Shown here: one piece after another, positions 1-44,446 of the stretch
Layout: each line of letters starts with the position of its first letter
Numbering within the stretch: the first letter of the stretch is position 1
Source of the DNA: Bacteroidaceae bacterium
GTDB lineage: Bacteria; Bacteroidota; Bacteroidia; Bacteroidales; Bacteroidaceae
DNA: 44,446 nucleotides
Direction of reading: 5' to 3'
Assembly (NCBI GenBank): GCA_017447625.1
Contig: JAFSNB010000045.1
Coordinates: 1-44,446, forward strand
Position numbers and translations under genes: made by a program
Notes under the pieces: generated by a model
What the model was told of the DNA's origin: nothing
Seen by the model: only the letters and a program-made list of their open reading frames with translations
The model's database searches: none

Positions 1-108
1 CCTGGTCTGTATGTCTTAACGCATAGCAGTACTAAAGACAAAAAGAAAATGTTGGACAAAATCAATTCTGCTCTCAAAATGGGTTGGGAAATAGAGATCG
101 TGAAATGA
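1..108 (+). CDS. C-terminal fragment of an unidentified protein
   Basis: The first frame is open from the window edge for 35 codons and stops at TGA (106-108). The visible tail is lysine-rich (THSSTKDKKKMLDKINSALK) and ends in GWEIEIVK. Its codon use is more AT-rich than the downstream housekeeping genes. No family can be recognised from so short a piece. It is followed by about 270 bases of AT-rich spacer, so it is probably not co-transcribed with tsaB. Confidence 0.5.
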   Translation, partial: PGLYVLTHSSTKDKKKMLDKINSALKMGWEIEIVK

Positions 109-356
109 ACCTGCTAAAGAAGAGTAATAGACATTATTCACAACGTGAGCAGATACGATATAAGATAAAATTTTAGGCATATATTTGGCTAATAAAAAAA
201 GAATGATTACATTTGTAATTTCAAAACAGTTTTTATATGATTACAAAGATAGAAATTAATGGTAATTCTTAATTCATTATTTTTGCTTTCTTCTCATTTT
301 TTACCTTTCTCTTTTATTTTTTCCCTCTTTAATTTTTAATTCTTCCTTAAAAGCCC
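109..356. other. AT-rich intergenic spacer with pyrimidine-rich tract
   Basis: No gene is seen. The stretch is very AT-rich. From about 270 to 352 it becomes a strongly pyrimidine-biased tract (repeated TTTTCT, TTTCTC, TTTTTC blocks) on the plus strand. A similar tract occurs at 27680-27732. It ends directly at the tsaB promoter. Confidence 0.6.
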
Positions 357-364
357 TATCTTTG
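357..364 (+). promoter_or_regulatory. Bacteroidetes -7 box for tsaB operon
   Basis: TATCTTTG matches the Bacteroidetes consensus TAnnTTTG. The predicted start of transcription is only about 10 bases before the tsaB ATG at 381, so the leader would be very short. Confidence 0.7.
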
Positions 365-380
365 CGGCAAATTTTGCAAT

Positions 381-1091
381 ATGTCCTGCATTCTACATAT
401 AGAGACTAGTACGGAAGTGTGCTCCGTGGCCGTCAGTCAAGACGGCGGAGTGATATTCGAACAGGCAGACCGCGAGGGGCCGAATCACGCCACCGTTTGT
501 GGTGTTTATGTTCAGGAGGCCCTCAGTTTCATAGACAGTCACGCTATTCCCCTGGATGCCGTGGCAGTAAGCCAAGGGCCGGGCAGTTACACCGGCCTGC
601 GTATCGGAGTGTCTATGGCCAAAGGCGTATGCTATGGCTATGGGGTTCCGCTGCTGGCCGTTCCGACATTGAAGCTGCTGTGTGTCGCTCCGCTGCTTTA
701 TCACGAAGAACTCCCAGACGAGGCTCTGTTCGTTCCGATGATAGACGCGCGGCGGATGGAGGTCTATGCTGCTGTCTTTGACCGCTCGCTACGCGAGGTC
801 CGCCCCACGCAGGCTGACATAGTCACGGCAGACACCTACGCCGAATACCTCGCCAAAGGGCCTGTCTGCTTCTTCGGAGGCGGAGCTGCCAAGTGCAAGG
901 ACGTGATAAACCACCCCAATGCAATATTCTTAGACGGCATAGTGCCGATGGCAAAATACATGGGGCCGCTGGCCGGCCGCGCTCTGGCAGAAGGAAAGAC
1001 GGAAGACGTGGCCTATTTCGAGCCTTTCTATCTGAAGGAGTTCGTGCCTACGAGACCCAAAGACCTGCTACATCCACAACAAAACATCTGA
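381..1091 (+). CDS. tsaB: tRNA threonylcarbamoyladenosine biosynthesis protein TsaB
   Basis: TsaB is the ASKHA-fold partner of TsaD (with TsaE) in making t6A37 on ANN-decoding tRNAs, in the cytoplasm. The 236 residues match the usual family length of about 230. The N-terminal strand ILHIETSTEVCSVAV (4-18) and the signature SQGPGSYTGLRIG (64-76) are typical. The metal and ATP-binding residues of catalytic TsaD are not expected in this scaffold subunit. It opens a rightward operon with a promoter just upstream and lies 10 bases before the DUF4290 gene. The t6A enzyme TsaC is encoded separately at 10926-11501. Confidence 0.93.
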   Translation: MSCILHIETSTEVCSVAVSQDGGVIFEQADREGPNHATVCGVYVQEALSFIDSHAIPLDAVAVSQGPGSYTGLRIGVSMAKGVCYGYGVPLLAVPTLKLLCVAPLLYHEELPDEALFVPMIDARRMEVYAAVFDRSLREVRPTQADIVTADTYAEYLAKGPVCFFGGGAAKCKDVINHPNAIFLDGIVPMAKYMGPLAGRALAEGKTEDVAYFEPFYLKEFVPTRPKDLLHPQQNI

Positions 1092-1101
1092 ACTGCAATA
1101 T

Positions 1102-1689
1102 ATGAAGTACAACACCCAAAGAGAAAAGCTCATCCTGCCTGAATACGGACGCGAGATTCAGGAGATGGTCGATATGTGCGTGAATATTCCTGAACGCGAC
1201 AGGCGCCAGCAATGTGCAGAGACCATCATAGACATAATGGCAATCATGAATCCGTCCGTTCGCCAGCAGCCTGACTACAGACATAAGTTGTGGGACCAGT
1301 TGGATATCCTTTCCGATTACCGGCTGGATATAGACTGGCCGTTTGAACGGGTGGAACGCAGCGAAGTGAGCGCACGTCCCCGTCCTCTGAAATATCCGAT
1401 GCAGCGCATCCGTTATCGTCACTACGGCCATCTGACCGAGGCATTCGTTCGCCGCATCAAGGATATGCCGGAGGGAGAAGAGCGCGACGAGCTGACTGCC
1501 ATGATGGCTAATTTCATGAAGCGCAGCCTCTGCAACTGGAATCCGGACGCTATGGACGAGCAGAAGATTGCAGATGACATCAGCCACTATACCGAGGGTC
1601 AGGTGAGCCTGCCCGAAGGCTTCCAGTTTGCGGCTGTGACGGCAGACCGCTCGCAGGAAGGCGGCAAGAGGAGACGTAGAAAATCTTAA
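1102..1689 (+). CDS. DUF4290 family protein
   Basis: This 195-residue protein matches the Bacteroidetes-specific DUF4290 family. The start MKYNTQREKLILPEYGREIQ and the following segment with repeated acidic and aromatic residues (DYRHKLWDQLDILSDY) are characteristic. It is predicted cytoplasmic and mostly helical, with no signal peptide and a basic tail (GGKRRRRKS). The family function is not known. Its fixed position before murA in Bacteroidales suggests co-expression with cell-wall synthesis. It lies 10 bases after tsaB and 10 bases before murA, which supports one operon. Confidence 0.85.
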   Translation: MKYNTQREKLILPEYGREIQEMVDMCVNIPERDRRQQCAETIIDIMAIMNPSVRQQPDYRHKLWDQLDILSDYRLDIDWPFERVERSEVSARPRPLKYPMQRIRYRHYGHLTEAFVRRIKDMPEGEERDELTAMMANFMKRSLCNWNPDAMDEQKIADDISHYTEGQVSLPEGFQFAAVTADRSQEGGKRRRRKS

Positions 1690-1699
1690 GGGTGAGAGT

Positions 1700-3007
1700 A
1701 TGAGTTCGTTTCAGATTGAGGGCGGTCACCGCCTGCGCGGCGACATCCGGCCGCAAGGCTCGAAGAACGAGGCTTTACAGGTGTTGTGTGCGCCTCTGCT
1801 CACGACCGAGCCGGTTCGCATCACAAACATTCCGGACATAGCCGACGTAAATCACCAGATACAGCTGCTTAGGGACATTGGTGTGAGCGTGGAGCAAAAC
1901 GGCCACGGCGACTACACGTTCCAGGCAGACAGGCTGAACACAGAGTTCCTGCAGAGCGCTGATTTCCACGACCGCTCAGCCCGCCTGCGCGGCAGCATCA
2001 TGCTTATGGGCCCGCTGTTGGCCCGTCTGGGCAAAGCTGTGATGAGCAAGCCCGGCGGCGACAAGATTGGGCGCAGGCGTGTGGATACCCATGTGCTGGG
2101 ACTTCAGGCCCTCGGCGCGAAATTCGACTACGACGCGCGCGAGGGGCTGTTCCATATCACAGCCGACCACCTGAGGGGCACTTACATGCTTCTGGACGAG
2201 GCCAGTGTGACAGGAACGGCAAATATAATCCTGGCTGCTGTTCTGGCCGAGGGTACAACGACCATCTACAACGCGGCCTGTGAGCCGTACGTGCAGCAGC
2301 TATGCCACCTGCTGAACAGCATGGGAGCCGACATCTCCGGCATAGCATCCAACCTGCTGACCATAAAAGGAGTCAGGAGCCTGCATGGGGCCACTCATCA
2401 GATTCAGCCCGACATCATCGAGGTCGGTTCGTTTATCGGAATGGCAGCGATGGTCGGAGACGGCATCCGCATTAAAGACGTGAACCACGAGCAGTTGGGA
2501 ATAATCCCGGATGCCTTCCGCCGTCTGGGTATAACCGTTGAGCGTCAGGGTAACGCCCTCTTTATTCCGAGACACGACCACTACGAGATAGAGTCCTTTA
2601 TCGACGGCTCATTCATGACCTTTGCCGACGCGCCCTGGCCTGGTCTCACGCCAGACCTGCTCAGCGTGCTGCTCGTTGTGAGCACTCAGGCAAAAGGCTC
2701 GGTGCTTATTCATCAGAAGATGTTCGAGAGTCGCCTGTTCTTCGTGGATAAACTCATAGACATGGGAGCTCAGATTATCCTCTGCGACCCGCACCGCGCC
2801 GTGGTCGTAGGCCACGACAACAAGATGCGGCTGCGCGCTTCACGTCTCACCTCACCCGACATACGCGCAGGTATAGCCCTGCTCATAGCTGCTATGGGAG
2901 CCGACGGCGTTTCCACAATAAGCAATATCGGGCAGATAGACCGAGGCTACGAGGACATCGAAGGACGCTTCAACGCTCTTGGAGCCAAGATTAAACGACT
3001 CGACTAA
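1700..3007 (+). CDS. murA: UDP-N-acetylglucosamine 1-carboxyvinyltransferase MurA, Asp-type active site
   Basis: MurA transfers enolpyruvate from PEP to UDP-GlcNAc, the first committed step of peptidoglycan synthesis, in the cytoplasm. The 435 residues cover the full two-domain EPSP-synthase fold. The substrate-binding SKNEALQ (21-27; Lys22 and Asn23 of the family) is present. The mobile active-site loop reads PGGDKIGRRRVDTH (118-131). At residue 121 there is Asp where E. coli-type MurA has the PEP- and fosfomycin-reactive Cys. Asp-type MurA enzymes are known to be active but insensitive to fosfomycin. The gene is spaced 10 bases after DUF4290 and 6 bases before rimM. Confidence 0.95.
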   Translation: MSSFQIEGGHRLRGDIRPQGSKNEALQVLCAPLLTTEPVRITNIPDIADVNHQIQLLRDIGVSVEQNGHGDYTFQADRLNTEFLQSADFHDRSARLRGSIMLMGPLLARLGKAVMSKPGGDKIGRRRVDTHVLGLQALGAKFDYDAREGLFHITADHLRGTYMLLDEASVTGTANIILAAVLAEGTTTIYNAACEPYVQQLCHLLNSMGADISGIASNLLTIKGVRSLHGATHQIQPDIIEVGSFIGMAAMVGDGIRIKDVNHEQLGIIPDAFRRLGITVERQGNALFIPRHDHYEIESFIDGSFMTFADAPWPGLTPDLLSVLLVVSTQAKGSVLIHQKMFESRLFFVDKLIDMGAQIILCDPHRAVVVGHDNKMRLRASRLTSPDIRAGIALLIAAMGADGVSTISNIGQIDRGYEDIEGRFNALGAKIKRLD

Positions 3008-3013
3008 GAAGCT

Positions 3014-3541
3014 ATGATTACAGAGGACGAAGTATATCAGATTGGAGTAATCACCCGCACCCACGGGGTTCGGGGCGAGCTGTCCTTCATGTTCACAGAT
3101 GACGTGTGGGACCGCGTAGAGGCCGATTACCTCGTCCTGCGTCTCGACGGTATCTTTGTACCGTTCTTCCTGGAAGAGTGGCGATTCCGCTCGGACACGA
3201 CAGCCCTCGTCAAGTTCGAGGACATAGACGATGCCAACGCCGCCACGAGACTGGTCGGCTCGGAGGTGTTCTTCCCGAAAGCCCTCACGCCGACCGACAT
3301 CTCTGAAGAAGACCTGACATGGAAGATGCTGGCAGGCTTCAAGGTGCTCGACGCCTCGGATGCCCTCGTCGGCACGATAGCCACGGTGGATGAATCCACG
3401 ATCAACGTGCTACTATATATTAATAGGCCCGACGGAAGCGAATTCATGCTCCCGGCTGTTGAGGAATTCATCCGGGATGTCGATTACCAGGCACGCACCC
3501 TGCACGCCGCCATCCCCGCCGAGCTTATCACATTGAACTAA
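3014..3541 (+). CDS. rimM: Ribosome maturation factor RimM
   Basis: RimM assists assembly of the 30S subunit head by binding ribosomal protein S19 during 16S rRNA maturation. The 175 residues hold an N-terminal RimM beta-barrel (about 8-92, starting YQIGVITRTHGVRGELSF) and a C-terminal PRC-barrel (about 100-172, with the typical ending DVDYQARTLHAAIPAELI). Length is normal for the family. It begins 6 bases after the murA stop and ends 14 bases before dxr, so it shares their operon. Confidence 0.93.
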   Translation: MITEDEVYQIGVITRTHGVRGELSFMFTDDVWDRVEADYLVLRLDGIFVPFFLEEWRFRSDTTALVKFEDIDDANAATRLVGSEVFFPKALTPTDISEEDLTWKMLAGFKVLDASDALVGTIATVDESTINVLLYINRPDGSEFMLPAVEEFIRDVDYQARTLHAAIPAELITLN

Positions 3542-3555
3542 GAAACTGGATCTTT

Positions 3556-4722
3556 ATGCAAGAACCTAAAAAACGACAAATAGCAATACTCGGTTCCACG
3601 GGAAGTATAGGCACTCAAGCCCTGGATGTGATTGCCGCCCACAGCGACTTGTTCGAGGCGCGTGTACTTACGGCCAACAACCGCGTGGAAGAGCTCATTG
3701 AGCAGGCACGCCGCTTTGTGCCGGCAGCCGTGGTTATTGCCAATGATGCCCACTACGAGCGTGTGAGCGATGCGCTGGACGATCTGCCAATACAGGTCTA
3801 TGCCGGCCCGGAAGCTCTCTGCGAGGTAGTTCAAGGCGGCGAGATTGACATGGTGCTTACGGCAATGGTCGGTTTTGCCGGCCTCGCCCCGACAATAGCC
3901 GCCATAAAAGCCCGCAAGGCAATAGCTCTGGCAAACAAGGAGACGATGGTGGTTGCCGGCGAACTGGTCAACAACCTGTGTAACGAATACAGAGTGCCGA
4001 TCCTGCCGGTTGACAGCGAGCACAGCGCCATCTTCCAGAGCCTCATGGGAGAGAACAGCCCCATTGAGAAGATTATCCTCACCGCCTCGGGCGGTCCCTT
4101 CCGCACCTTCACCCTTGGCCAATTGGCTGAGGTGACTCCGGAGCAGGCTCTCCGCCACCCGAACTGGGATATGGGCGCAAAGATAACCATAGACTCCGCC
4201 ACGATGATGAACAAAGGCTTCGAGGTAATTGAAGCCAAATGGCTCTTCGGAGTCGCACCCGAGAAGATTCAGGTTGTTGTGCATCCGCAGAGCGTCGTTC
4301 ATTCGGCTGTTCAGTTCGAGGACGGAGCTGTCAAGGCACAGCTCGGCGTGCCGGACATGCGCGTGCCGATTCAGCTGGCCTTCTCTTTCCCGCATCGTCT
4401 CGGCAGCGACTTCGAGCGGCTCGATTGGTGGCAGATGCCGGCTCTCACTTTCGAGGCTCCCGACCCCGAGCGTTTCCGTTGTCTGGCCTTGGCTTACGAG
4501 TCTTTGCATCAGGGCGGCAACATGCCCTGCATAGTCAATGCAGCCAACGAAATAGTAAACCGCGCCTTCCTCGAAGGGCGATGCCGTTTCCTCCAGATGG
4601 CCGAAGTCATTGAGCAGACCATGCAACAGACATCATTCATTAAAGAACCAACATACGAGGACTATGTTGCCACCGATGCCGAGGCACGGCGCATTGCAGC
4701 AGAAGCCCTAAAAAGAGTTTAA
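3556..4722 (+). CDS. dxr: 1-deoxy-D-xylulose 5-phosphate reductoisomerase
   Basis: Dxr (IspC) converts DXP to MEP with NADPH and a divalent metal, the committed step of the non-mevalonate isoprenoid pathway. The 388-residue protein has the NADPH-binding GSTGSIG (13-19), the family segment ALANKETMVVAGE, the metal-site region PVDSEHSAIFQ and the substrate-binding TIDSATMMNKGFEVIEA. It sits in the common Bacteroidetes order rimM-dxr-rseP. After its stop comes 120 bases of AT-rich word repeats and a GC palindrome before rseP. Confidence 0.95.
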   Translation: MQEPKKRQIAILGSTGSIGTQALDVIAAHSDLFEARVLTANNRVEELIEQARRFVPAAVVIANDAHYERVSDALDDLPIQVYAGPEALCEVVQGGEIDMVLTAMVGFAGLAPTIAAIKARKAIALANKETMVVAGELVNNLCNEYRVPILPVDSEHSAIFQSLMGENSPIEKIILTASGGPFRTFTLGQLAEVTPEQALRHPNWDMGAKITIDSATMMNKGFEVIEAKWLFGVAPEKIQVVVHPQSVVHSAVQFEDGAVKAQLGVPDMRVPIQLAFSFPHRLGSDFERLDWWQMPALTFEAPDPERFRCLALAYESLHQGGNMPCIVNAANEIVNRAFLEGRCRFLQMAEVIEQTMQQTSFIKEPTYEDYVATDAEARRIAAEALKRV

Positions 4723-4777
4723 GAGTTTAATAGTTTAAGAGTTTAAGAGTTAAGAGCTTAATAGTTTAATAATCAAA
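4716..4777. repeat. AT-rich tandem word repeat (GTTTAAGA type)
   Basis: At least six imperfect tandem copies of an octamer-like word AGTTTAAG/AGTTTAAT begin in the last codons of dxr and run to about 4777. The copies differ by single changes. The tract lies immediately before a GC-rich palindrome (4799-4838), an arrangement seen again at 14082-14150 and 18233-18298. Confidence 0.8.
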
Positions 4778-4798
4778 CAATAAAACCAACATCCGCAG

Positions 4799-4838
4799 GT
4801 CTCCCCTCCCTCACGGGAGGGGTCTGGGGGTGGGTCTT
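4799..4838. repeat. GC palindromic element, copy a (intergenic)
   Basis: The sequence has the arms CTCCCCTCCC and GGGAGGGG around TCAC, followed by CTGGGGGTGGGTC. It is the reverse orientation of the copies at 16484-16521 and 23856-23892, and almost identical to them. It ends 7 bases before the rseP ATG, so as RNA its hairpin would sit on the start region. Confidence 0.85.
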
Positions 4839-4845
4839 TCCAGTC

Positions 4846-6276
4846 ATGAATATATTCCTAATCAAAGCGTTTCAGCTAATCCTGTGTTTCAGTTTCCTCA
4901 TAGTCTTGCATGAGGGCGGTCATTTCTTCTTTGCCAAACTCTTCAAGACCAGAGTGGAGAAGTTCTACATGTTCTTCAACCCATGGTTTCATCTGTTCTC
5001 CACAAAGGACAGGTGGTTCTCAAAACTATTCCCGAAAGTGGCTGCAGGCGAGACCGAGTACGGAATCGGCTGGATTCCCCTGGGCGGATACGTCAAGATC
5101 TCCGGAATGATAGACGAGAGCATGGACACCGAGCAGATGAAACAGCCCGTGCAGCCCTACGAGTTCCGTGCGAAACCCGTCTGGCAGCGTTTCCTCATCA
5201 TGATTGGCGGCGTGCTGGTCAACTTCCTGCTCGCCTTGATCATCTACGCTATGATCCTGTTCACGTGGGGTTCCGACTCCCTGCCTATGAAGTCCATCAC
5301 CAATGGCTTCTCCTACAATGAGATGGCGGAAGCCGTCGGTTTCCGTGACGGAGACATTCCGGTGAAAGCCGACGGGAAGCCTATCGAAGAGTGGAACGGA
5401 ACCGTATATCGCACTATATCCGAGGCAAAGACCATCACGGTTCTGCGCGACGGCAAGGAGGTGACTTTGAATATGCCCGAAGAAGGGCTCAACCTGCTCG
5501 AGATGATCAATCAGGAGCCGCGATTCCTCGTGGCTAACGTGCCGGCGGTTATTGACACGGTTCTGCCCGAGACCCCGGCCTCAGCAGCCGGAATCCTCAG
5601 CGGCGCACGCATCCTGGCCATTGACAACCAGCCCGTAATGTGGTGGGGCGATTTCGATAACATCATGGGGCGCAAGGCCGACATTCTCGCTGCCGACTGC
5701 TCCCACGAGGACAGCGTAAAGCTCCGCAGCCTCACCATAACATTTGCAAACCCTGAGCAACTGGCAGCTGCCACGACGTCAGACTCAATCGCATCAACGA
5801 CCTTGACGATAACTCTTGACGAAGACTACAAGATCGGTTTCCTGAAGAAGTCTATCTTCGATTCCTACAAGACAGAGCACCATGACTATGGCTTCTTCGC
5901 CAGCATCCCGGCTGGCATAACCTACGGCTGGGAGACTCTGAAGGGCTATGTCTCCGACCTGAAATACATCTTCACGAAACAGGGAGCCAAGAGCGTAGGC
6001 TCGTTCGGCACCATTGGCGACCTCTTCCCGGCAGCCTGGAACTGGCAAGCCTTCTGGAACATCACGGCCTTCATATCCATTATCCTTGCCTTCATGAACA
6101 TTATTCCTATTCCGGGACTCGATGGTGGTCACGTCTTCTTCCTTCTCGTAGAGGCCGTCACACGCCGTCCGCCATCGGAGAAGTTCATGGAACGCGCCCA
6201 GATGGTTGGAATGATATTGCTCTTCGCCCTGATGGGTCTGGCCATATTCAACGACGTCGTCAAGTTCCTGTTCTAA
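4846..6276 (+). CDS. rseP: RIP metalloprotease RseP (site-2 protease)
   Basis: This inner-membrane zinc protease cleaves transmembrane substrates such as anti-sigma factors and signal-peptide remnants. The first membrane segment carries HEGGH (22-26), the HExxH zinc site. The other active-site element, NIIPIPGLDGGH, with the third metal ligand, lies near residue 425 in a C-terminal membrane helix. The central periplasmic part (about 150-330) has two PDZ-like domains, for example TPASAAGILSGARILAIDN. The 476 residues are slightly longer than the E. coli enzyme, as is usual in Bacteroidetes. No clear ribosome binding site is visible; a GC palindrome is directly upstream. Confidence 0.94.
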   Translation: MNIFLIKAFQLILCFSFLIVLHEGGHFFFAKLFKTRVEKFYMFFNPWFHLFSTKDRWFSKLFPKVAAGETEYGIGWIPLGGYVKISGMIDESMDTEQMKQPVQPYEFRAKPVWQRFLIMIGGVLVNFLLALIIYAMILFTWGSDSLPMKSITNGFSYNEMAEAVGFRDGDIPVKADGKPIEEWNGTVYRTISEAKTITVLRDGKEVTLNMPEEGLNLLEMINQEPRFLVANVPAVIDTVLPETPASAAGILSGARILAIDNQPVMWWGDFDNIMGRKADILAADCSHEDSVKLRSLTITFANPEQLAAATTSDSIASTTLTITLDEDYKIGFLKKSIFDSYKTEHHDYGFFASIPAGITYGWETLKGYVSDLKYIFTKQGAKSVGSFGTIGDLFPAAWNWQAFWNITAFISIILAFMNIIPIPGLDGGHVFFLLVEAVTRRPPSEKFMERAQMVGMILLFALMGLAIFNDVVKFLF

Positions 6277-6285
6277 TGCGACCGC

Positions 6286-6323
6286 AAAATCCTAAAATCC
6301 TAAAATCATTAAATCCTAAAATA
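6286..6323. repeat. AT-rich tandem word repeat (AAATCCT type)
   Basis: Four imperfect copies of AAATCCTA fill most of the 54-base gap between rseP and the POT transporter gene. This is another locus-specific word of the same style as those at 4716, 19958 and 40456. Confidence 0.7.
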
Positions 6324-6330
6324 TTCCGTC

Positions 6331-7857
6331 ATGTTTGAGAACCAACCAAAGGGCCTATGGGCATTAGCCTTGGCCAACACGGGCGAGCGCTTCGGCTATT
6401 ACACCATGCTTGCCGTATTTGCTCTGTTCCTACAGGAGAACTTCGGCTTCGCCACAGGAACTGCCAGCACCATCTATTCCACGTTCCTGATGTTCGTCTA
6501 TTTCCTGCCCGTAATCGGAGGTATCGCAGCCGACCGCTGGGGATTCGGACGAATGGTCACAACTGGAATTATTATCATGTTTGTTGGCTATTTGCTGCTC
6601 GCCTTCCCGCTTGGCGGCGGCACCTCAGCAATCGTTGCCATGGCAGCTGCCCTGCTCCTTGTGAGCCTCGGCACGGGACTGTTCAAAGGCAATCTGCAGG
6701 TCATGGTGGGACGTCTCTATGACGAGGCCCGCTATTCCGACCGCCGCGATGCCGGTTTCTCACTCTTCTACATGGCTATCAATATTGGCGCGATGTTCGC
6801 CCCGACAGCTGCCATCGCTATCATGAACTGGGCGCAGGAAGATCTTGGCATCAGCTCGGCAGACAGCTATCATTTCGCCTTTGCTGTAGCCTGCGCTTCA
6901 CTCATAGTCAGCATCGCCATCTACTATGCCTTCAAAGGCTGGTTCAGCCATGTCCTCGAGGGCGAGGGCAAGAAGTCAGACAAAGCTAAAGTGGAAGACA
7001 CCCTCACGCCGGCCGAGACCACAGAACGCATCATCTGCCTGTGTCTGGTCTTCGCCGTTGTCATCTTCTTCTGGATGGCTTTCCATCAGAACGGTCTCAC
7101 ACTGACCTTCTTCGCTCGCGACTACACCCAGACAAGCTCCACAGGCGTGCAGAGCATGATGTTCGACGTCACGAACCTCGTGGCTGCCATTTTCATCGTT
7201 TATGGTCTCTTCGGACTCTTCCAAAGCAAAACCGGCAAAGGCAAATCCTTAGGGGCCATACTTGTGGCTGCCGCAGCGGGTTATCTGGGTTGGCAATATG
7301 CCCACCTCAGCGGCGATGTGCCCGTGTTCGCCCCCATCTTCCAGCAGTTCAACCCCTGTTTCGTGGTTATGTTGACTCCCGTAAGCGTCGGCATCTTCAG
7401 CTGGCTCGCCAAGAAGAACATGGAGCCCAGCAGCCCCAAGAAAATCGGTTTCGGTATGTTGGTGGCCGCATGTGCCTACTTCATCATGATTGGAGCCAGC
7501 ATCGGTCTGCTCCTGCCTGATGCTCAGACGGCTGCAATCGACGCAGGTGAGGATGTCACCCGCGTATCGGCCAACTGGCTCGTAAGCACCTATCTCGTAC
7601 TGACCTTTGCCGAGCTGCTCCTCTCCCCCATCGGAATATCCTTCGTCTCCAAGGTAGCTCCTCCGAAGTACGCCGGTCTGATGATGGGTCTTTGGTTCGC
7701 ATCTACTGCCATCGGAAACTTCCTGGTTCAGATTCCGGGTCTGCTCTGGGGAGCCAACGTCCAGTTGATCTACATCTGGGCCGTTCTCGCAGGCATCTGT
7801 CTCGTCAGCGCCCTCTTCATATTCTCCATCCTTAAGAAGCTGGAGAAAGTATCCTAA
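6331..7857 (+). CDS. POT/PTR-family proton-coupled peptide transporter-like MFS protein
   Basis: The 508-residue polytopic membrane protein has about 14 hydrophobic segments. Family marks are GERFGYYTML (18-27), GGIAADRWGFGRMV around residue 63-76, and the central FSLFYMAINIGAMFAPT. It probably imports di- or tripeptides, or a related solute, with protons across the inner membrane. The ExxERF proton-coupling motif reads N16-T-G-E19-R20-F, so the first Glu is Asn; substrate and coupling may therefore differ from E. coli DtpA-type proteins. The gene lies 4 bases before the acyltransferase gene, which suggests co-transcription. Confidence 0.85.
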   Translation: MFENQPKGLWALALANTGERFGYYTMLAVFALFLQENFGFATGTASTIYSTFLMFVYFLPVIGGIAADRWGFGRMVTTGIIIMFVGYLLLAFPLGGGTSAIVAMAAALLLVSLGTGLFKGNLQVMVGRLYDEARYSDRRDAGFSLFYMAINIGAMFAPTAAIAIMNWAQEDLGISSADSYHFAFAVACASLIVSIAIYYAFKGWFSHVLEGEGKKSDKAKVEDTLTPAETTERIICLCLVFAVVIFFWMAFHQNGLTLTFFARDYTQTSSTGVQSMMFDVTNLVAAIFIVYGLFGLFQSKTGKGKSLGAILVAAAAGYLGWQYAHLSGDVPVFAPIFQQFNPCFVVMLTPVSVGIFSWLAKKNMEPSSPKKIGFGMLVAACAYFIMIGASIGLLLPDAQTAAIDAGEDVTRVSANWLVSTYLVLTFAELLLSPIGISFVSKVAPPKYAGLMMGLWFASTAIGNFLVQIPGLLWGANVQLIYIWAVLAGICLVSALFIFSILKKLEKVS

Positions 7858-7861
7858 GATT

Positions 7862-8911
7862 ATGATAAAGAACCTGCAGGCACTTCGCTTCGTATTCTCA
7901 TTCTGCATATTGGTCTCGCACCTTCTGGGGCAGCAGCTATCAACATTCGGTCTGGGTGAATACGGTGTCTGTGGGTTCTTTATCCTCAGCGGCTTTATCC
8001 TTTCCATTGCCTATGGCCGCAAGATAGACGGCCACAACTTCACTACGCGGCAGTTCTTTTTCAAGCAATGGGCCAAGCTCTATCCTCTGCACCTTGCCAC
8101 CTTCCTCTTGGCCATCATCTACGACGCCCACTATGGCATATCCTACCATTGGGGGCAGTTGGTGCCGCCTGTTTTTCTCGTTCAAGGGTGGATTCCCGAC
8201 AGTTGGTTTCATTACATTCCTAACGGGTCGTCGTGGTCGTTGTGCAGTTTCTTCTTCTTCTATCTCCTTTTCTCTACCCTGTATCTGTTCTTCAACCGCT
8301 TATCAACCCGCAAACTTACTGCCATTCTCGCGGTTGGGATTGCCGGATACCTGATTCTTGTAATCAGTCTGCCCGAGAGCCTGACTTATTCCTTTGTCTA
8401 TATATCGCCGCTGATGCGTCTGCCCGAATTCATTCTTGGCATATCGCTCAGCCGTCTGGTGCGTTCGGATTTCGGCGAGAAGGCAAAGCAATGGTTTGCG
8501 ACGTGTAGCGTGTGGAAACTCTCAGTAATTGAGACCATCGCTCTGGTGTGTCCCGTCCTCACTTTTCTGGCCTATGGGCACCTGTTGCCGTCTGTACGTT
8601 GCGTAAGCCTGTTCTGGCCATTCGTCGGCCTGCAGCTGCTACTGTTCACTTGGGGCGATTCGGCTAAGGGATTAGTCACGAGACTGCTTCACACCCGTCC
8701 GGTAATGTTTCTCGGGGGAATAAGCTTCGAGATTTATCTCACCCACATGTTCGTGGTCCCCGTTGCACGCTCCATGGCCTTCAAATTGGGCTACAACCCC
8801 ACCGGAATCCTGGCTCTGGCCCTCGCACTTTCAGTTGCGATTCCACTGGCTTGGTCGGCAAAACGTTGGGTTGTGGAGCCTGCGTTCCACAAGCTATATA
8901 CCCGTCAATAA
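7862..8911 (+). CDS. Acyltransferase family 3 (OafA-like) membrane protein
   Basis: This 349-residue protein has about ten predicted membrane helices and resembles acyltransferase-3 enzymes, which O-acylate cell-surface sugars. The N-terminal signature is NLQALRFVFSFCILVSHLLG (4-23), with the conserved Arg and catalytic-type His of the RxxA...H pattern. FFILSGFILSIAYGRK follows, and FLGGISFEIYLTHMFVV lies near the C terminus. It lacks the extra SGNH domain of longer OafA proteins. It starts 4 bases after the transporter gene. The acceptor is unknown; surface polysaccharide is an inference. Confidence 0.85.
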   Translation: MIKNLQALRFVFSFCILVSHLLGQQLSTFGLGEYGVCGFFILSGFILSIAYGRKIDGHNFTTRQFFFKQWAKLYPLHLATFLLAIIYDAHYGISYHWGQLVPPVFLVQGWIPDSWFHYIPNGSSWSLCSFFFFYLLFSTLYLFFNRLSTRKLTAILAVGIAGYLILVISLPESLTYSFVYISPLMRLPEFILGISLSRLVRSDFGEKAKQWFATCSVWKLSVIETIALVCPVLTFLAYGHLLPSVRCVSLFWPFVGLQLLLFTWGDSAKGLVTRLLHTRPVMFLGGISFEIYLTHMFVVPVARSMAFKLGYNPTGILALALALSVAIPLAWSAKRWVVEPAFHKLYTRQ

Positions 8912-8976
8912 TAACTAATGTGCGGTTTTGGCGTAATTTTTATATGTTTCTTGCATCGTGATTGAGAAATAATCAC

Positions 8977-8984
8977 TACTTTTG
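8977..8984 (+). promoter_or_regulatory. Bacteroidetes -7 box before the carboxyltransferase gene
   Basis: TACTTTTG matches TAnnTTTG, and a TTG lies about 20 bases upstream as a possible -33 element. The leader to the ATG at 9062 would be about 70 bases. Confidence 0.7.
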
Positions 8985-9061
8985 CTACCGAATTTGACAG
9001 ATAAAACAAAAAAGCTGTCAATAACAGACGCAAAAACGTAATCAAAACAGCATAGAAACGT

Positions 9062-10843
9062 ATGAAGAAAAGAATCCAATTCAGCCTCGTCTATCGTGAC
9101 ATGTGGCAGAGTTCGGGCAAGTTCCAGCCCCGCAAAGACCAATTGGAGCGCATCGCACCCGCAATCATTGACATGGGTGTGTTTGACCGCGTGGAGACCA
9201 ACGGCGGCGCCTTCGAGCAGGTGAACCTGCTGGCCGGCGAGAACCCCAATGCCGCTGTGCGCGCTTTCTGTAAGCCCTTCAACGAGGTGGGAATAAAGAC
9301 CCACATGCTCGACCGCGGCCTCAACGCCCTGCGCATGTACCCCGTGCCTGACGATGTGCGCGAGCTCCAATACAAGGTGAAGCACGCCCAAGGCGTGGAT
9401 ATACCCCGTATCTTCTGCGGTCTGAACGATGTCCGCAACATCATCCCCAGCGTCAAGTGGGCCAAAGCTGCCGGAATGACTCCGCAGGCTACTCTCTGCA
9501 TCACCACCTCTCCCGTTCACACAGTCGAGTACTACTCCGACATAGCCGACCAGGTGATTGCAGCCGGAGCCGAGGAAATCTGTCTGAAGGACATGGCCGG
9601 AATAGGCCAGCCCGCTTTGCTCGGCGCTCTGACCAAAGCCATCAAGACCAAACACCCCGACGTCATCATTCAGTACCACGGCCACAGCGGTCCCGGCCTG
9701 TCCATGGCCTCAATTCTTGAAGTCTGCAACAACGGCGCAGACGTCATCGACACCGCCATTGAGCCGCTCTCATGGGGTAAGGTGCATCCAGACATAATCT
9801 CCGTTCAGTCGATGCTGAAGAACGAGGGCTTCGAGGTGAAAGAAATAAATATGAACGCGTATATGCGCGCGAGAGCCCTGACTCAAGAGTTTATCGACGA
9901 CTGGCTTGGCTACTTCATTAACCCCGGCAACAAGCTGATGTCATCATTGCTCCTCGGCTGCGGTTTGCCCGGAGGAATGATGGGTTCGATGATGGCCGAC
10001 CTTGCCGGCATCCACGGCGTTATCAACCAGACACTCAAGGCCAAGGGCCAGCCCGAACTCTCGCAGGACGACATCCTTGTGCAGCTCTTCGACGAGGTGG
10101 CCTACGTGTGGCCGCGTGTAGGTTATCCTCCATTGGTGACACCGTTCTCTCAGTATGTCAAGAACATCGCCCTGATGAACCTGCTGACTATGGCACAGGG
10201 CAAGGGCCGCTTCGTGATGATGGACGACTCCATGTGGGGAATGATTCTCGGCAAGAGCGGCAAGATTCCCGGAAAAATCGATCCCGAACTGGTGGAACTG
10301 GCCAAGAAGCAGGGCCGCGAGTTCACGGATGCCGACCCGCACACGCTGCTCAAGAACGCCCTGCCCGACTTCATCAAGGAAATGGAGGAGAACGGCTGGG
10401 ATCGCGGACAAGACGACGAGGAGCTCTACGAACTGGCCATGCATCCCGAACAGTACCGCAACTACAAGAGCGGTCAGGCCAAGAAGAACTTCCTTGCCGA
10501 CCTGGAGAAGGCAAAGGTGGCAAAGGCTCAGAGCGCCGCAGGCCCGAAGGTCTCCATCGAGGAGATCTCTGCCTTCAAGCACGCCAAGGCAGATGCCATC
10601 ACAGCTCCCGAAAACGGTCAGGTGCTCTTCGAGGTGAGCGGCGATGCCGGCGTTACCCGCTGCATCGAGCCTGCCATCGGAACGAAATACAAAGAGGGCG
10701 ACACCGTTTGCTATCTTCAGACACAATACGGCCAGCTCGTTCCTCTCAAGGCCGGACTGAGCGGCAAGCTCGTTGACATCACCGCCTTCCAAGGCAAGAA
10801 GGTTGTCAAGGGACAAGCCATAGCTTGGTTAGAGAGAGACTAA
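9062..10843 (+). CDS. Carboxyltransferase-type protein (pyruvate/oxaloacetate carboxylase subunit B-like), degenerate biotinyl domain
   Basis: The N-terminal 450 residues match the TIM-barrel carboxyltransferase domain of oxaloacetate decarboxylase alpha and pyruvate carboxylase B. RDMWQSS (12-18) stands for the usual RDxxQS, KDMAG (176-180) gives the metal-site Lys, and HGHSG (206-210) gives the metal-binding His pair. The segment usually reading GTSQP is GKVHP here. The C-terminal 75 residues have the shape of a biotinyl/lipoyl domain, but the AMKM biotin site is absent and YLQTQYGQLVPL (551-562) stands in its place. A role in C4-acid or pyruvate metabolism is plausible; whether it uses biotin is doubtful. 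It is a single-gene unit with its own promoter and terminator. Confidence 0.8.
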   Translation: MKKRIQFSLVYRDMWQSSGKFQPRKDQLERIAPAIIDMGVFDRVETNGGAFEQVNLLAGENPNAAVRAFCKPFNEVGIKTHMLDRGLNALRMYPVPDDVRELQYKVKHAQGVDIPRIFCGLNDVRNIIPSVKWAKAAGMTPQATLCITTSPVHTVEYYSDIADQVIAAGAEEICLKDMAGIGQPALLGALTKAIKTKHPDVIIQYHGHSGPGLSMASILEVCNNGADVIDTAIEPLSWGKVHPDIISVQSMLKNEGFEVKEINMNAYMRARALTQEFIDDWLGYFINPGNKLMSSLLLGCGLPGGMMGSMMADLAGIHGVINQTLKAKGQPELSQDDILVQLFDEVAYVWPRVGYPPLVTPFSQYVKNIALMNLLTMAQGKGRFVMMDDSMWGMILGKSGKIPGKIDPELVELAKKQGREFTDADPHTLLKNALPDFIKEMEENGWDRGQDDEELYELAMHPEQYRNYKSGQAKKNFLADLEKAKVAKAQSAAGPKVSIEEISAFKHAKADAITAPENGQVLFEVSGDAGVTRCIEPAIGTKYKEGDTVCYLQTQYGQLVPLKAGLSGKLVDITAFQGKKVVKGQAIAWLERD

Positions 10844-10870
10844 TTGTCATTCGCTTAAACACAATATGAG

Positions 10871-10916
10871 CAATGGGGCTGCGCCATTCATTTGGTACAG
10901 CCCCATTGATTTTTTA
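10871..10916 (+). terminator. Rho-independent terminator after the carboxyltransferase gene
   Basis: The 11-base arms CAATGGGGCTG (10871-10881) and CAGCCCCATTG (10898-10908) pair perfectly around a 16-base loop and are followed by ATTTTTTATT. It separates this gene from the convergent tsaC. Confidence 0.9.
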
Positions 10917-10925
10917 TTCTCCTGT

Positions 10926-11501
10926 TTATTTTCTGATTATTGTTACTTCACCGCTCGGCCCGAGCTTTATGATAGACGAGGGCTCATGGATAGATGTGTC
11001 GCGCTGACGCGAGAGGCAGACATAATCTACAGCCTCAATTATTTCCGGGTTGATGTCGGCAAAGGTCTGCGGCGAAGGCTCCCCGCTGATATTCGCCGAG
11101 GTGGAGACGATGGCCTTCTGGAAACGGTAGCAAAGCGTGTGTGAAAACACTTCGGAGGTGACGCGCAGACCGACGCTGCCGTCTTCTGCCAGGAGATTGG
11201 GGGCGAGACCGTTGGCGCCAGAGAGAATCAACGTGGTGGGCTTGGTGGCAAGGTCAACGATATCCCACGCCACGTCCGGCACGTTGCGTACATATCTCTG
11301 CAGACGTCCCGCGCTGTCAACCAGACAGATGAGAGCCTTAGAGTCCTCACGCCGCTTTATCTCAAACACCCTCTTCACAGCCTCGGGATTTGTGGCATCA
11401 CAGCCTATACCCCATATCGTGTCGGTTGGGTAAAGTATTGTGCCACCGGCACGCAAGACCTCAATGGCTTTCTGGATATCAGTATCTCTATCTCTGCTCA
11501 T
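10926..11501 (-). CDS. tsaC: L-threonylcarbamoyladenylate synthase TsaC (YrdC/Sua5 family, short form)
   Basis: TsaC makes threonylcarbamoyl-AMP from threonine, bicarbonate and ATP, the first step of the t6A tRNA modification. The 191-residue protein is a single YrdC domain without the C-terminal Sua5 domain. It shows the family N-terminal GGTILYPTDTIWGIGCDA (15-32), the KRREDSKALI segment and the ATP-site STSANISGEPSP. It is the last gene of a leftward operon, 6 bases after prfC. With tsaB at the left end of the window, two of the t6A genes are within 11 kb. Confidence 0.93.
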   Translation of the reverse strand: MSRDRDTDIQKAIEVLRAGGTILYPTDTIWGIGCDATNPEAVKRVFEIKRREDSKALICLVDSAGRLQRYVRNVPDVAWDIVDLATKPTTLILSGANGLAPNLLAEDGSVGLRVTSEVFSHTLCYRFQKAIVSTSANISGEPSPQTFADINPEIIEAVDYVCLSRQRDTSIHEPSSIIKLGPSGEVTIIRK

Positions 11502-11507
11502 GGTCTC

Positions 11508-13169
11508 CTAAAACTCTGATGTAAAGTGGAACTTGATGTGCTCAAAGTCCTGCTGGGCCATAGTGAGCACGTAGGCGGAGTCGGCCAGAAATACATCGCG
11601 GCCCTCGATGTCATGGGCCATATACTGGTATTTGCGCTTCTTGAAATTCTCCAGCTGAGCCTCATCGTCGCTTTCTATCCAGCAGGCCTTATATAGACTG
11701 ACAGGTTCCCAACGGCACTTAGCACCATATTCATTCTCCAGACGGTACTGGATAACCTCGAACTGCAGTTGGCCAACAGTACCGATAATCTTGCGTCCGT
11801 TGAACTGGTTTACGAAGAGTTGGGCCACACCCTCGTCCATCAGTTGCGCGATGCCCTTCTCCAGCTGCTTCGTCTTCATCGGGTCGGCGTTCTCAATATA
11901 TTTGAACATCTCTGGAGAGAACGAAGGCAGACCGCGGAAATGCAGCTGCTCACCCTCGGTGAGAGTGTCGCCAATCTTGAATATGCCGCTGTCCGGCAGA
12001 CCCACTATATCGCCCGGCCACGCCTCGTCAATGGTGCTCTTTCGCTGCGCCATGAACTGAGTTGGCGAAGAGAAACGTACGGTCTTGCCCTGACGCACAT
12101 GGAGATAGGGGGCGTTGCGCACGAACTTGCCCGAGCACACCTTGCAGAAAGCGATGCAAGAACGGTGGTTGGGATCGATGTTGGCCGTTATCTTGAATAT
12201 GAAACCCGTGAACTTGGGCTCTTCGGGCTGTACGTCGCGCTCCTCGGCCTTGGTGGGGCGTGGTGACGGGGCTATCTCGACGAAACAATCCAGCAGTTCC
12301 TTCACGCCAAAATTGTTAAGTGCTGAACCGAAGAATACGGGGGCCACCTCAGCGTCCAGATACGCCTGACGGTCAAAAGCGGGATAAACACCTTCGATAA
12401 TCTCAAGGTCCTCACGCAGTTTGTCTGCGTCATCAGAACCGACGCGGGCGTCGAGTTCGTCAGAATCGAGCTCCACACTAACCTTCTCCGTCACCCTTTG
12501 TTTGTCGGGGGTGAAGAGGTTAAGGTTTCCCTCATAGATATTATACACGCCTTTGAAGCGCTGACCCTGATTTATAGGCCATGATAGCGGACGCACCTTG
12601 ATTTGCAGTTCCTCCTCCAGCTCGTCGAGCAGGTCAAACGGGTCTTTTCCCTCGCGATCCATCTTGTTGATGAAGACGATTACGGGAGTCTTGCGCATAC
12701 GGCAAACGGTCATCAACTTGCGCGTCTGCGCCTCCACGCCCTTGGCTCCATCCACAACAATTATGGCAGAATCGACAGCGGTGAGAGTGCGGAAAGTGTC
12801 CTCCGCAAAGTCCTGGTGACCCGGGGTGTCGAGGATATTCACCTTATAAGCCCCCTGTTGTCCCCCGGCGGGGGACTTGGTCTGTTCGTCAGATTGAGTG
12901 TCCCCCTCTGGTGGGCTAAAGGGGGTCGGCATATAGTCAAACTCCATCACGGAGGTAGTCACGGAGATACCGCGCTGCTTCTCAATATCCATCCAGTCGG
13001 AGGTGGCAGTCTTGCGAATTTTGTTGCTCTTCACAGCTCCGGCCACTTGAATCTGGCCGCCGAAGAGCAGGAATTTCTCGGTAAGGGTGGTCTTACCCGC
13101 ATCCGGGTGAGATATGATGGCGAATGTTCGCCTGCGTTCTATTTCTTGATTCACAATGATATTTGACAA
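11508..13169 (-). CDS. prfC: Peptide chain release factor 3, with palindromic-element insertion
   Basis: RF3 is the translational GTPase that removes RF1 and RF2 after termination. GTPase motifs: HPDAGKTT (21-28, P-loop), [12 protein letters not shown] (66-77, switch I), DTPGHQDF (114-121, G3) and NKMD (G4). Later domains, such as [19 protein letters not shown], match RF3 rather than EF-G. The 553 residues exceed the usual length of about 525. The excess is a hydrophilic insert at about residues 80-108 ([20 protein letters not shown] and following), exactly between switch I and G3. It is encoded by a GC-rich repeat (12849-12928). The frame stays open, so the gene looks functional. Confidence 0.94.
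12849..12928 (-). repeat. GC palindromic element, copy b, inside prfC
   Basis: Two short palindromes, TCCCCCGGCGGGGGA and a looser CCCCCTCTGGTGGGCTAAAGGGGG, lie about 30 bases apart and together encode the extra residues of RF3. Read on the minus strand, the peptide signs are SPPEGDT and SPAGGQQG, comparable to SPPRGE in queA and SPARQGE in radA. Confidence 0.75.
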
Positions 13170-13178
13170 TTTACAATT

Positions 13179-14084
13179 TTACAATTGGGCTATGCAGTCG
13201 CGGAGGCTGTCCTCCCAGTAGGGAACCTCGAAGTTGTATGTCTGCTTGAATTTGGTTTTGTCGAGCACGCTGTAATGGGGACGGGCGGCTGGCGTCGGAT
13301 ATTCGGCTGTGTGGAGTGGGCGCACACGACATGTGGTTATGCCGGCGATGCGGTGAATGGCCTTGGTGAAGTCAAACCAAGAGATGACACCCTCGTTCGA
13401 GAAGTGATAGATTCCGGGCTTTATGCCTTGGTTCACGGCTGCCATGATGGCGGTAGCGAGGTCGCGGGCGTAAGTGGGCGTACCTATCTGGTCGAAAATT
13501 ACACCAAGCTGTTCTTTCTCACGACCGAGACGGAGCATAGTCTTCACAAAGTTATTCCCGAAGCGACTGTATAGCCAGGCTGTGCGGATAATCAGCGCCT
13601 GGGGGTTGGCGGCCAGTACGGCCTCTTCGCCTGCAAGTTTCGTGCGGCCATAGACGGATGCAGGACAGGTCGGAGCCTCTTCTGTATATGGGGTGTGGGC
13701 TGTGCCGTCAAACACATAGTCGGTGGAAATCTGAATGAGGTGTCCGCCACGGGCTTCTATGGCCTCGGCGAGGTAGCCAGGTGCTGTGGCGTTCAGCAGA
13801 TGAGCCTTCTCGGGTTCGCTCTCGGCACGATCCACAGCGGTATATGCGGCGCAGTTCACGATAATATCTATGGCATTCTGCTCCACAAAGGCGAAAACGG
13901 CGGCGCGGTCGGTGATGTCAAGTGTCAAAACGGCGGGGGAACCGCCGGCCACAGTAGCGGCTGCAGCGGCTGCAACATCCGTAAATAACCAATTATATTG
14001 GGGGTATTGCTTTGCCTGTAGTTGCATCTCATTGCCCAGCTGACCACAGGCACCTGTAACAAGGATATTCTTTTTGTAATTCAT
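13179..14084 (-). CDS. rfbD: dTDP-4-dehydrorhamnose reductase
   Basis: RfbD (RmlD) reduces dTDP-4-dehydro-L-rhamnose with NAD(P)H, the last step of dTDP-rhamnose synthesis for surface polysaccharide. NAD-binding GACGQLG lies near the N terminus. The SDR catalytic STDYVFDG and YGRTK follow, then typical RmlD segments (WLYSRFGNNFVKTMLRL, GIYHFSNEG). I start at 14084 (MNYKKNILVTG); an upstream in-frame ATG at 14105 would add seven residues (MNYALSI) coded by an AT-rich word repeat. It is 9 bases upstream of prfC in a leftward operon. Confidence 0.93.
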   Translation of the reverse strand: MNYKKNILVTGACGQLGNEMQLQAKQYPQYNWLFTDVAAAAAATVAGGSPAVLTLDITDRAAVFAFVEQNAIDIIVNCAAYTAVDRAESEPEKAHLLNATAPGYLAEAIEARGGHLIQISTDYVFDGTAHTPYTEEAPTCPASVYGRTKLAGEEAVLAANPQALIIRTAWLYSRFGNNFVKTMLRLGREKEQLGVIFDQIGTPTYARDLATAIMAAVNQGIKPGIYHFSNEGVISWFDFTKAIHRIAGITTCRVRPLHTAEYPTPAARPHYSVLDKTKFKQTYNFEVPYWEDSLRDCIAQL

Positions 14085-14113
14085 AATGCTCAATGCATAA
14101 TTCATAATTTGGC
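14082..14113. repeat. AT-rich word repeat supplying the rfbD start
   Basis: Copies of ATTCATAAT and a variant with ATGC alternate here (minus strand ATGAATTATG...ATTATGAATT). The rfbD ATG at 14084 and the alternative at 14105 are both part of this repeat. The same word recurs at 20031-20083 and 39765-39818. Confidence 0.75.
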
Positions 14114-14120
14114 TGACATT

Positions 14121-14150
14121 CTCCCCCCACCGGGGGGATTGAGGGGGGCC
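14121..14150. repeat. GC palindromic element, copy c (intergenic)
   Basis: TCCCCCCACCGGGGGGA, followed by TTGAGGGGGGCC, lies between the DUF4924 stop and rfbD. It is the second palindrome type, like those in pth and queA, and is adjacent to an AT word repeat. Confidence 0.8.
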
Positions 14151-14151
14151 A

Positions 14152-14694
14152 TTATATCTCCAGCTCGCCCGTACGCTCTTTCTGCCAAGCGTCGGAGAGC
14201 AAAGCGAGAAGATGGGTTACGGGAGCCAGAGCCTCCTGCGTCTCCTTGGAAATCTCGCGCTTCTGAAGACGGAGAAGCATCACCCCGTAGAGCATCTCAA
14301 GACAATTCTGCAGTTCGGGAGCACCTTCGCCCTTGCTCTTGGCACGGAACTCCACGATATACGGCAAAGCCTTGTAATAGGCAGCGCTGTAAAACGGGTG
14401 CTTGGGTGAGCGCAACAGAGTCAGATGCAGGTCTGTCATCAGAGAAATGGTGCCGAGAGTGCTCTGCAGATGTCCGTGTTCGGTCTTCCCCTCGGAAACC
14501 ATCATCCCGCAGAGGCCTTCAAGCCACTGAGCCTCGGCCTCTCGATCGGCATAGCTCCAGTCAAAACGCGTCACGTATTCATCGCGCATACGTTCGGCAT
14601 CGCAGCCGTAAGCGCGCAGAGTGTCCTCCAGTTGGAACATATAGAGGACGTATTCAGCAATATTGCTGTCTTTCAGTTGTCTGGCAATTTTCAT
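14152..14694 (-). CDS. DUF4924 family protein
   Basis: A 180-residue, probably all-helical cytoplasmic protein of the Bacteroidetes family DUF4924. The opening MKIARQLKDSNIAEYVLYMF (1-20) with LEDTLRAYG after it is typical. The family has no known function. It is the second gene of the leftward LysE-DUF4924-rfbD-prfC-tsaC series, which suggests a housekeeping role. The start ATG at 14694 lies 11 bases after the LysE stop. No signal peptide or membrane segment is seen. Confidence 0.82.
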   Translation of the reverse strand: MKIARQLKDSNIAEYVLYMFQLEDTLRAYGCDAERMRDEYVTRFDWSYADREAEAQWLEGLCGMMVSEGKTEHGHLQSTLGTISLMTDLHLTLLRSPKHPFYSAAYYKALPYIVEFRAKSKGEGAPELQNCLEMLYGVMLLRLQKREISKETQEALAPVTHLLALLSDAWQKERTGELEI

Positions 14695-14705
14695 AGAAAG
14701 AGATG

Positions 14706-15359
14706 TCAGTAGAGGGTAAGACCGAGCAGAGTGGAGAGAAGTCCCAGCACGCTTACCACCATTACGACGACTCCGATTATACGGTTGATAATATAGATGC
14801 GATTCAGGTCGAAACTCACTCGAACCTTATCTATAATATACGTGAGAGAGCCCCACCACAACATGGCTCCAAGGAAGATGGCGATGAAGCCCAGCGCCTG
14901 CTGCCAAGGGTGCTCCGGCACAACGAAGGTGAATCGTGCGAAGAGAGCTATGAAGAGCAGTATGATGAGCGGGTTGCTCAGAGTCACGAGAAACGAGGTT
15001 ACGAAATTGTGCGTCAGAGTGCCTCGGTTGTGCGATGAGGGACGCAGCTGCGGGCGCGAGCGGAAGGTGTAGTAGCCGAATCCGAAAAGCAGAATGCTGC
15101 CAATCAGCTGCAGGATGTACATGGTTCGTGGCTGCTCGATGAACTCCACCACAAAACTCATTCCAAGACCCGTTATCAGAGCGTAGATGATGTCGCTGAC
15201 GGCAGCGCCGAGACCTGTAACAAGCCCGTAGATGCGTCCTTTGTTCAGCGTGCGCTGCACACAAAGCACACCCACCGGTCCCATAGGTGCCGAGGCAACC
15301 ATCCCGACAATCAGTCCCTTGATGGTCAAATCGAGTATTGCGATGTTTTCAAACCACAT
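14706..15359 (-). CDS. LysE/RhtB-family exporter
   Basis: An inner-membrane translocator of about 217 residues with six hydrophobic segments, typical of LysE-type exporters of amino acids or related small molecules. The first segment has the family mark SAPMGPVGVLCVQRTLNKGR, and SNPLIILLFIALFARF follows in the middle. The reading frame is open back to 15482, but the start at 15359 (MWFENIAILDL) is chosen. It places the first helix as in the family, and the promoter box lies just upstream at 15368. The gene heads the leftward operon. The substrate cannot be inferred. Confidence 0.88.
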   Translation of the reverse strand: MWFENIAILDLTIKGLIVGMVASAPMGPVGVLCVQRTLNKGRIYGLVTGLGAAVSDIIYALITGLGMSFVVEFIEQPRTMYILQLIGSILLFGFGYYTFRSRPQLRPSSHNRGTLTHNFVTSFLVTLSNPLIILLFIALFARFTFVVPEHPWQQALGFIAIFLGAMLWWGSLTYIIDKVRVSFDLNRIYIINRIIGVVVMVVSVLGLLSTLLGLTLY

Positions 15360-15367
15360 TTCGCGTG

Positions 15368-15375
15368 CAAAGATA
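15368..15375 (-). promoter_or_regulatory. Bacteroidetes -7 box for the LysE-tsaC operon
   Basis: TATCTTTG on the minus strand. Transcription should begin only a few bases before the ATG at 15359, giving a leaderless or nearly leaderless mRNA. It is divergent from the glucokinase promoter at 15471-15478. Confidence 0.7.
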
Positions 15376-15470
15376 TGCCTTTTCTGCGAAAATACGAAGG
15401 AAAAAGGGTGCTTTTTAACTAAAAGTGATATTTTCACTCCTTTTTTCTTGCTGAGTGGCAAAAGAATGAC

Positions 15471-15478
15471 TACCTTTG
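15471..15478 (+). promoter_or_regulatory. Bacteroidetes -7 box for glucokinase
   Basis: TACCTTTG matches TAnnTTTG, 40 bases before the ATG at 15518. Because the box is the transcription signal, an in-frame ATG at 15476 overlapping it is unlikely to be the start. Confidence 0.7.
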
Positions 15479-15517
15479 GCACTCAGAAAGCGAAATAACT
15501 TCAAAATAAGAGATATT

Positions 15518-16483
15518 ATGGACAATCAGAGAAAACCTTTCGTCATAGGCCTTGACCTTGGCGGCACGAACTCCGTATTCGGCATTGTTGATCAAAACGC
15601 ACACGTCGTGGCAACCACATCTATCAAGACTCAGGGACACGGCGACATCAACCAGTATGTTGATGACTGCGTCGCTGCCCTGCGCCCCATAATCGAGCAG
15701 GTCGGCGGAATTGAGAAAATCCACGCCATGGGCATCGGAGCGCCCAACGGGAACTACTACAACGGCTCTATAGAGTTCGCTCCCAACCTGCCGTGGAAGG
15801 GCAAGATACCTTTGGCACAGATGTTCAGCGAGAGACTCGGCATTCCCGTACGCCTCACCAACGACGCCAACGCCGCCGCAATGGGCGAGATGCAGTACGG
15901 GGCTGCAAAAGGGATGCAGAACTTCATCATGATAACCCTCGGCACAGGCGTAGGCTCCGGCATCGTGGTCAACGGGCAGATGGTGCTCGGTTGCGACGGC
16001 ATGGCAGGCGAGTTGGGACACGTCATCGTGGAGAAAAACGGTCGCCAGTGCGGTTGCGGACGCAAGGGCTGTTTAGAGACCTACTGCTCTGCCACCGGCG
16101 TGGCACGTACCGCACGTGAGATAATCGAGAAGACCGACAAACCCACCATCCTGCGCGAGATACCTTTAGACAAGATTGAGTCCAAAGACGTAGCCATTGC
16201 CGCCGGAAAGGGTGATGAGGTGGCCAAAGAGATATTCGAAGAGACTGGTCGCATCCTCGGCGAGGCTTGCGCCAATTTTGCCGCCTTCTCCTCACCAGAG
16301 GCCTTCATCTTCTTCGGCGGTCTGACCAAAGCCGGCGACCTTATTATGGAACCCATACGCCGCGCCTACAACGAATCTGTGCTCCGCGTCTTCAAGGATA
16401 AAGCCAAAATCCTCGTCAGCGAACTCGACGGAGCCGCCGCTGCCGTGCTCGGTGCAAGCGCTCTCGGTTGGGAGGTGAAGTAA
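15518..16483 (+). CDS. ROK-family glucokinase
   Basis: A 321-residue ROK sugar kinase, probably phosphorylating glucose with ATP at the head of glycolysis. The ATP phosphate-binding loop GLDLGGTN is near the N terminus. Then come the sugar-binding GIGAPNGNYYNGSIEFAPNL, the catalytic region RLTNDANAAAMGE with the Asp base, and LGTGVGSG. The ROK zinc motif is CGCGRKGCLETYCSA. The longer frame from 15476 adds 14 residues unlike the family and overlaps the promoter, so 15518 is preferred. A palindromic element begins directly after the stop. Confidence 0.9.
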   Translation: MDNQRKPFVIGLDLGGTNSVFGIVDQNAHVVATTSIKTQGHGDINQYVDDCVAALRPIIEQVGGIEKIHAMGIGAPNGNYYNGSIEFAPNLPWKGKIPLAQMFSERLGIPVRLTNDANAAAMGEMQYGAAKGMQNFIMITLGTGVGSGIVVNGQMVLGCDGMAGELGHVIVEKNGRQCGCGRKGCLETYCSATGVARTAREIIEKTDKPTILREIPLDKIESKDVAIAAGKGDEVAKEIFEETGRILGEACANFAAFSSPEAFIFFGGLTKAGDLIMEPIRRAYNESVLRVFKDKAKILVSELDGAAAAVLGASALGWEVK

Positions 16484-16521
16484 GACCCACCCCCTTACCC
16501 CTCCCGTGGGGGAGGGGAGCT
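16484..16521. repeat. GC palindromic element, copy d (intergenic)
   Basis: GACCCACCCCC, then ACCCCTCCCGTGGGGGAGGGG. It starts at the first base after the glucokinase stop codon. It lies in the opposite orientation to copy e in pepT, 55 bases downstream, so the pair forms a long inverted repeat enclosing the pepT start. Confidence 0.88.
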
Positions 16522-16549
16522 ATTTACATAACAAGATTAGAATACTATT

Positions 16550-17830
16550 ATGGATAAAAACGAAACCATGCGCCAGCCTCTCCCCTCCCTCACGGGAGGG
16601 GTCGGGGGTGGGTCTCTTTTGAACCGTTTCCTCGACTACGTCTCCTACGACACACAGTCGAGCGAGGAGGCAGAGGGCTGCCCCAGCACACCCAAACAAC
16701 TCGTGTTCGCACGCCATCTGGCAGACTCCCTTGAAGAGATGGGGCTCGATGACGTCACCATGGATGACAACGGATACATCTACGCCACCCTGCCAAGCAA
16801 CGCCGAAGGCGATGTGCCAACTATAGGCTTCATCGCACACTACGACACCAGCCCCGATTGCTCCGGAGCCGACATTCACCCGCGAATAGTGGAAAACTAC
16901 GACGGCGGGGACATCATTCTGGACGAGGCTGAAGGCATTGTCACCTCGCCCAAGATGTTCCCCGAGATGCTCGACCACATCGGCGAAGACCTTATTGTAA
17001 CCGATGGCCACACGCTGTTAGGAGCCGATGACAAAGCAGGCATAGCCGAAATCGTCGAGGCCATGGCCTATCTCATGGCACATCCCGAAATCACTCACGG
17101 ACGCATACGTATAGCCTTCAACCCCGACGAGGAGATAGGCGCCGGAGCACACCTCTTCGACGTGGAGAAATTCGGCGCAGAGTGGGCTTACACCATGGAC
17201 GGCTCCGAAATAGGCGAACTGGAATACGAGAACTTCAACGCCGCCGCTGCTACAATCCGCATCCGAGGACTCAACGTGCATCCAGGCTATGCCAAGGACA
17301 AGATGCGCAACGCCTGCCTCATCGCCACCGAGTTCGCAGACGCCATGCCAAAGGACGAAGTGCCCGCACGCACCGAAGGTTACGAGGGCTTCTATCACCT
17401 CACCGGCATACGTGCCACCGTGGAAGAAGCCACCCTCAGTTATATCATTCGCGACCACGACCGCCAGCGCTTCGAAGAGCGCAAGAACTTCGTGGCCGAC
17501 CTCGTAGCCGTATTCGAGGAACGCTATGGCGAGGGTATCGTTGAGGCTGACATCCGCGACCAGTATTATAACATGAAACAGCAGCTCGAAGGCAAGGACC
17601 ACATCATCGACATAGCCCGCCGAGCCATCGAAGAGGCTGGCATGGAATGTAAGGTCAAGGCCATACGCGGCGGCACCGACGGCGCCCAGCTCTCATTCAA
17701 AGGTCTCCCCTGCCCCAACATATTCGCCGGCGGCCTCAACTTCCACGGCCGTCACGAATTCGTCCCCATTCAGTCCATGCAGAAAGCGATGCAAACCGTC
17801 ATCAACACCTGCCGCATCGTAGCAGAATAG
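16550..17830 (+). CDS. pepT: Peptidase T (tripeptide aminopeptidase) with element-encoded N-terminal insertion
   Basis: PepT is a cytoplasmic M20-family zinc peptidase that removes the N-terminal residue of tripeptides. Metal-site segments are present: [11 protein letters not shown] (first His and Asp), [12 protein letters not shown] (bridging Asp), [10 protein letters not shown] (catalytic and metal Glu), and [10 protein letters not shown] near the end. The family body starts at [15 protein letters not shown]. Residues 10-22 ([13 protein letters not shown]) are coded by a palindromic element. The protein has 426 residues against the usual 405-410. A start at a non-ATG codon after the element (TTG near 16619) cannot be excluded. 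Confidence 0.93.
16577..16616 (-). repeat. GC palindromic element, copy e, inside pepT
   Basis: The arms CTCCCCTCCC and GGGAGGGG around TCAC are followed by CGGGGGTGGGTC. It is nearly identical to copy a before rseP and is the inverse of copy d. It is read through in frame as codons 10-22 of pepT. Confidence 0.88.
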
Positions 17831-17855
17831 ATCGATTAAGACCTCCATCGCAAAT

Positions 17856-17909
17856 ATAAACAAGCCCACCGTAGTGTCAGCACTCTGGCATTACGGTGGA
17901 TTTGTTTAT
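17856..17909. terminator. Bidirectional hairpin between pepT and the opposing transcript
   Basis: The long arms ATAAACAAGCCCACCGTA and TTACGGTGGATTTGTTTAT pair with one short mismatch region around an 18-base loop. The outer part is AT-rich on both strands, so it can end the pepT transcript and any leftward transcript from 18172. Confidence 0.75.
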
Positions 17910-18165
17910 ATAACGAGGAATAGGGTCCCGTTGATCTTTGTATAGAATCCTTTCGGCCTTGGGACAAAATCAATTAGGCCAAGGAGGAAAATCGTTTCAA
18001 ACAGGGAGAATAATAAAATCCAAGCCTTGGTTTCAATAATCCACGGCGTGGATTATTAAATTCTCGGCTTGGATTATTGAATTCCCGGCTTGGTTTTATA
18101 GCCCTTATCTCCTTGTATGGCGGGGAGACATCTTCATTCTAAAGGGAGGGAATCCCCTTGCTTTG
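17857..18165 (-). ncRNA. Candidate structured small RNA (or micro-ORF transcript)
   Basis: A good minus-strand promoter (18172-18179) directs transcription into 330 bases without any ORF over 60 codons, ending at the strong hairpin 17856-17909. The RNA would contain several nested palindromes built on CCAAGCC/GGCTTGG and AATAATCCAC/GTGGATTATT. A ten-codon ORF (18137-18105, MKMSPRHTRR) is present, with no proof that it is used. No known RNA family is recognised. The extent is inferred from promoter and terminator only. Confidence 0.4.
18020..18101. repeat. Nested palindromes with CCAAGCC/GGCTTGG words
   Basis: CCAAGCCTTGG (18020-18030) is a perfect palindrome. AATAATCCACG and CGTGGATTATT (18035-18057) form a perfect 11-base-arm palindrome around one base. 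CGGCTTGGATTATT and CCCGGCTTGG follow, so the whole segment is a series of related direct and inverted copies. A weaker CCTTGG...CCAAGG pair lies at about 17957-17983. Confidence 0.8.
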
Positions 18166-18171
18166 ACGGTG

Positions 18172-18179
18172 CAAAGATA
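18172..18179 (-). promoter_or_regulatory. Bacteroidetes -7 box facing the 17857-18165 transcript
   Basis: TATCTTTG on the minus strand, with TTG 20 bases upstream of it (in ATATTGCATAA), the expected spacing for a -33 element. No protein gene follows in this direction before pepT is reached in antisense. Confidence 0.65.
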
Positions 18180-18232
18180 CAACATTTTCGCGATTTATGC
18201 AATATTGAGAAGCAAAAAAATCGCACTTAATA

Positions 18233-18298
18233 CCCTTAAACTTCTTAAACCTCTTAAACTCTTAACCCAACTCCCCCTCCGGGGGCAGGGGGGCTTAT
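18233..18298. repeat. AT word repeat plus GC palindromic element, copy f
   Basis: Four to five copies of CTTAAAC run to about 18268. They are followed by CTCCCCCTCCGGGGGCAGGGGGG, whose right end overlaps the pth stop codon (18295-18297). This is the same AT-word-then-GC-palindrome order as at 4716-4838. Confidence 0.8.
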
Positions 18299-19032
18299 TG
18301 AGTCTTCGCTCTGCGGTTCAGCTCGTTCATGGCCATCTGGATACCGGCGAGACAGAAGGTTTTGATGGCGGCGGCAGCTACTTTGGTGCGCTCGGGGATA
18401 AGTTCTTCCTGCTCAGGGGGGAACTGGCTGAGGACGTAATCCACCTGCTGTCCGGGAAAGAAGTCGTTGCCTACGCCAAAACGGAGGCGGGCATACTGCT
18501 GGGTGCCGAGTATCTGAGCTATGTGCTTCAGACCGTTGTGACCAGCATCGCTGCCGCCGGGTTTCATTCGCATCTGGCCGAAGGGCAGGGCGATGTCATC
18601 CACACAGATGAGGAGATGGGAGAGCTCAATCTTCTCTTGCTGCATCCAGTAGCGAACGGCATTACCGCTCAGGTTCATGAATGTGCTGGGTTTGAGCAGG
18701 ATGAGTTGACGGCCCTTGACGCTGATACGAGTTACAAAGCCGTAGCGCTTATCCTCCCATACGACGACCCCCCCCCCCCGGGCTTTCTCCCCCCCACGGG
18801 CTTTCTCCCCCCCACGGGGGGAGTCAGAGAGGGGCCCAGAGAGGGGCTTAGCTGCTGAAGCTGCAAGGGCATCTACGATGCGGAAACCAATGTTGTGGCG
18901 CGTGCCTTCGTAATCAGGGCCTATGTTCCCAAGGCCGACAATGAGAAATTTTTCCATAGGAGAAGACTCTTCGGTAGATTGAGGAGTTTTGTCTTTAGCA
19001 AATAGTTTACGCAGGAAGGAAAACATGTGCAA
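18295..19032 (-). CDS. pth: Peptidyl-tRNA hydrolase with repeat-encoded internal insertion
   Basis: Pth releases peptides from peptidyl-tRNA and is essential in most bacteria. Family signs: [20 protein letters not shown] with the catalytic His, [13 protein letters not shown] with the active-site Asn, DDIALPFG with the Asp, and [15 protein letters not shown]. The ORF has 245 codons; a second start at 18957 ([10 protein letters not shown]) fits the usual N terminus. Family members normally go straight from the first helix to the WEDKRYGF-like strand. Here about 33 residues ([20 protein letters not shown] and following) are inserted by a GC-rich repeat containing a run of 12 C. The frame is intact in this sequence. 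Confidence 0.9.
18768..18846 (-). repeat. GC palindromic element, copy g, with tandem duplication and 12-C run, inside pth
   Basis: The plus strand shows 12 consecutive C (18768-18779) and two tandem copies of a 17-base unit GGGCTTTCTCCCCCCCA. Next is the palindrome CTCCCCCCCACGGGGGGAG with TCAGAGAGGGGCCC, and a further AGAGAGGGGC copy. The core matches copies c, j and l. The duplicated unit gives the repeated peptide GGEKAR. Confidence 0.85.
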
Positions 19033-19053
19033 TTGTGTGACGAATATTTACTG

Positions 19054-19092
19054 ATAAATAAAGGCGTAAGGCTCTTTATAACCTTACGCCTT
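19054..19092 (-). terminator. Rho-independent terminator of rplY
   Basis: AAGGCGTAAGG (19061-19071) and CCTTACGCCTT (19082-19092) form a perfect 11-base stem with a 10-base loop. On the minus strand it is followed by TTTATTTAT. It lies between rplY and pth. Confidence 0.85.
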
Positions 19093-19112
19093 AACTGTCC
19101 TTGAATGTAATT

Positions 19113-19150
19113 ACTCCCCTCCCTTCAGGGAGGGGCAGGGGGGAGAGTCC
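19113..19150. repeat. GC palindromic element, copy h (intergenic)
   Basis: ACTCCCCTCCC, then TTCAGGGAGGGG and CAGGGGGGAGAGTC. It has the same arms as copies a, d, e and i. It sits between the rplY stop and its terminator. Confidence 0.85.
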
Positions 19151-19159
19151 CCCTCATCT

Positions 19160-19762
19160 TTAAGCCTCCTCCTCAGCGGCAGCGGCGGCGCTGCGAGCGT
19201 TGCGGGTCATCATAACCTGGCAAACGACAACGCTGGGACTGGTAACCATCTCAAGGCCCTCGAAGGAGAGTTCGCCGGCCTTGATGGTCTTGCCGAGCTG
19301 CAGGTTGGTAACGTCGATATCCAAACGCTCAGGGATGGCTGTGTGAACGGCCTTAACCTTCAGCTTGCGGACACTGGCTGCCAGCTTACCACCGGCCTTA
19401 ACGCCCTCTGCGAGACCATTGAGCTTGATGGGCACTTCCATCACGATGGGCTTCTCGTCGGTAATCTCATAGAAGTCAACGTGGAGCACGTTGTCCTTCA
19501 CGGGGTGGAACTGAGCCTCCTTGAGGATGGCCTTGCACTCCTTGCCGTCGATGTTGAGGATGACGGTGTAGATATCGGGTGTGTAGAGCAGTTTGCGCAG
19601 CTCCTCGTTGGTTACTGCGAATGCGGTGGCTACGGGGAGACCGTTCTCACCACGCTTTTCACCATAGATGTTACAGGGTACGAGACCCTCTTTGCGCAAC
19701 TGTTTGGCGAGCTTCTTGCCGCCGGCGGTACGAGCCGTACCTTTGATTTCAATTGTCTTCAT
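19160..19762 (-). CDS. rplY: 50S ribosomal protein L25 (CTC family)
   Basis: A 200-residue long form of L25, with an N-terminal 5S-rRNA-binding barrel (about 1-90; GTARTAGGKKLAKQLRKEG and VPCNIYGE are typical) and the C-terminal TL5/CTC domain. The Ala/Glu-rich end (SAAAAAEEEA) is common in this group. It is a single-gene unit with a promoter at 19859-19866, a leader of about 90 bases and a strong terminator. This is the form often annotated as general stress protein CTC. Confidence 0.94.
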   Translation of the reverse strand: MKTIEIKGTARTAGGKKLAKQLRKEGLVPCNIYGEKRGENGLPVATAFAVTNEELRKLLYTPDIYTVILNIDGKECKAILKEAQFHPVKDNVLHVDFYEITDEKPIVMEVPIKLNGLAEGVKAGGKLAASVRKLKVKAVHTAIPERLDIDVTNLQLGKTIKAGELSFEGLEMVTSPSVVVCQVMMTRNARSAAAAAEEEA

Positions 19763-19858
19763 GAGTTGTTTGTTAAATGTGTTACTCTAATTAAGTTTTT
19801 GTGCTTAATCGCCATCACACGAACCGCCTCAGCGGGGTATGTGCTTCGAAAAGCGGCG

Positions 19859-19866
19859 CAAAAGTA
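19859..19866 (-). promoter_or_regulatory. Bacteroidetes -7 box for rplY
   Basis: TACTTTTG on the minus strand. It is divergent from the box at 19931-19938, and the two promoters share the intervening 60-base AT-rich stretch. Confidence 0.7.
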
Positions 19867-19930
19867 GTTACTTTTTCCCAATTAGCAAACATTTTGGCCC
19901 GATAAATTTGCAAGAACGACCGTTTCTGCC

Positions 19931-19938
19931 TATTTTTG
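19931..19938 (+). promoter_or_regulatory. Bacteroidetes -7 box for the 20099 gene
   Basis: TATTTTTG fits TAnnTTTG, and TTTG lies 21 bases upstream as a possible -33 element. Transcription from here would place the AT word repeats and the core element (19958-20090) in the 5' leader of the secreted protein. Confidence 0.6.
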
Positions 19939-19957
19939 CCGCATAAATCAAGGGAAT

Positions 19958-20015
19958 TTGAACATTGAACATTGAACATTGAACATTGAACATTGAGCAT
20001 TGAACATTGAACATT
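19958..20015. repeat. Tandem heptamer repeat (ATTGAAC)
   Basis: Eight near-perfect tandem copies of the 7-base word ATTGAAC (one reads ATTGAGC). The exact tandem repeat suggests that copy number can change by slippage. It lies in the presumed leader of the 20099 gene. Confidence 0.9.
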
Positions 20016-20017
20016 AA

Positions 20018-20090
20018 GCTGCGCGCAGCATAATTATGAATTAAGACGTATTGATGAGCGAAGTCGAATAATTATGAATTAAGAATTAGA
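20018..20090. repeat. Core element with 15-base direct repeats, copy 1
   Basis: A GCTGCGCGCAGC palindrome is followed by TAATTATGAATTAAG (20031-20045), a 23-base core (20046-20068; starts ACGTA, contains TGAGCGAAG, ends CGAA), and an exact second copy of TAATTATGAATTAAG (20069-20083). Two related copies are at 38284-38340 and 39766-39818. Confidence 0.85.
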
Positions 20091-20098
20091 TAAAGATT

Positions 20099-23000
20099 AT
20101 GACTTATAAATTATCATCACTTTTGTGTTCGTTGGCAGTTGCAGTTGCCACGCACATGTCGGCTCAGACAGACGTAACAAGTTTGTATCTCAGCAACCCC
20201 TCGTTTGAGGTGGCGACCTTGGGCAACCAAGTGACAAATCAGAATGACGGCCTTCGCGGTTGGGAGCTCTCGGCCCTTACAGGCTGGACAACGACCAATC
20301 CCGGCACGCAGTTGCTGATTACGGCCGACTGCTTCACAGACAACAACTTCGGTAAGACGGCCATTGCCGATGGCCAATACGCCCTCTACCAGCGTGTGGG
20401 CTGGACCACGGCCGCAAGCACCGTCAGTCAGGTGACTCAGAGCATACCTGCTGGCGAATACCAGCTGACATTCCGCACCAAGGCCTTTTATGCCAACAGC
20501 GCGACATCGTCTGCCACAGCGCGGGTCGTGGCAGGCGGAAAGACACTGGGGAGCCAGACATTCAGCTTTGTTCAGGGCAACGTGGGCTGTATGACAAGCC
20601 GCGAATGGACAGAGCAGAAGGTGAAGTTCACCGTAACGACTCCTGCTGCGCTCACCATCAGCATCGACCTGACCTGGCAGAGCGGAGGCTCGTGCATAGC
20701 TATGGACGATTTCCGCCTGATAAGCGTTCCCGAAGGAACAAACGCGATTGAAATCATAGGAGGGCGCGAGACAGACATCACCTCTCCCACCGAGGGCGTT
20801 ATCACGCACACGTTCACAGACGAGGCTACGATGATGAACGACCTGCTGCAGATGCTGGCTAACTCGATGACATACGCCAAGAACATCTGGTTCGACTGCG
20901 CCGCCCCGAACAGCGTGAACGAGACGTGCGGCTTCTTCAAGGCCAACAGCGCGGGCAACAGTAACGAGGACGGCGTTCGCACGAACGCAGACTTCTCTAT
21001 GATTTGCGCTTTCATTAATAAATACGCGCGCGGGAAGGTTACTCTGCCCACCGGCGTGACGTGGGACGAAGTCAAAGCTATGGCCATGAAGAGCCTCATC
21101 TTCGGCTATTCCACACACAAGGCCAACAAGCTGAAGGTGACTTCGAACAACGCATACTGGGGAAGCACAGCCACGAACGATGCCGTCTGGGAGAGCTCAC
21201 TCTGGGCTATGAGCTTGGCCTACGCCAGTTATTTCCTCGCCGACGAACTCTCCAGCACGCAGAAGAACTACATATACAAGATGCTGAAGGCGGAGTGCAA
21301 CTATGAGCTGAACCGCTCTATTCCGACGGGCTACGCTGGCGACACGAAAGCCGAGGAGAACGGTTGGGAGGCCGACATTCTGGCCGCCACGCTGGGTCTG
21401 TACCCCAACGACGCGCTGGCAACACAATGGTTCAATCGCCTGCGCGAATTCGCCATAAACAGCTACTCGCAGGTCGATGACGCGAACGACCGCACCGTCA
21501 TTGACCCCGATTACGACCAGAAGACGGTGGCCAACCTCTACCGGGGGGCAAACCTCTACGAGGACTTCACGCTGCAGAATCACAACTATTTCCACACCTC
21601 GTACCAGAACGTGGTTATTCAGGAGCTGGGCGAGGCAGCTCTGGCGCTGAAACTCTTCCAAGGCGATTCACAACAATGGAAGACCAACGCGCTGATGCAC
21701 GGCAACAAAGCCGTTATGGACAATGTGCTGGCTTGGTTGGCGCTTGCCGACGGCGAACTGGCTATGCCGAACGGTAACGACTGGAGTATGTTCCTTTTCG
21801 ACCAGATCACTTCCTACTCCACTCTGGCCTGTTTCCTGCGCGACCCCGATGCCCTGCTTTTAGAGAACATGGCATACAAATACATAAAGGCCAGACAGCA
21901 GACAACGACCGACGGCTCCTGGCTGCTCAACTCAGACATAGGGCCGCGCCGAATGGGCGTTGAGGGACACCGTGTGATGATGACTTATCTAATGCATCTC
22001 GCCGCATCCACAGCCGATCTCCAACCGACAACTTGGGAGACGTTCCTGGACGAGCACATGGATGCCCGCCGACTGACGACCCAGAACATCATTCGCGCCG
22101 CTTCGCGAGACCGCTTCATCACCTTCTCGTGGTCCGACGGTCTGAAGAGCTACACAGGCTATTTCGCCGACACCACGCCAGACCGCAACAAGATTGTTTG
22201 TCCGTTCAAGGCGAACAACACGGGCAACCTGCTCGGATGGTATAACGTGAGCGGCAAAGGCACGAACGCCACCGCCGTCACCGCCGGTATATACAAGATG
22301 AAGGACAACGCCTTCACCATGAACGGAACCCTGAACACCAACGACGCCACGCTCCAGAACCGCTTCGTGCTGGCCGCCACAGAGGGCAACGCCGTTATTT
22401 ACATGAACCGTGTTAAGGCGCTGGCCGACGCCACCATCAGCGGACGCAGGGGCGGACTGCTGGCAATCTCCACCGACCCGTTCATGCGCACAAAGCGCAC
22501 TCTGTACCACGCCGGAGGCCGCATACAGGCTGACGGCACACAGTTGAGCGAACTCGCTTCGCCGTGGGTCAATATAGACAACTCCGTAGGTGTAGTCACC
22601 GTGGGCGGCACCGGCTCTATAGGCTTTGGCGACCGCGCCCTCTCCAACTCCATACAGATGAGCAAACTCTATCCGCTCTACTCCAACGCGAACGAGAGCG
22701 TGAAGAAGGACAAGACCGTGGATCGTTCGGCCGTAATTTACTACTCGCGTGTCGATAGCGCCGCCACAGCCGCCCTGCAGAAGGGTGTCGTAAGTCTGGC
22801 CGAACAGCTGCCGGAGACCTGGAACGGGCTCATCGCTCCCGACCCCGACGGCACGCGCTACTTGCTGCTGGCGAATTTCGAGGGTAAGAGCAAGAACAAA
22901 GCAGAGTTGAAGGACATCACTTTCGAGGAGGGAGCACCTGTATTCGGCTCAGAGACCACAATCCTCGATGGCAAGGCTTCCGCCACCTTCGCCATAGACG

Positions 23001-24199
23001 AAGAGCACTCGCTCATGCAGCACCTCTGCGTCTATGTCAAAGGAGCCGACGTCTATGCCAAAGCCATCTCGCCCACGGACGACGCGCTGATTTCCATCCG
23101 TTCAATAGGCCGAGAGCGCCAGAACGCAACAATCACCTACGTGAAGAACGGCAAGACGTTCACTACCCGGCAGGCTATGGAGCCGGACGGAACCTATCTC
23201 GTCACCTTCGACGACGAGAAGCTGCAAGTGAATCTGGTGAACGAAGCGCAGACGGAGACGTGGAAGGACGTAACAGCACTCCTGATAGCAAACCCTAATT
23301 TCGAGGAGGACAACACCTGGGGAACTACTGGCAACATCACCCTCAACGGTGTGGCATACAACCCATGCTACACCCAAAACGTGACACCCGCCAGCAACCA
23401 GTATCCCCAAGTGCTGCCAGTGGCAGGCTGGACGGCAGAAAACGGGCTGACCGCCGCTTCCAACTTCGCCCTCCTCTACTCCATGCCCTACAGTTTCACT
23501 CAGTACTGCGTGAGCCCCAGCAACCTCGGCAACAGCGCGAGCATAATGGCAGAACCAGCTGCATTTGCCGACAGTTGCCACGCCCGATGCCTCTCTGTCC
23601 TCAACTCGTGGACCAGCGGTACGAACGCCATCAGTCAGGAGGTGCAGTTGCCTTACAGCGGCCGCTACCGCCTCACCTTCGACATGCGCTATGCCTGCGC
23701 CAACGAGAGCCGCCGCACCGCCCCAAACGTCATCACGACCTCGGGCGGCAACATCAACACCGCCCTCTGCGGACTGGTCATTGACGGAGAAGAACTATAC
23801 GCCCCCTACCCCTCCGCCCCCGACATCTGGGAGGAGCAAGTGATAGAGTTTGAAGGACCCACCCCCAACCCCTCCCGTCAGGGAGGGGAGCTAGCTGACG
23901 CGCTTCCTGTTACAATTCGACTCGGTCTGAACACATCTGCCAGTCAGGGAGCTGCAAACAATACCCGCCTCTATATTGATAACCTGCATCTCTATTACCT
24001 TCAGAACGATGCAGACGGCATCGAAGACATGAACTCAGAGAATAAAACCCTTAGATCTTTCCCACAACAGGAGTTCTCCCCACAACGGGGGGAGTCAGAG
24101 GGGAACCCTATAACATACGACCTCTCCGGTCGTCCCATATCTTCCACTATCAAAGGCTTACATATAGTAGCCGGGAAAAAACATATTTTAATTGAATAA
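20099..24199 (+). CDS. Very large secreted protein, probable polysaccharide-active enzyme
   Basis: A 1366-residue protein with a signal peptide (LLCSLAVAVATHMSA, cleavage after residue 22). The N-terminal region (about 28-205) and C-terminal region (about 1080-1285) are similar jelly-roll, carbohydrate-binding-like modules, each opening with a NPSFE/NPNFE phrase and containing GWT. Between them is a long helical domain (about 225-660, with ENGWEADILAATLGLYPND and NHNYFHTSYQN) and then beta-rich segments. This layout resembles toroid-plus-sandwich polysaccharide lyases or hydrolases, but I cannot assign a family. The end (ITYDLSGRPI...GLHIVAGKKHILIE) resembles tails on secreted Bacteroidales proteins. 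Two palindromic elements are read in frame near the C terminus. Confidence 0.75.
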   Translation: MTYKLSSLLCSLAVAVATHMSAQTDVTSLYLSNPSFEVATLGNQVTNQNDGLRGWELSALTGWTTTNPGTQLLITADCFTDNNFGKTAIADGQYALYQRVGWTTAASTVSQVTQSIPAGEYQLTFRTKAFYANSATSSATARVVAGGKTLGSQTFSFVQGNVGCMTSREWTEQKVKFTVTTPAALTISIDLTWQSGGSCIAMDDFRLISVPEGTNAIEIIGGRETDITSPTEGVITHTFTDEATMMNDLLQMLANSMTYAKNIWFDCAAPNSVNETCGFFKANSAGNSNEDGVRTNADFSMICAFINKYARGKVTLPTGVTWDEVKAMAMKSLIFGYSTHKANKLKVTSNNAYWGSTATNDAVWESSLWAMSLAYASYFLADELSSTQKNYIYKMLKAECNYELNRSIPTGYAGDTKAEENGWEADILAATLGLYPNDALATQWFNRLREFAINSYSQVDDANDRTVIDPDYDQKTVANLYRGANLYEDFTLQNHNYFHTSYQNVVIQELGEAALALKLFQGDSQQWKTNALMHGNKAVMDNVLAWLALADGELAMPNGNDWSMFLFDQITSYSTLACFLRDPDALLLENMAYKYIKARQQTTTDGSWLLNSDIGPRRMGVEGHRVMMTYLMHLAASTADLQPTTWETFLDEHMDARRLTTQNIIRAASRDRFITFSWSDGLKSYTGYFADTTPDRNKIVCPFKANNTGNLLGWYNVSGKGTNATAVTAGIYKMKDNAFTMNGTLNTNDATLQNRFVLAATEGNAVIYMNRVKALADATISGRRGGLLAISTDPFMRTKRTLYHAGGRIQADGTQLSELASPWVNIDNSVGVVTVGGTGSIGFGDRALSNSIQMSKLYPLYSNANESVKKDKTVDRSAVIYYSRVDSAATAALQKGVVSLAEQLPETWNGLIAPDPDGTRYLLLANFEGKSKNKAELKDITFEEGAPVFGSETTILDGKASATFAIDEEHSLMQHLCVYVKGADVYAKAISPTDDALISIRSIGRERQNATITYVKNGKTFTTRQAMEPDGTYLVTFDDEKLQVNLVNEAQTETWKDVTALLIANPNFEEDNTWGTTGNITLNGVAYNPCYTQNVTPASNQYPQVLPVAGWTAENGLTAASNFALLYSMPYSFTQYCVSPSNLGNSASIMAEPAAFADSCHARCLSVLNSWTSGTNAISQEVQLPYSGRYRLTFDMRYACANESRRTAPNVITTSGGNINTALCGLVIDGEELYAPYPSAPDIWEEQVIEFEGPTPNPSRQGGELADALPVTIRLGLNTSASQGAANNTRLYIDNLHLYYLQNDADGIEDMNSENKTLRSFPQQEFSPQRGESEGNPITYDLSGRPISSTIKGLHIVAGKKHILIE
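23856..23892 (+). repeat. GC palindromic element, copy i, inside the 20099 gene
   Basis: GACCCACCCCC, AACCCCTCCC, then GTCAGGGAGGGGAG. It is almost base-identical to copy d at 16484 and inverse to a and e. It encodes GPTPNPSRQGGEL at about residues 1253-1265, inside the C-terminal carbohydrate-binding-like module. Confidence 0.88.
24073..24108 (+). repeat. GC palindromic element, copy j, inside the 20099 gene
   Basis: TTCTCCCC, ACAACGGGGGGAG and TCAGAGGGGAACCC, the second palindrome type with a slightly decayed left arm. It codes FSPQRGESEGNP at about residues 1325-1336, in the linker just before the C-terminal tail. Confidence 0.8.
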
Positions 24200-24235
24200 A
24201 TAAACGTAAATTATTATTTTTAACACCTACTTAAC

Positions 24236-24628
24236 ATGAATAAAATTATTCCTTTAATTGCCATCCTTGACGTAATAGCCGCAGGAGGAGTCAGCGGATG
24301 CCACAAAGAGAAGAACAGCGACTGGGAAACTATCAAGACAAACAAGACAGAAGTTGTCTTCTCTGCCAACGGAGGATTCGACTCAGTGGAGACAACAAAT
24401 TACAGCTACTGGTGGATCTTACAAGTAAAGCTTCCAGATATAGATTCGACGCTTTATCCGGCTCCCAACGAAGCAGTAACCGCAGACTGGCTTCTTATTG
24501 AAAGCGACAAGAACAAGCTCTACATGAGGGCTCAGCCTAACTTATCCGAGAGCAACCGCCAAGCCAGAGTTGACATGAGTGTTGGCAATTCCTTCAAAAT
24601 CATCGATATAATCCAGGAGGCAAAATAA
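24236..24628 (+). CDS. Small lipoprotein with a single BACON-like domain
   Basis: A 130-residue protein. The hydrophobic leader ends in a lipobox VSGC (Cys22), so it is probably a lipoprotein. The remaining 108 residues have the beta-rich pattern of BACON domains: an early GG (SANGGFDSVE), a Trp pair (YSYWWI), ADWLLIES, then NRQARVDMSVGNSFKIIDIIQ with the usual ending on I-x-x-I-x-Q. BACON domains usually occur as an N-terminal part of larger glycan-active proteins; here it stands alone. It lies 36 bases downstream of the giant secreted protein, probably in its operon. A glycan or mucin role is inference. Confidence 0.65.
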   Translation: MNKIIPLIAILDVIAAGGVSGCHKEKNSDWETIKTNKTEVVFSANGGFDSVETTNYSYWWILQVKLPDIDSTLYPAPNEAVTADWLLIESDKNKLYMRAQPNLSESNRQARVDMSVGNSFKIIDIIQEAK

Positions 24629-24642
24629 AGATTAAAGAAGTA

Positions 24643-25293
24643 ATGATTAATAATGTGCGAGCCGTTGTGTTCGACCTCGACGGCACCCTGTTGAACACCT
24701 TGGATGATTTGGCAGATGCCACAAATTATGCCCTGCGTCATAACGGGATGCCGGAGCGCACCGTCGATGAGGTTCGTATGTTTGTGGGCAACGGAGTTCG
24801 CCGACTAATCGAGCAAGCCGTACCCGCAGGTACTGACGGGACTCTGTTTGAGAAAACTTTTGCTGACTTCAAGGCTTATTATGTGCGCCACTGCCAGGAC
24901 AAGACCTGTTTGTATGACGGCATAGAGGAGATGCTGAAGGTGCTGCACAACCGTGGCCTGAAGCTGGCTATCGTAAGCAATAAGTTGCAGGCAGGTGTAG
25001 ATGAACTCTATGAGCGTTATTTCAAGGACAGCGTGCAGGTGGCTGTGGGTGAGCGCGAAGGAGTGGCCCGAAAGCCAGCCCCAGACATGGTTCGTTTCGC
25101 CCTCGACTCTCTGGGAGTAAGCGCAGCTGAAGCCGTGTATGTTGGCGATTCGGATGTGGATCTCGCCACAGCTCGCAACAGCGGTCTCCCCTGTATTTCA
25201 GTGCTTTGGGGCTTCCGCAACCGCGCTTTCCTTGAGAGCCACGGAGCCACAGTTTTTGCAGAAGTGCCAGCAAAAATCAACGAAATCATTTAA
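24643..25293 (+). CDS. HAD-superfamily phosphatase, phosphoglycolate phosphatase-like
   Basis: A 216-residue HAD subfamily IA enzyme. The motif FDLDGTLLNTLDD carries the nucleophile Asp. Motif II is IVSNK and motifs III/IV are RKPAPDMV and YVGDSDVDLATARNSG. It probably hydrolyses phosphoglycolate or a similar small phosphate ester in the cytoplasm; the exact substrate is not determined by sequence. It starts 14 bases after the BACON-like gene, and its stop overlaps the stop of the convergent membrane phosphotransferase gene by 4 bases. Confidence 0.88.
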   Translation: MINNVRAVVFDLDGTLLNTLDDLADATNYALRHNGMPERTVDEVRMFVGNGVRRLIEQAVPAGTDGTLFEKTFADFKAYYVRHCQDKTCLYDGIEEMLKVLHNRGLKLAIVSNKLQAGVDELYERYFKDSVQVAVGEREGVARKPAPDMVRFALDSLGVSAAEAVYVGDSDVDLATARNSGLPCISVLWGFRNRAFLESHGATVFAEVPAKINEII

Positions 25294-27167
25294 CGCTTGT
25301 CAATATCGTCGTAAAGCGTCTGCAGGATGGCCTTGGCCGTGTGTTCCCGCTGCTGGTCGGGGCCGCTGACGACCTTGTCTGTGAGGATGTCGTAAACGGT
25401 TACGCCTGTAGAATCCCGGTATTGGAAACCGTTGGGATAAGTCAGCAGCGCAGAAGGATGCCGATAGGTGCGGCTGAAGACATCACGGCTGTATATGAAG
25501 TCTTCGTGAGCGATTCCCAGCTGCCCAAGTATCGTTGCGGGCAGGTCTGTCTGGCATACGAGCCGGTCGTCACGTCCGAGACGCGAGACAGCTCCACCAG
25601 TAAAAAACATCGGGATGTGCGGGAACTCGGGGTCTTCAAGCACGGAGTAGTTGTATCCGTGGTCGGCCACGCACGCAATCAGCAGGTTGTCCCAGGCGGG
25701 TGTCTGCTCCAGTCTGTGAATGAAATCGCCGAAGCAGCTGTCCGTGTACGCAAAGCCGTTCTCCAACGGGATGTCGTATTTATGGTATGGAACGTCGAAC
25801 GGGTGATGTGAACTGAGGGTCAGGAAGCCCGTGAACCAAGGCTTGCCCGTCTGCTCCCGCTTCTGAATGTCATCGTATAGCCATTGGAAAGTTATGTGGT
25901 CAGGCACGCCCCATTTGGCCGAGCGCTCTTCCTTCGTGAAGGCGTTCTCGCTTAGCAGTTTGTCATAGCCCGTAGCAAGGAAATAGTCCGCGAAATTCAG
26001 ATAGGTCATGTCGCCGCCATAGAGCATCTGTGTCTCGTAACCCTCGGCCTTCAGCGATTTGGCCAGACCTGGCAGGGAGCGCACCTTACGTGTATAAAGC
26101 ATTATACTCACCGTGGGCAGGCCCGGGAAACCGCTCATGGCACAGATGACGCCGCGGTCGGTCTGGAAACTGCCTGCGTAGGCGCTGGAGAACCAATAGG
26201 ACTGGTGCTGCATTATGTCATTTATATTCTTGGCCACAGGACGGCCTCCTCCCAAAGACTCAAGAAAACGGGCTCCCATACCCTCCATAACAATCAGCAG
26301 GACGTTGGGGCGCTGCGTCTTGACGATTATCTCAGAGGAGTCCTTGACTGCCGCCATGGAAGAATCAGATGCTACCACAGAGGAGTCTGAGGACATCGGG
26401 AAAAGCCCGGAGATTGCCTCTCTGCGTTCCTCGTCACTCATATAGCGGAACTGATTGCCGAAATCGTCCTTCTTGAAAGAGGTGTAGAAGAGGTTATAAA
26501 GGGGATTCAGGGCAGCGTGGTTGAAATAATATGTCGATGAGTAATAGGCGGTGGCAGGAGTCTTCGGTCTTGTCTTTAGACCTCGGATTACAACGAAATC
26601 ACCAACAAACAGAAGAAGCATCGCAGCACTCACAGCCACTGCCTTCAAGAATGAAGGCTTACGCTTCCGGGCTTTCTTCAGCAGACGGGTGGCAAGACAC
26701 AGAACATACCATATGACGACAACCAGAAGGATGAGGAGCAGCAGACGCACTACGAGATACCCCGTTGAGACGCTGGCAAAAGCATTCTTGGGGTCGTCAA
26801 TGAACTGGAACACCACCTTGTCGAGCTTGAAGCCCCAGAACGAATAGAGCGAGGCGTCGGCTACGGCGGCAAGCGCGATAACTATAGCCATCAACGCGTC
26901 GTAAGCTTTCATCCAAGCCTTTATGTTGAAACAGGGGCGCAACGCATATACCCAAACCATGAGGATTGGGACTATGGTCATGTAAGCAGCCGTAGCCGCA
27001 TCTATAGTGAGGCCGTGAGTGTATATATCCACGATGTCACGAAACGTGACGGGTATGTCGCGGTAACCCCAGTTACAGATGAGGAACAACGGCTTCTGGA
27101 TGCACAGAAAGCAGAGGATGCACAGCGCGAAGTGCGCCAGGAGAAAGGAACAGAGCCTTCTCATCAC
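25290..27167 (-). CDS. LtaS-like sulfatase/phosphotransferase, inner-membrane
   Basis: A 625-residue protein with five hydrophobic segments in the first 215 residues and a C-terminal alkaline-phosphatase-superfamily domain. Metal and active-site signs are VLLIVMEGMGA (Glu), QTDRGVICAM (Thr nucleophile region), SSHHPFDVPYHKYD and ACVADHGYNYS (Asp-His). The family includes lipoteichoic acid synthase and, in Gram-negatives, phosphoethanolamine or phosphoglycerol transferases; here transfer to a periplasmic glycan is most likely. A Ser/Asp-rich linker (SSDSSVVASDSSMAAVKDSS) precedes the catalytic domain. The start overlaps the flavin reductase stop by 4 bases. Confidence 0.87.
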   Translation of the reverse strand: MMRRLCSFLLAHFALCILCFLCIQKPLFLICNWGYRDIPVTFRDIVDIYTHGLTIDAATAAYMTIVPILMVWVYALRPCFNIKAWMKAYDALMAIVIALAAVADASLYSFWGFKLDKVVFQFIDDPKNAFASVSTGYLVVRLLLLILLVVVIWYVLCLATRLLKKARKRKPSFLKAVAVSAAMLLLFVGDFVVIRGLKTRPKTPATAYYSSTYYFNHAALNPLYNLFYTSFKKDDFGNQFRYMSDEERREAISGLFPMSSDSSVVASDSSMAAVKDSSEIIVKTQRPNVLLIVMEGMGARFLESLGGGRPVAKNINDIMQHQSYWFSSAYAGSFQTDRGVICAMSGFPGLPTVSIMLYTRKVRSLPGLAKSLKAEGYETQMLYGGDMTYLNFADYFLATGYDKLLSENAFTKEERSAKWGVPDHITFQWLYDDIQKREQTGKPWFTGFLTLSSHHPFDVPYHKYDIPLENGFAYTDSCFGDFIHRLEQTPAWDNLLIACVADHGYNYSVLEDPEFPHIPMFFTGGAVSRLGRDDRLVCQTDLPATILGQLGIAHEDFIYSRDVFSRTYRHPSALLTYPNGFQYRDSTGVTVYDILTDKVVSGPDQQREHTAKAILQTLYDDIDKR

Positions 27168-27664
27168 TTCTTGAGCACCTCGACGATCTCACCAACGTAC
27201 ATTACGTGGATGTCGCCGTGGGAATAGTTCTCATCGAAGGGATCAAGGTCGAAGAAGCCTTTCTTCTCGATGGGCTGCTGGTAGAGTTTCTTGCACTTGA
27301 ACACCAGCTCGGCCTCGCCGACATATACTGAATTGCCATCAACAACGGGGGTGAGGCCAGTCTCTGCAAACTTGTTCTGGCGCATACCGCTTACAGTGCC
27401 GCAGTAGGCCACCTGACGGCGATACTCCTCAGGAAGAACGGAGAGGGTGAAGTAATCCTGCTTGTCGATGAAGGTCTTGGTGTAGCGTGAGGGACGCACG
27501 TAGATGGTCATAACTGGTTTGTCCCACAATTCGCCCATCTGTCCCCAAGAGATGGTCATAGTGTTATAGCCAATCTCTTTGTTTCCTGCGGTCAGCAGCA
27601 TGTGGCGCCTGCCGATGAGTGTAATCGGGTTAATGCTTAAATCTTTGTAATCTATCTTTTCCAT
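27164..27664 (-). CDS. Flavin reductase-like FMN-binding protein
   Basis: A 166-residue split-barrel FMN-binding protein of the flavin reductase/flavoredoxin type. Typical segments are PVMTIYVRPSRYTKTFI, YFTLSVLPEEYRRQVAYCGT and the C-terminal YVGEIVEVLKK. It probably shuttles electrons between NAD(P)H and flavin or a small partner; no specific partner gene is near. It is translationally coupled to the LtaS-like gene by a 4-base ATGA-type overlap, though their functions have no obvious link. Confidence 0.85.
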   Translation of the reverse strand: MEKIDYKDLSINPITLIGRRHMLLTAGNKEIGYNTMTISWGQMGELWDKPVMTIYVRPSRYTKTFIDKQDYFTLSVLPEEYRRQVAYCGTVSGMRQNKFAETGLTPVVDGNSVYVGEAELVFKCKKLYQQPIEKKGFFDLDPFDENYSHGDIHVMYVGEIVEVLKK

Positions 27665-27673
27665 AGTAACTAT

Positions 27674-27732
27674 ATATAATTTTTTCTTTTTTCTATTTTC
27701 TCTTTTCTTTTTTCTCTTATTCTCTTTTCTCT
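27674..27732. repeat. Pyrimidine-rich TTTTCTC word repeat
   Basis: The plus strand is almost pure T and C (repeats of TTTTCTC and TTTTTTCT) between the DPP-IV-like stop and the flavin reductase start. It resembles the tract before tsaB. On the transcribed minus strand it is a purine-rich leader of the flavin reductase. Confidence 0.7.
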
Positions 27733-29943
27733 CTATTTAAGCCCTTCCTCAAACCACGTGGCGATGCTGCGGAAGAGGTGCAGCCGGGTGTTGCCGCCGT
27801 AGATACTGTGGTTGCGGTTTGTATATACAAGCTGGTGGAAGGGTTTGTCTGCCTGTACGAGAGCTTCGGTGAGCTCAGCTGTATTGCGCCAGTGGACGTT
27901 ATCGTCTGCCGATCCGTGGCAGATAAGGAGACGTCCGCTGAGTTTAGCGGCTCGCGTGATTGGACTGTCCTCGTAACCGGCGCTGTTCTCTTTTGGCGTA
28001 CGCATGAAACGCTCGGTATAGACGGTGTCATAGAAACGGTAGGATGTTACGGGAGCCACAGCCACGCCTGCATAGAACACCTGTCGGCCTTCCATCATCG
28101 ACATCAGAGTCATATACCCGCCGTAGCTCCAGCCCCAGATGCCGATATGCGATTTATCCACATACGACTGCTGGGCAAGCCACAGGGCAGTCTCCACCTG
28201 GTCGCGGGCCTCTAACTGGCCAAGCTTCTGATAGGTCTGCTTCTCCCAAGCAGCTCCACGTCCGCCCGTGCCGCGTCCATCAACACAGACACAGATGAAG
28301 CCGCGCGTGGTCAGGTAATGCTCGAAAAGGCAGCCGCCGCTGTTGCCAGCCCACCAGGAGTCTATCACCTGCTGAGATCCGGGACCGCTATACTGGAACA
28401 TTACCACTGGATAGCGCTTCGCGGGATTGAAGTCTGCGGGCTTCACCATATAGCCGTTCAAGGTCACGCCCTCGCCCGTGGTGAAAGAGAAGAATTCGGG
28501 CTTGGACAACTTTAAACCTTCTAATTTAGACTTTAAACTCTGATTATCCTCCAGCGTCTTCAGCACTTTGCCCTTAGCGTCGTTGAGTGTGGTGACAGGC
28601 GGGGTGCTGATATTGCTATAGACATTCATGAAATACTTGTGAGAGGTGGAGAAGATGGCGGTATTCGTGCCTTTCTGAATACTCAGGCGGGTCACCTTAC
28701 CCTTGGCATCGCTCTTGAATACAGCCTTGTACTGGGGACCGTCGGGATTGGCGGCATAAAAGCACTCGCCGGTCTTGGCATCGTAGCCGTAATAGTCCGT
28801 TACGACAAAGTTCCCACTTGTGAGTTGACGCTTCAACGTGCCGTTCAAGTCATAGAGATAAAGGTGGTTGAAACCGCTGCGTTCGCTCATCAGAACAAAG
28901 CCGCCCTCATGGAACGACAGGTTCTTATATGGTTCCTCGGTGATATACGGCGCCACCTGATCGCGGACCACGAGCTTGCACTCTGTGCTGCGAGGGTTGG
29001 CCATATAGATGTCGAGGCGGTCCTGATGGCGGTTCTGCGTGAGTATGCAGAGCTTATTCGGATCGCTGGTGAACTTGATGCGTGGCACATATCCGTCGGC
29101 GTCGAGCGGCAGCTTCATCTTGCGCGTAACCTGGCTCTTCAGGTCGTAGGTGTGGACGCTGACGGTAGAATTCACCTCGCCTGCGATTGGATACTTGTAC
29201 TTATATTCGCCGGGGTAGTCCGCATATTGCTCCATAGCCGGCATAAGACCTTTGTACCATGGGAAACTGAACTGCTTAACGGCCGACTCATCATAGCGGA
29301 TCCAAGCGAGCATGGAGTTGTCTGCGTTGAAGTCGAAAGCACGGGCAAAAGAGAACTCCTCCTCGTTCACCCAGTCGGGCTTGCCGTTTATTATCCGGTT
29401 GAACTCGCCGTCCTTGGTCACCTGCGTCTCGGCGTTGTTATACAACAGGCGCACAATAAAGAGGTTGCCGCCACGTACGAAGCCGATTACGGTACCGTCG
29501 GGCGAGAAGGCAGGAACCTCCTGCGGTCCGCCATCGGAAAGCGGTACGAGCGTGCGGTTACGTACATTATATATATAATATACGGCGGTGAACGAATGGC
29601 GGTAGATGCGCTCGGTATTTGTTTGGATAAGGATGTTGCTCTCGTCGGGACTGAGAATATAGCCGTCAATGGATGTGAGGCGCACGTCACCCTTGGCATC
29701 GGCCACATCGAAAAGGACTTCTGTCTGCTCGCCTGTCTTGAATGAATAGGTCACGATGCGGCGCCCATCGACAAGCGAGGAATAGCGCTCGCCGTCAAGC
29801 ATTGGGCGGACGCCAGTAACTGAACGTGCAGAGTACTGGCCATGCATAATATCCTCAAGAGTGAGGGTGGCAGCCACAACTTGCTGGCAGAATAGGGCCG
29901 CGACAGCCATCAGACATAGGAGAAGCTTTTGAGTCTTATTCAT
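27733..29943 (-). CDS. Dipeptidyl peptidase IV-like S9 serine peptidase, exported
   Basis: A 736-residue protein with a signal peptide (LLLCLMAVAALFCQQVVA) followed by the S9B beta-propeller domain and an alpha/beta hydrolase domain. Catalytic residues are Ser606 in GWSYGG, Asp in SADDNVHW (680-681) and His712 in NRNHSIYGG. The substrate-orienting Glu pair of DPP-IV is visible in WVNEEEFSFARAF. It probably removes X-Pro dipeptides in the periplasm, feeding peptide uptake; the POT transporter at 6331 would be a logical partner but is distant. The C terminus (TWFEEGLK) is complete. Confidence 0.92.
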   Translation of the reverse strand: MNKTQKLLLCLMAVAALFCQQVVAATLTLEDIMHGQYSARSVTGVRPMLDGERYSSLVDGRRIVTYSFKTGEQTEVLFDVADAKGDVRLTSIDGYILSPDESNILIQTNTERIYRHSFTAVYYIYNVRNRTLVPLSDGGPQEVPAFSPDGTVIGFVRGGNLFIVRLLYNNAETQVTKDGEFNRIINGKPDWVNEEEFSFARAFDFNADNSMLAWIRYDESAVKQFSFPWYKGLMPAMEQYADYPGEYKYKYPIAGEVNSTVSVHTYDLKSQVTRKMKLPLDADGYVPRIKFTSDPNKLCILTQNRHQDRLDIYMANPRSTECKLVVRDQVAPYITEEPYKNLSFHEGGFVLMSERSGFNHLYLYDLNGTLKRQLTSGNFVVTDYYGYDAKTGECFYAANPDGPQYKAVFKSDAKGKVTRLSIQKGTNTAIFSTSHKYFMNVYSNISTPPVTTLNDAKGKVLKTLEDNQSLKSKLEGLKLSKPEFFSFTTGEGVTLNGYMVKPADFNPAKRYPVVMFQYSGPGSQQVIDSWWAGNSGGCLFEHYLTTRGFICVCVDGRGTGGRGAAWEKQTYQKLGQLEARDQVETALWLAQQSYVDKSHIGIWGWSYGGYMTLMSMMEGRQVFYAGVAVAPVTSYRFYDTVYTERFMRTPKENSAGYEDSPITRAAKLSGRLLICHGSADDNVHWRNTAELTEALVQADKPFHQLVYTNRNHSIYGGNTRLHLFRSIATWFEEGLK

Positions 29944-29987
29944 ATAAAAAACTGCTTATTGTGCCTTGTTCAAATCGATTTGGATAA

Positions 29988-30017
29988 CGCCCCCGTCCCA
30001 ACGTTGGGGCGGGGGCG
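29988..30017. repeat. GC-rich inverted repeat between DPP-IV-like gene and surface lipoprotein gene
   Basis: The arms CGCCCCCGTCCCAACG and CGTTGGGGCGGGGGCG pair with one mismatch. There is no adjacent T run on either strand, so it is a poor terminator. It could be a member of the dispersed GC palindromes, but its core differs from both consensus types. Confidence 0.7.
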
Positions 30018-30066
30018 CATATCAAACATTATTAGAATTTTGTTTCCTCCTTTTATCAGCGGCTGG

Positions 30067-32232
30067 TTACCGCTTAGTGGTGGCTTTTGCCTTACGCTGA
30101 CCTTTAACGCCACCCTGTGACGGATAGGGATTGTCCCCTTCGCCCGGAGTTACGGTCTCCGGTTCGAGAGTGGTGAATGTGACAGTCTCACCGTAGCCTG
30201 TACCTGCATCATTGACAGCGTATGCACGCACATAGTAGGTGGTGCTGGGCTGGAGGTTACCGGCCGACGTATGGAACTGTACTTTGTTGGCATCCAACGT
30301 TCCCGGATAGGTCGTTGGATTGGCCATTGAGGGCTCAGTAGATAGCTCAAATCCGGCATTCCGGATTTCACCGCCGCCGTTGTTTTCAACCATACCGCTA
30401 AGCTCGGCAGACGTGGAAGCGGGATTAGCATCCATAGTCTTGACGTTCGGTACATTTATCTCTGCGACTGTGGTGAACGTGCGAATATTACCGTAGCCCA
30501 TACCAGTCTCGTTCTCAGCGAAAGCACGAACATAATAGGTGGTGTTTGGCTCAAGGTTATGGATTTCGCGCATAAACTCGAGCTGGTCGTTAGCATTTGC
30601 ATCCACTACAATTGGGTCGGACATATCCTGGCTCTTAGATACCTGGAATCCTACGGCCCTGATTGGCGAACCGCCTTCGTTGCGTACATAGCCACCGAGG
30701 ACTGCAAACGTGGTGCTGATATCCTCCGGCTGAACGGTAACTACAGAAGGAACGGAATTCTGAGAGTACGGAGTGGTCACGGTCTTAATCTCACTATAGG
30801 CGGTACCTGCGGAGTTCTGTGCGAAAGCACGGATGTAATATGTCGTACCGGCAGCGAGCTGATAAGAGATAGCACGGAACATGTTGTTGGCGTCAAGATC
30901 GCCGTGGAACCTCTCGGCACCTTCCATATTTTCCGATTCAGAAAGCTCGAAGCCAATCTCTTCCACAGCGCCGCCACCATTGCTGGCCAAGAAGCCGACC
31001 ATCTCGGCCATATTAGCCGCTGTCTCATCTTGACTCGTAGTGAGAGAAACACTTATAATAGTAACAGTAGGTCTAGAGATTGTGCCACTTAGAAGAACCT
31101 CTAAGGTTTCACTGCTGTATCCCGTTCCTGCTTCATTTGTAGCATAAGCACGGACATAGTAAGTAACACCAACTGAAAGGTTAGAAATTGTACCAGTAAA
31201 GGTCTCGTTCCCATCCAAAGGACATTGAACACGATAACTACCTATGAGTTCTGGAACCTTTTCTGTACGACTATATACAAAACCACGCTCTGTTACTGCA
31301 GAAGTTCCTGCTGCAAGGATATCTGCAGAAATACTTACCTGACCAGCACCCGTAGAACCATTATTACGTGCGACCGACACAGCTGGCTCAGAAGTTGTTT
31401 GGGTGGTGAATGTTGTAATTTCGCTATAACCGACTTGTGAGCTTGCCGTTGACAATGCGAAAGCACGCACCGCATACCTCTCACCAGGAGCCAAGTTGGT
31501 TAGTACTGAATTAATCGTGCTATCTGCTTCATTTGGCGATTGGAATTTTGTCTGTATATCATCCTTTCCAATCAGCATCTCTCTTTGCAAATCAGTTTGC
31601 TGAGTTATTGCCTTATAAATAAAACCTGATAGAGTTACATCATCAGTAGTTAATCGATCACTACCAAAATCCGTGATCTTAGCAGATACAGGCAGCGAGA
31701 CGGATGTAGCTGTTCCTTTTACAATCTTTTCAATTGTAGGAGCAGATGACTCCTTGGTAGTAACCTCAATAGCAGGGCCGTATGCCGTAGTCGTTTCAGG
31801 GTACAAGGTATCTGATACGGCATAAGCTCGAGCCCAATATCGCGTTTTGGGAGATAAACCACCAAGATTTCCATTGAAGCGCAAAGTTAAGGTTTCATCA
31901 TAAAAAGCCCTATTTGCCAAATCTTCTGCTTTATAGGGGAAATCGTATTTGATAGGCGCACCATTATTATCGGTATTAAAACCAGCATTTGTAGCATACT
32001 GGACACCAAGTCGCTGAACCTGCACATCCCAATTTGCCTTCTGCATAGAACCACTCAAGAAAATCGCAGTACGAGTAATTGGTTCTGCGACATTCTCTGA
32101 TGCTTCTTGCAAAGAGATGTTTATCTCCGGTGCGATATTATACGGAACCGTATCTGATTTACAACCAGTAAGAACACTTCCTGTAACCAGCAATGACAAG
32201 AAGATATATTGAAGTCTATTTATCGTTTTCAT
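30067..32232 (-). CDS. Surface lipoprotein with six fibronectin type III-like repeats
   Basis: A 721-residue protein with a lipobox VLTGC (Cys24). After it come six tandem beta-sandwich-like repeats of about 95-125 residues, each closing with a phrase like TTYYVRAYAxNxAGTGY and then TFTT. The last four repeats are more alike than the first two. The tail (GEGDNPYPSQGGVKGQRKA) is basic and low-complexity. It is probably displayed on the outer membrane and acts in adhesion or scaffolding; no catalytic motif is seen. It is the third gene of a leftward set with the PEGA and LPP20-like proteins (21 and 15 bases between them). Confidence 0.82.
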   Translation of the reverse strand: MKTINRLQYIFLSLLVTGSVLTGCKSDTVPYNIAPEINISLQEASENVAEPITRTAIFLSGSMQKANWDVQVQRLGVQYATNAGFNTDNNGAPIKYDFPYKAEDLANRAFYDETLTLRFNGNLGGLSPKTRYWARAYAVSDTLYPETTTAYGPAIEVTTKESSAPTIEKIVKGTATSVSLPVSAKITDFGSDRLTTDDVTLSGFIYKAITQQTDLQREMLIGKDDIQTKFQSPNEADSTINSVLTNLAPGERYAVRAFALSTASSQVGYSEITTFTTQTTSEPAVSVARNNGSTGAGQVSISADILAAGTSAVTERGFVYSRTEKVPELIGSYRVQCPLDGNETFTGTISNLSVGVTYYVRAYATNEAGTGYSSETLEVLLSGTISRPTVTIISVSLTTSQDETAANMAEMVGFLASNGGGAVEEIGFELSESENMEGAERFHGDLDANNMFRAISYQLAAGTTYYIRAFAQNSAGTAYSEIKTVTTPYSQNSVPSVVTVQPEDISTTFAVLGGYVRNEGGSPIRAVGFQVSKSQDMSDPIVVDANANDQLEFMREIHNLEPNTTYYVRAFAENETGMGYGNIRTFTTVAEINVPNVKTMDANPASTSAELSGMVENNGGGEIRNAGFELSTEPSMANPTTYPGTLDANKVQFHTSAGNLQPSTTYYVRAYAVNDAGTGYGETVTFTTLEPETVTPGEGDNPYPSQGGVKGQRKAKATTKR

Positions 32233-32253
32233 AGTTTTGTCCCTTTCTTTTGG

Positions 32254-33576
32254 TTAGAAGATAACACCGAGTCCGACGTTGACTTCGTGATACTTGAAGT
32301 TTACAGTTTGATAACCGAGCGCTACGGCCACAGGGCCTATCTTACCTATGACACCAAGTTCTACAGCTGCACCGCTGGTTGAGTGGTCAAGATTCTTGGC
32401 ATATTCGCCATTGCTCATCTCCCAAGCCAAAGTGCGGTGTCCGTAACCGCCACCTACATATGCATAGAGAGGCTGGATTATGCGGCGCAGATAACCGGCT
32501 GTGATGGAGAGACGGGCTTTCTTTGTCGCACCTGTGTAATAGGGTAACGAACCATCATCAAGATAATTGGTATCATCACAATTTGCGACTGTTGATGAAG
32601 AGCCAAAGTCGCTCAGGAAGTGGATGTAACCGCCGTTGGCTGTTCCCATTCCGACCATTGCGCCATAGGACATCTGGCCCTTGGCAAAGCCTCCGCTGGC
32701 AAGAATGAAGGTGTGACGCTGCTCCTTGGGTTTGATGGTAGAAATCAGAGTGTATTGAACCTCCGTGGTCTTACCACCTGACTCTACGGTTATAGTGGTA
32801 TCCAAGGGGAAGAAGAACTCCTTCTCGATGTGTACCTGATATTTGCCAGGCTTGCGACGAGCCAGTTTCTTCTCCTCGGGAGTAGTAGGCCACTGAGAGA
32901 GACCTACGGGAACGCCTTCGATGGAGATGCTCATTGAATCCTCGGGCAGGGTGAAAATCTTCATGTAACCGAAGAGAGCCTTCAGGGTGATGTTACGCAT
33001 CTCTACGCTTCCCTCGTTGATGCTCACCGTACCCTGCTGGGTTTCATAGTCCTCGCAAGTTATCATGTAAGAGTGATTTCCGGCTGTAACGACCTCACTG
33101 ACCACACCGTCGTTGTTATCAACTTCCTTACCGTCTATAACAACCTTGGCCTCAGCGGGGTTGATGTTAAATACCATACGTGTTTCACCCGGAGGATAGA
33201 TACCTTTCAGAGTGGCCTTATAAACGTTAAGAGCCTTTATCTCTTCGGGATACTCAAACTCTAACTGCGGGAACTGCGGGTGGATGAACTTGACAGACTT
33301 TGCGCCACCAGGCACCCAGATGTAAATGGCACCGGCATCGTATTCAGCCGATGCGCCACCCAGGTCACCCTGAATCTTGACGTTAGGGATACCTGTGCTG
33401 ATCTTAATCAAAGCACACTTGTCACCGTTGCGATCCACATGCGGGTTTGCACGAGCCGTGATATCGCCCATGTCATGATAAAAACCCTCCAGAACCAGTT
33501 CCTGGGCTTGAACGCTGAGTCCTCCTACTAACATAAGCAGGAGGAACAGTCCACGATTAAGAATTTGTCTATACAT
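32254..33576 (-). CDS. PEGA-domain outer-membrane protein with predicted C-terminal beta-barrel
   Basis: A 440-residue protein with a signal peptide (LFLLLMLVGGLSVQA). Two PEGA-like surface domains follow: about 125-195 (FNINPAEAKVVIDGKEVD...) and about 205-275 (PEDSMSISIEGVPVGLSQWP). From about 290 the alternating pattern of short beta strands (GGYIHFLSDFG, ARLSITAGYLRR, VAVALGYQTVNFKYHEVNVG) looks like an eight-stranded barrel ending in aromatic-final VGLGVIF. It probably inserts in the outer membrane and presents or anchors its neighbours. It follows the LPP20-like gene by 15 bases. Confidence 0.78.
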   Translation of the reverse strand: MYRQILNRGLFLLLMLVGGLSVQAQELVLEGFYHDMGDITARANPHVDRNGDKCALIKISTGIPNVKIQGDLGGASAEYDAGAIYIWVPGGAKSVKFIHPQFPQLEFEYPEEIKALNVYKATLKGIYPPGETRMVFNINPAEAKVVIDGKEVDNNDGVVSEVVTAGNHSYMITCEDYETQQGTVSINEGSVEMRNITLKALFGYMKIFTLPEDSMSISIEGVPVGLSQWPTTPEEKKLARRKPGKYQVHIEKEFFFPLDTTITVESGGKTTEVQYTLISTIKPKEQRHTFILASGGFAKGQMSYGAMVGMGTANGGYIHFLSDFGSSSTVANCDDTNYLDDGSLPYYTGATKKARLSITAGYLRRIIQPLYAYVGGGYGHRTLAWEMSNGEYAKNLDHSTSGAAVELGVIGKIGPVAVALGYQTVNFKYHEVNVGLGVIF

Positions 33577-33591
33577 ATCCTAATTTGTTTA

Positions 33592-35523
33592 TTATTTGCC
33601 TTTTGCCTTTGCGTAAAGTTGTTCCAGTTTGAAATCGTTGAGGCGCAGACGACCGTCCTCGGCGCTGTTATCCAAGTCAGGCTGCCAAGAACGCACGTGA
33701 ATCATAGGCTTCTTGATGTCGTTGAGGTCAACGAGCAAGAAGAGGTAGCCCTCGTCACCGTAGTTACTGGAGAAATAATCCTGCTTAATCTGAATACCAT
33801 AAAGCTCACCATAGCCTTCACCAGCTGTCTTCACGGTGTTGTTGGCAAACTTGATGTTGATGTACTCGTTGGCAGCAAAGCACTTCTTCAGGCTGTTCAT
33901 ATACTCACCCTTTGTCTGAGTGGTATATTTGATGTGTGCGGGATTACGTGTACCGAGCTCTTTCTGGCTTGTCTCCTGCACCTTAGAACCAGTGATAATC
34001 AGAGCGTTGTCGGAGAATATACTGGTAATATAATCCAGACGCTTCAATGCGTATGCAGTCTTGTAATTCTCAAGGAAGTTAATGATGAAGAGGTGGTTGG
34101 CGGCTTCACCGGCCTTTAGGTTGATGTCGTCCAAAGCAGCCTGCTCCAATCCGAAGGCAACCTCGCAGACCTTGCTCTCCTTGTCGATATGGAACACTAC
34201 ATTCTCAATGAATCGGCGTCCGTTACGGCCCTTGAAGGTGAACTCCATAGGAATAGAGCGGCATACAATCTCATCAAGGAACGGGGTGTAGGAGATGGAA
34301 GGTGTACCTACGATGCGACCCGAACCGTAATGCATTAGTTTGATGAATACATCGAAGCAGTCGTCTGTAAAATACTTCTTCAGAGAATCATACTTCTTTC
34401 CACGGATACCCTTCTCGATATCAGCCATAATCTTGATATAAGGCTTCGCATCCGATGCGGTAAGCGACTGGGGCAACTCATTCTTGCGGATTGCCTTTAC
34501 TTCCTCGTACTCTGCCTGAGCAGCCGTGGAAACCATGGAAGCTGCAAACTGGGGAGCCTGAGCCTTGCTCTGTTTCTTCACTTTGCTGGCGTCGATTGGC
34601 ACGAGCTGTGAAGAAGGCATATCTGAATAGGCAACGATGTCCTTCAGGTTGGGGTTGATGTTAGCGTTGCTCACATCCCAATATTCCAGACTGACGCGGT
34701 TGAGATACTTAAGTTTGGTGTCCTTCGGGATTTCCAGGATGCCAGTACCGTTGTCAATAGGAGCCTTGGGGGAATGGAACTCATCACCGTCCTTCTCTGT
34801 GGCAGGGATATAGTTGTAAGATAGATACAGGTTGTTGACAGGCTTGCCCTTATAAGTCACCTGCAGGGTGAGATCAAGAATATCGCTGTCGTCCTCGTCC
34901 TCTTCTCTCGTAACAGCCACAATCTTAAGGTTATTGGCTATCTCCTTGATTTTGTTCTCAAGGTCGGTAATCATCGGGGTGTTGTCATAACCGATTGTCA
35001 CCTTGTGACCGTCAGGACAGCTGCGGACAAGAGCAATGGCCCAACTGAAACACTGCAAGGCGTCCTGCACGTTGTCGGCTTCTAATGAGCGCATACCCTG
35101 CTTGGCATAGCCCTTGGCCTCCTCAATGCGATCCTTGAACATCTTCTGAATCGCATCCTTCTTAATATAATAATGTACTACAAATTCAGGCTTCGTTTTC
35201 TCAATCCATGACTCAGCGCCGTTGAGCGTTCCTGAACTGTAGGATTTCATAATCGACTGCACCTTCTCTTCCGATGTGCGGCTCTGGCCCTTGGTTGTCT
35301 CAGCAAGAACGCTGGAAAACTGTGACGAGACGGACACGCATATCTGGCTCATCAGGTTGTTCTGGGCAGATGTCTCAGCCTCAGCCTGGGTTTTGCCTAT
35401 GCCCTGTCCGAATAGATACTTGTCTGACTTGGACAGCTCCTTCCACTTCTTTGCAGTCATTTTCTGTGCCTGAACTGAAGTTCCCAGCAGGCACAAAACG
35501 AATAAAATAAAATATTTCCTCAT
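33592..35523 (-). CDS. Secreted protein with LPP20-like and NTF2-like domains
   Basis: A 643-residue protein with a signal peptide (FILFVLCLLGTSVQA). The N-terminal portion (about 35-165: GIGKTQAEAETSAQNNLMSQICVSV and on) matches LPP20/FlgT-type domains. A central beta-rich region (205-300) has DEEDDSD-like acidic residues. Two C-terminal segments (about 355-470 and 485-630) each have the helix-then-beta layout of NTF2/SnoaL-like folds. There is no lipobox Cys. It heads the leftward operon from the promoter at 35580. The function is unknown; envelope assembly with the PEGA barrel is inference. Confidence 0.75.
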   Translation of the reverse strand: MRKYFILFVLCLLGTSVQAQKMTAKKWKELSKSDKYLFGQGIGKTQAEAETSAQNNLMSQICVSVSSQFSSVLAETTKGQSRTSEEKVQSIMKSYSSGTLNGAESWIEKTKPEFVVHYYIKKDAIQKMFKDRIEEAKGYAKQGMRSLEADNVQDALQCFSWAIALVRSCPDGHKVTIGYDNTPMITDLENKIKEIANNLKIVAVTREEDEDDSDILDLTLQVTYKGKPVNNLYLSYNYIPATEKDGDEFHSPKAPIDNGTGILEIPKDTKLKYLNRVSLEYWDVSNANINPNLKDIVAYSDMPSSQLVPIDASKVKKQSKAQAPQFAASMVSTAAQAEYEEVKAIRKNELPQSLTASDAKPYIKIMADIEKGIRGKKYDSLKKYFTDDCFDVFIKLMHYGSGRIVGTPSISYTPFLDEIVCRSIPMEFTFKGRNGRRFIENVVFHIDKESKVCEVAFGLEQAALDDINLKAGEAANHLFIINFLENYKTAYALKRLDYITSIFSDNALIITGSKVQETSQKELGTRNPAHIKYTTQTKGEYMNSLKKCFAANEYINIKFANNTVKTAGEGYGELYGIQIKQDYFSSNYGDEGYLFLLVDLNDIKKPMIHVRSWQPDLDNSAEDGRLRLNDFKLEQLYAKAKGK

Positions 35524-35579
35524 AGTCTTTTTTGTTTCTTTTTAATCGGTTTGTGATTATTCATGTATCAGATGCGGGG

Positions 35580-35587
35580 CAAAGGTA
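35580..35587 (-). promoter_or_regulatory. Bacteroidetes -7 box for the LPP20-PEGA-Fn3 operon
   Basis: TACCTTTG on the minus strand, leaving a leader of about 50 bases before the ATG at 35523. It is divergent from 35672-35679. Confidence 0.75.
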
Positions 35588-35671
35588 AACAAATTTTCAC
35601 AATACCACACCATAAATAGGTTAAATAACATTTATTAACAGTTATCCTTCCATATACGCACTCCTTTTTTA

Positions 35672-35679
35672 TACCTTTG
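35672..35679 (+). promoter_or_regulatory. Bacteroidetes -7 box for the GH105 gene
   Basis: TACCTTTG matches TAnnTTTG, 33 bases before the ATG at 35712. About 85 bases separate it from the opposing box at 35580-35587, so a regulator bound between could affect both. Confidence 0.75.
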
Positions 35680-35711
35680 CCACCAAATCTAACTAAAATA
35701 GCACCTGTAAC

Positions 35712-38252
35712 ATGAGATTTTTGCACATTTTCCTCCTTTCCGTAGCTCTGTTTTCATTTTCCGCACAGAGTAACGCCCAATCAACCGACAACACAAAGCA
35801 GTCTGCCGAAGTTCTGGACATGATTGTGAAAGTGAATAACTACTGGCAAGCAAACCACTCGCCCTACGTCCGGGCCTTCTGGGACCACGCTGCCTATCAC
35901 ACCGGCAACATGGAGGCCTACCGTCTGACAGGGCGCCCAGAGTGGTATGCCTACACCGACACTTGGTGCCGCCACAACGAATGGAAGGGTGCCAAGAGCG
36001 ACGACATCCGCAAATGGCGCTACAAGACATACGGTGAAGGTGACGATTTCGTGCTTTTCGGCGACTGGCAGATTTGTTTCCAGACATATATAGATATGTA
36101 CAATCTCGTGCCGGCTCCGTACAAAGTGGCACGTGCCATCGAGGTAATGAGCCACGAATGCTCTATGGAGGAGACGCATTTCTGGTGGTGGGCTGATGCC
36201 CTCTACATGGTTATGCCCGTTATGACAAAAATGTACCAGCTCACAGGAGAAGTGAAGTATCTGGACAAACTTTATGAGAATTTCCTTTGGAGCGACAGCC
36301 TTATGTACGACCGCAAGGAGCAGCTCTATTATCGCGACGCGAAATACATTTATCCAAAAGTCAAGACGGCTTGCGACGAGGGCAAGAGCTTTTGGGCACG
36401 CGGCGATGGATGGGTGCTGGCTGGTCTTGCCAAGGTGCTGGCAGATATGCCACAGGATTATTCCCACAGGGGTATCTTCATGCAGAGATTCAAGGAACTG
36501 GCAGAGGGAGTGGCACGTGTGCAGCGCCCCGACGGATATTGGAGCCGTTCGATGCTTTGCGAGGACGACGCACCTGGTCCTGAGACTTCTGGAACAGCCT
36601 TCTTCACCTACGGATTGCTTTGGGGCGTGAACCACGGTTATCTGGATCGCGATCAATATAAGCCAGTTATAGACAAAGCATGGAATTATCTGACTAAGAC
36701 AGCCCTGCAAGCAGACGGGAGCATCGGTTTCGTTCAGCCGATCGGTGAAAAACCAGACCCGACGAAAACCGTGGATGCCCACTCTCAGGCTCCCTTCGGT
36801 ACAGGTGCTTGGCTGCTGGCCGCCTGCGAAATGGTACGTTATCTGAACGGCTCGGTCGTCCCGAACTCAAGCATCATAAGCAACAGCATTTTCCACCACA
36901 CTCCGGGAACAGCTACAGTCACTTTCCCGATCAATGGCGGAACATCAACGGCCTTCACAGGTGCACCTACTGCCGTAAATCCGCTGCTGCGCTCCACGTC
37001 ACACGAGGGTTTCCTCAACTTCACAGTTAAGAATCCGACACAGGACCTTATCCAGCAGGTAGTTGAGCTCACCACCATGGACGCAATCCGCGCTAAGGGC
37101 GTGGCTGTGGCCCGTGAGTTCTTTATTCTTGATCAGGACCGCTACGAGATTCCTTATCAGATTACGCGCGACGGCAAGGTGCTTGTCCTGGCTACCGTTC
37201 GTCCGGAATCCTCTATCATTCTTTCCATATATCAGGGTCAGCCCCAAGACTATGTCCTCACAGCTAACGGACGCATATATCCTAACCGCCAGGAGGATCT
37301 GGTTTGGGAGAACGACCGCGTAGCATGGCGTTTCTATGGACCAGCTGCCCATAAGAGCATGAACAAGAGTTCCTACGGCTTCGATACTTTCGTAAAGAAC
37401 ACCTCCTATCCCATTCAAGATCAGCTCTACAACAACGAACTGACATCTTATAAAGTGAACGACAAGATGAAGAAGATAGGCCGTGGCAACACTTGGAACG
37501 AGGTGCATCGTGGTTATACCTATCACCGCAATCACGGTCTTGGCATGGATGCCTACACCGTCGGAGCTACCCTCGGAGCAGGCGCAGCCGCCTTGGTCAA
37601 CGGCAAAGAGCTGGTCTATCCTCAATACTATGAGAAGGCAGAAATCCTTGAAAACGGTCCCCTGCGCTTCTGCGTTCGTATGTCTTTACCGAAGCAGAAA
37701 ATCAACGGTCTCGGATCTGATTCTATCAGAGAAGTACGCCTAATAACTCAGGACTGCGGTTCACATTTCGCCCGCGTGGAGGTGACTTACGAAGGTCTTA
37801 ACGCCGAAACACCCGTCTGTGCCGGAATCGTTGTTCACGAGAAAGCTCCGAAGGCTTATACGATGAATAAGGACGAAGGCTTTATCACATACGCCGAACC
37901 GATGGATCACCCCGAGACGATGAACGGTGAGCACTTCCTCGGAGTATTTATCCCCAAAGAAGCTCCCGCAGAACAGACATCGGGCGGTTTCACGAAGAAA
38001 ATCAAGAAATTAGGCTCTAAGCTATTATCCGGAGGAGCAAAAGTCGAATATAAGGCTCTGCCAGAGAAGCGTGACACAGGCATCGGGCACGTTCTCATCT
38101 ATTCCGCCTACAAACCTGGACAGCCTTTTGTATATTACACAGGCTCTGCTTGGAGTCTCTATGACGTTCCCACTCGTGCCATCTGGCAGGAAACACTACG
38201 CCATGAAGCATTAATATTGCAGCAAGGGCTCATTGTAGAAAGTAAAAAGTAA
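35712..38252 (+). CDS. GH105-type unsaturated uronyl hydrolase fused to DUF4861
   Basis: An 846-residue secreted protein with a signal peptide (LLSVALFSFSAQSNA). The first half (about 30-385) is a GH105/YteR-like alpha6/alpha6 barrel: WDHAAYHTGNMEAY, the catalytic-Asp region THFWWWADALYM, FWARGDGWVLAGLAKVL and SGTAFFTYGLLWG. The second half (about 400-840) matches DUF4861, including DTFVKNTSYPIQDQL and GLGMDAYTVGATLGAGAAAL. GH105 enzymes remove the 4,5-unsaturated uronic acid left by pectin or ulvan lyases. A role in pectin (rhamnogalacturonan) use is inference; no SusC/D pair is in the window. The last codons (VESKK) are made of a repeat word. Confidence 0.88.
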   Translation: MRFLHIFLLSVALFSFSAQSNAQSTDNTKQSAEVLDMIVKVNNYWQANHSPYVRAFWDHAAYHTGNMEAYRLTGRPEWYAYTDTWCRHNEWKGAKSDDIRKWRYKTYGEGDDFVLFGDWQICFQTYIDMYNLVPAPYKVARAIEVMSHECSMEETHFWWWADALYMVMPVMTKMYQLTGEVKYLDKLYENFLWSDSLMYDRKEQLYYRDAKYIYPKVKTACDEGKSFWARGDGWVLAGLAKVLADMPQDYSHRGIFMQRFKELAEGVARVQRPDGYWSRSMLCEDDAPGPETSGTAFFTYGLLWGVNHGYLDRDQYKPVIDKAWNYLTKTALQADGSIGFVQPIGEKPDPTKTVDAHSQAPFGTGAWLLAACEMVRYLNGSVVPNSSIISNSIFHHTPGTATVTFPINGGTSTAFTGAPTAVNPLLRSTSHEGFLNFTVKNPTQDLIQQVVELTTMDAIRAKGVAVAREFFILDQDRYEIPYQITRDGKVLVLATVRPESSIILSIYQGQPQDYVLTANGRIYPNRQEDLVWENDRVAWRFYGPAAHKSMNKSSYGFDTFVKNTSYPIQDQLYNNELTSYKVNDKMKKIGRGNTWNEVHRGYTYHRNHGLGMDAYTVGATLGAGAAALVNGKELVYPQYYEKAEILENGPLRFCVRMSLPKQKINGLGSDSIREVRLITQDCGSHFARVEVTYEGLNAETPVCAGIVVHEKAPKAYTMNKDEGFITYAEPMDHPETMNGEHFLGVFIPKEAPAEQTSGGFTKKIKKLGSKLLSGGAKVEYKALPEKRDTGIGHVLIYSAYKPGQPFVYYTGSAWSLYDVPTRAIWQETLRHEALILQQGLIVESKK

Positions 38253-38340
38253 TAAGTAAAAAGTAAAAGGCTCAGCGCAGCCTAATGGTCACGTACTGTT
38301 GAGCGAAGGCGAAAAATGGTCAATGGTCAATGTTCAATGA
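38239..38340. repeat. AT word repeats and core element, copy 2
   Basis: AAAGTAA-type words (38239-38270) overlap the end of the GH105 gene. Then come CTCAGCGCAGCC, AATGGTC (38284-38290), the 23-base core (38291-38313), and AATGGTC again (38315-38321) with further tandem AATGGTC/AATGTTC copies to 38340. The core differs from copies 1 and 3 at only a few bases. Confidence 0.85.
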
Positions 38341-38346
38341 TTTAAG

Positions 38347-39744
38347 GTGGCAAAGGATAAGATAATGTATGTGTGCGACAACTGCGGACAGGAAAGTGCG
38401 CGGTGGTTGGGAAAATGTCCTTCATGCGGACAATGGAACACTTTTAAGGAGATAAAGACCGCCTCCTCCCCTGCCCGTCAGGGAGAGAGAAAGCCCTTGA
38501 TGACAGGAAAGACCGAAGGTGGCACTTCTGCATCTCGCCCCACTCCTCTTTCGCAAATCCAAACTGAGGCAGAAGTACGCTTCGACATGGACGATGAAGA
38601 GCTGAACCGCGTCCTTGGCGGCGGATTAGTTCCAGGAAGCCTGGTACTCCTGGGCGGCGAGCCAGGAATTGGCAAGAGCACGCTGGTCCTGCAGACCGTG
38701 TTGCGTCTCAAAGACAAGAAGATTCTTTATGTCAGCGGTGAAGAGAGTGCCAGACAGCTGAAGATGAGGGCGGAGAGACTTATTAAAAGAGAATCTCTGC
38801 ATTCCGACCTGTTAGTGGTATGCGACACTTCGCTTGAGGCCATTTTCGACCACATCTCGGAAACACAGCCCGACCTCGTGATAATCGATTCTATCCAAAC
38901 CATTTACACGGAGACGGTAGAATCCTCATCCGGCTCGTTAGCTCAAGTTCGCGAATGTGCGCAGCAACTGCTTAAATTCGCCAAGAGCGGCGGACCAAGC
39001 ATAATCCTCATCGGACATATTAATAAGGAAGGAACAATTGCTGGCCCGAAGGTGCTTGAGCATATCGTGGACACCGTGCTCCAGTTCGAGGGCGACCAAC
39101 ATTACACCTACCGCATCCTTCGCTCTCAGAAGAACCGTTTCGGCAGCACATCTGAACTGGGTATTTATGAAATGCGTCAAGACGGTCTCCGTCCTGTCTC
39201 CAACCCCAGCGAGCTACTGATGACAGACAATCACGACGGGCTTTCAGGTGTGGCCATTTGCGCTGCTATAGAGGGTGTGCGGCCGTTCCTCATTGAGACA
39301 CAGGCGTTGGTGAGCACAGCTGCTTACGGCACAGCTCAACGCCAGGCCACGGGTTTTGACTACCGCCGTTTGAATATGCTGTTGGCGGTATTGGAGAAAC
39401 GTGTCGGTTTCCGCATTGCAGCTAAGGACGTGTTTGTAAACATTGCAGGCGGCCTTCGTGTCACCGACCCCGCTATGGATCTTGCTGTGATTGCGGCCAT
39501 CCAAAGCAGCGCGGTGGAGATTCCAATAGATGCCGACACTTGCGTATGCGGCGAAGTGGGTCTGAGTGGCGAGATTCGTCCCGTAGCCCGCATGGAACAA
39601 CGTGTTGCCGAGGCTCAGAAGCTTGGTTTCCGCCGAATAATTATCCCCTCATACAACTTGAAGTCAATCAACCCCAAACTATTCAACATAGAAATTGTCC
39701 CCGTCCGCAAAGTTCACGATGCAGTCAGGGAAATCTTCGGTTAG
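38347..39744 (+). CDS. radA: DNA repair protein RadA (GTG start)
   Basis: RadA is a RecA-like ATPase that helps branch migration and processing of recombination intermediates. Zinc finger CDNCG...CPSCG (10-27), Walker A GGEPGIGKST (99-108 region), the RadA-specific KNRFGSTSELGIYEM and a C-terminal Lon-like domain (VNIAGGLRVTDPAMDLAV) are present. The start is GTG at 38347, because AKDKIMYVCDNCG matches the family opening; an ATG at 38365 is an alternative. A short palindromic element is read in frame at about residues 40-47, in the linker between zinc finger and ATPase. The protein has 465 residues; 450-460 is usual. Confidence 0.94.
   Translation: MAKDKIMYVCDNCGQESARWLGKCPSCGQWNTFKEIKTASSPARQGERKPLMTGKTEGGTSASRPTPLSQIQTEAEVRFDMDDEELNRVLGGGLVPGSLVLLGGEPGIGKSTLVLQTVLRLKDKKILYVSGEESARQLKMRAERLIKRESLHSDLLVVCDTSLEAIFDHISETQPDLVIIDSIQTIYTETVESSSGSLAQVRECAQQLLKFAKSGGPSIILIGHINKEGTIAGPKVLEHIVDTVLQFEGDQHYTYRILRSQKNRFGSTSELGIYEMRQDGLRPVSNPSELLMTDNHDGLSGVAICAAIEGVRPFLIETQALVSTAAYGTAQRQATGFDYRRLNMLLAVLEKRVGFRIAAKDVFVNIAGGLRVTDPAMDLAVIAAIQSSAVEIPIDADTCVCGEVGLSGEIRPVARMEQRVAEAQKLGFRRIIIPSYNLKSINPKLFNIEIVPVRKVHDAVREIFG
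38464..38489 (+). repeat. GC palindromic element, copy k, inside radA (decayed)
   Basis: CTCCCCTGCCCGTCAGGGAG resembles copy i with one arm base changed and a shortened right end. It codes SSPARQGER. The resemblance is clear in the centre, weak at the ends. Confidence 0.6.
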
Positions 39745-39762
39745 CCTAATCCTATGCGCTAG

Positions 39763-39818
39763 CCCAATTATGACGTACTGATGAGCGAAGACGAATAATT
39801 ATGAATTATGCATTATGA
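39763..39818. repeat. Core element with direct repeats, copy 3, supplying a start codon
   Basis: AATTATG (39766-39772), the core (39773-39795), then AATTATG (39797-39803) and further ATGAATTATGCATTATGAATT words. The ATG of the following HAD gene (39815) is the last word copy. GCGCTAGCC just upstream corresponds to GCGCAGCC in copy 2. Confidence 0.85.
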
Positions 39819-40450
39819 ATTCCATAAAGGTAATAGCATTTGATTTTGGCGGTGTCATCGCCACCCTATCCCCCCATCGTGCGGCTGCACGCCTCGGTGC
39901 CTTGGGACTTGAGAACCCTGAGTCGCATCTCGACGCGTTCACTCAGAGAGGCATATTCGGAGATTTGGAATGTGGACGCATCAGCGATGAAGAATTCCGG
40001 GCCGGTTTGAGCAAGCTCTGCGGCCGCGAACTTACTTGGAAAGATTGCCAGTTTGTGCTTCTGGGTTATATTCAGTCGGTGCCAGGGCGTAATATAGACC
40101 TCTTGCGACAGTTGCGAAACGAGGGCTTCCGCGTGGTCATTCTCTCCAACACTAACCCATTCATGATGGATTGGGCGCTGAGTCCGCGTTTCACTCCCGA
40201 AGGATGGAGCCTTAGCGACGTTGCCGACACCATATACCTCTCATACAAAATTGGTGCCATGAAGCCCGACCCGCTGATTTTCAACACTGTTCTCAATTCT
40301 GAGAAGGTAGCTCCTGGCGAAATGCTCTTCCTCGACGATGGGCAGCGCAACGTGGAAGCCGCTGCTGCCCTCGGCATCCAGACGATGCTAGTTGAAAACG
40401 GCTCCGACTGGACAGAACGGTTAAAGGAAAAAGTAATAGGTAAAAAGTAA
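39815..40450 (+). CDS. HAD-superfamily hydrolase
   Basis: A 211-residue HAD subfamily IA phosphatase-like protein. Motif I is FDFGGVIATL, where the second Asp of the usual DxD is replaced by Gly (AFDFGGV), as in the YihX/epoxide-hydrolase-like branch. Motif II is VILSNTNP. Motif III is YKIGAMKPDPLIF and motif IV FLDDGQRNVEAAAALG. The function is probably phosphatase on a small sugar phosphate. The start codon lies in an AT-rich repeat, and the last codons (GKK) and stop are made of the AAAGTAA word also found after the GH105 gene. Confidence 0.85.
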   Translation: MNSIKVIAFDFGGVIATLSPHRAAARLGALGLENPESHLDAFTQRGIFGDLECGRISDEEFRAGLSKLCGRELTWKDCQFVLLGYIQSVPGRNIDLLRQLRNEGFRVVILSNTNPFMMDWALSPRFTPEGWSLSDVADTIYLSYKIGAMKPDPLIFNTVLNSEKVAPGEMLFLDDGQRNVEAAAALGIQTMLVENGSDWTERLKEKVIGKK

Positions 40451-40455
40451 AAGCT

Positions 40456-40496
40456 AAAGGTTAAGGTTAAGGTTAAGGTTTAGGTTAAGGTTAAAA
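40456..40496. repeat. Tandem hexamer repeat (GGTTAA)
   Basis: Six tandem copies of AGGTTA, one altered to GGTTTA, lie between the HAD stop and the end of the convergent xth gene. The last copy overlaps the xth stop codon (40491-40493). Confidence 0.9.
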
Positions 40497-41246
40497 GCTT
40501 ATATCTACTTCCACGGGGCAGTGGTCTGAACCGTAGATATCTGTGTGGATACGGGCATCCGTGACATTTGGCATAAGGCGGTTGGACACAAGGAAGTAAT
40601 CGATGCGCCAGCCTGCATTCTTCTCACGGGCGCTGAAACGATAGGACCACCACGAATAGACGTCGCGCACATCAGGATTGAGCGTTCTCCAAGTGTCTGT
40701 GAATCCTTCTGAAAGCAAAACCGTGAACTTCTCCCTCTCCTCGTCCGTGAAGCCGGCATTCTTGCGGTTGCTCTTCGGGTTCTTCAGGTCTATCTCCTGA
40801 TGAGCAACATTCATATCTCCGCATACGATTACTGGTTTCTTCTCATCAAGAGTTTTAAGGTAACTGCGAAAAGCATCCTCCCAATCCATGCGATAATCAA
40901 GCCTTCGGAGGCCGTCCTGCGAGTTGGGGGTATAAACTGTCACAAGATAAAAGTCGGGCATCTCCAAGGTTATGACACGCCCCTCGTGATCGTGCTCGTC
41001 GATGCCTATGCCGTAAGTAACACCGAGCGGCTCGTGACGACTGAATATTGCCGTTCCGCTATAGCCTTTCTTATCAGCATAATTCCAATAGGATGTGTAG
41101 CCAGGAAAGGTTATATCCAGCTGTCCTTCCTGCATTTTAGTCTCCTGCAGACAGAAGAAATCTGCATCCAATTCGGTGAAGCGTTCACGGAATCCTTTTC
41201 CGTCGCACGCACGCAAACCATTAACGTTCCAAGATATGAATTTCAT
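40491..41246 (-). CDS. xth: Exodeoxyribonuclease III
   Basis: The 251-residue enzyme cleaves at AP sites and removes 3' blocks in base-excision repair. Motifs of the ExoIII/APE family: SWNVNGLRA (5-13), QETKMQEGQ with the metal Glu, GDMNVAHQEIDLKNPKS with catalytic Asp and Asn, and SDHCPVEVDI at the end. The frame is open back to 41279, but the start at 41246 (MKFISWNVNG) fits the family and is just downstream of the promoter box at 41268. Confidence 0.94.
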   Translation of the reverse strand: MKFISWNVNGLRACDGKGFRERFTELDADFFCLQETKMQEGQLDITFPGYTSYWNYADKKGYSGTAIFSRHEPLGVTYGIGIDEHDHEGRVITLEMPDFYLVTVYTPNSQDGLRRLDYRMDWEDAFRSYLKTLDEKKPVIVCGDMNVAHQEIDLKNPKSNRKNAGFTDEEREKFTVLLSEGFTDTWRTLNPDVRDVYSWWSYRFSAREKNAGWRIDYFLVSNRLMPNVTDARIHTDIYGSDHCPVEVDISF

Positions 41247-41267
41247 TGTTCTGGCATATTTTTGCGC

Positions 41268-41275
41268 CAAAAGTA
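41268..41275 (-). promoter_or_regulatory. Bacteroidetes -7 box for xth
   Basis: TACTTTTG on the minus strand, 21 bases before the ATG at 41246. It is closely divergent from 41298-41305, so the upstream elements of the two promoters must overlap. Confidence 0.7.
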
Positions 41276-41297
41276 GCAAAAATTCGGTAATTATTAC

Positions 41298-41305
41298 TAC
41301 TTTCG
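41298..41305 (+). promoter_or_regulatory. Bacteroidetes -7 box for the DUF2027-Smr gene
   Basis: TACTTTCG differs from TAnnTTTG at one position. It lies 22 bases before the ATG at 41328. Confidence 0.5.
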
Positions 41306-41327
41306 CGCCGAAAAAATCAAATAGGAC

Positions 41328-42455
41328 ATGAAAATAGGTGAAAAAGTCCGCTTTCTCAACGAGGTTGGGGGCGGAATTATATCAGGTTTCCAGGGCAAGG
41401 ATATCGTAATGGTTCAAGATGAAGACGGCTTCGATATCCCAATGCTTCGCTCACAAATAGTTGTCATCGAAACTAACGACAACAACTTCGAAAGGCCGCA
41501 ACGCCAGACTTCCGGCACATCATCCTACGATTCGAGGCCATCAGGCACTGCCGGGGTTGCTGAGGCACCTCAGCCGAAGCAAAAAACAAAGGTTGAGGAC
41601 GAAGAGCCCCCAATAACCTACAAGGCCAAGCCCAAAGAGCGCAAAAACGGCGACCAGCTCAATCTGCTTCTCGCTTTTATCCCCGAGAATGCCCGCGAGC
41701 TCACATCCACCCGCTTCGAGGCGCATATTATCAATGACTCCAACTACTTCCTCAGCGTCATCATTGCTTCACGCGAAAACGCCTCGTGGCAGGCACGCTG
41801 GCAGGCAACTGTGGAGCCCAACACAAAAATGCTCGTGGAGACATTCGACCGCTCGCAGCTTAATGAGATGGAATATCTCTGCGTGCAGGGATTCGCATGG
41901 AAACAGGACAAGCCATATATGTTGCAACCCGCAGTAAATGTGCAGTTGCGTCTCGACTTGCCTAAGTTCTACAAGCTGCACGTATTCCAGCCCTCACCGT
42001 TCTTCCATGAGCCAGCCCTGATCTATGATATCGTGCGCGACGGGAAACCTATTAATCAGGTATTTGTAGAGGCAGAAGAAGTATTGAGCGCCATCACACA
42101 ACCCAAGGAGGCGGACATCCAGCCTGCTTCAGATGGCGCTGCAAAGAAATCAAAGAGCGGGCAAACAGACAAGGATGTTATCGAAGTGGATTTACACATA
42201 AACGCACTTTTGGACAACACCGCCGGTCTCTCTAATAGCGTATTGCTCAACACCCAGCTCACAGAGTTCCGCACCGTGATGGATCGTAACATCAAGAAGA
42301 AGGGGCAGCGCATAGTCTTTATACACGGGAAAGGCGAGGGAGTCCTGCGCAACGCCATAATCAAAGAGCTGCAACACCGTTACCGCACCTGCACCTATCA
42401 GGATGCATCGTTCCGCGAATACGGTTTCGGAGCCACTCTCGTAACTATTCATTAA
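41328..42455 (+). CDS. DUF2027 and Smr-domain protein (MutS2-like C terminus)
   Basis: A 375-residue Bacteroidetes protein. The N-terminal small beta domain (about 1-50, MKIGEKVRFLNEVGGGIISG) and the following DUF2027 region (to about 250) are joined by an acidic and Pro-rich linker to a C-terminal Smr nuclease-like domain (about 285-375). That domain shows EVDLHI, FIHGKGEGVLRNAIIKEL and the closing YGFGATLVTIH. Smr domains are endonuclease or RNA-cleaving modules in MutS2 and ribosome-rescue SmrB; the target here is not known. It is cytoplasmic. It lies 25 bases before queA and may be co-transcribed. Confidence 0.85.
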   Translation: MKIGEKVRFLNEVGGGIISGFQGKDIVMVQDEDGFDIPMLRSQIVVIETNDNNFERPQRQTSGTSSYDSRPSGTAGVAEAPQPKQKTKVEDEEPPITYKAKPKERKNGDQLNLLLAFIPENARELTSTRFEAHIINDSNYFLSVIIASRENASWQARWQATVEPNTKMLVETFDRSQLNEMEYLCVQGFAWKQDKPYMLQPAVNVQLRLDLPKFYKLHVFQPSPFFHEPALIYDIVRDGKPINQVFVEAEEVLSAITQPKEADIQPASDGAAKKSKSGQTDKDVIEVDLHINALLDNTAGLSNSVLLNTQLTEFRTVMDRNIKKKGQRIVFIHGKGEGVLRNAIIKELQHRYRTCTYQDASFREYGFGATLVTIH

Positions 42456-42480
42456 AAATTAAAAGTGCTGTTCAGAAAGC

Positions 42481-43803
42481 ATGAATCCCCGCAACATAAA
42501 GATAGCCGATTACACCTATCCGTTGCCAGACGAACGGATAGCCAAATATCCGCTGGCGGAGCGCGATGAGTCCAAGCTCCTCATCTACGACCACGGACAT
42601 ATCTCCCATAAGCATTTCCGCGACCTTCCCAGCTTGCTGCCAGAAGGCTCGCTTCTGGTTATGAACAACACACGCGTCATTCAGGCACGCCTGCATTTCC
42701 GCAAGACCACAGGAGCGCTCATCGAAGTCTTCTGTCTTGAGCCAGCGCGTCCACGCGATTACGCCCAGATGTTTCAGCAGACAGGCACCTGCGAATGGCA
42801 ATGCCTGATTGGTAACGCAAAGAAATGGAAAGAAGGAGCACTCACACGTGACATCTCCGTTGACGGCAAACCCGTCCGCCTCGTCTGTGAGCGCGTAACG
42901 GCAGACGCTCACACTTCATCCGACCGGCAGCACCAATCCATATCTGAAGGCTCCGCAGGCAGCCTTGTCATACGCTTCTCTTGGGACAATGATTCCGTCA
43001 CATGGGCCCAAGTGCTGGATGCTTGCGGCGAACTGCCCATTCCGCCCTATCTAAACAGGGCCACAGAAGAGAGCGACCTGCGCACCTACCAGACAGTCTA
43101 TTCAAAGATCAAGGGCAGCGTGGCCGCCCCCACAGCCGGTCTCCATTTTACGGAACGAGTCCTCGCTGAAGTTGACCGCAGGGGAATTGAGCGCTGCGAA
43201 CTGACATTGCATGTGGGAGCCGGAACCTTCAAGCCAGTGAAGAGTGAACTTATCGAAGGTCACGAGATGCATTCCGAGTGGATCAGCGTGCCGCGCTCTG
43301 CCATCGAAGCCCTACTGCGTCACGGAGGCGAGTGCACAGCTGTTGGAACCACCAGCGTACGAACCCTCGAAAGCCTCTACTACATCGGACTCCGCATCCT
43401 CCAGAATCCCGACGTTTCTCCCAACGACCTCCACATCCGCCAATGGGAACCGTACGAATCCGAAGAACAACAATCAACTGTCAACAGTCAAAGGCTCTCC
43501 CCCCCACGGGGGGAGATGGAGAGGGGCCTCAACCCTTCCCAGTCCCTTCAGGCTATTCTGGATTGGATGAATCGGCAGAATATCTCAGCCCTCACGACAA
43601 CCACACAAATCATTATTGCGCCGGGTTATAACTATCATATTGTGCGACGAATCATCACCAACTTCCACCAGCCGCAGAGCACACTTCTTCTGCTCGTTGC
43701 AGCCTTCGTTGGAGAAGAACATTGGCGAGACATATACGACTACGCCTTAGACCACGACTTCCGTTTCCTTTCCTACGGCGACTCCTCAATATTGATACCC
43801 TAA
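42481..43803 (+). CDS. queA: S-adenosylmethionine:tRNA ribosyltransferase-isomerase QueA with repeat-encoded insertion
   Basis: QueA transfers and isomerises the ribosyl part of SAM onto preQ1-tRNA to give epoxyqueuosine at the wobble base. Typical segments are YPLPDERIAKYPLAERDESK (13-32), KGSVAAPTAGLHFTERVL, LHVGAGTFKPVK and TTTQIIIAPGYNY with ITNFHQPQSTLLLLVAAFVG. The length of 440 residues exceeds the usual 340-410, partly from about 20 residues (331-350, QSTVNSQRLSPPRGEMERGL). These are coded by an AT word repeat joined to a GC palindrome. The insertion precedes a family helix (SLQAILDWMNRQN) in a surface region. No preQ1 riboswitch-like leader is visible. Confidence 0.94.
   Translation: MNPRNIKIADYTYPLPDERIAKYPLAERDESKLLIYDHGHISHKHFRDLPSLLPEGSLLVMNNTRVIQARLHFRKTTGALIEVFCLEPARPRDYAQMFQQTGTCEWQCLIGNAKKWKEGALTRDISVDGKPVRLVCERVTADAHTSSDRQHQSISEGSAGSLVIRFSWDNDSVTWAQVLDACGELPIPPYLNRATEESDLRTYQTVYSKIKGSVAAPTAGLHFTERVLAEVDRRGIERCELTLHVGAGTFKPVKSELIEGHEMHSEWISVPRSAIEALLRHGGECTAVGTTSVRTLESLYYIGLRILQNPDVSPNDLHIRQWEPYESEEQQSTVNSQRLSPPRGEMERGLNPSQSLQAILDWMNRQNISALTTTTQIIIAPGYNYHIVRRIITNFHQPQSTLLLLVAAFVGEEHWRDIYDYALDHDFRFLSYGDSSILIP
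43470..43530 (+). repeat. Composite AT word plus GC palindromic element, copy l, inside queA
   Basis: CAATCAACTGTCAACAGTCA (43470-43489) is an AT-type word repeat like the TTGACAGT tract just after the gene. It is directly joined to CTCTCCCCCCCACGGGGGG and AGATGGAGAGGGGCC. The GC part is nearly identical to copies c and g. The whole composite is in frame. Confidence 0.85.
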
Positions 43804-43813
43804 AAGCCCCCTA

Positions 43814-43859
43814 GTTGACAGTTGACAAGTGACAAGTGACAGTTGACAAGTGACAGTTG
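43814..43859. repeat. Tandem word repeat (GTTGACA / GTGACAA)
   Basis: About six copies of 7-base words GTTGACA, AGTGACA and variants begin 11 bases after the queA stop. The word matches the one inside queA at 43470-43489. Confidence 0.85.
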
Positions 43860-44199
43860 CCCTGGGTACAGGTTGTATGGGGAATGTTAGCTCCGAAGGG
43901 GCCGAAGGGGCAAAAGTGCTAAAGCACGACGTTTTCATTGCACCCCAGTCGGTCATTGGGTCAATTATCCGAAGGGTTTTCGCTAAAACCCCATAGGGTT
44001 TGGGGCAAAACCCCATGGACTTCTTGAATCATGATGCAAGGGTTCTTGCGGAGGCAGAGTGCCGTCATTTATCCCAAATGGAAGAGAGCATTCGTCGCTC
44101 TGATGAACGGTTTGGGATTATCCCTTATTGCTTTACGAGTAGGAGGCTAAGCCCCCCCTATGGCCCCCTATATAGGGGCCTAAGGGGAGGGGCTGTCGC
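43860..44199. other. Repeat-rich region without confident gene
   Basis: It holds direct copies of GAAGGGGC (about 43894-43910), a hairpin GGGTTTT-CGCT-AAAACCC (43974-43991) and the direct repeat AAAACCCCAT (43985-43994 and 44007-44016). A 67-codon ORF (44000-44203, starting MGQNPMDFLNHDARV) crosses into the GC palindrome at 44143. It resembles no family I recognise, and I do not call it a gene. Confidence 0.5.
44143..44190. repeat. GC palindromic element, copy m (intergenic)
   Basis: GGCTAAGCCCCCCCTA, TGGCCCCCTATATAGGGGCC and TAAGGGGAGGGGCT form nested inverted repeats. The centre GGCCCC-CTATA-TAGGGGCC is distinct, but the outer arms follow the general design. Confidence 0.65.
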
Positions 44200-44446
44200 C
44201 TAAGACGGCGGCGAACGGTCTGAACAGGCCCCAAGTCCCTCATCTCCCGGAACGCGTTGTTCCATATCCGTGAGTCGCAGTTGAGCAACGACAGTATCCA
44301 GGTCGGCAAATCGCAGCAGCACAGCGGCCCGTACACCATAGGGCACGGGTAATACTGGGCGAAACCGTTTCACGGCCGCCTTGAGCTCTCCTAGGTGCTG
44401 CACTTGCAGTACCTCGTCAAGAAACCAACAGACCAGAAGTATGGCG
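44200..44446 (-). CDS. Possible C-terminal fragment of an unidentified leftward gene
   Basis: The minus-strand frame is open from the window edge to a TAG... type end at the 44200 stop, about 81 codons (ILLVCWFLDEVLQVQHLGEL near the edge; LRLTDMEQ further on). Another frame over 44133-44339 also reads as protein-like (IWNNAFREMRDLGPVQTVRR). This could mean a frameshifted, decayed gene whose end was changed by the adjacent repeat. No family is recognised, and chance opening at this GC content is possible. Confidence 0.25.
   Translation of the reverse strand, partial: AILLVCWFLDEVLQVQHLGELKAAVKRFRPVLPVPYGVRAAVLLRFADLDTVVAQLRLTDMEQRVPGDEGLGACSDRSPPS

What the first reader, a model, noticed from the sequence alone, without database searches (positions are those of the whole stretch)
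4799..44190. Dispersed GC-rich palindromic elements inserted in frame in at least six protein genes
Thirteen sites carry closely related palindromes of about 26-80 bases. Type A: GACCCACCCCC plus CCCTCCC-GTGA-GGGAGGG (4799, 16484, 16577, 19113, 23856, decayed at 38464). Type B: CTCCCCCC-AC-GGGGGGAG plus AGAGGGGC (14121, 18768, 24073, 43494; looser at 12849, 18267, 44143). Seven lie inside coding frames of prfC, pepT, pth, the 20099 gene (twice), radA and queA, each time leaving an open frame and adding Pro/Gly/Arg-rich residues (SPPRGE, SPARQGE, PNPSRQGGE). These coincide with length excess over the family in the housekeeping genes. This parallels Rickettsia palindromic elements, which are known to insert in frame in protein genes. 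Copies occur in both orientations, which suggests mobility.
Basis: partly seen in the sequence, partly recalled or inferred. Interest (0 to 1): 0.88.

Follow-up and report, generated by a model that had tools for sequence, protein, structure and literature searches.

The report
Palindromic repeats spliced into housekeeping genes
A rumen bacterium and many of its relatives carry short GC-rich palindromic DNA repeats that sit mostly at gene edges but also inside core genes, where they appear to add extra amino acids without breaking the reading frame, much as other repeats do in Rickettsia.

Summary
Eight of the 13 sites fit three related repeat families (A1, A2, B), each a conserved tail plus a GC hairpin; a ninth is a degenerate B. 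In 840 kb of this genome (33%) there are 109 such elements against 1 in reversed sequence. 46 lie inside 38 predicted open frames, among them MetH, UvrA, TopB, TsaD, Tgt and PepT. The pth insert is absent from five congeners compared at DNA level; the prfC insert is absent from close relative G077, and the same loop holds other in-frame palindromes in other species.
Placement is ordered: within 20 nt after a stop codon the tail faces the gene 26:0 (27:2 within 60 nt), and close pairs are outward-tail 18, inward 0, tandem 6. The exact A-type pattern occurs in 62 of 399 family genomes, 10 of 30 genera, with no control match.
It resembles Rickettsia palindromic elements and intragenic REPs, but is not GTAG-tagged, and nothing links it to RAYT. 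No mobilising enzyme was found.
Verdict: a real, new variant of a known kind. Corrections: radA has no length excess over congeners, queA little, pepT's start is ambiguous, orientation is ordered.

The parts
4804..4836 (-). A1 element, intergenic, 9 nt before the start codon at 4846, tail towards the gene
12849..12932 (-). in-frame insert in prfC (residues 80-107, just before the DTPGH motif of the GTPase domain) holding a GC palindrome of another family
   Evidence: absent in solved RF3 and in G077, shared with G033; other palindromes at the same site in G138, G107, G130, G011
14121..14150 (-). B element (2 errors), intergenic, 1 nt after a stop codon
16484..16516 (+). A1 element directly after the stop codon of the 15476-16483 gene; outward-tail pair with 16583
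   Evidence: shared with G077
16583..16614 (-). A1 element in the pepT N-terminus: [27 protein letters not shown]
   Evidence: shared with G077, absent in G129 and G033; an in-frame TTG follows, so the start is ambiguous
18760..18849 (-). in-frame insert in pth (edges approximate) containing a full B element (18805-18836)
   Evidence: absent in G077, G138, G129, G033, G107; another insert at the same site in L020
19117..19149 (-). A2 element, intergenic, 10 nt after a stop codon
23856..23887 (+). A1 element in frame in the 20099 gene (GPTPNPSRQGGE)
   Evidence: G077 has DYSPSAQGGED there, perhaps a decayed copy
24073..24108 (-). degenerate B element in frame near the C-terminus of the 20099 gene
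   Evidence: not found by the regex
38460..38490 (+). decayed A1-like palindrome in the radA linker (SPARQGER)
   Evidence: GC hairpins (stem 7 or more) in this linker in 6 of 29 congener loci, 7 hairpins in all
43497..43528 (-). B element in frame in a variable loop of queA (LSPPRGEMERGL)
   Evidence: absent in G077
18267..18294 (.). GC-rich hairpin downstream of pth, family not established
   Evidence: not found by the regex
44143..44190 (.). GC-rich hairpin, family and context not established

Best explanation
These are short, non-autonomous, REP/RPE-like palindromic repeats: a conserved tail of about 12 nt, a short linker, a GC hairpin with a stem of about 7-9 bp, and a 3' tail. They often occur as inverted pairs with tails outward, 39-184 nt apart. 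SHOWN: copy number, anatomy, orientation near gene ends, patchy distribution across species, copies in open frame in core genes, presence/absence between related species, palindromes recurring at the same loops, and hairpin-bearing, eroded-looking and plain starts of TsaD among congeners. INFERRED: copies spread by an unidentified enzyme acting in trans on tail plus hairpin. Most land or survive at gene edges. A copy in a gene survives if its length keeps the frame and the site is a tolerant loop or terminus; the scarcity of stop codons helps. It is then translated as a Pro/Gly/Arg-rich segment and erodes into ordinary codons.
For: Copy number: 143 v 12; 109 v 1 in 840 kb. Patchiness: 120 of 139 genomes of the genus (own included) have a place for the 18-base palindrome, 0 to 103 in the others (this pattern also catches sister palindromes); exact A pattern in 62 of 399 family genomes, 10 of 30 genera, control 0 in all 399 rows. 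In genes: 46 of 109 elements in 38 predicted genes; the family match spans or flanks the element in 8 of 10 internal hosts scanned; all 10 N-terminal hosts scanned have a Pfam family. Presence/absence: pth insert absent in G077, G138, G129, G033, G107; prfC insert absent in G077, shared with G033. Recurrence: prfC loop 18-49 residues in 30 loci with GC hairpins in 13 of 30 loci; TsaD N-terminus with a 7-8 bp hairpin in 5 of 30 loci (L216, L217, L220, L223, L227), eroded-looking (such as L219, L221) or plain (such as L228, L234); radA linker hairpins in 6 of 29 congeners. Orientation: 26:0 within 20 nt after stops, 16:3 within 30 nt before starts; pairs within 250 nt +- 18, -+ 0, tandem 6. Open-frame fraction 0.81 v 0.71 for random 33-mers.
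Against: No mobilising enzyme identified. No clean empty site with target-site duplication: pth looks replaced rather than simply inserted. radA linkers have near-constant length with or without a palindrome, and queA's loop is variable anyway. The pepT/16484 spacer is 132 of 133 identical to G077 while 300 nt on either side are 255 and 246 of 300, which transposition alone does not explain. prfC insert shared with G033 but not G077 needs loss, recombination or parallel gain. Some of the shortest prfC loops (L169, L170) also hold a short GC hairpin, and the hairpins in L164 and L171 may be unrelated. Within 60 nt the orientation bias is softer: 27:2 after stops, 18:8 before starts. Gene calls in the 840-kb sample come from my own crude caller, which only returns open frames. 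Translation was not observed.
Confidence: 0.75

Rival explanations
1. The palindromes are chiefly selected mRNA/DNA hairpins at gene ends (3' stabilisers, ribosome-stalling or translation-insulating structures); in-gene copies are by-products of recombination.
For: Ordered orientation at gene ends: 26:0 within 20 nt after stops. In E. coli, REPs within 15 nt of a stop codon are reported to stall ribosomes (passages of PMC12306157). The pepT/16484 spacer is far better conserved with G077 than its flanks.
Against: Patchy species distribution within one genus; 46 of 109 inside predicted genes; different palindromes at the same loop in different species. A selected function and mobility do not exclude each other.
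Confidence: 0.3
2. They are REPs mobilised by a RAYT (Y1 tyrosine transposase).
For: Y1_Tnp genes exist in the genus: 62 of 139 genomes match PF01797 at E<=0.001, 53 over the cut-off. Pair arrangement and closeness to stop codons resemble REPs (PMC3733652).
Against: No PF01797 match in the own assembly, which is 73% complete. Of 10 loci inspected, L116, L117, L119 and L123 have CCAGCC...GGCTGG palindromes on both sides of the gene, tagged GTAG (one side ATAG in L119); in none of the ten does an A1, A2 or B hairpin adjoin the gene, the nearest similar hairpin being about 1.2 kb away in L125. Copy number is not linked to strong Y1_Tnp hits: medians 8 v 6, p 0.30; 3 of 17 genomes with 40 or more copies have one.
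Confidence: 0.08
3. Each inverted pair is a MITE: terminal repeats (tail+hairpin) around a spacer, moved by an unrelated transposase; single elements are remnants.
For: 18 outward pairs v 0 inward; paired inserts inside prfC of G107 and G138.
Against: By eye the spacers look unrelated, and pairs mix A1, A2 and B. No matching insertion sequence was looked for.
Confidence: 0.25
4. Chance GC hairpins or slippage products without a shared origin.
For: Low-complexity G/C runs; sites 18267 and 44143 fit no family.
Against: Controls 12 v 143, 1 v 109, 0 in 399 rows; conserved tails and 3' tails at unrelated sites.
Confidence: 0.02

Closest known systems
Rickettsia palindromic elements (RPE) and Wolbachia palindromic elements
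   Same: Palindromic repeats in several families, inserted in frame in core genes, recurring at the same locus of orthologues; a QueA (tRNA ribosyltransferase-isomerase) gene is a host in both (passages of PMC3767692).
   Different: RPEs are described as 100-150 bp; these are shorter GC-rich tail+hairpin units in rumen Bacteroidota, often in outward-tail pairs. No sequence relation was tested.
GTAG- and CGTC-tagged REPs, including intragenic REPs
   Same: Short hairpins, dimers, closeness to stop codons, intragenic copies including uvrA; CGTC REPs are reported in Bacteroidetes and without a transposase (PMC3733652 sections 4 part 1, 15, 16).
   Different: Tail is GACYC or GGCCCC, not GTAG or CGTC; no Y1_Tnp in the own assembly; 46 of 109 copies (42%) inside predicted genes.
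MITEs / BIMEs
   Same: Non-autonomous inverted-repeat units in intergenic regions, mosaic pairs (general knowledge, recalled).
   Different: No parent insertion sequence known; spacers look unrelated.

Membership tests
Rickettsia palindromic elements | palindromic repeat inserted in frame within unrelated protein genes | tested here: met
   translation itself not observed
Rickettsia palindromic elements | recurrent insertion at the same locus of orthologues | tested here: met
   prfC, TsaD, radA, pth
Rickettsia palindromic elements | sequence membership in one of the described RPE families | not tested
   no RPE sequence was compared
Rickettsia palindromic elements | length 100-150 bp | tested here: not met
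   regex match about 30-35 nt; by eye about 50-75 nt with 3' tails
GTAG REP | terminal GTAG tetranucleotide | tested here: not met
   tails are GACCC, GGACTC, GGCCCC; GTAG-tagged palindromes sit beside Y1_Tnp genes in congeners
GTAG REP | association with a RAYT gene | tested here: not met
   own assembly is only 73% complete
CGTC REP | terminal CGTC (or TGTC/CCTC), 8-9 bp stem beginning with AT pairs, CCA tail | tested here: not met
   stems are CCCTCCC or CTCCCCCC and tails differ; compared by eye
MITE | terminal inverted repeats shared with a full-length insertion sequence | not tested
   no insertion sequence search was made
MITE | target-site duplication | tested here: inconclusive
   relatives too diverged for clean empty sites
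Rfam RNA families | match at gathering threshold | tested here: not met
   0 matches in the window

The most novel reading that the evidence does not exclude
Part of the family is a portable gene start. A reversed A-type copy carries an A-rich leader with its own ATG (consensus about ATGNATAAAGANAATNNATCC...), so that on landing at a gene's 5' end it supplies the start codon and gives unrelated core proteins (TsaD, Tgt, a phage-integrase-family protein) related N-terminal peptides (such as M.KEN..SSQTHSAPSLTGRAGGES), the outer tail abutting the gene body.
Probability: 0.2. Interest if true: 0.85.

Novelty: new variant of a known kind. Interest (0 to 1): 0.62.

Why it matters
In-frame palindromic insertions are best known from Rickettsia and Wolbachia, where reduced genomes invite a drift explanation (recalled). 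Here the same thing appears on a large scale in rumen Bacteroidota with 139 genomes of one genus at hand, so hairpin-bearing, eroding and empty states of one site can be read side by side (TsaD, prfC). That makes the old idea that palindromic repeats seed new protein sequence directly testable. The ordered orientation at gene ends is a constraint on how such repeats insert or function. It also warns annotators: N-termini and loops of core enzymes in these genomes contain repeat-derived residues.

Tried and rejected
RAYT as driver: not supported. Rfam identity: none in the window. Does each species' pth palindrome match that species' dominant variant? One search had 7 of 12 genomes with a match, but its pattern was too narrow (it misses several of the pth copies themselves), so the test is inconclusive. 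Element-borne start codon: suggestive only; 8 of 18 leaders match the consensus at 7 or more of 10 positions against 11 of 433 other genes, but the consensus was drawn from the same leaders. Orientation count: the unmodelled 3' tail makes the 20-nt cut unfair to antisense copies after stops; with 60 nt the counts are 27:2 after stops and 18:8 before starts, so the first stays strong and the second is weaker. Some copies counted 'before a start' are N-terminal copies under (such as C35:62837). Literature: the eight paper searches listed no paper on such elements in Prevotella or Bacteroidaceae; only open-licence PMC papers were searched.
Full report
Setting. The window is contig C37 of a 2.56-Mb assembly of 46 contigs, 73% complete.

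Check of the observation. The 13 sequences are present. Eight of 13 sites fit a tail+hairpin regex with up to 3 errors; 24073 is a degenerate B, 38464 decayed, 12849 another palindrome, 18267 and 44143 unassigned. Whole-genome counts exceed controls: 143 v 12, 111 v 2. In 840,274 bp of own sequence there are 109 elements (A1 44, A2 36, B 29) against 1 in reversed sequence.

Placement. With a crude gene caller that returns only open frames (coding fraction 0.88), 46 of 109 elements lie inside 38 predicted genes: 14 near the N-terminus, 28 internal, 4 near the C-terminus. This is well below 88%, so many genic insertions are presumably lost. A second scan finds 18 A-type copies reversed between an ATG and a long ORF, six of which the caller had put outside genes. 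Near gene ends orientation is ordered: 26 sense and 0 antisense within 20 nt after a stop; 16 antisense and 3 sense within 30 nt before a start, the 3 also lying just after a stop. With a 60-nt limit the counts are 27:2 and 18:8. B copies inside genes are 13 antisense to 2 sense. Neighbouring elements within 250 nt are 18 outward-tail, 0 inward-tail and 6 tandem.

Host genes. Family searches name the internal hosts: PBP4-type carboxypeptidase, DNA topoisomerase III, trans-4-hydroxy-L-proline dehydratase, methionine synthase, a heavy-metal P-type ATPase, UvrA, an agmatine deiminase-like protein, an ABC-F/Uup-like protein and a dihydroxy-acid dehydratase. The matched stretches span or flank the element in 8 of 10; the PBP4-type protein has two matched stretches of which only one is located, and the tenth (1413 aa) has only a weak lectin match. 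N-terminal hosts include TsaD, Tgt, LptF/G, a phage-integrase-family protein, a thioesterase and a SusD-like protein. In that SusD-like protein and its unscanned neighbour the element sits in what looks like the signal peptide.

Comparison with relatives. Solved structures lack the prfC, pth, queA and pepT N-terminal segments. In DNA alignments with G077, G138, G129, G033 and G107, the pth insert is only in the window; L020 has another insert at the same place. The prfC insert is shared with G033 but absent in G077, the closest congener by queA and radA identity (81% and 90%). G138 and G107 carry outward pairs at the same loop, in frame. The pepT N-terminal A1 and its partner at 16484 are shared with G077; G129 and G033 have short starts. 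The 133-nt stretch holding both is 132 of 133 identical to G077, against 255 and 246 of 300 on either side. Across 30 prfC loci the loop runs from 18 to 49 residues; 13 of the 30 have a GC hairpin there, though L164 and L171 may be unrelated and L169 and L170 have a short hairpin in a short loop. Of 30 TsaD loci, five have a 7-8 bp hairpin in the N-terminal extension (L216, L217, L220, L223, L227), others look eroded and others have plain starts. radA linkers carry GC hairpins in 6 of 29 congeners but are 50-60 residues long in all 20 of 30 loci measured, which points to turnover at an old site rather than simple gain. queA's loop is 60-90 residues in 26 of 30 loci measured, 79 in the window.

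Spread. In the genus 120 of 139 genomes, own included, have at least one place for the 18-base palindrome, 17 of them 40 or more; this pattern also catches sister palindromes. The stricter tail+hairpin pattern occurs in 62 of 399 genomes of the family, in 10 of 30 genera, with control 0 in every row (only 34 of the 139 congeners were in that draw). The family is therefore older than the species but patchy.

Mechanism. The best reading is a non-autonomous repeat spread in trans; that step is inferred. RAYT is a poor candidate: the own assembly has no PF01797 match; of 10 loci inspected, four have CCAGCC...GGCTGG palindromes on both sides, tagged GTAG (one side ATAG in L119), and in none does A1, A2 or B adjoin the gene; copy number does not follow strong Y1_Tnp hits. 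Elements have more open frames than random 33-mers (0.81 v 0.71), which eases survival in genes but does not explain orientation. The orientation rule may reflect a function at gene ends, an insertion preference, or outward-tail pairs that bracket intergenic spacers; my data do not separate these.

Known kinds. I read sections 4 (part 1), 15 and 16 of PMC3733652: intragenic GTAG/CGTC REPs are known, including uvrA, and CGTC REPs occur in Bacteroidetes and are not associated with transposase genes. I saw passages of PMC3767692: RPEs recur at the same loci of orthologues, a QueA gene among them. I saw passages of PMC12306157 and PMC10969869. The present repeats work like RPEs but fail the GTAG and CGTC tags and the RPE length, so I file them as a new variant of a known kind.

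Limits. No structure was predicted (six tries, machine busy). Gene calls are approximate. No exact empty site was found. Translation is inferred from conserved domains on both sides and, for TsaD, from the lack of an in-frame ATG, GTG or TTG between the element and the conserved start (sequence).

Noticed in passing
L116, L117, L119, L123 (G046, G092, G138, G001): REPtron-like loci in the same genus: a Y1_Tnp gene with CCAGCC...GGCTGG palindromes on both sides, GTAG-tagged (one side ATAG in L119), unrelated to the palindromes of the finding.
   Followed up: partly
window 19944-20027, 4711-4788, 38239-38269; queA loop of L129, L139, L146: AT-rich short tandem repeats (such as TTGAACA) lie in intergenic spaces, and minisatellite-like repeats occur in frame in the queA loop of congeners.
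   Followed up: no
window 16484-16616 and G077:C7: The spacer with two A1 elements is 132 of 133 identical between window and G077 while 300 nt on either side are 255 and 246 of 300, as if conserved or recently exchanged.
   Followed up: partly
TsaD about residue 150 and RadA about residue 148 in many congeners (such as G018, G029; G092, G088): Protein matches split with a gap of about 70-140 nt between the pieces on one strand, suggesting further recurrent in-frame insertion sites.
   Followed up: no
L209:9840-11513 and 12520-14007 (C33:11432, 13926): Two neighbouring genes share one leader (NTFFRNLQKYLLPSLHGRG) whose end is palindrome-derived; one encodes a SusD-like protein.
   Followed up: no
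L115 about 18226-18357 (C24b): B-type clusters with repeated CTCCCCCC-ACGGG runs, also seen beside the window pth copy (18768-18837).
   Followed up: no
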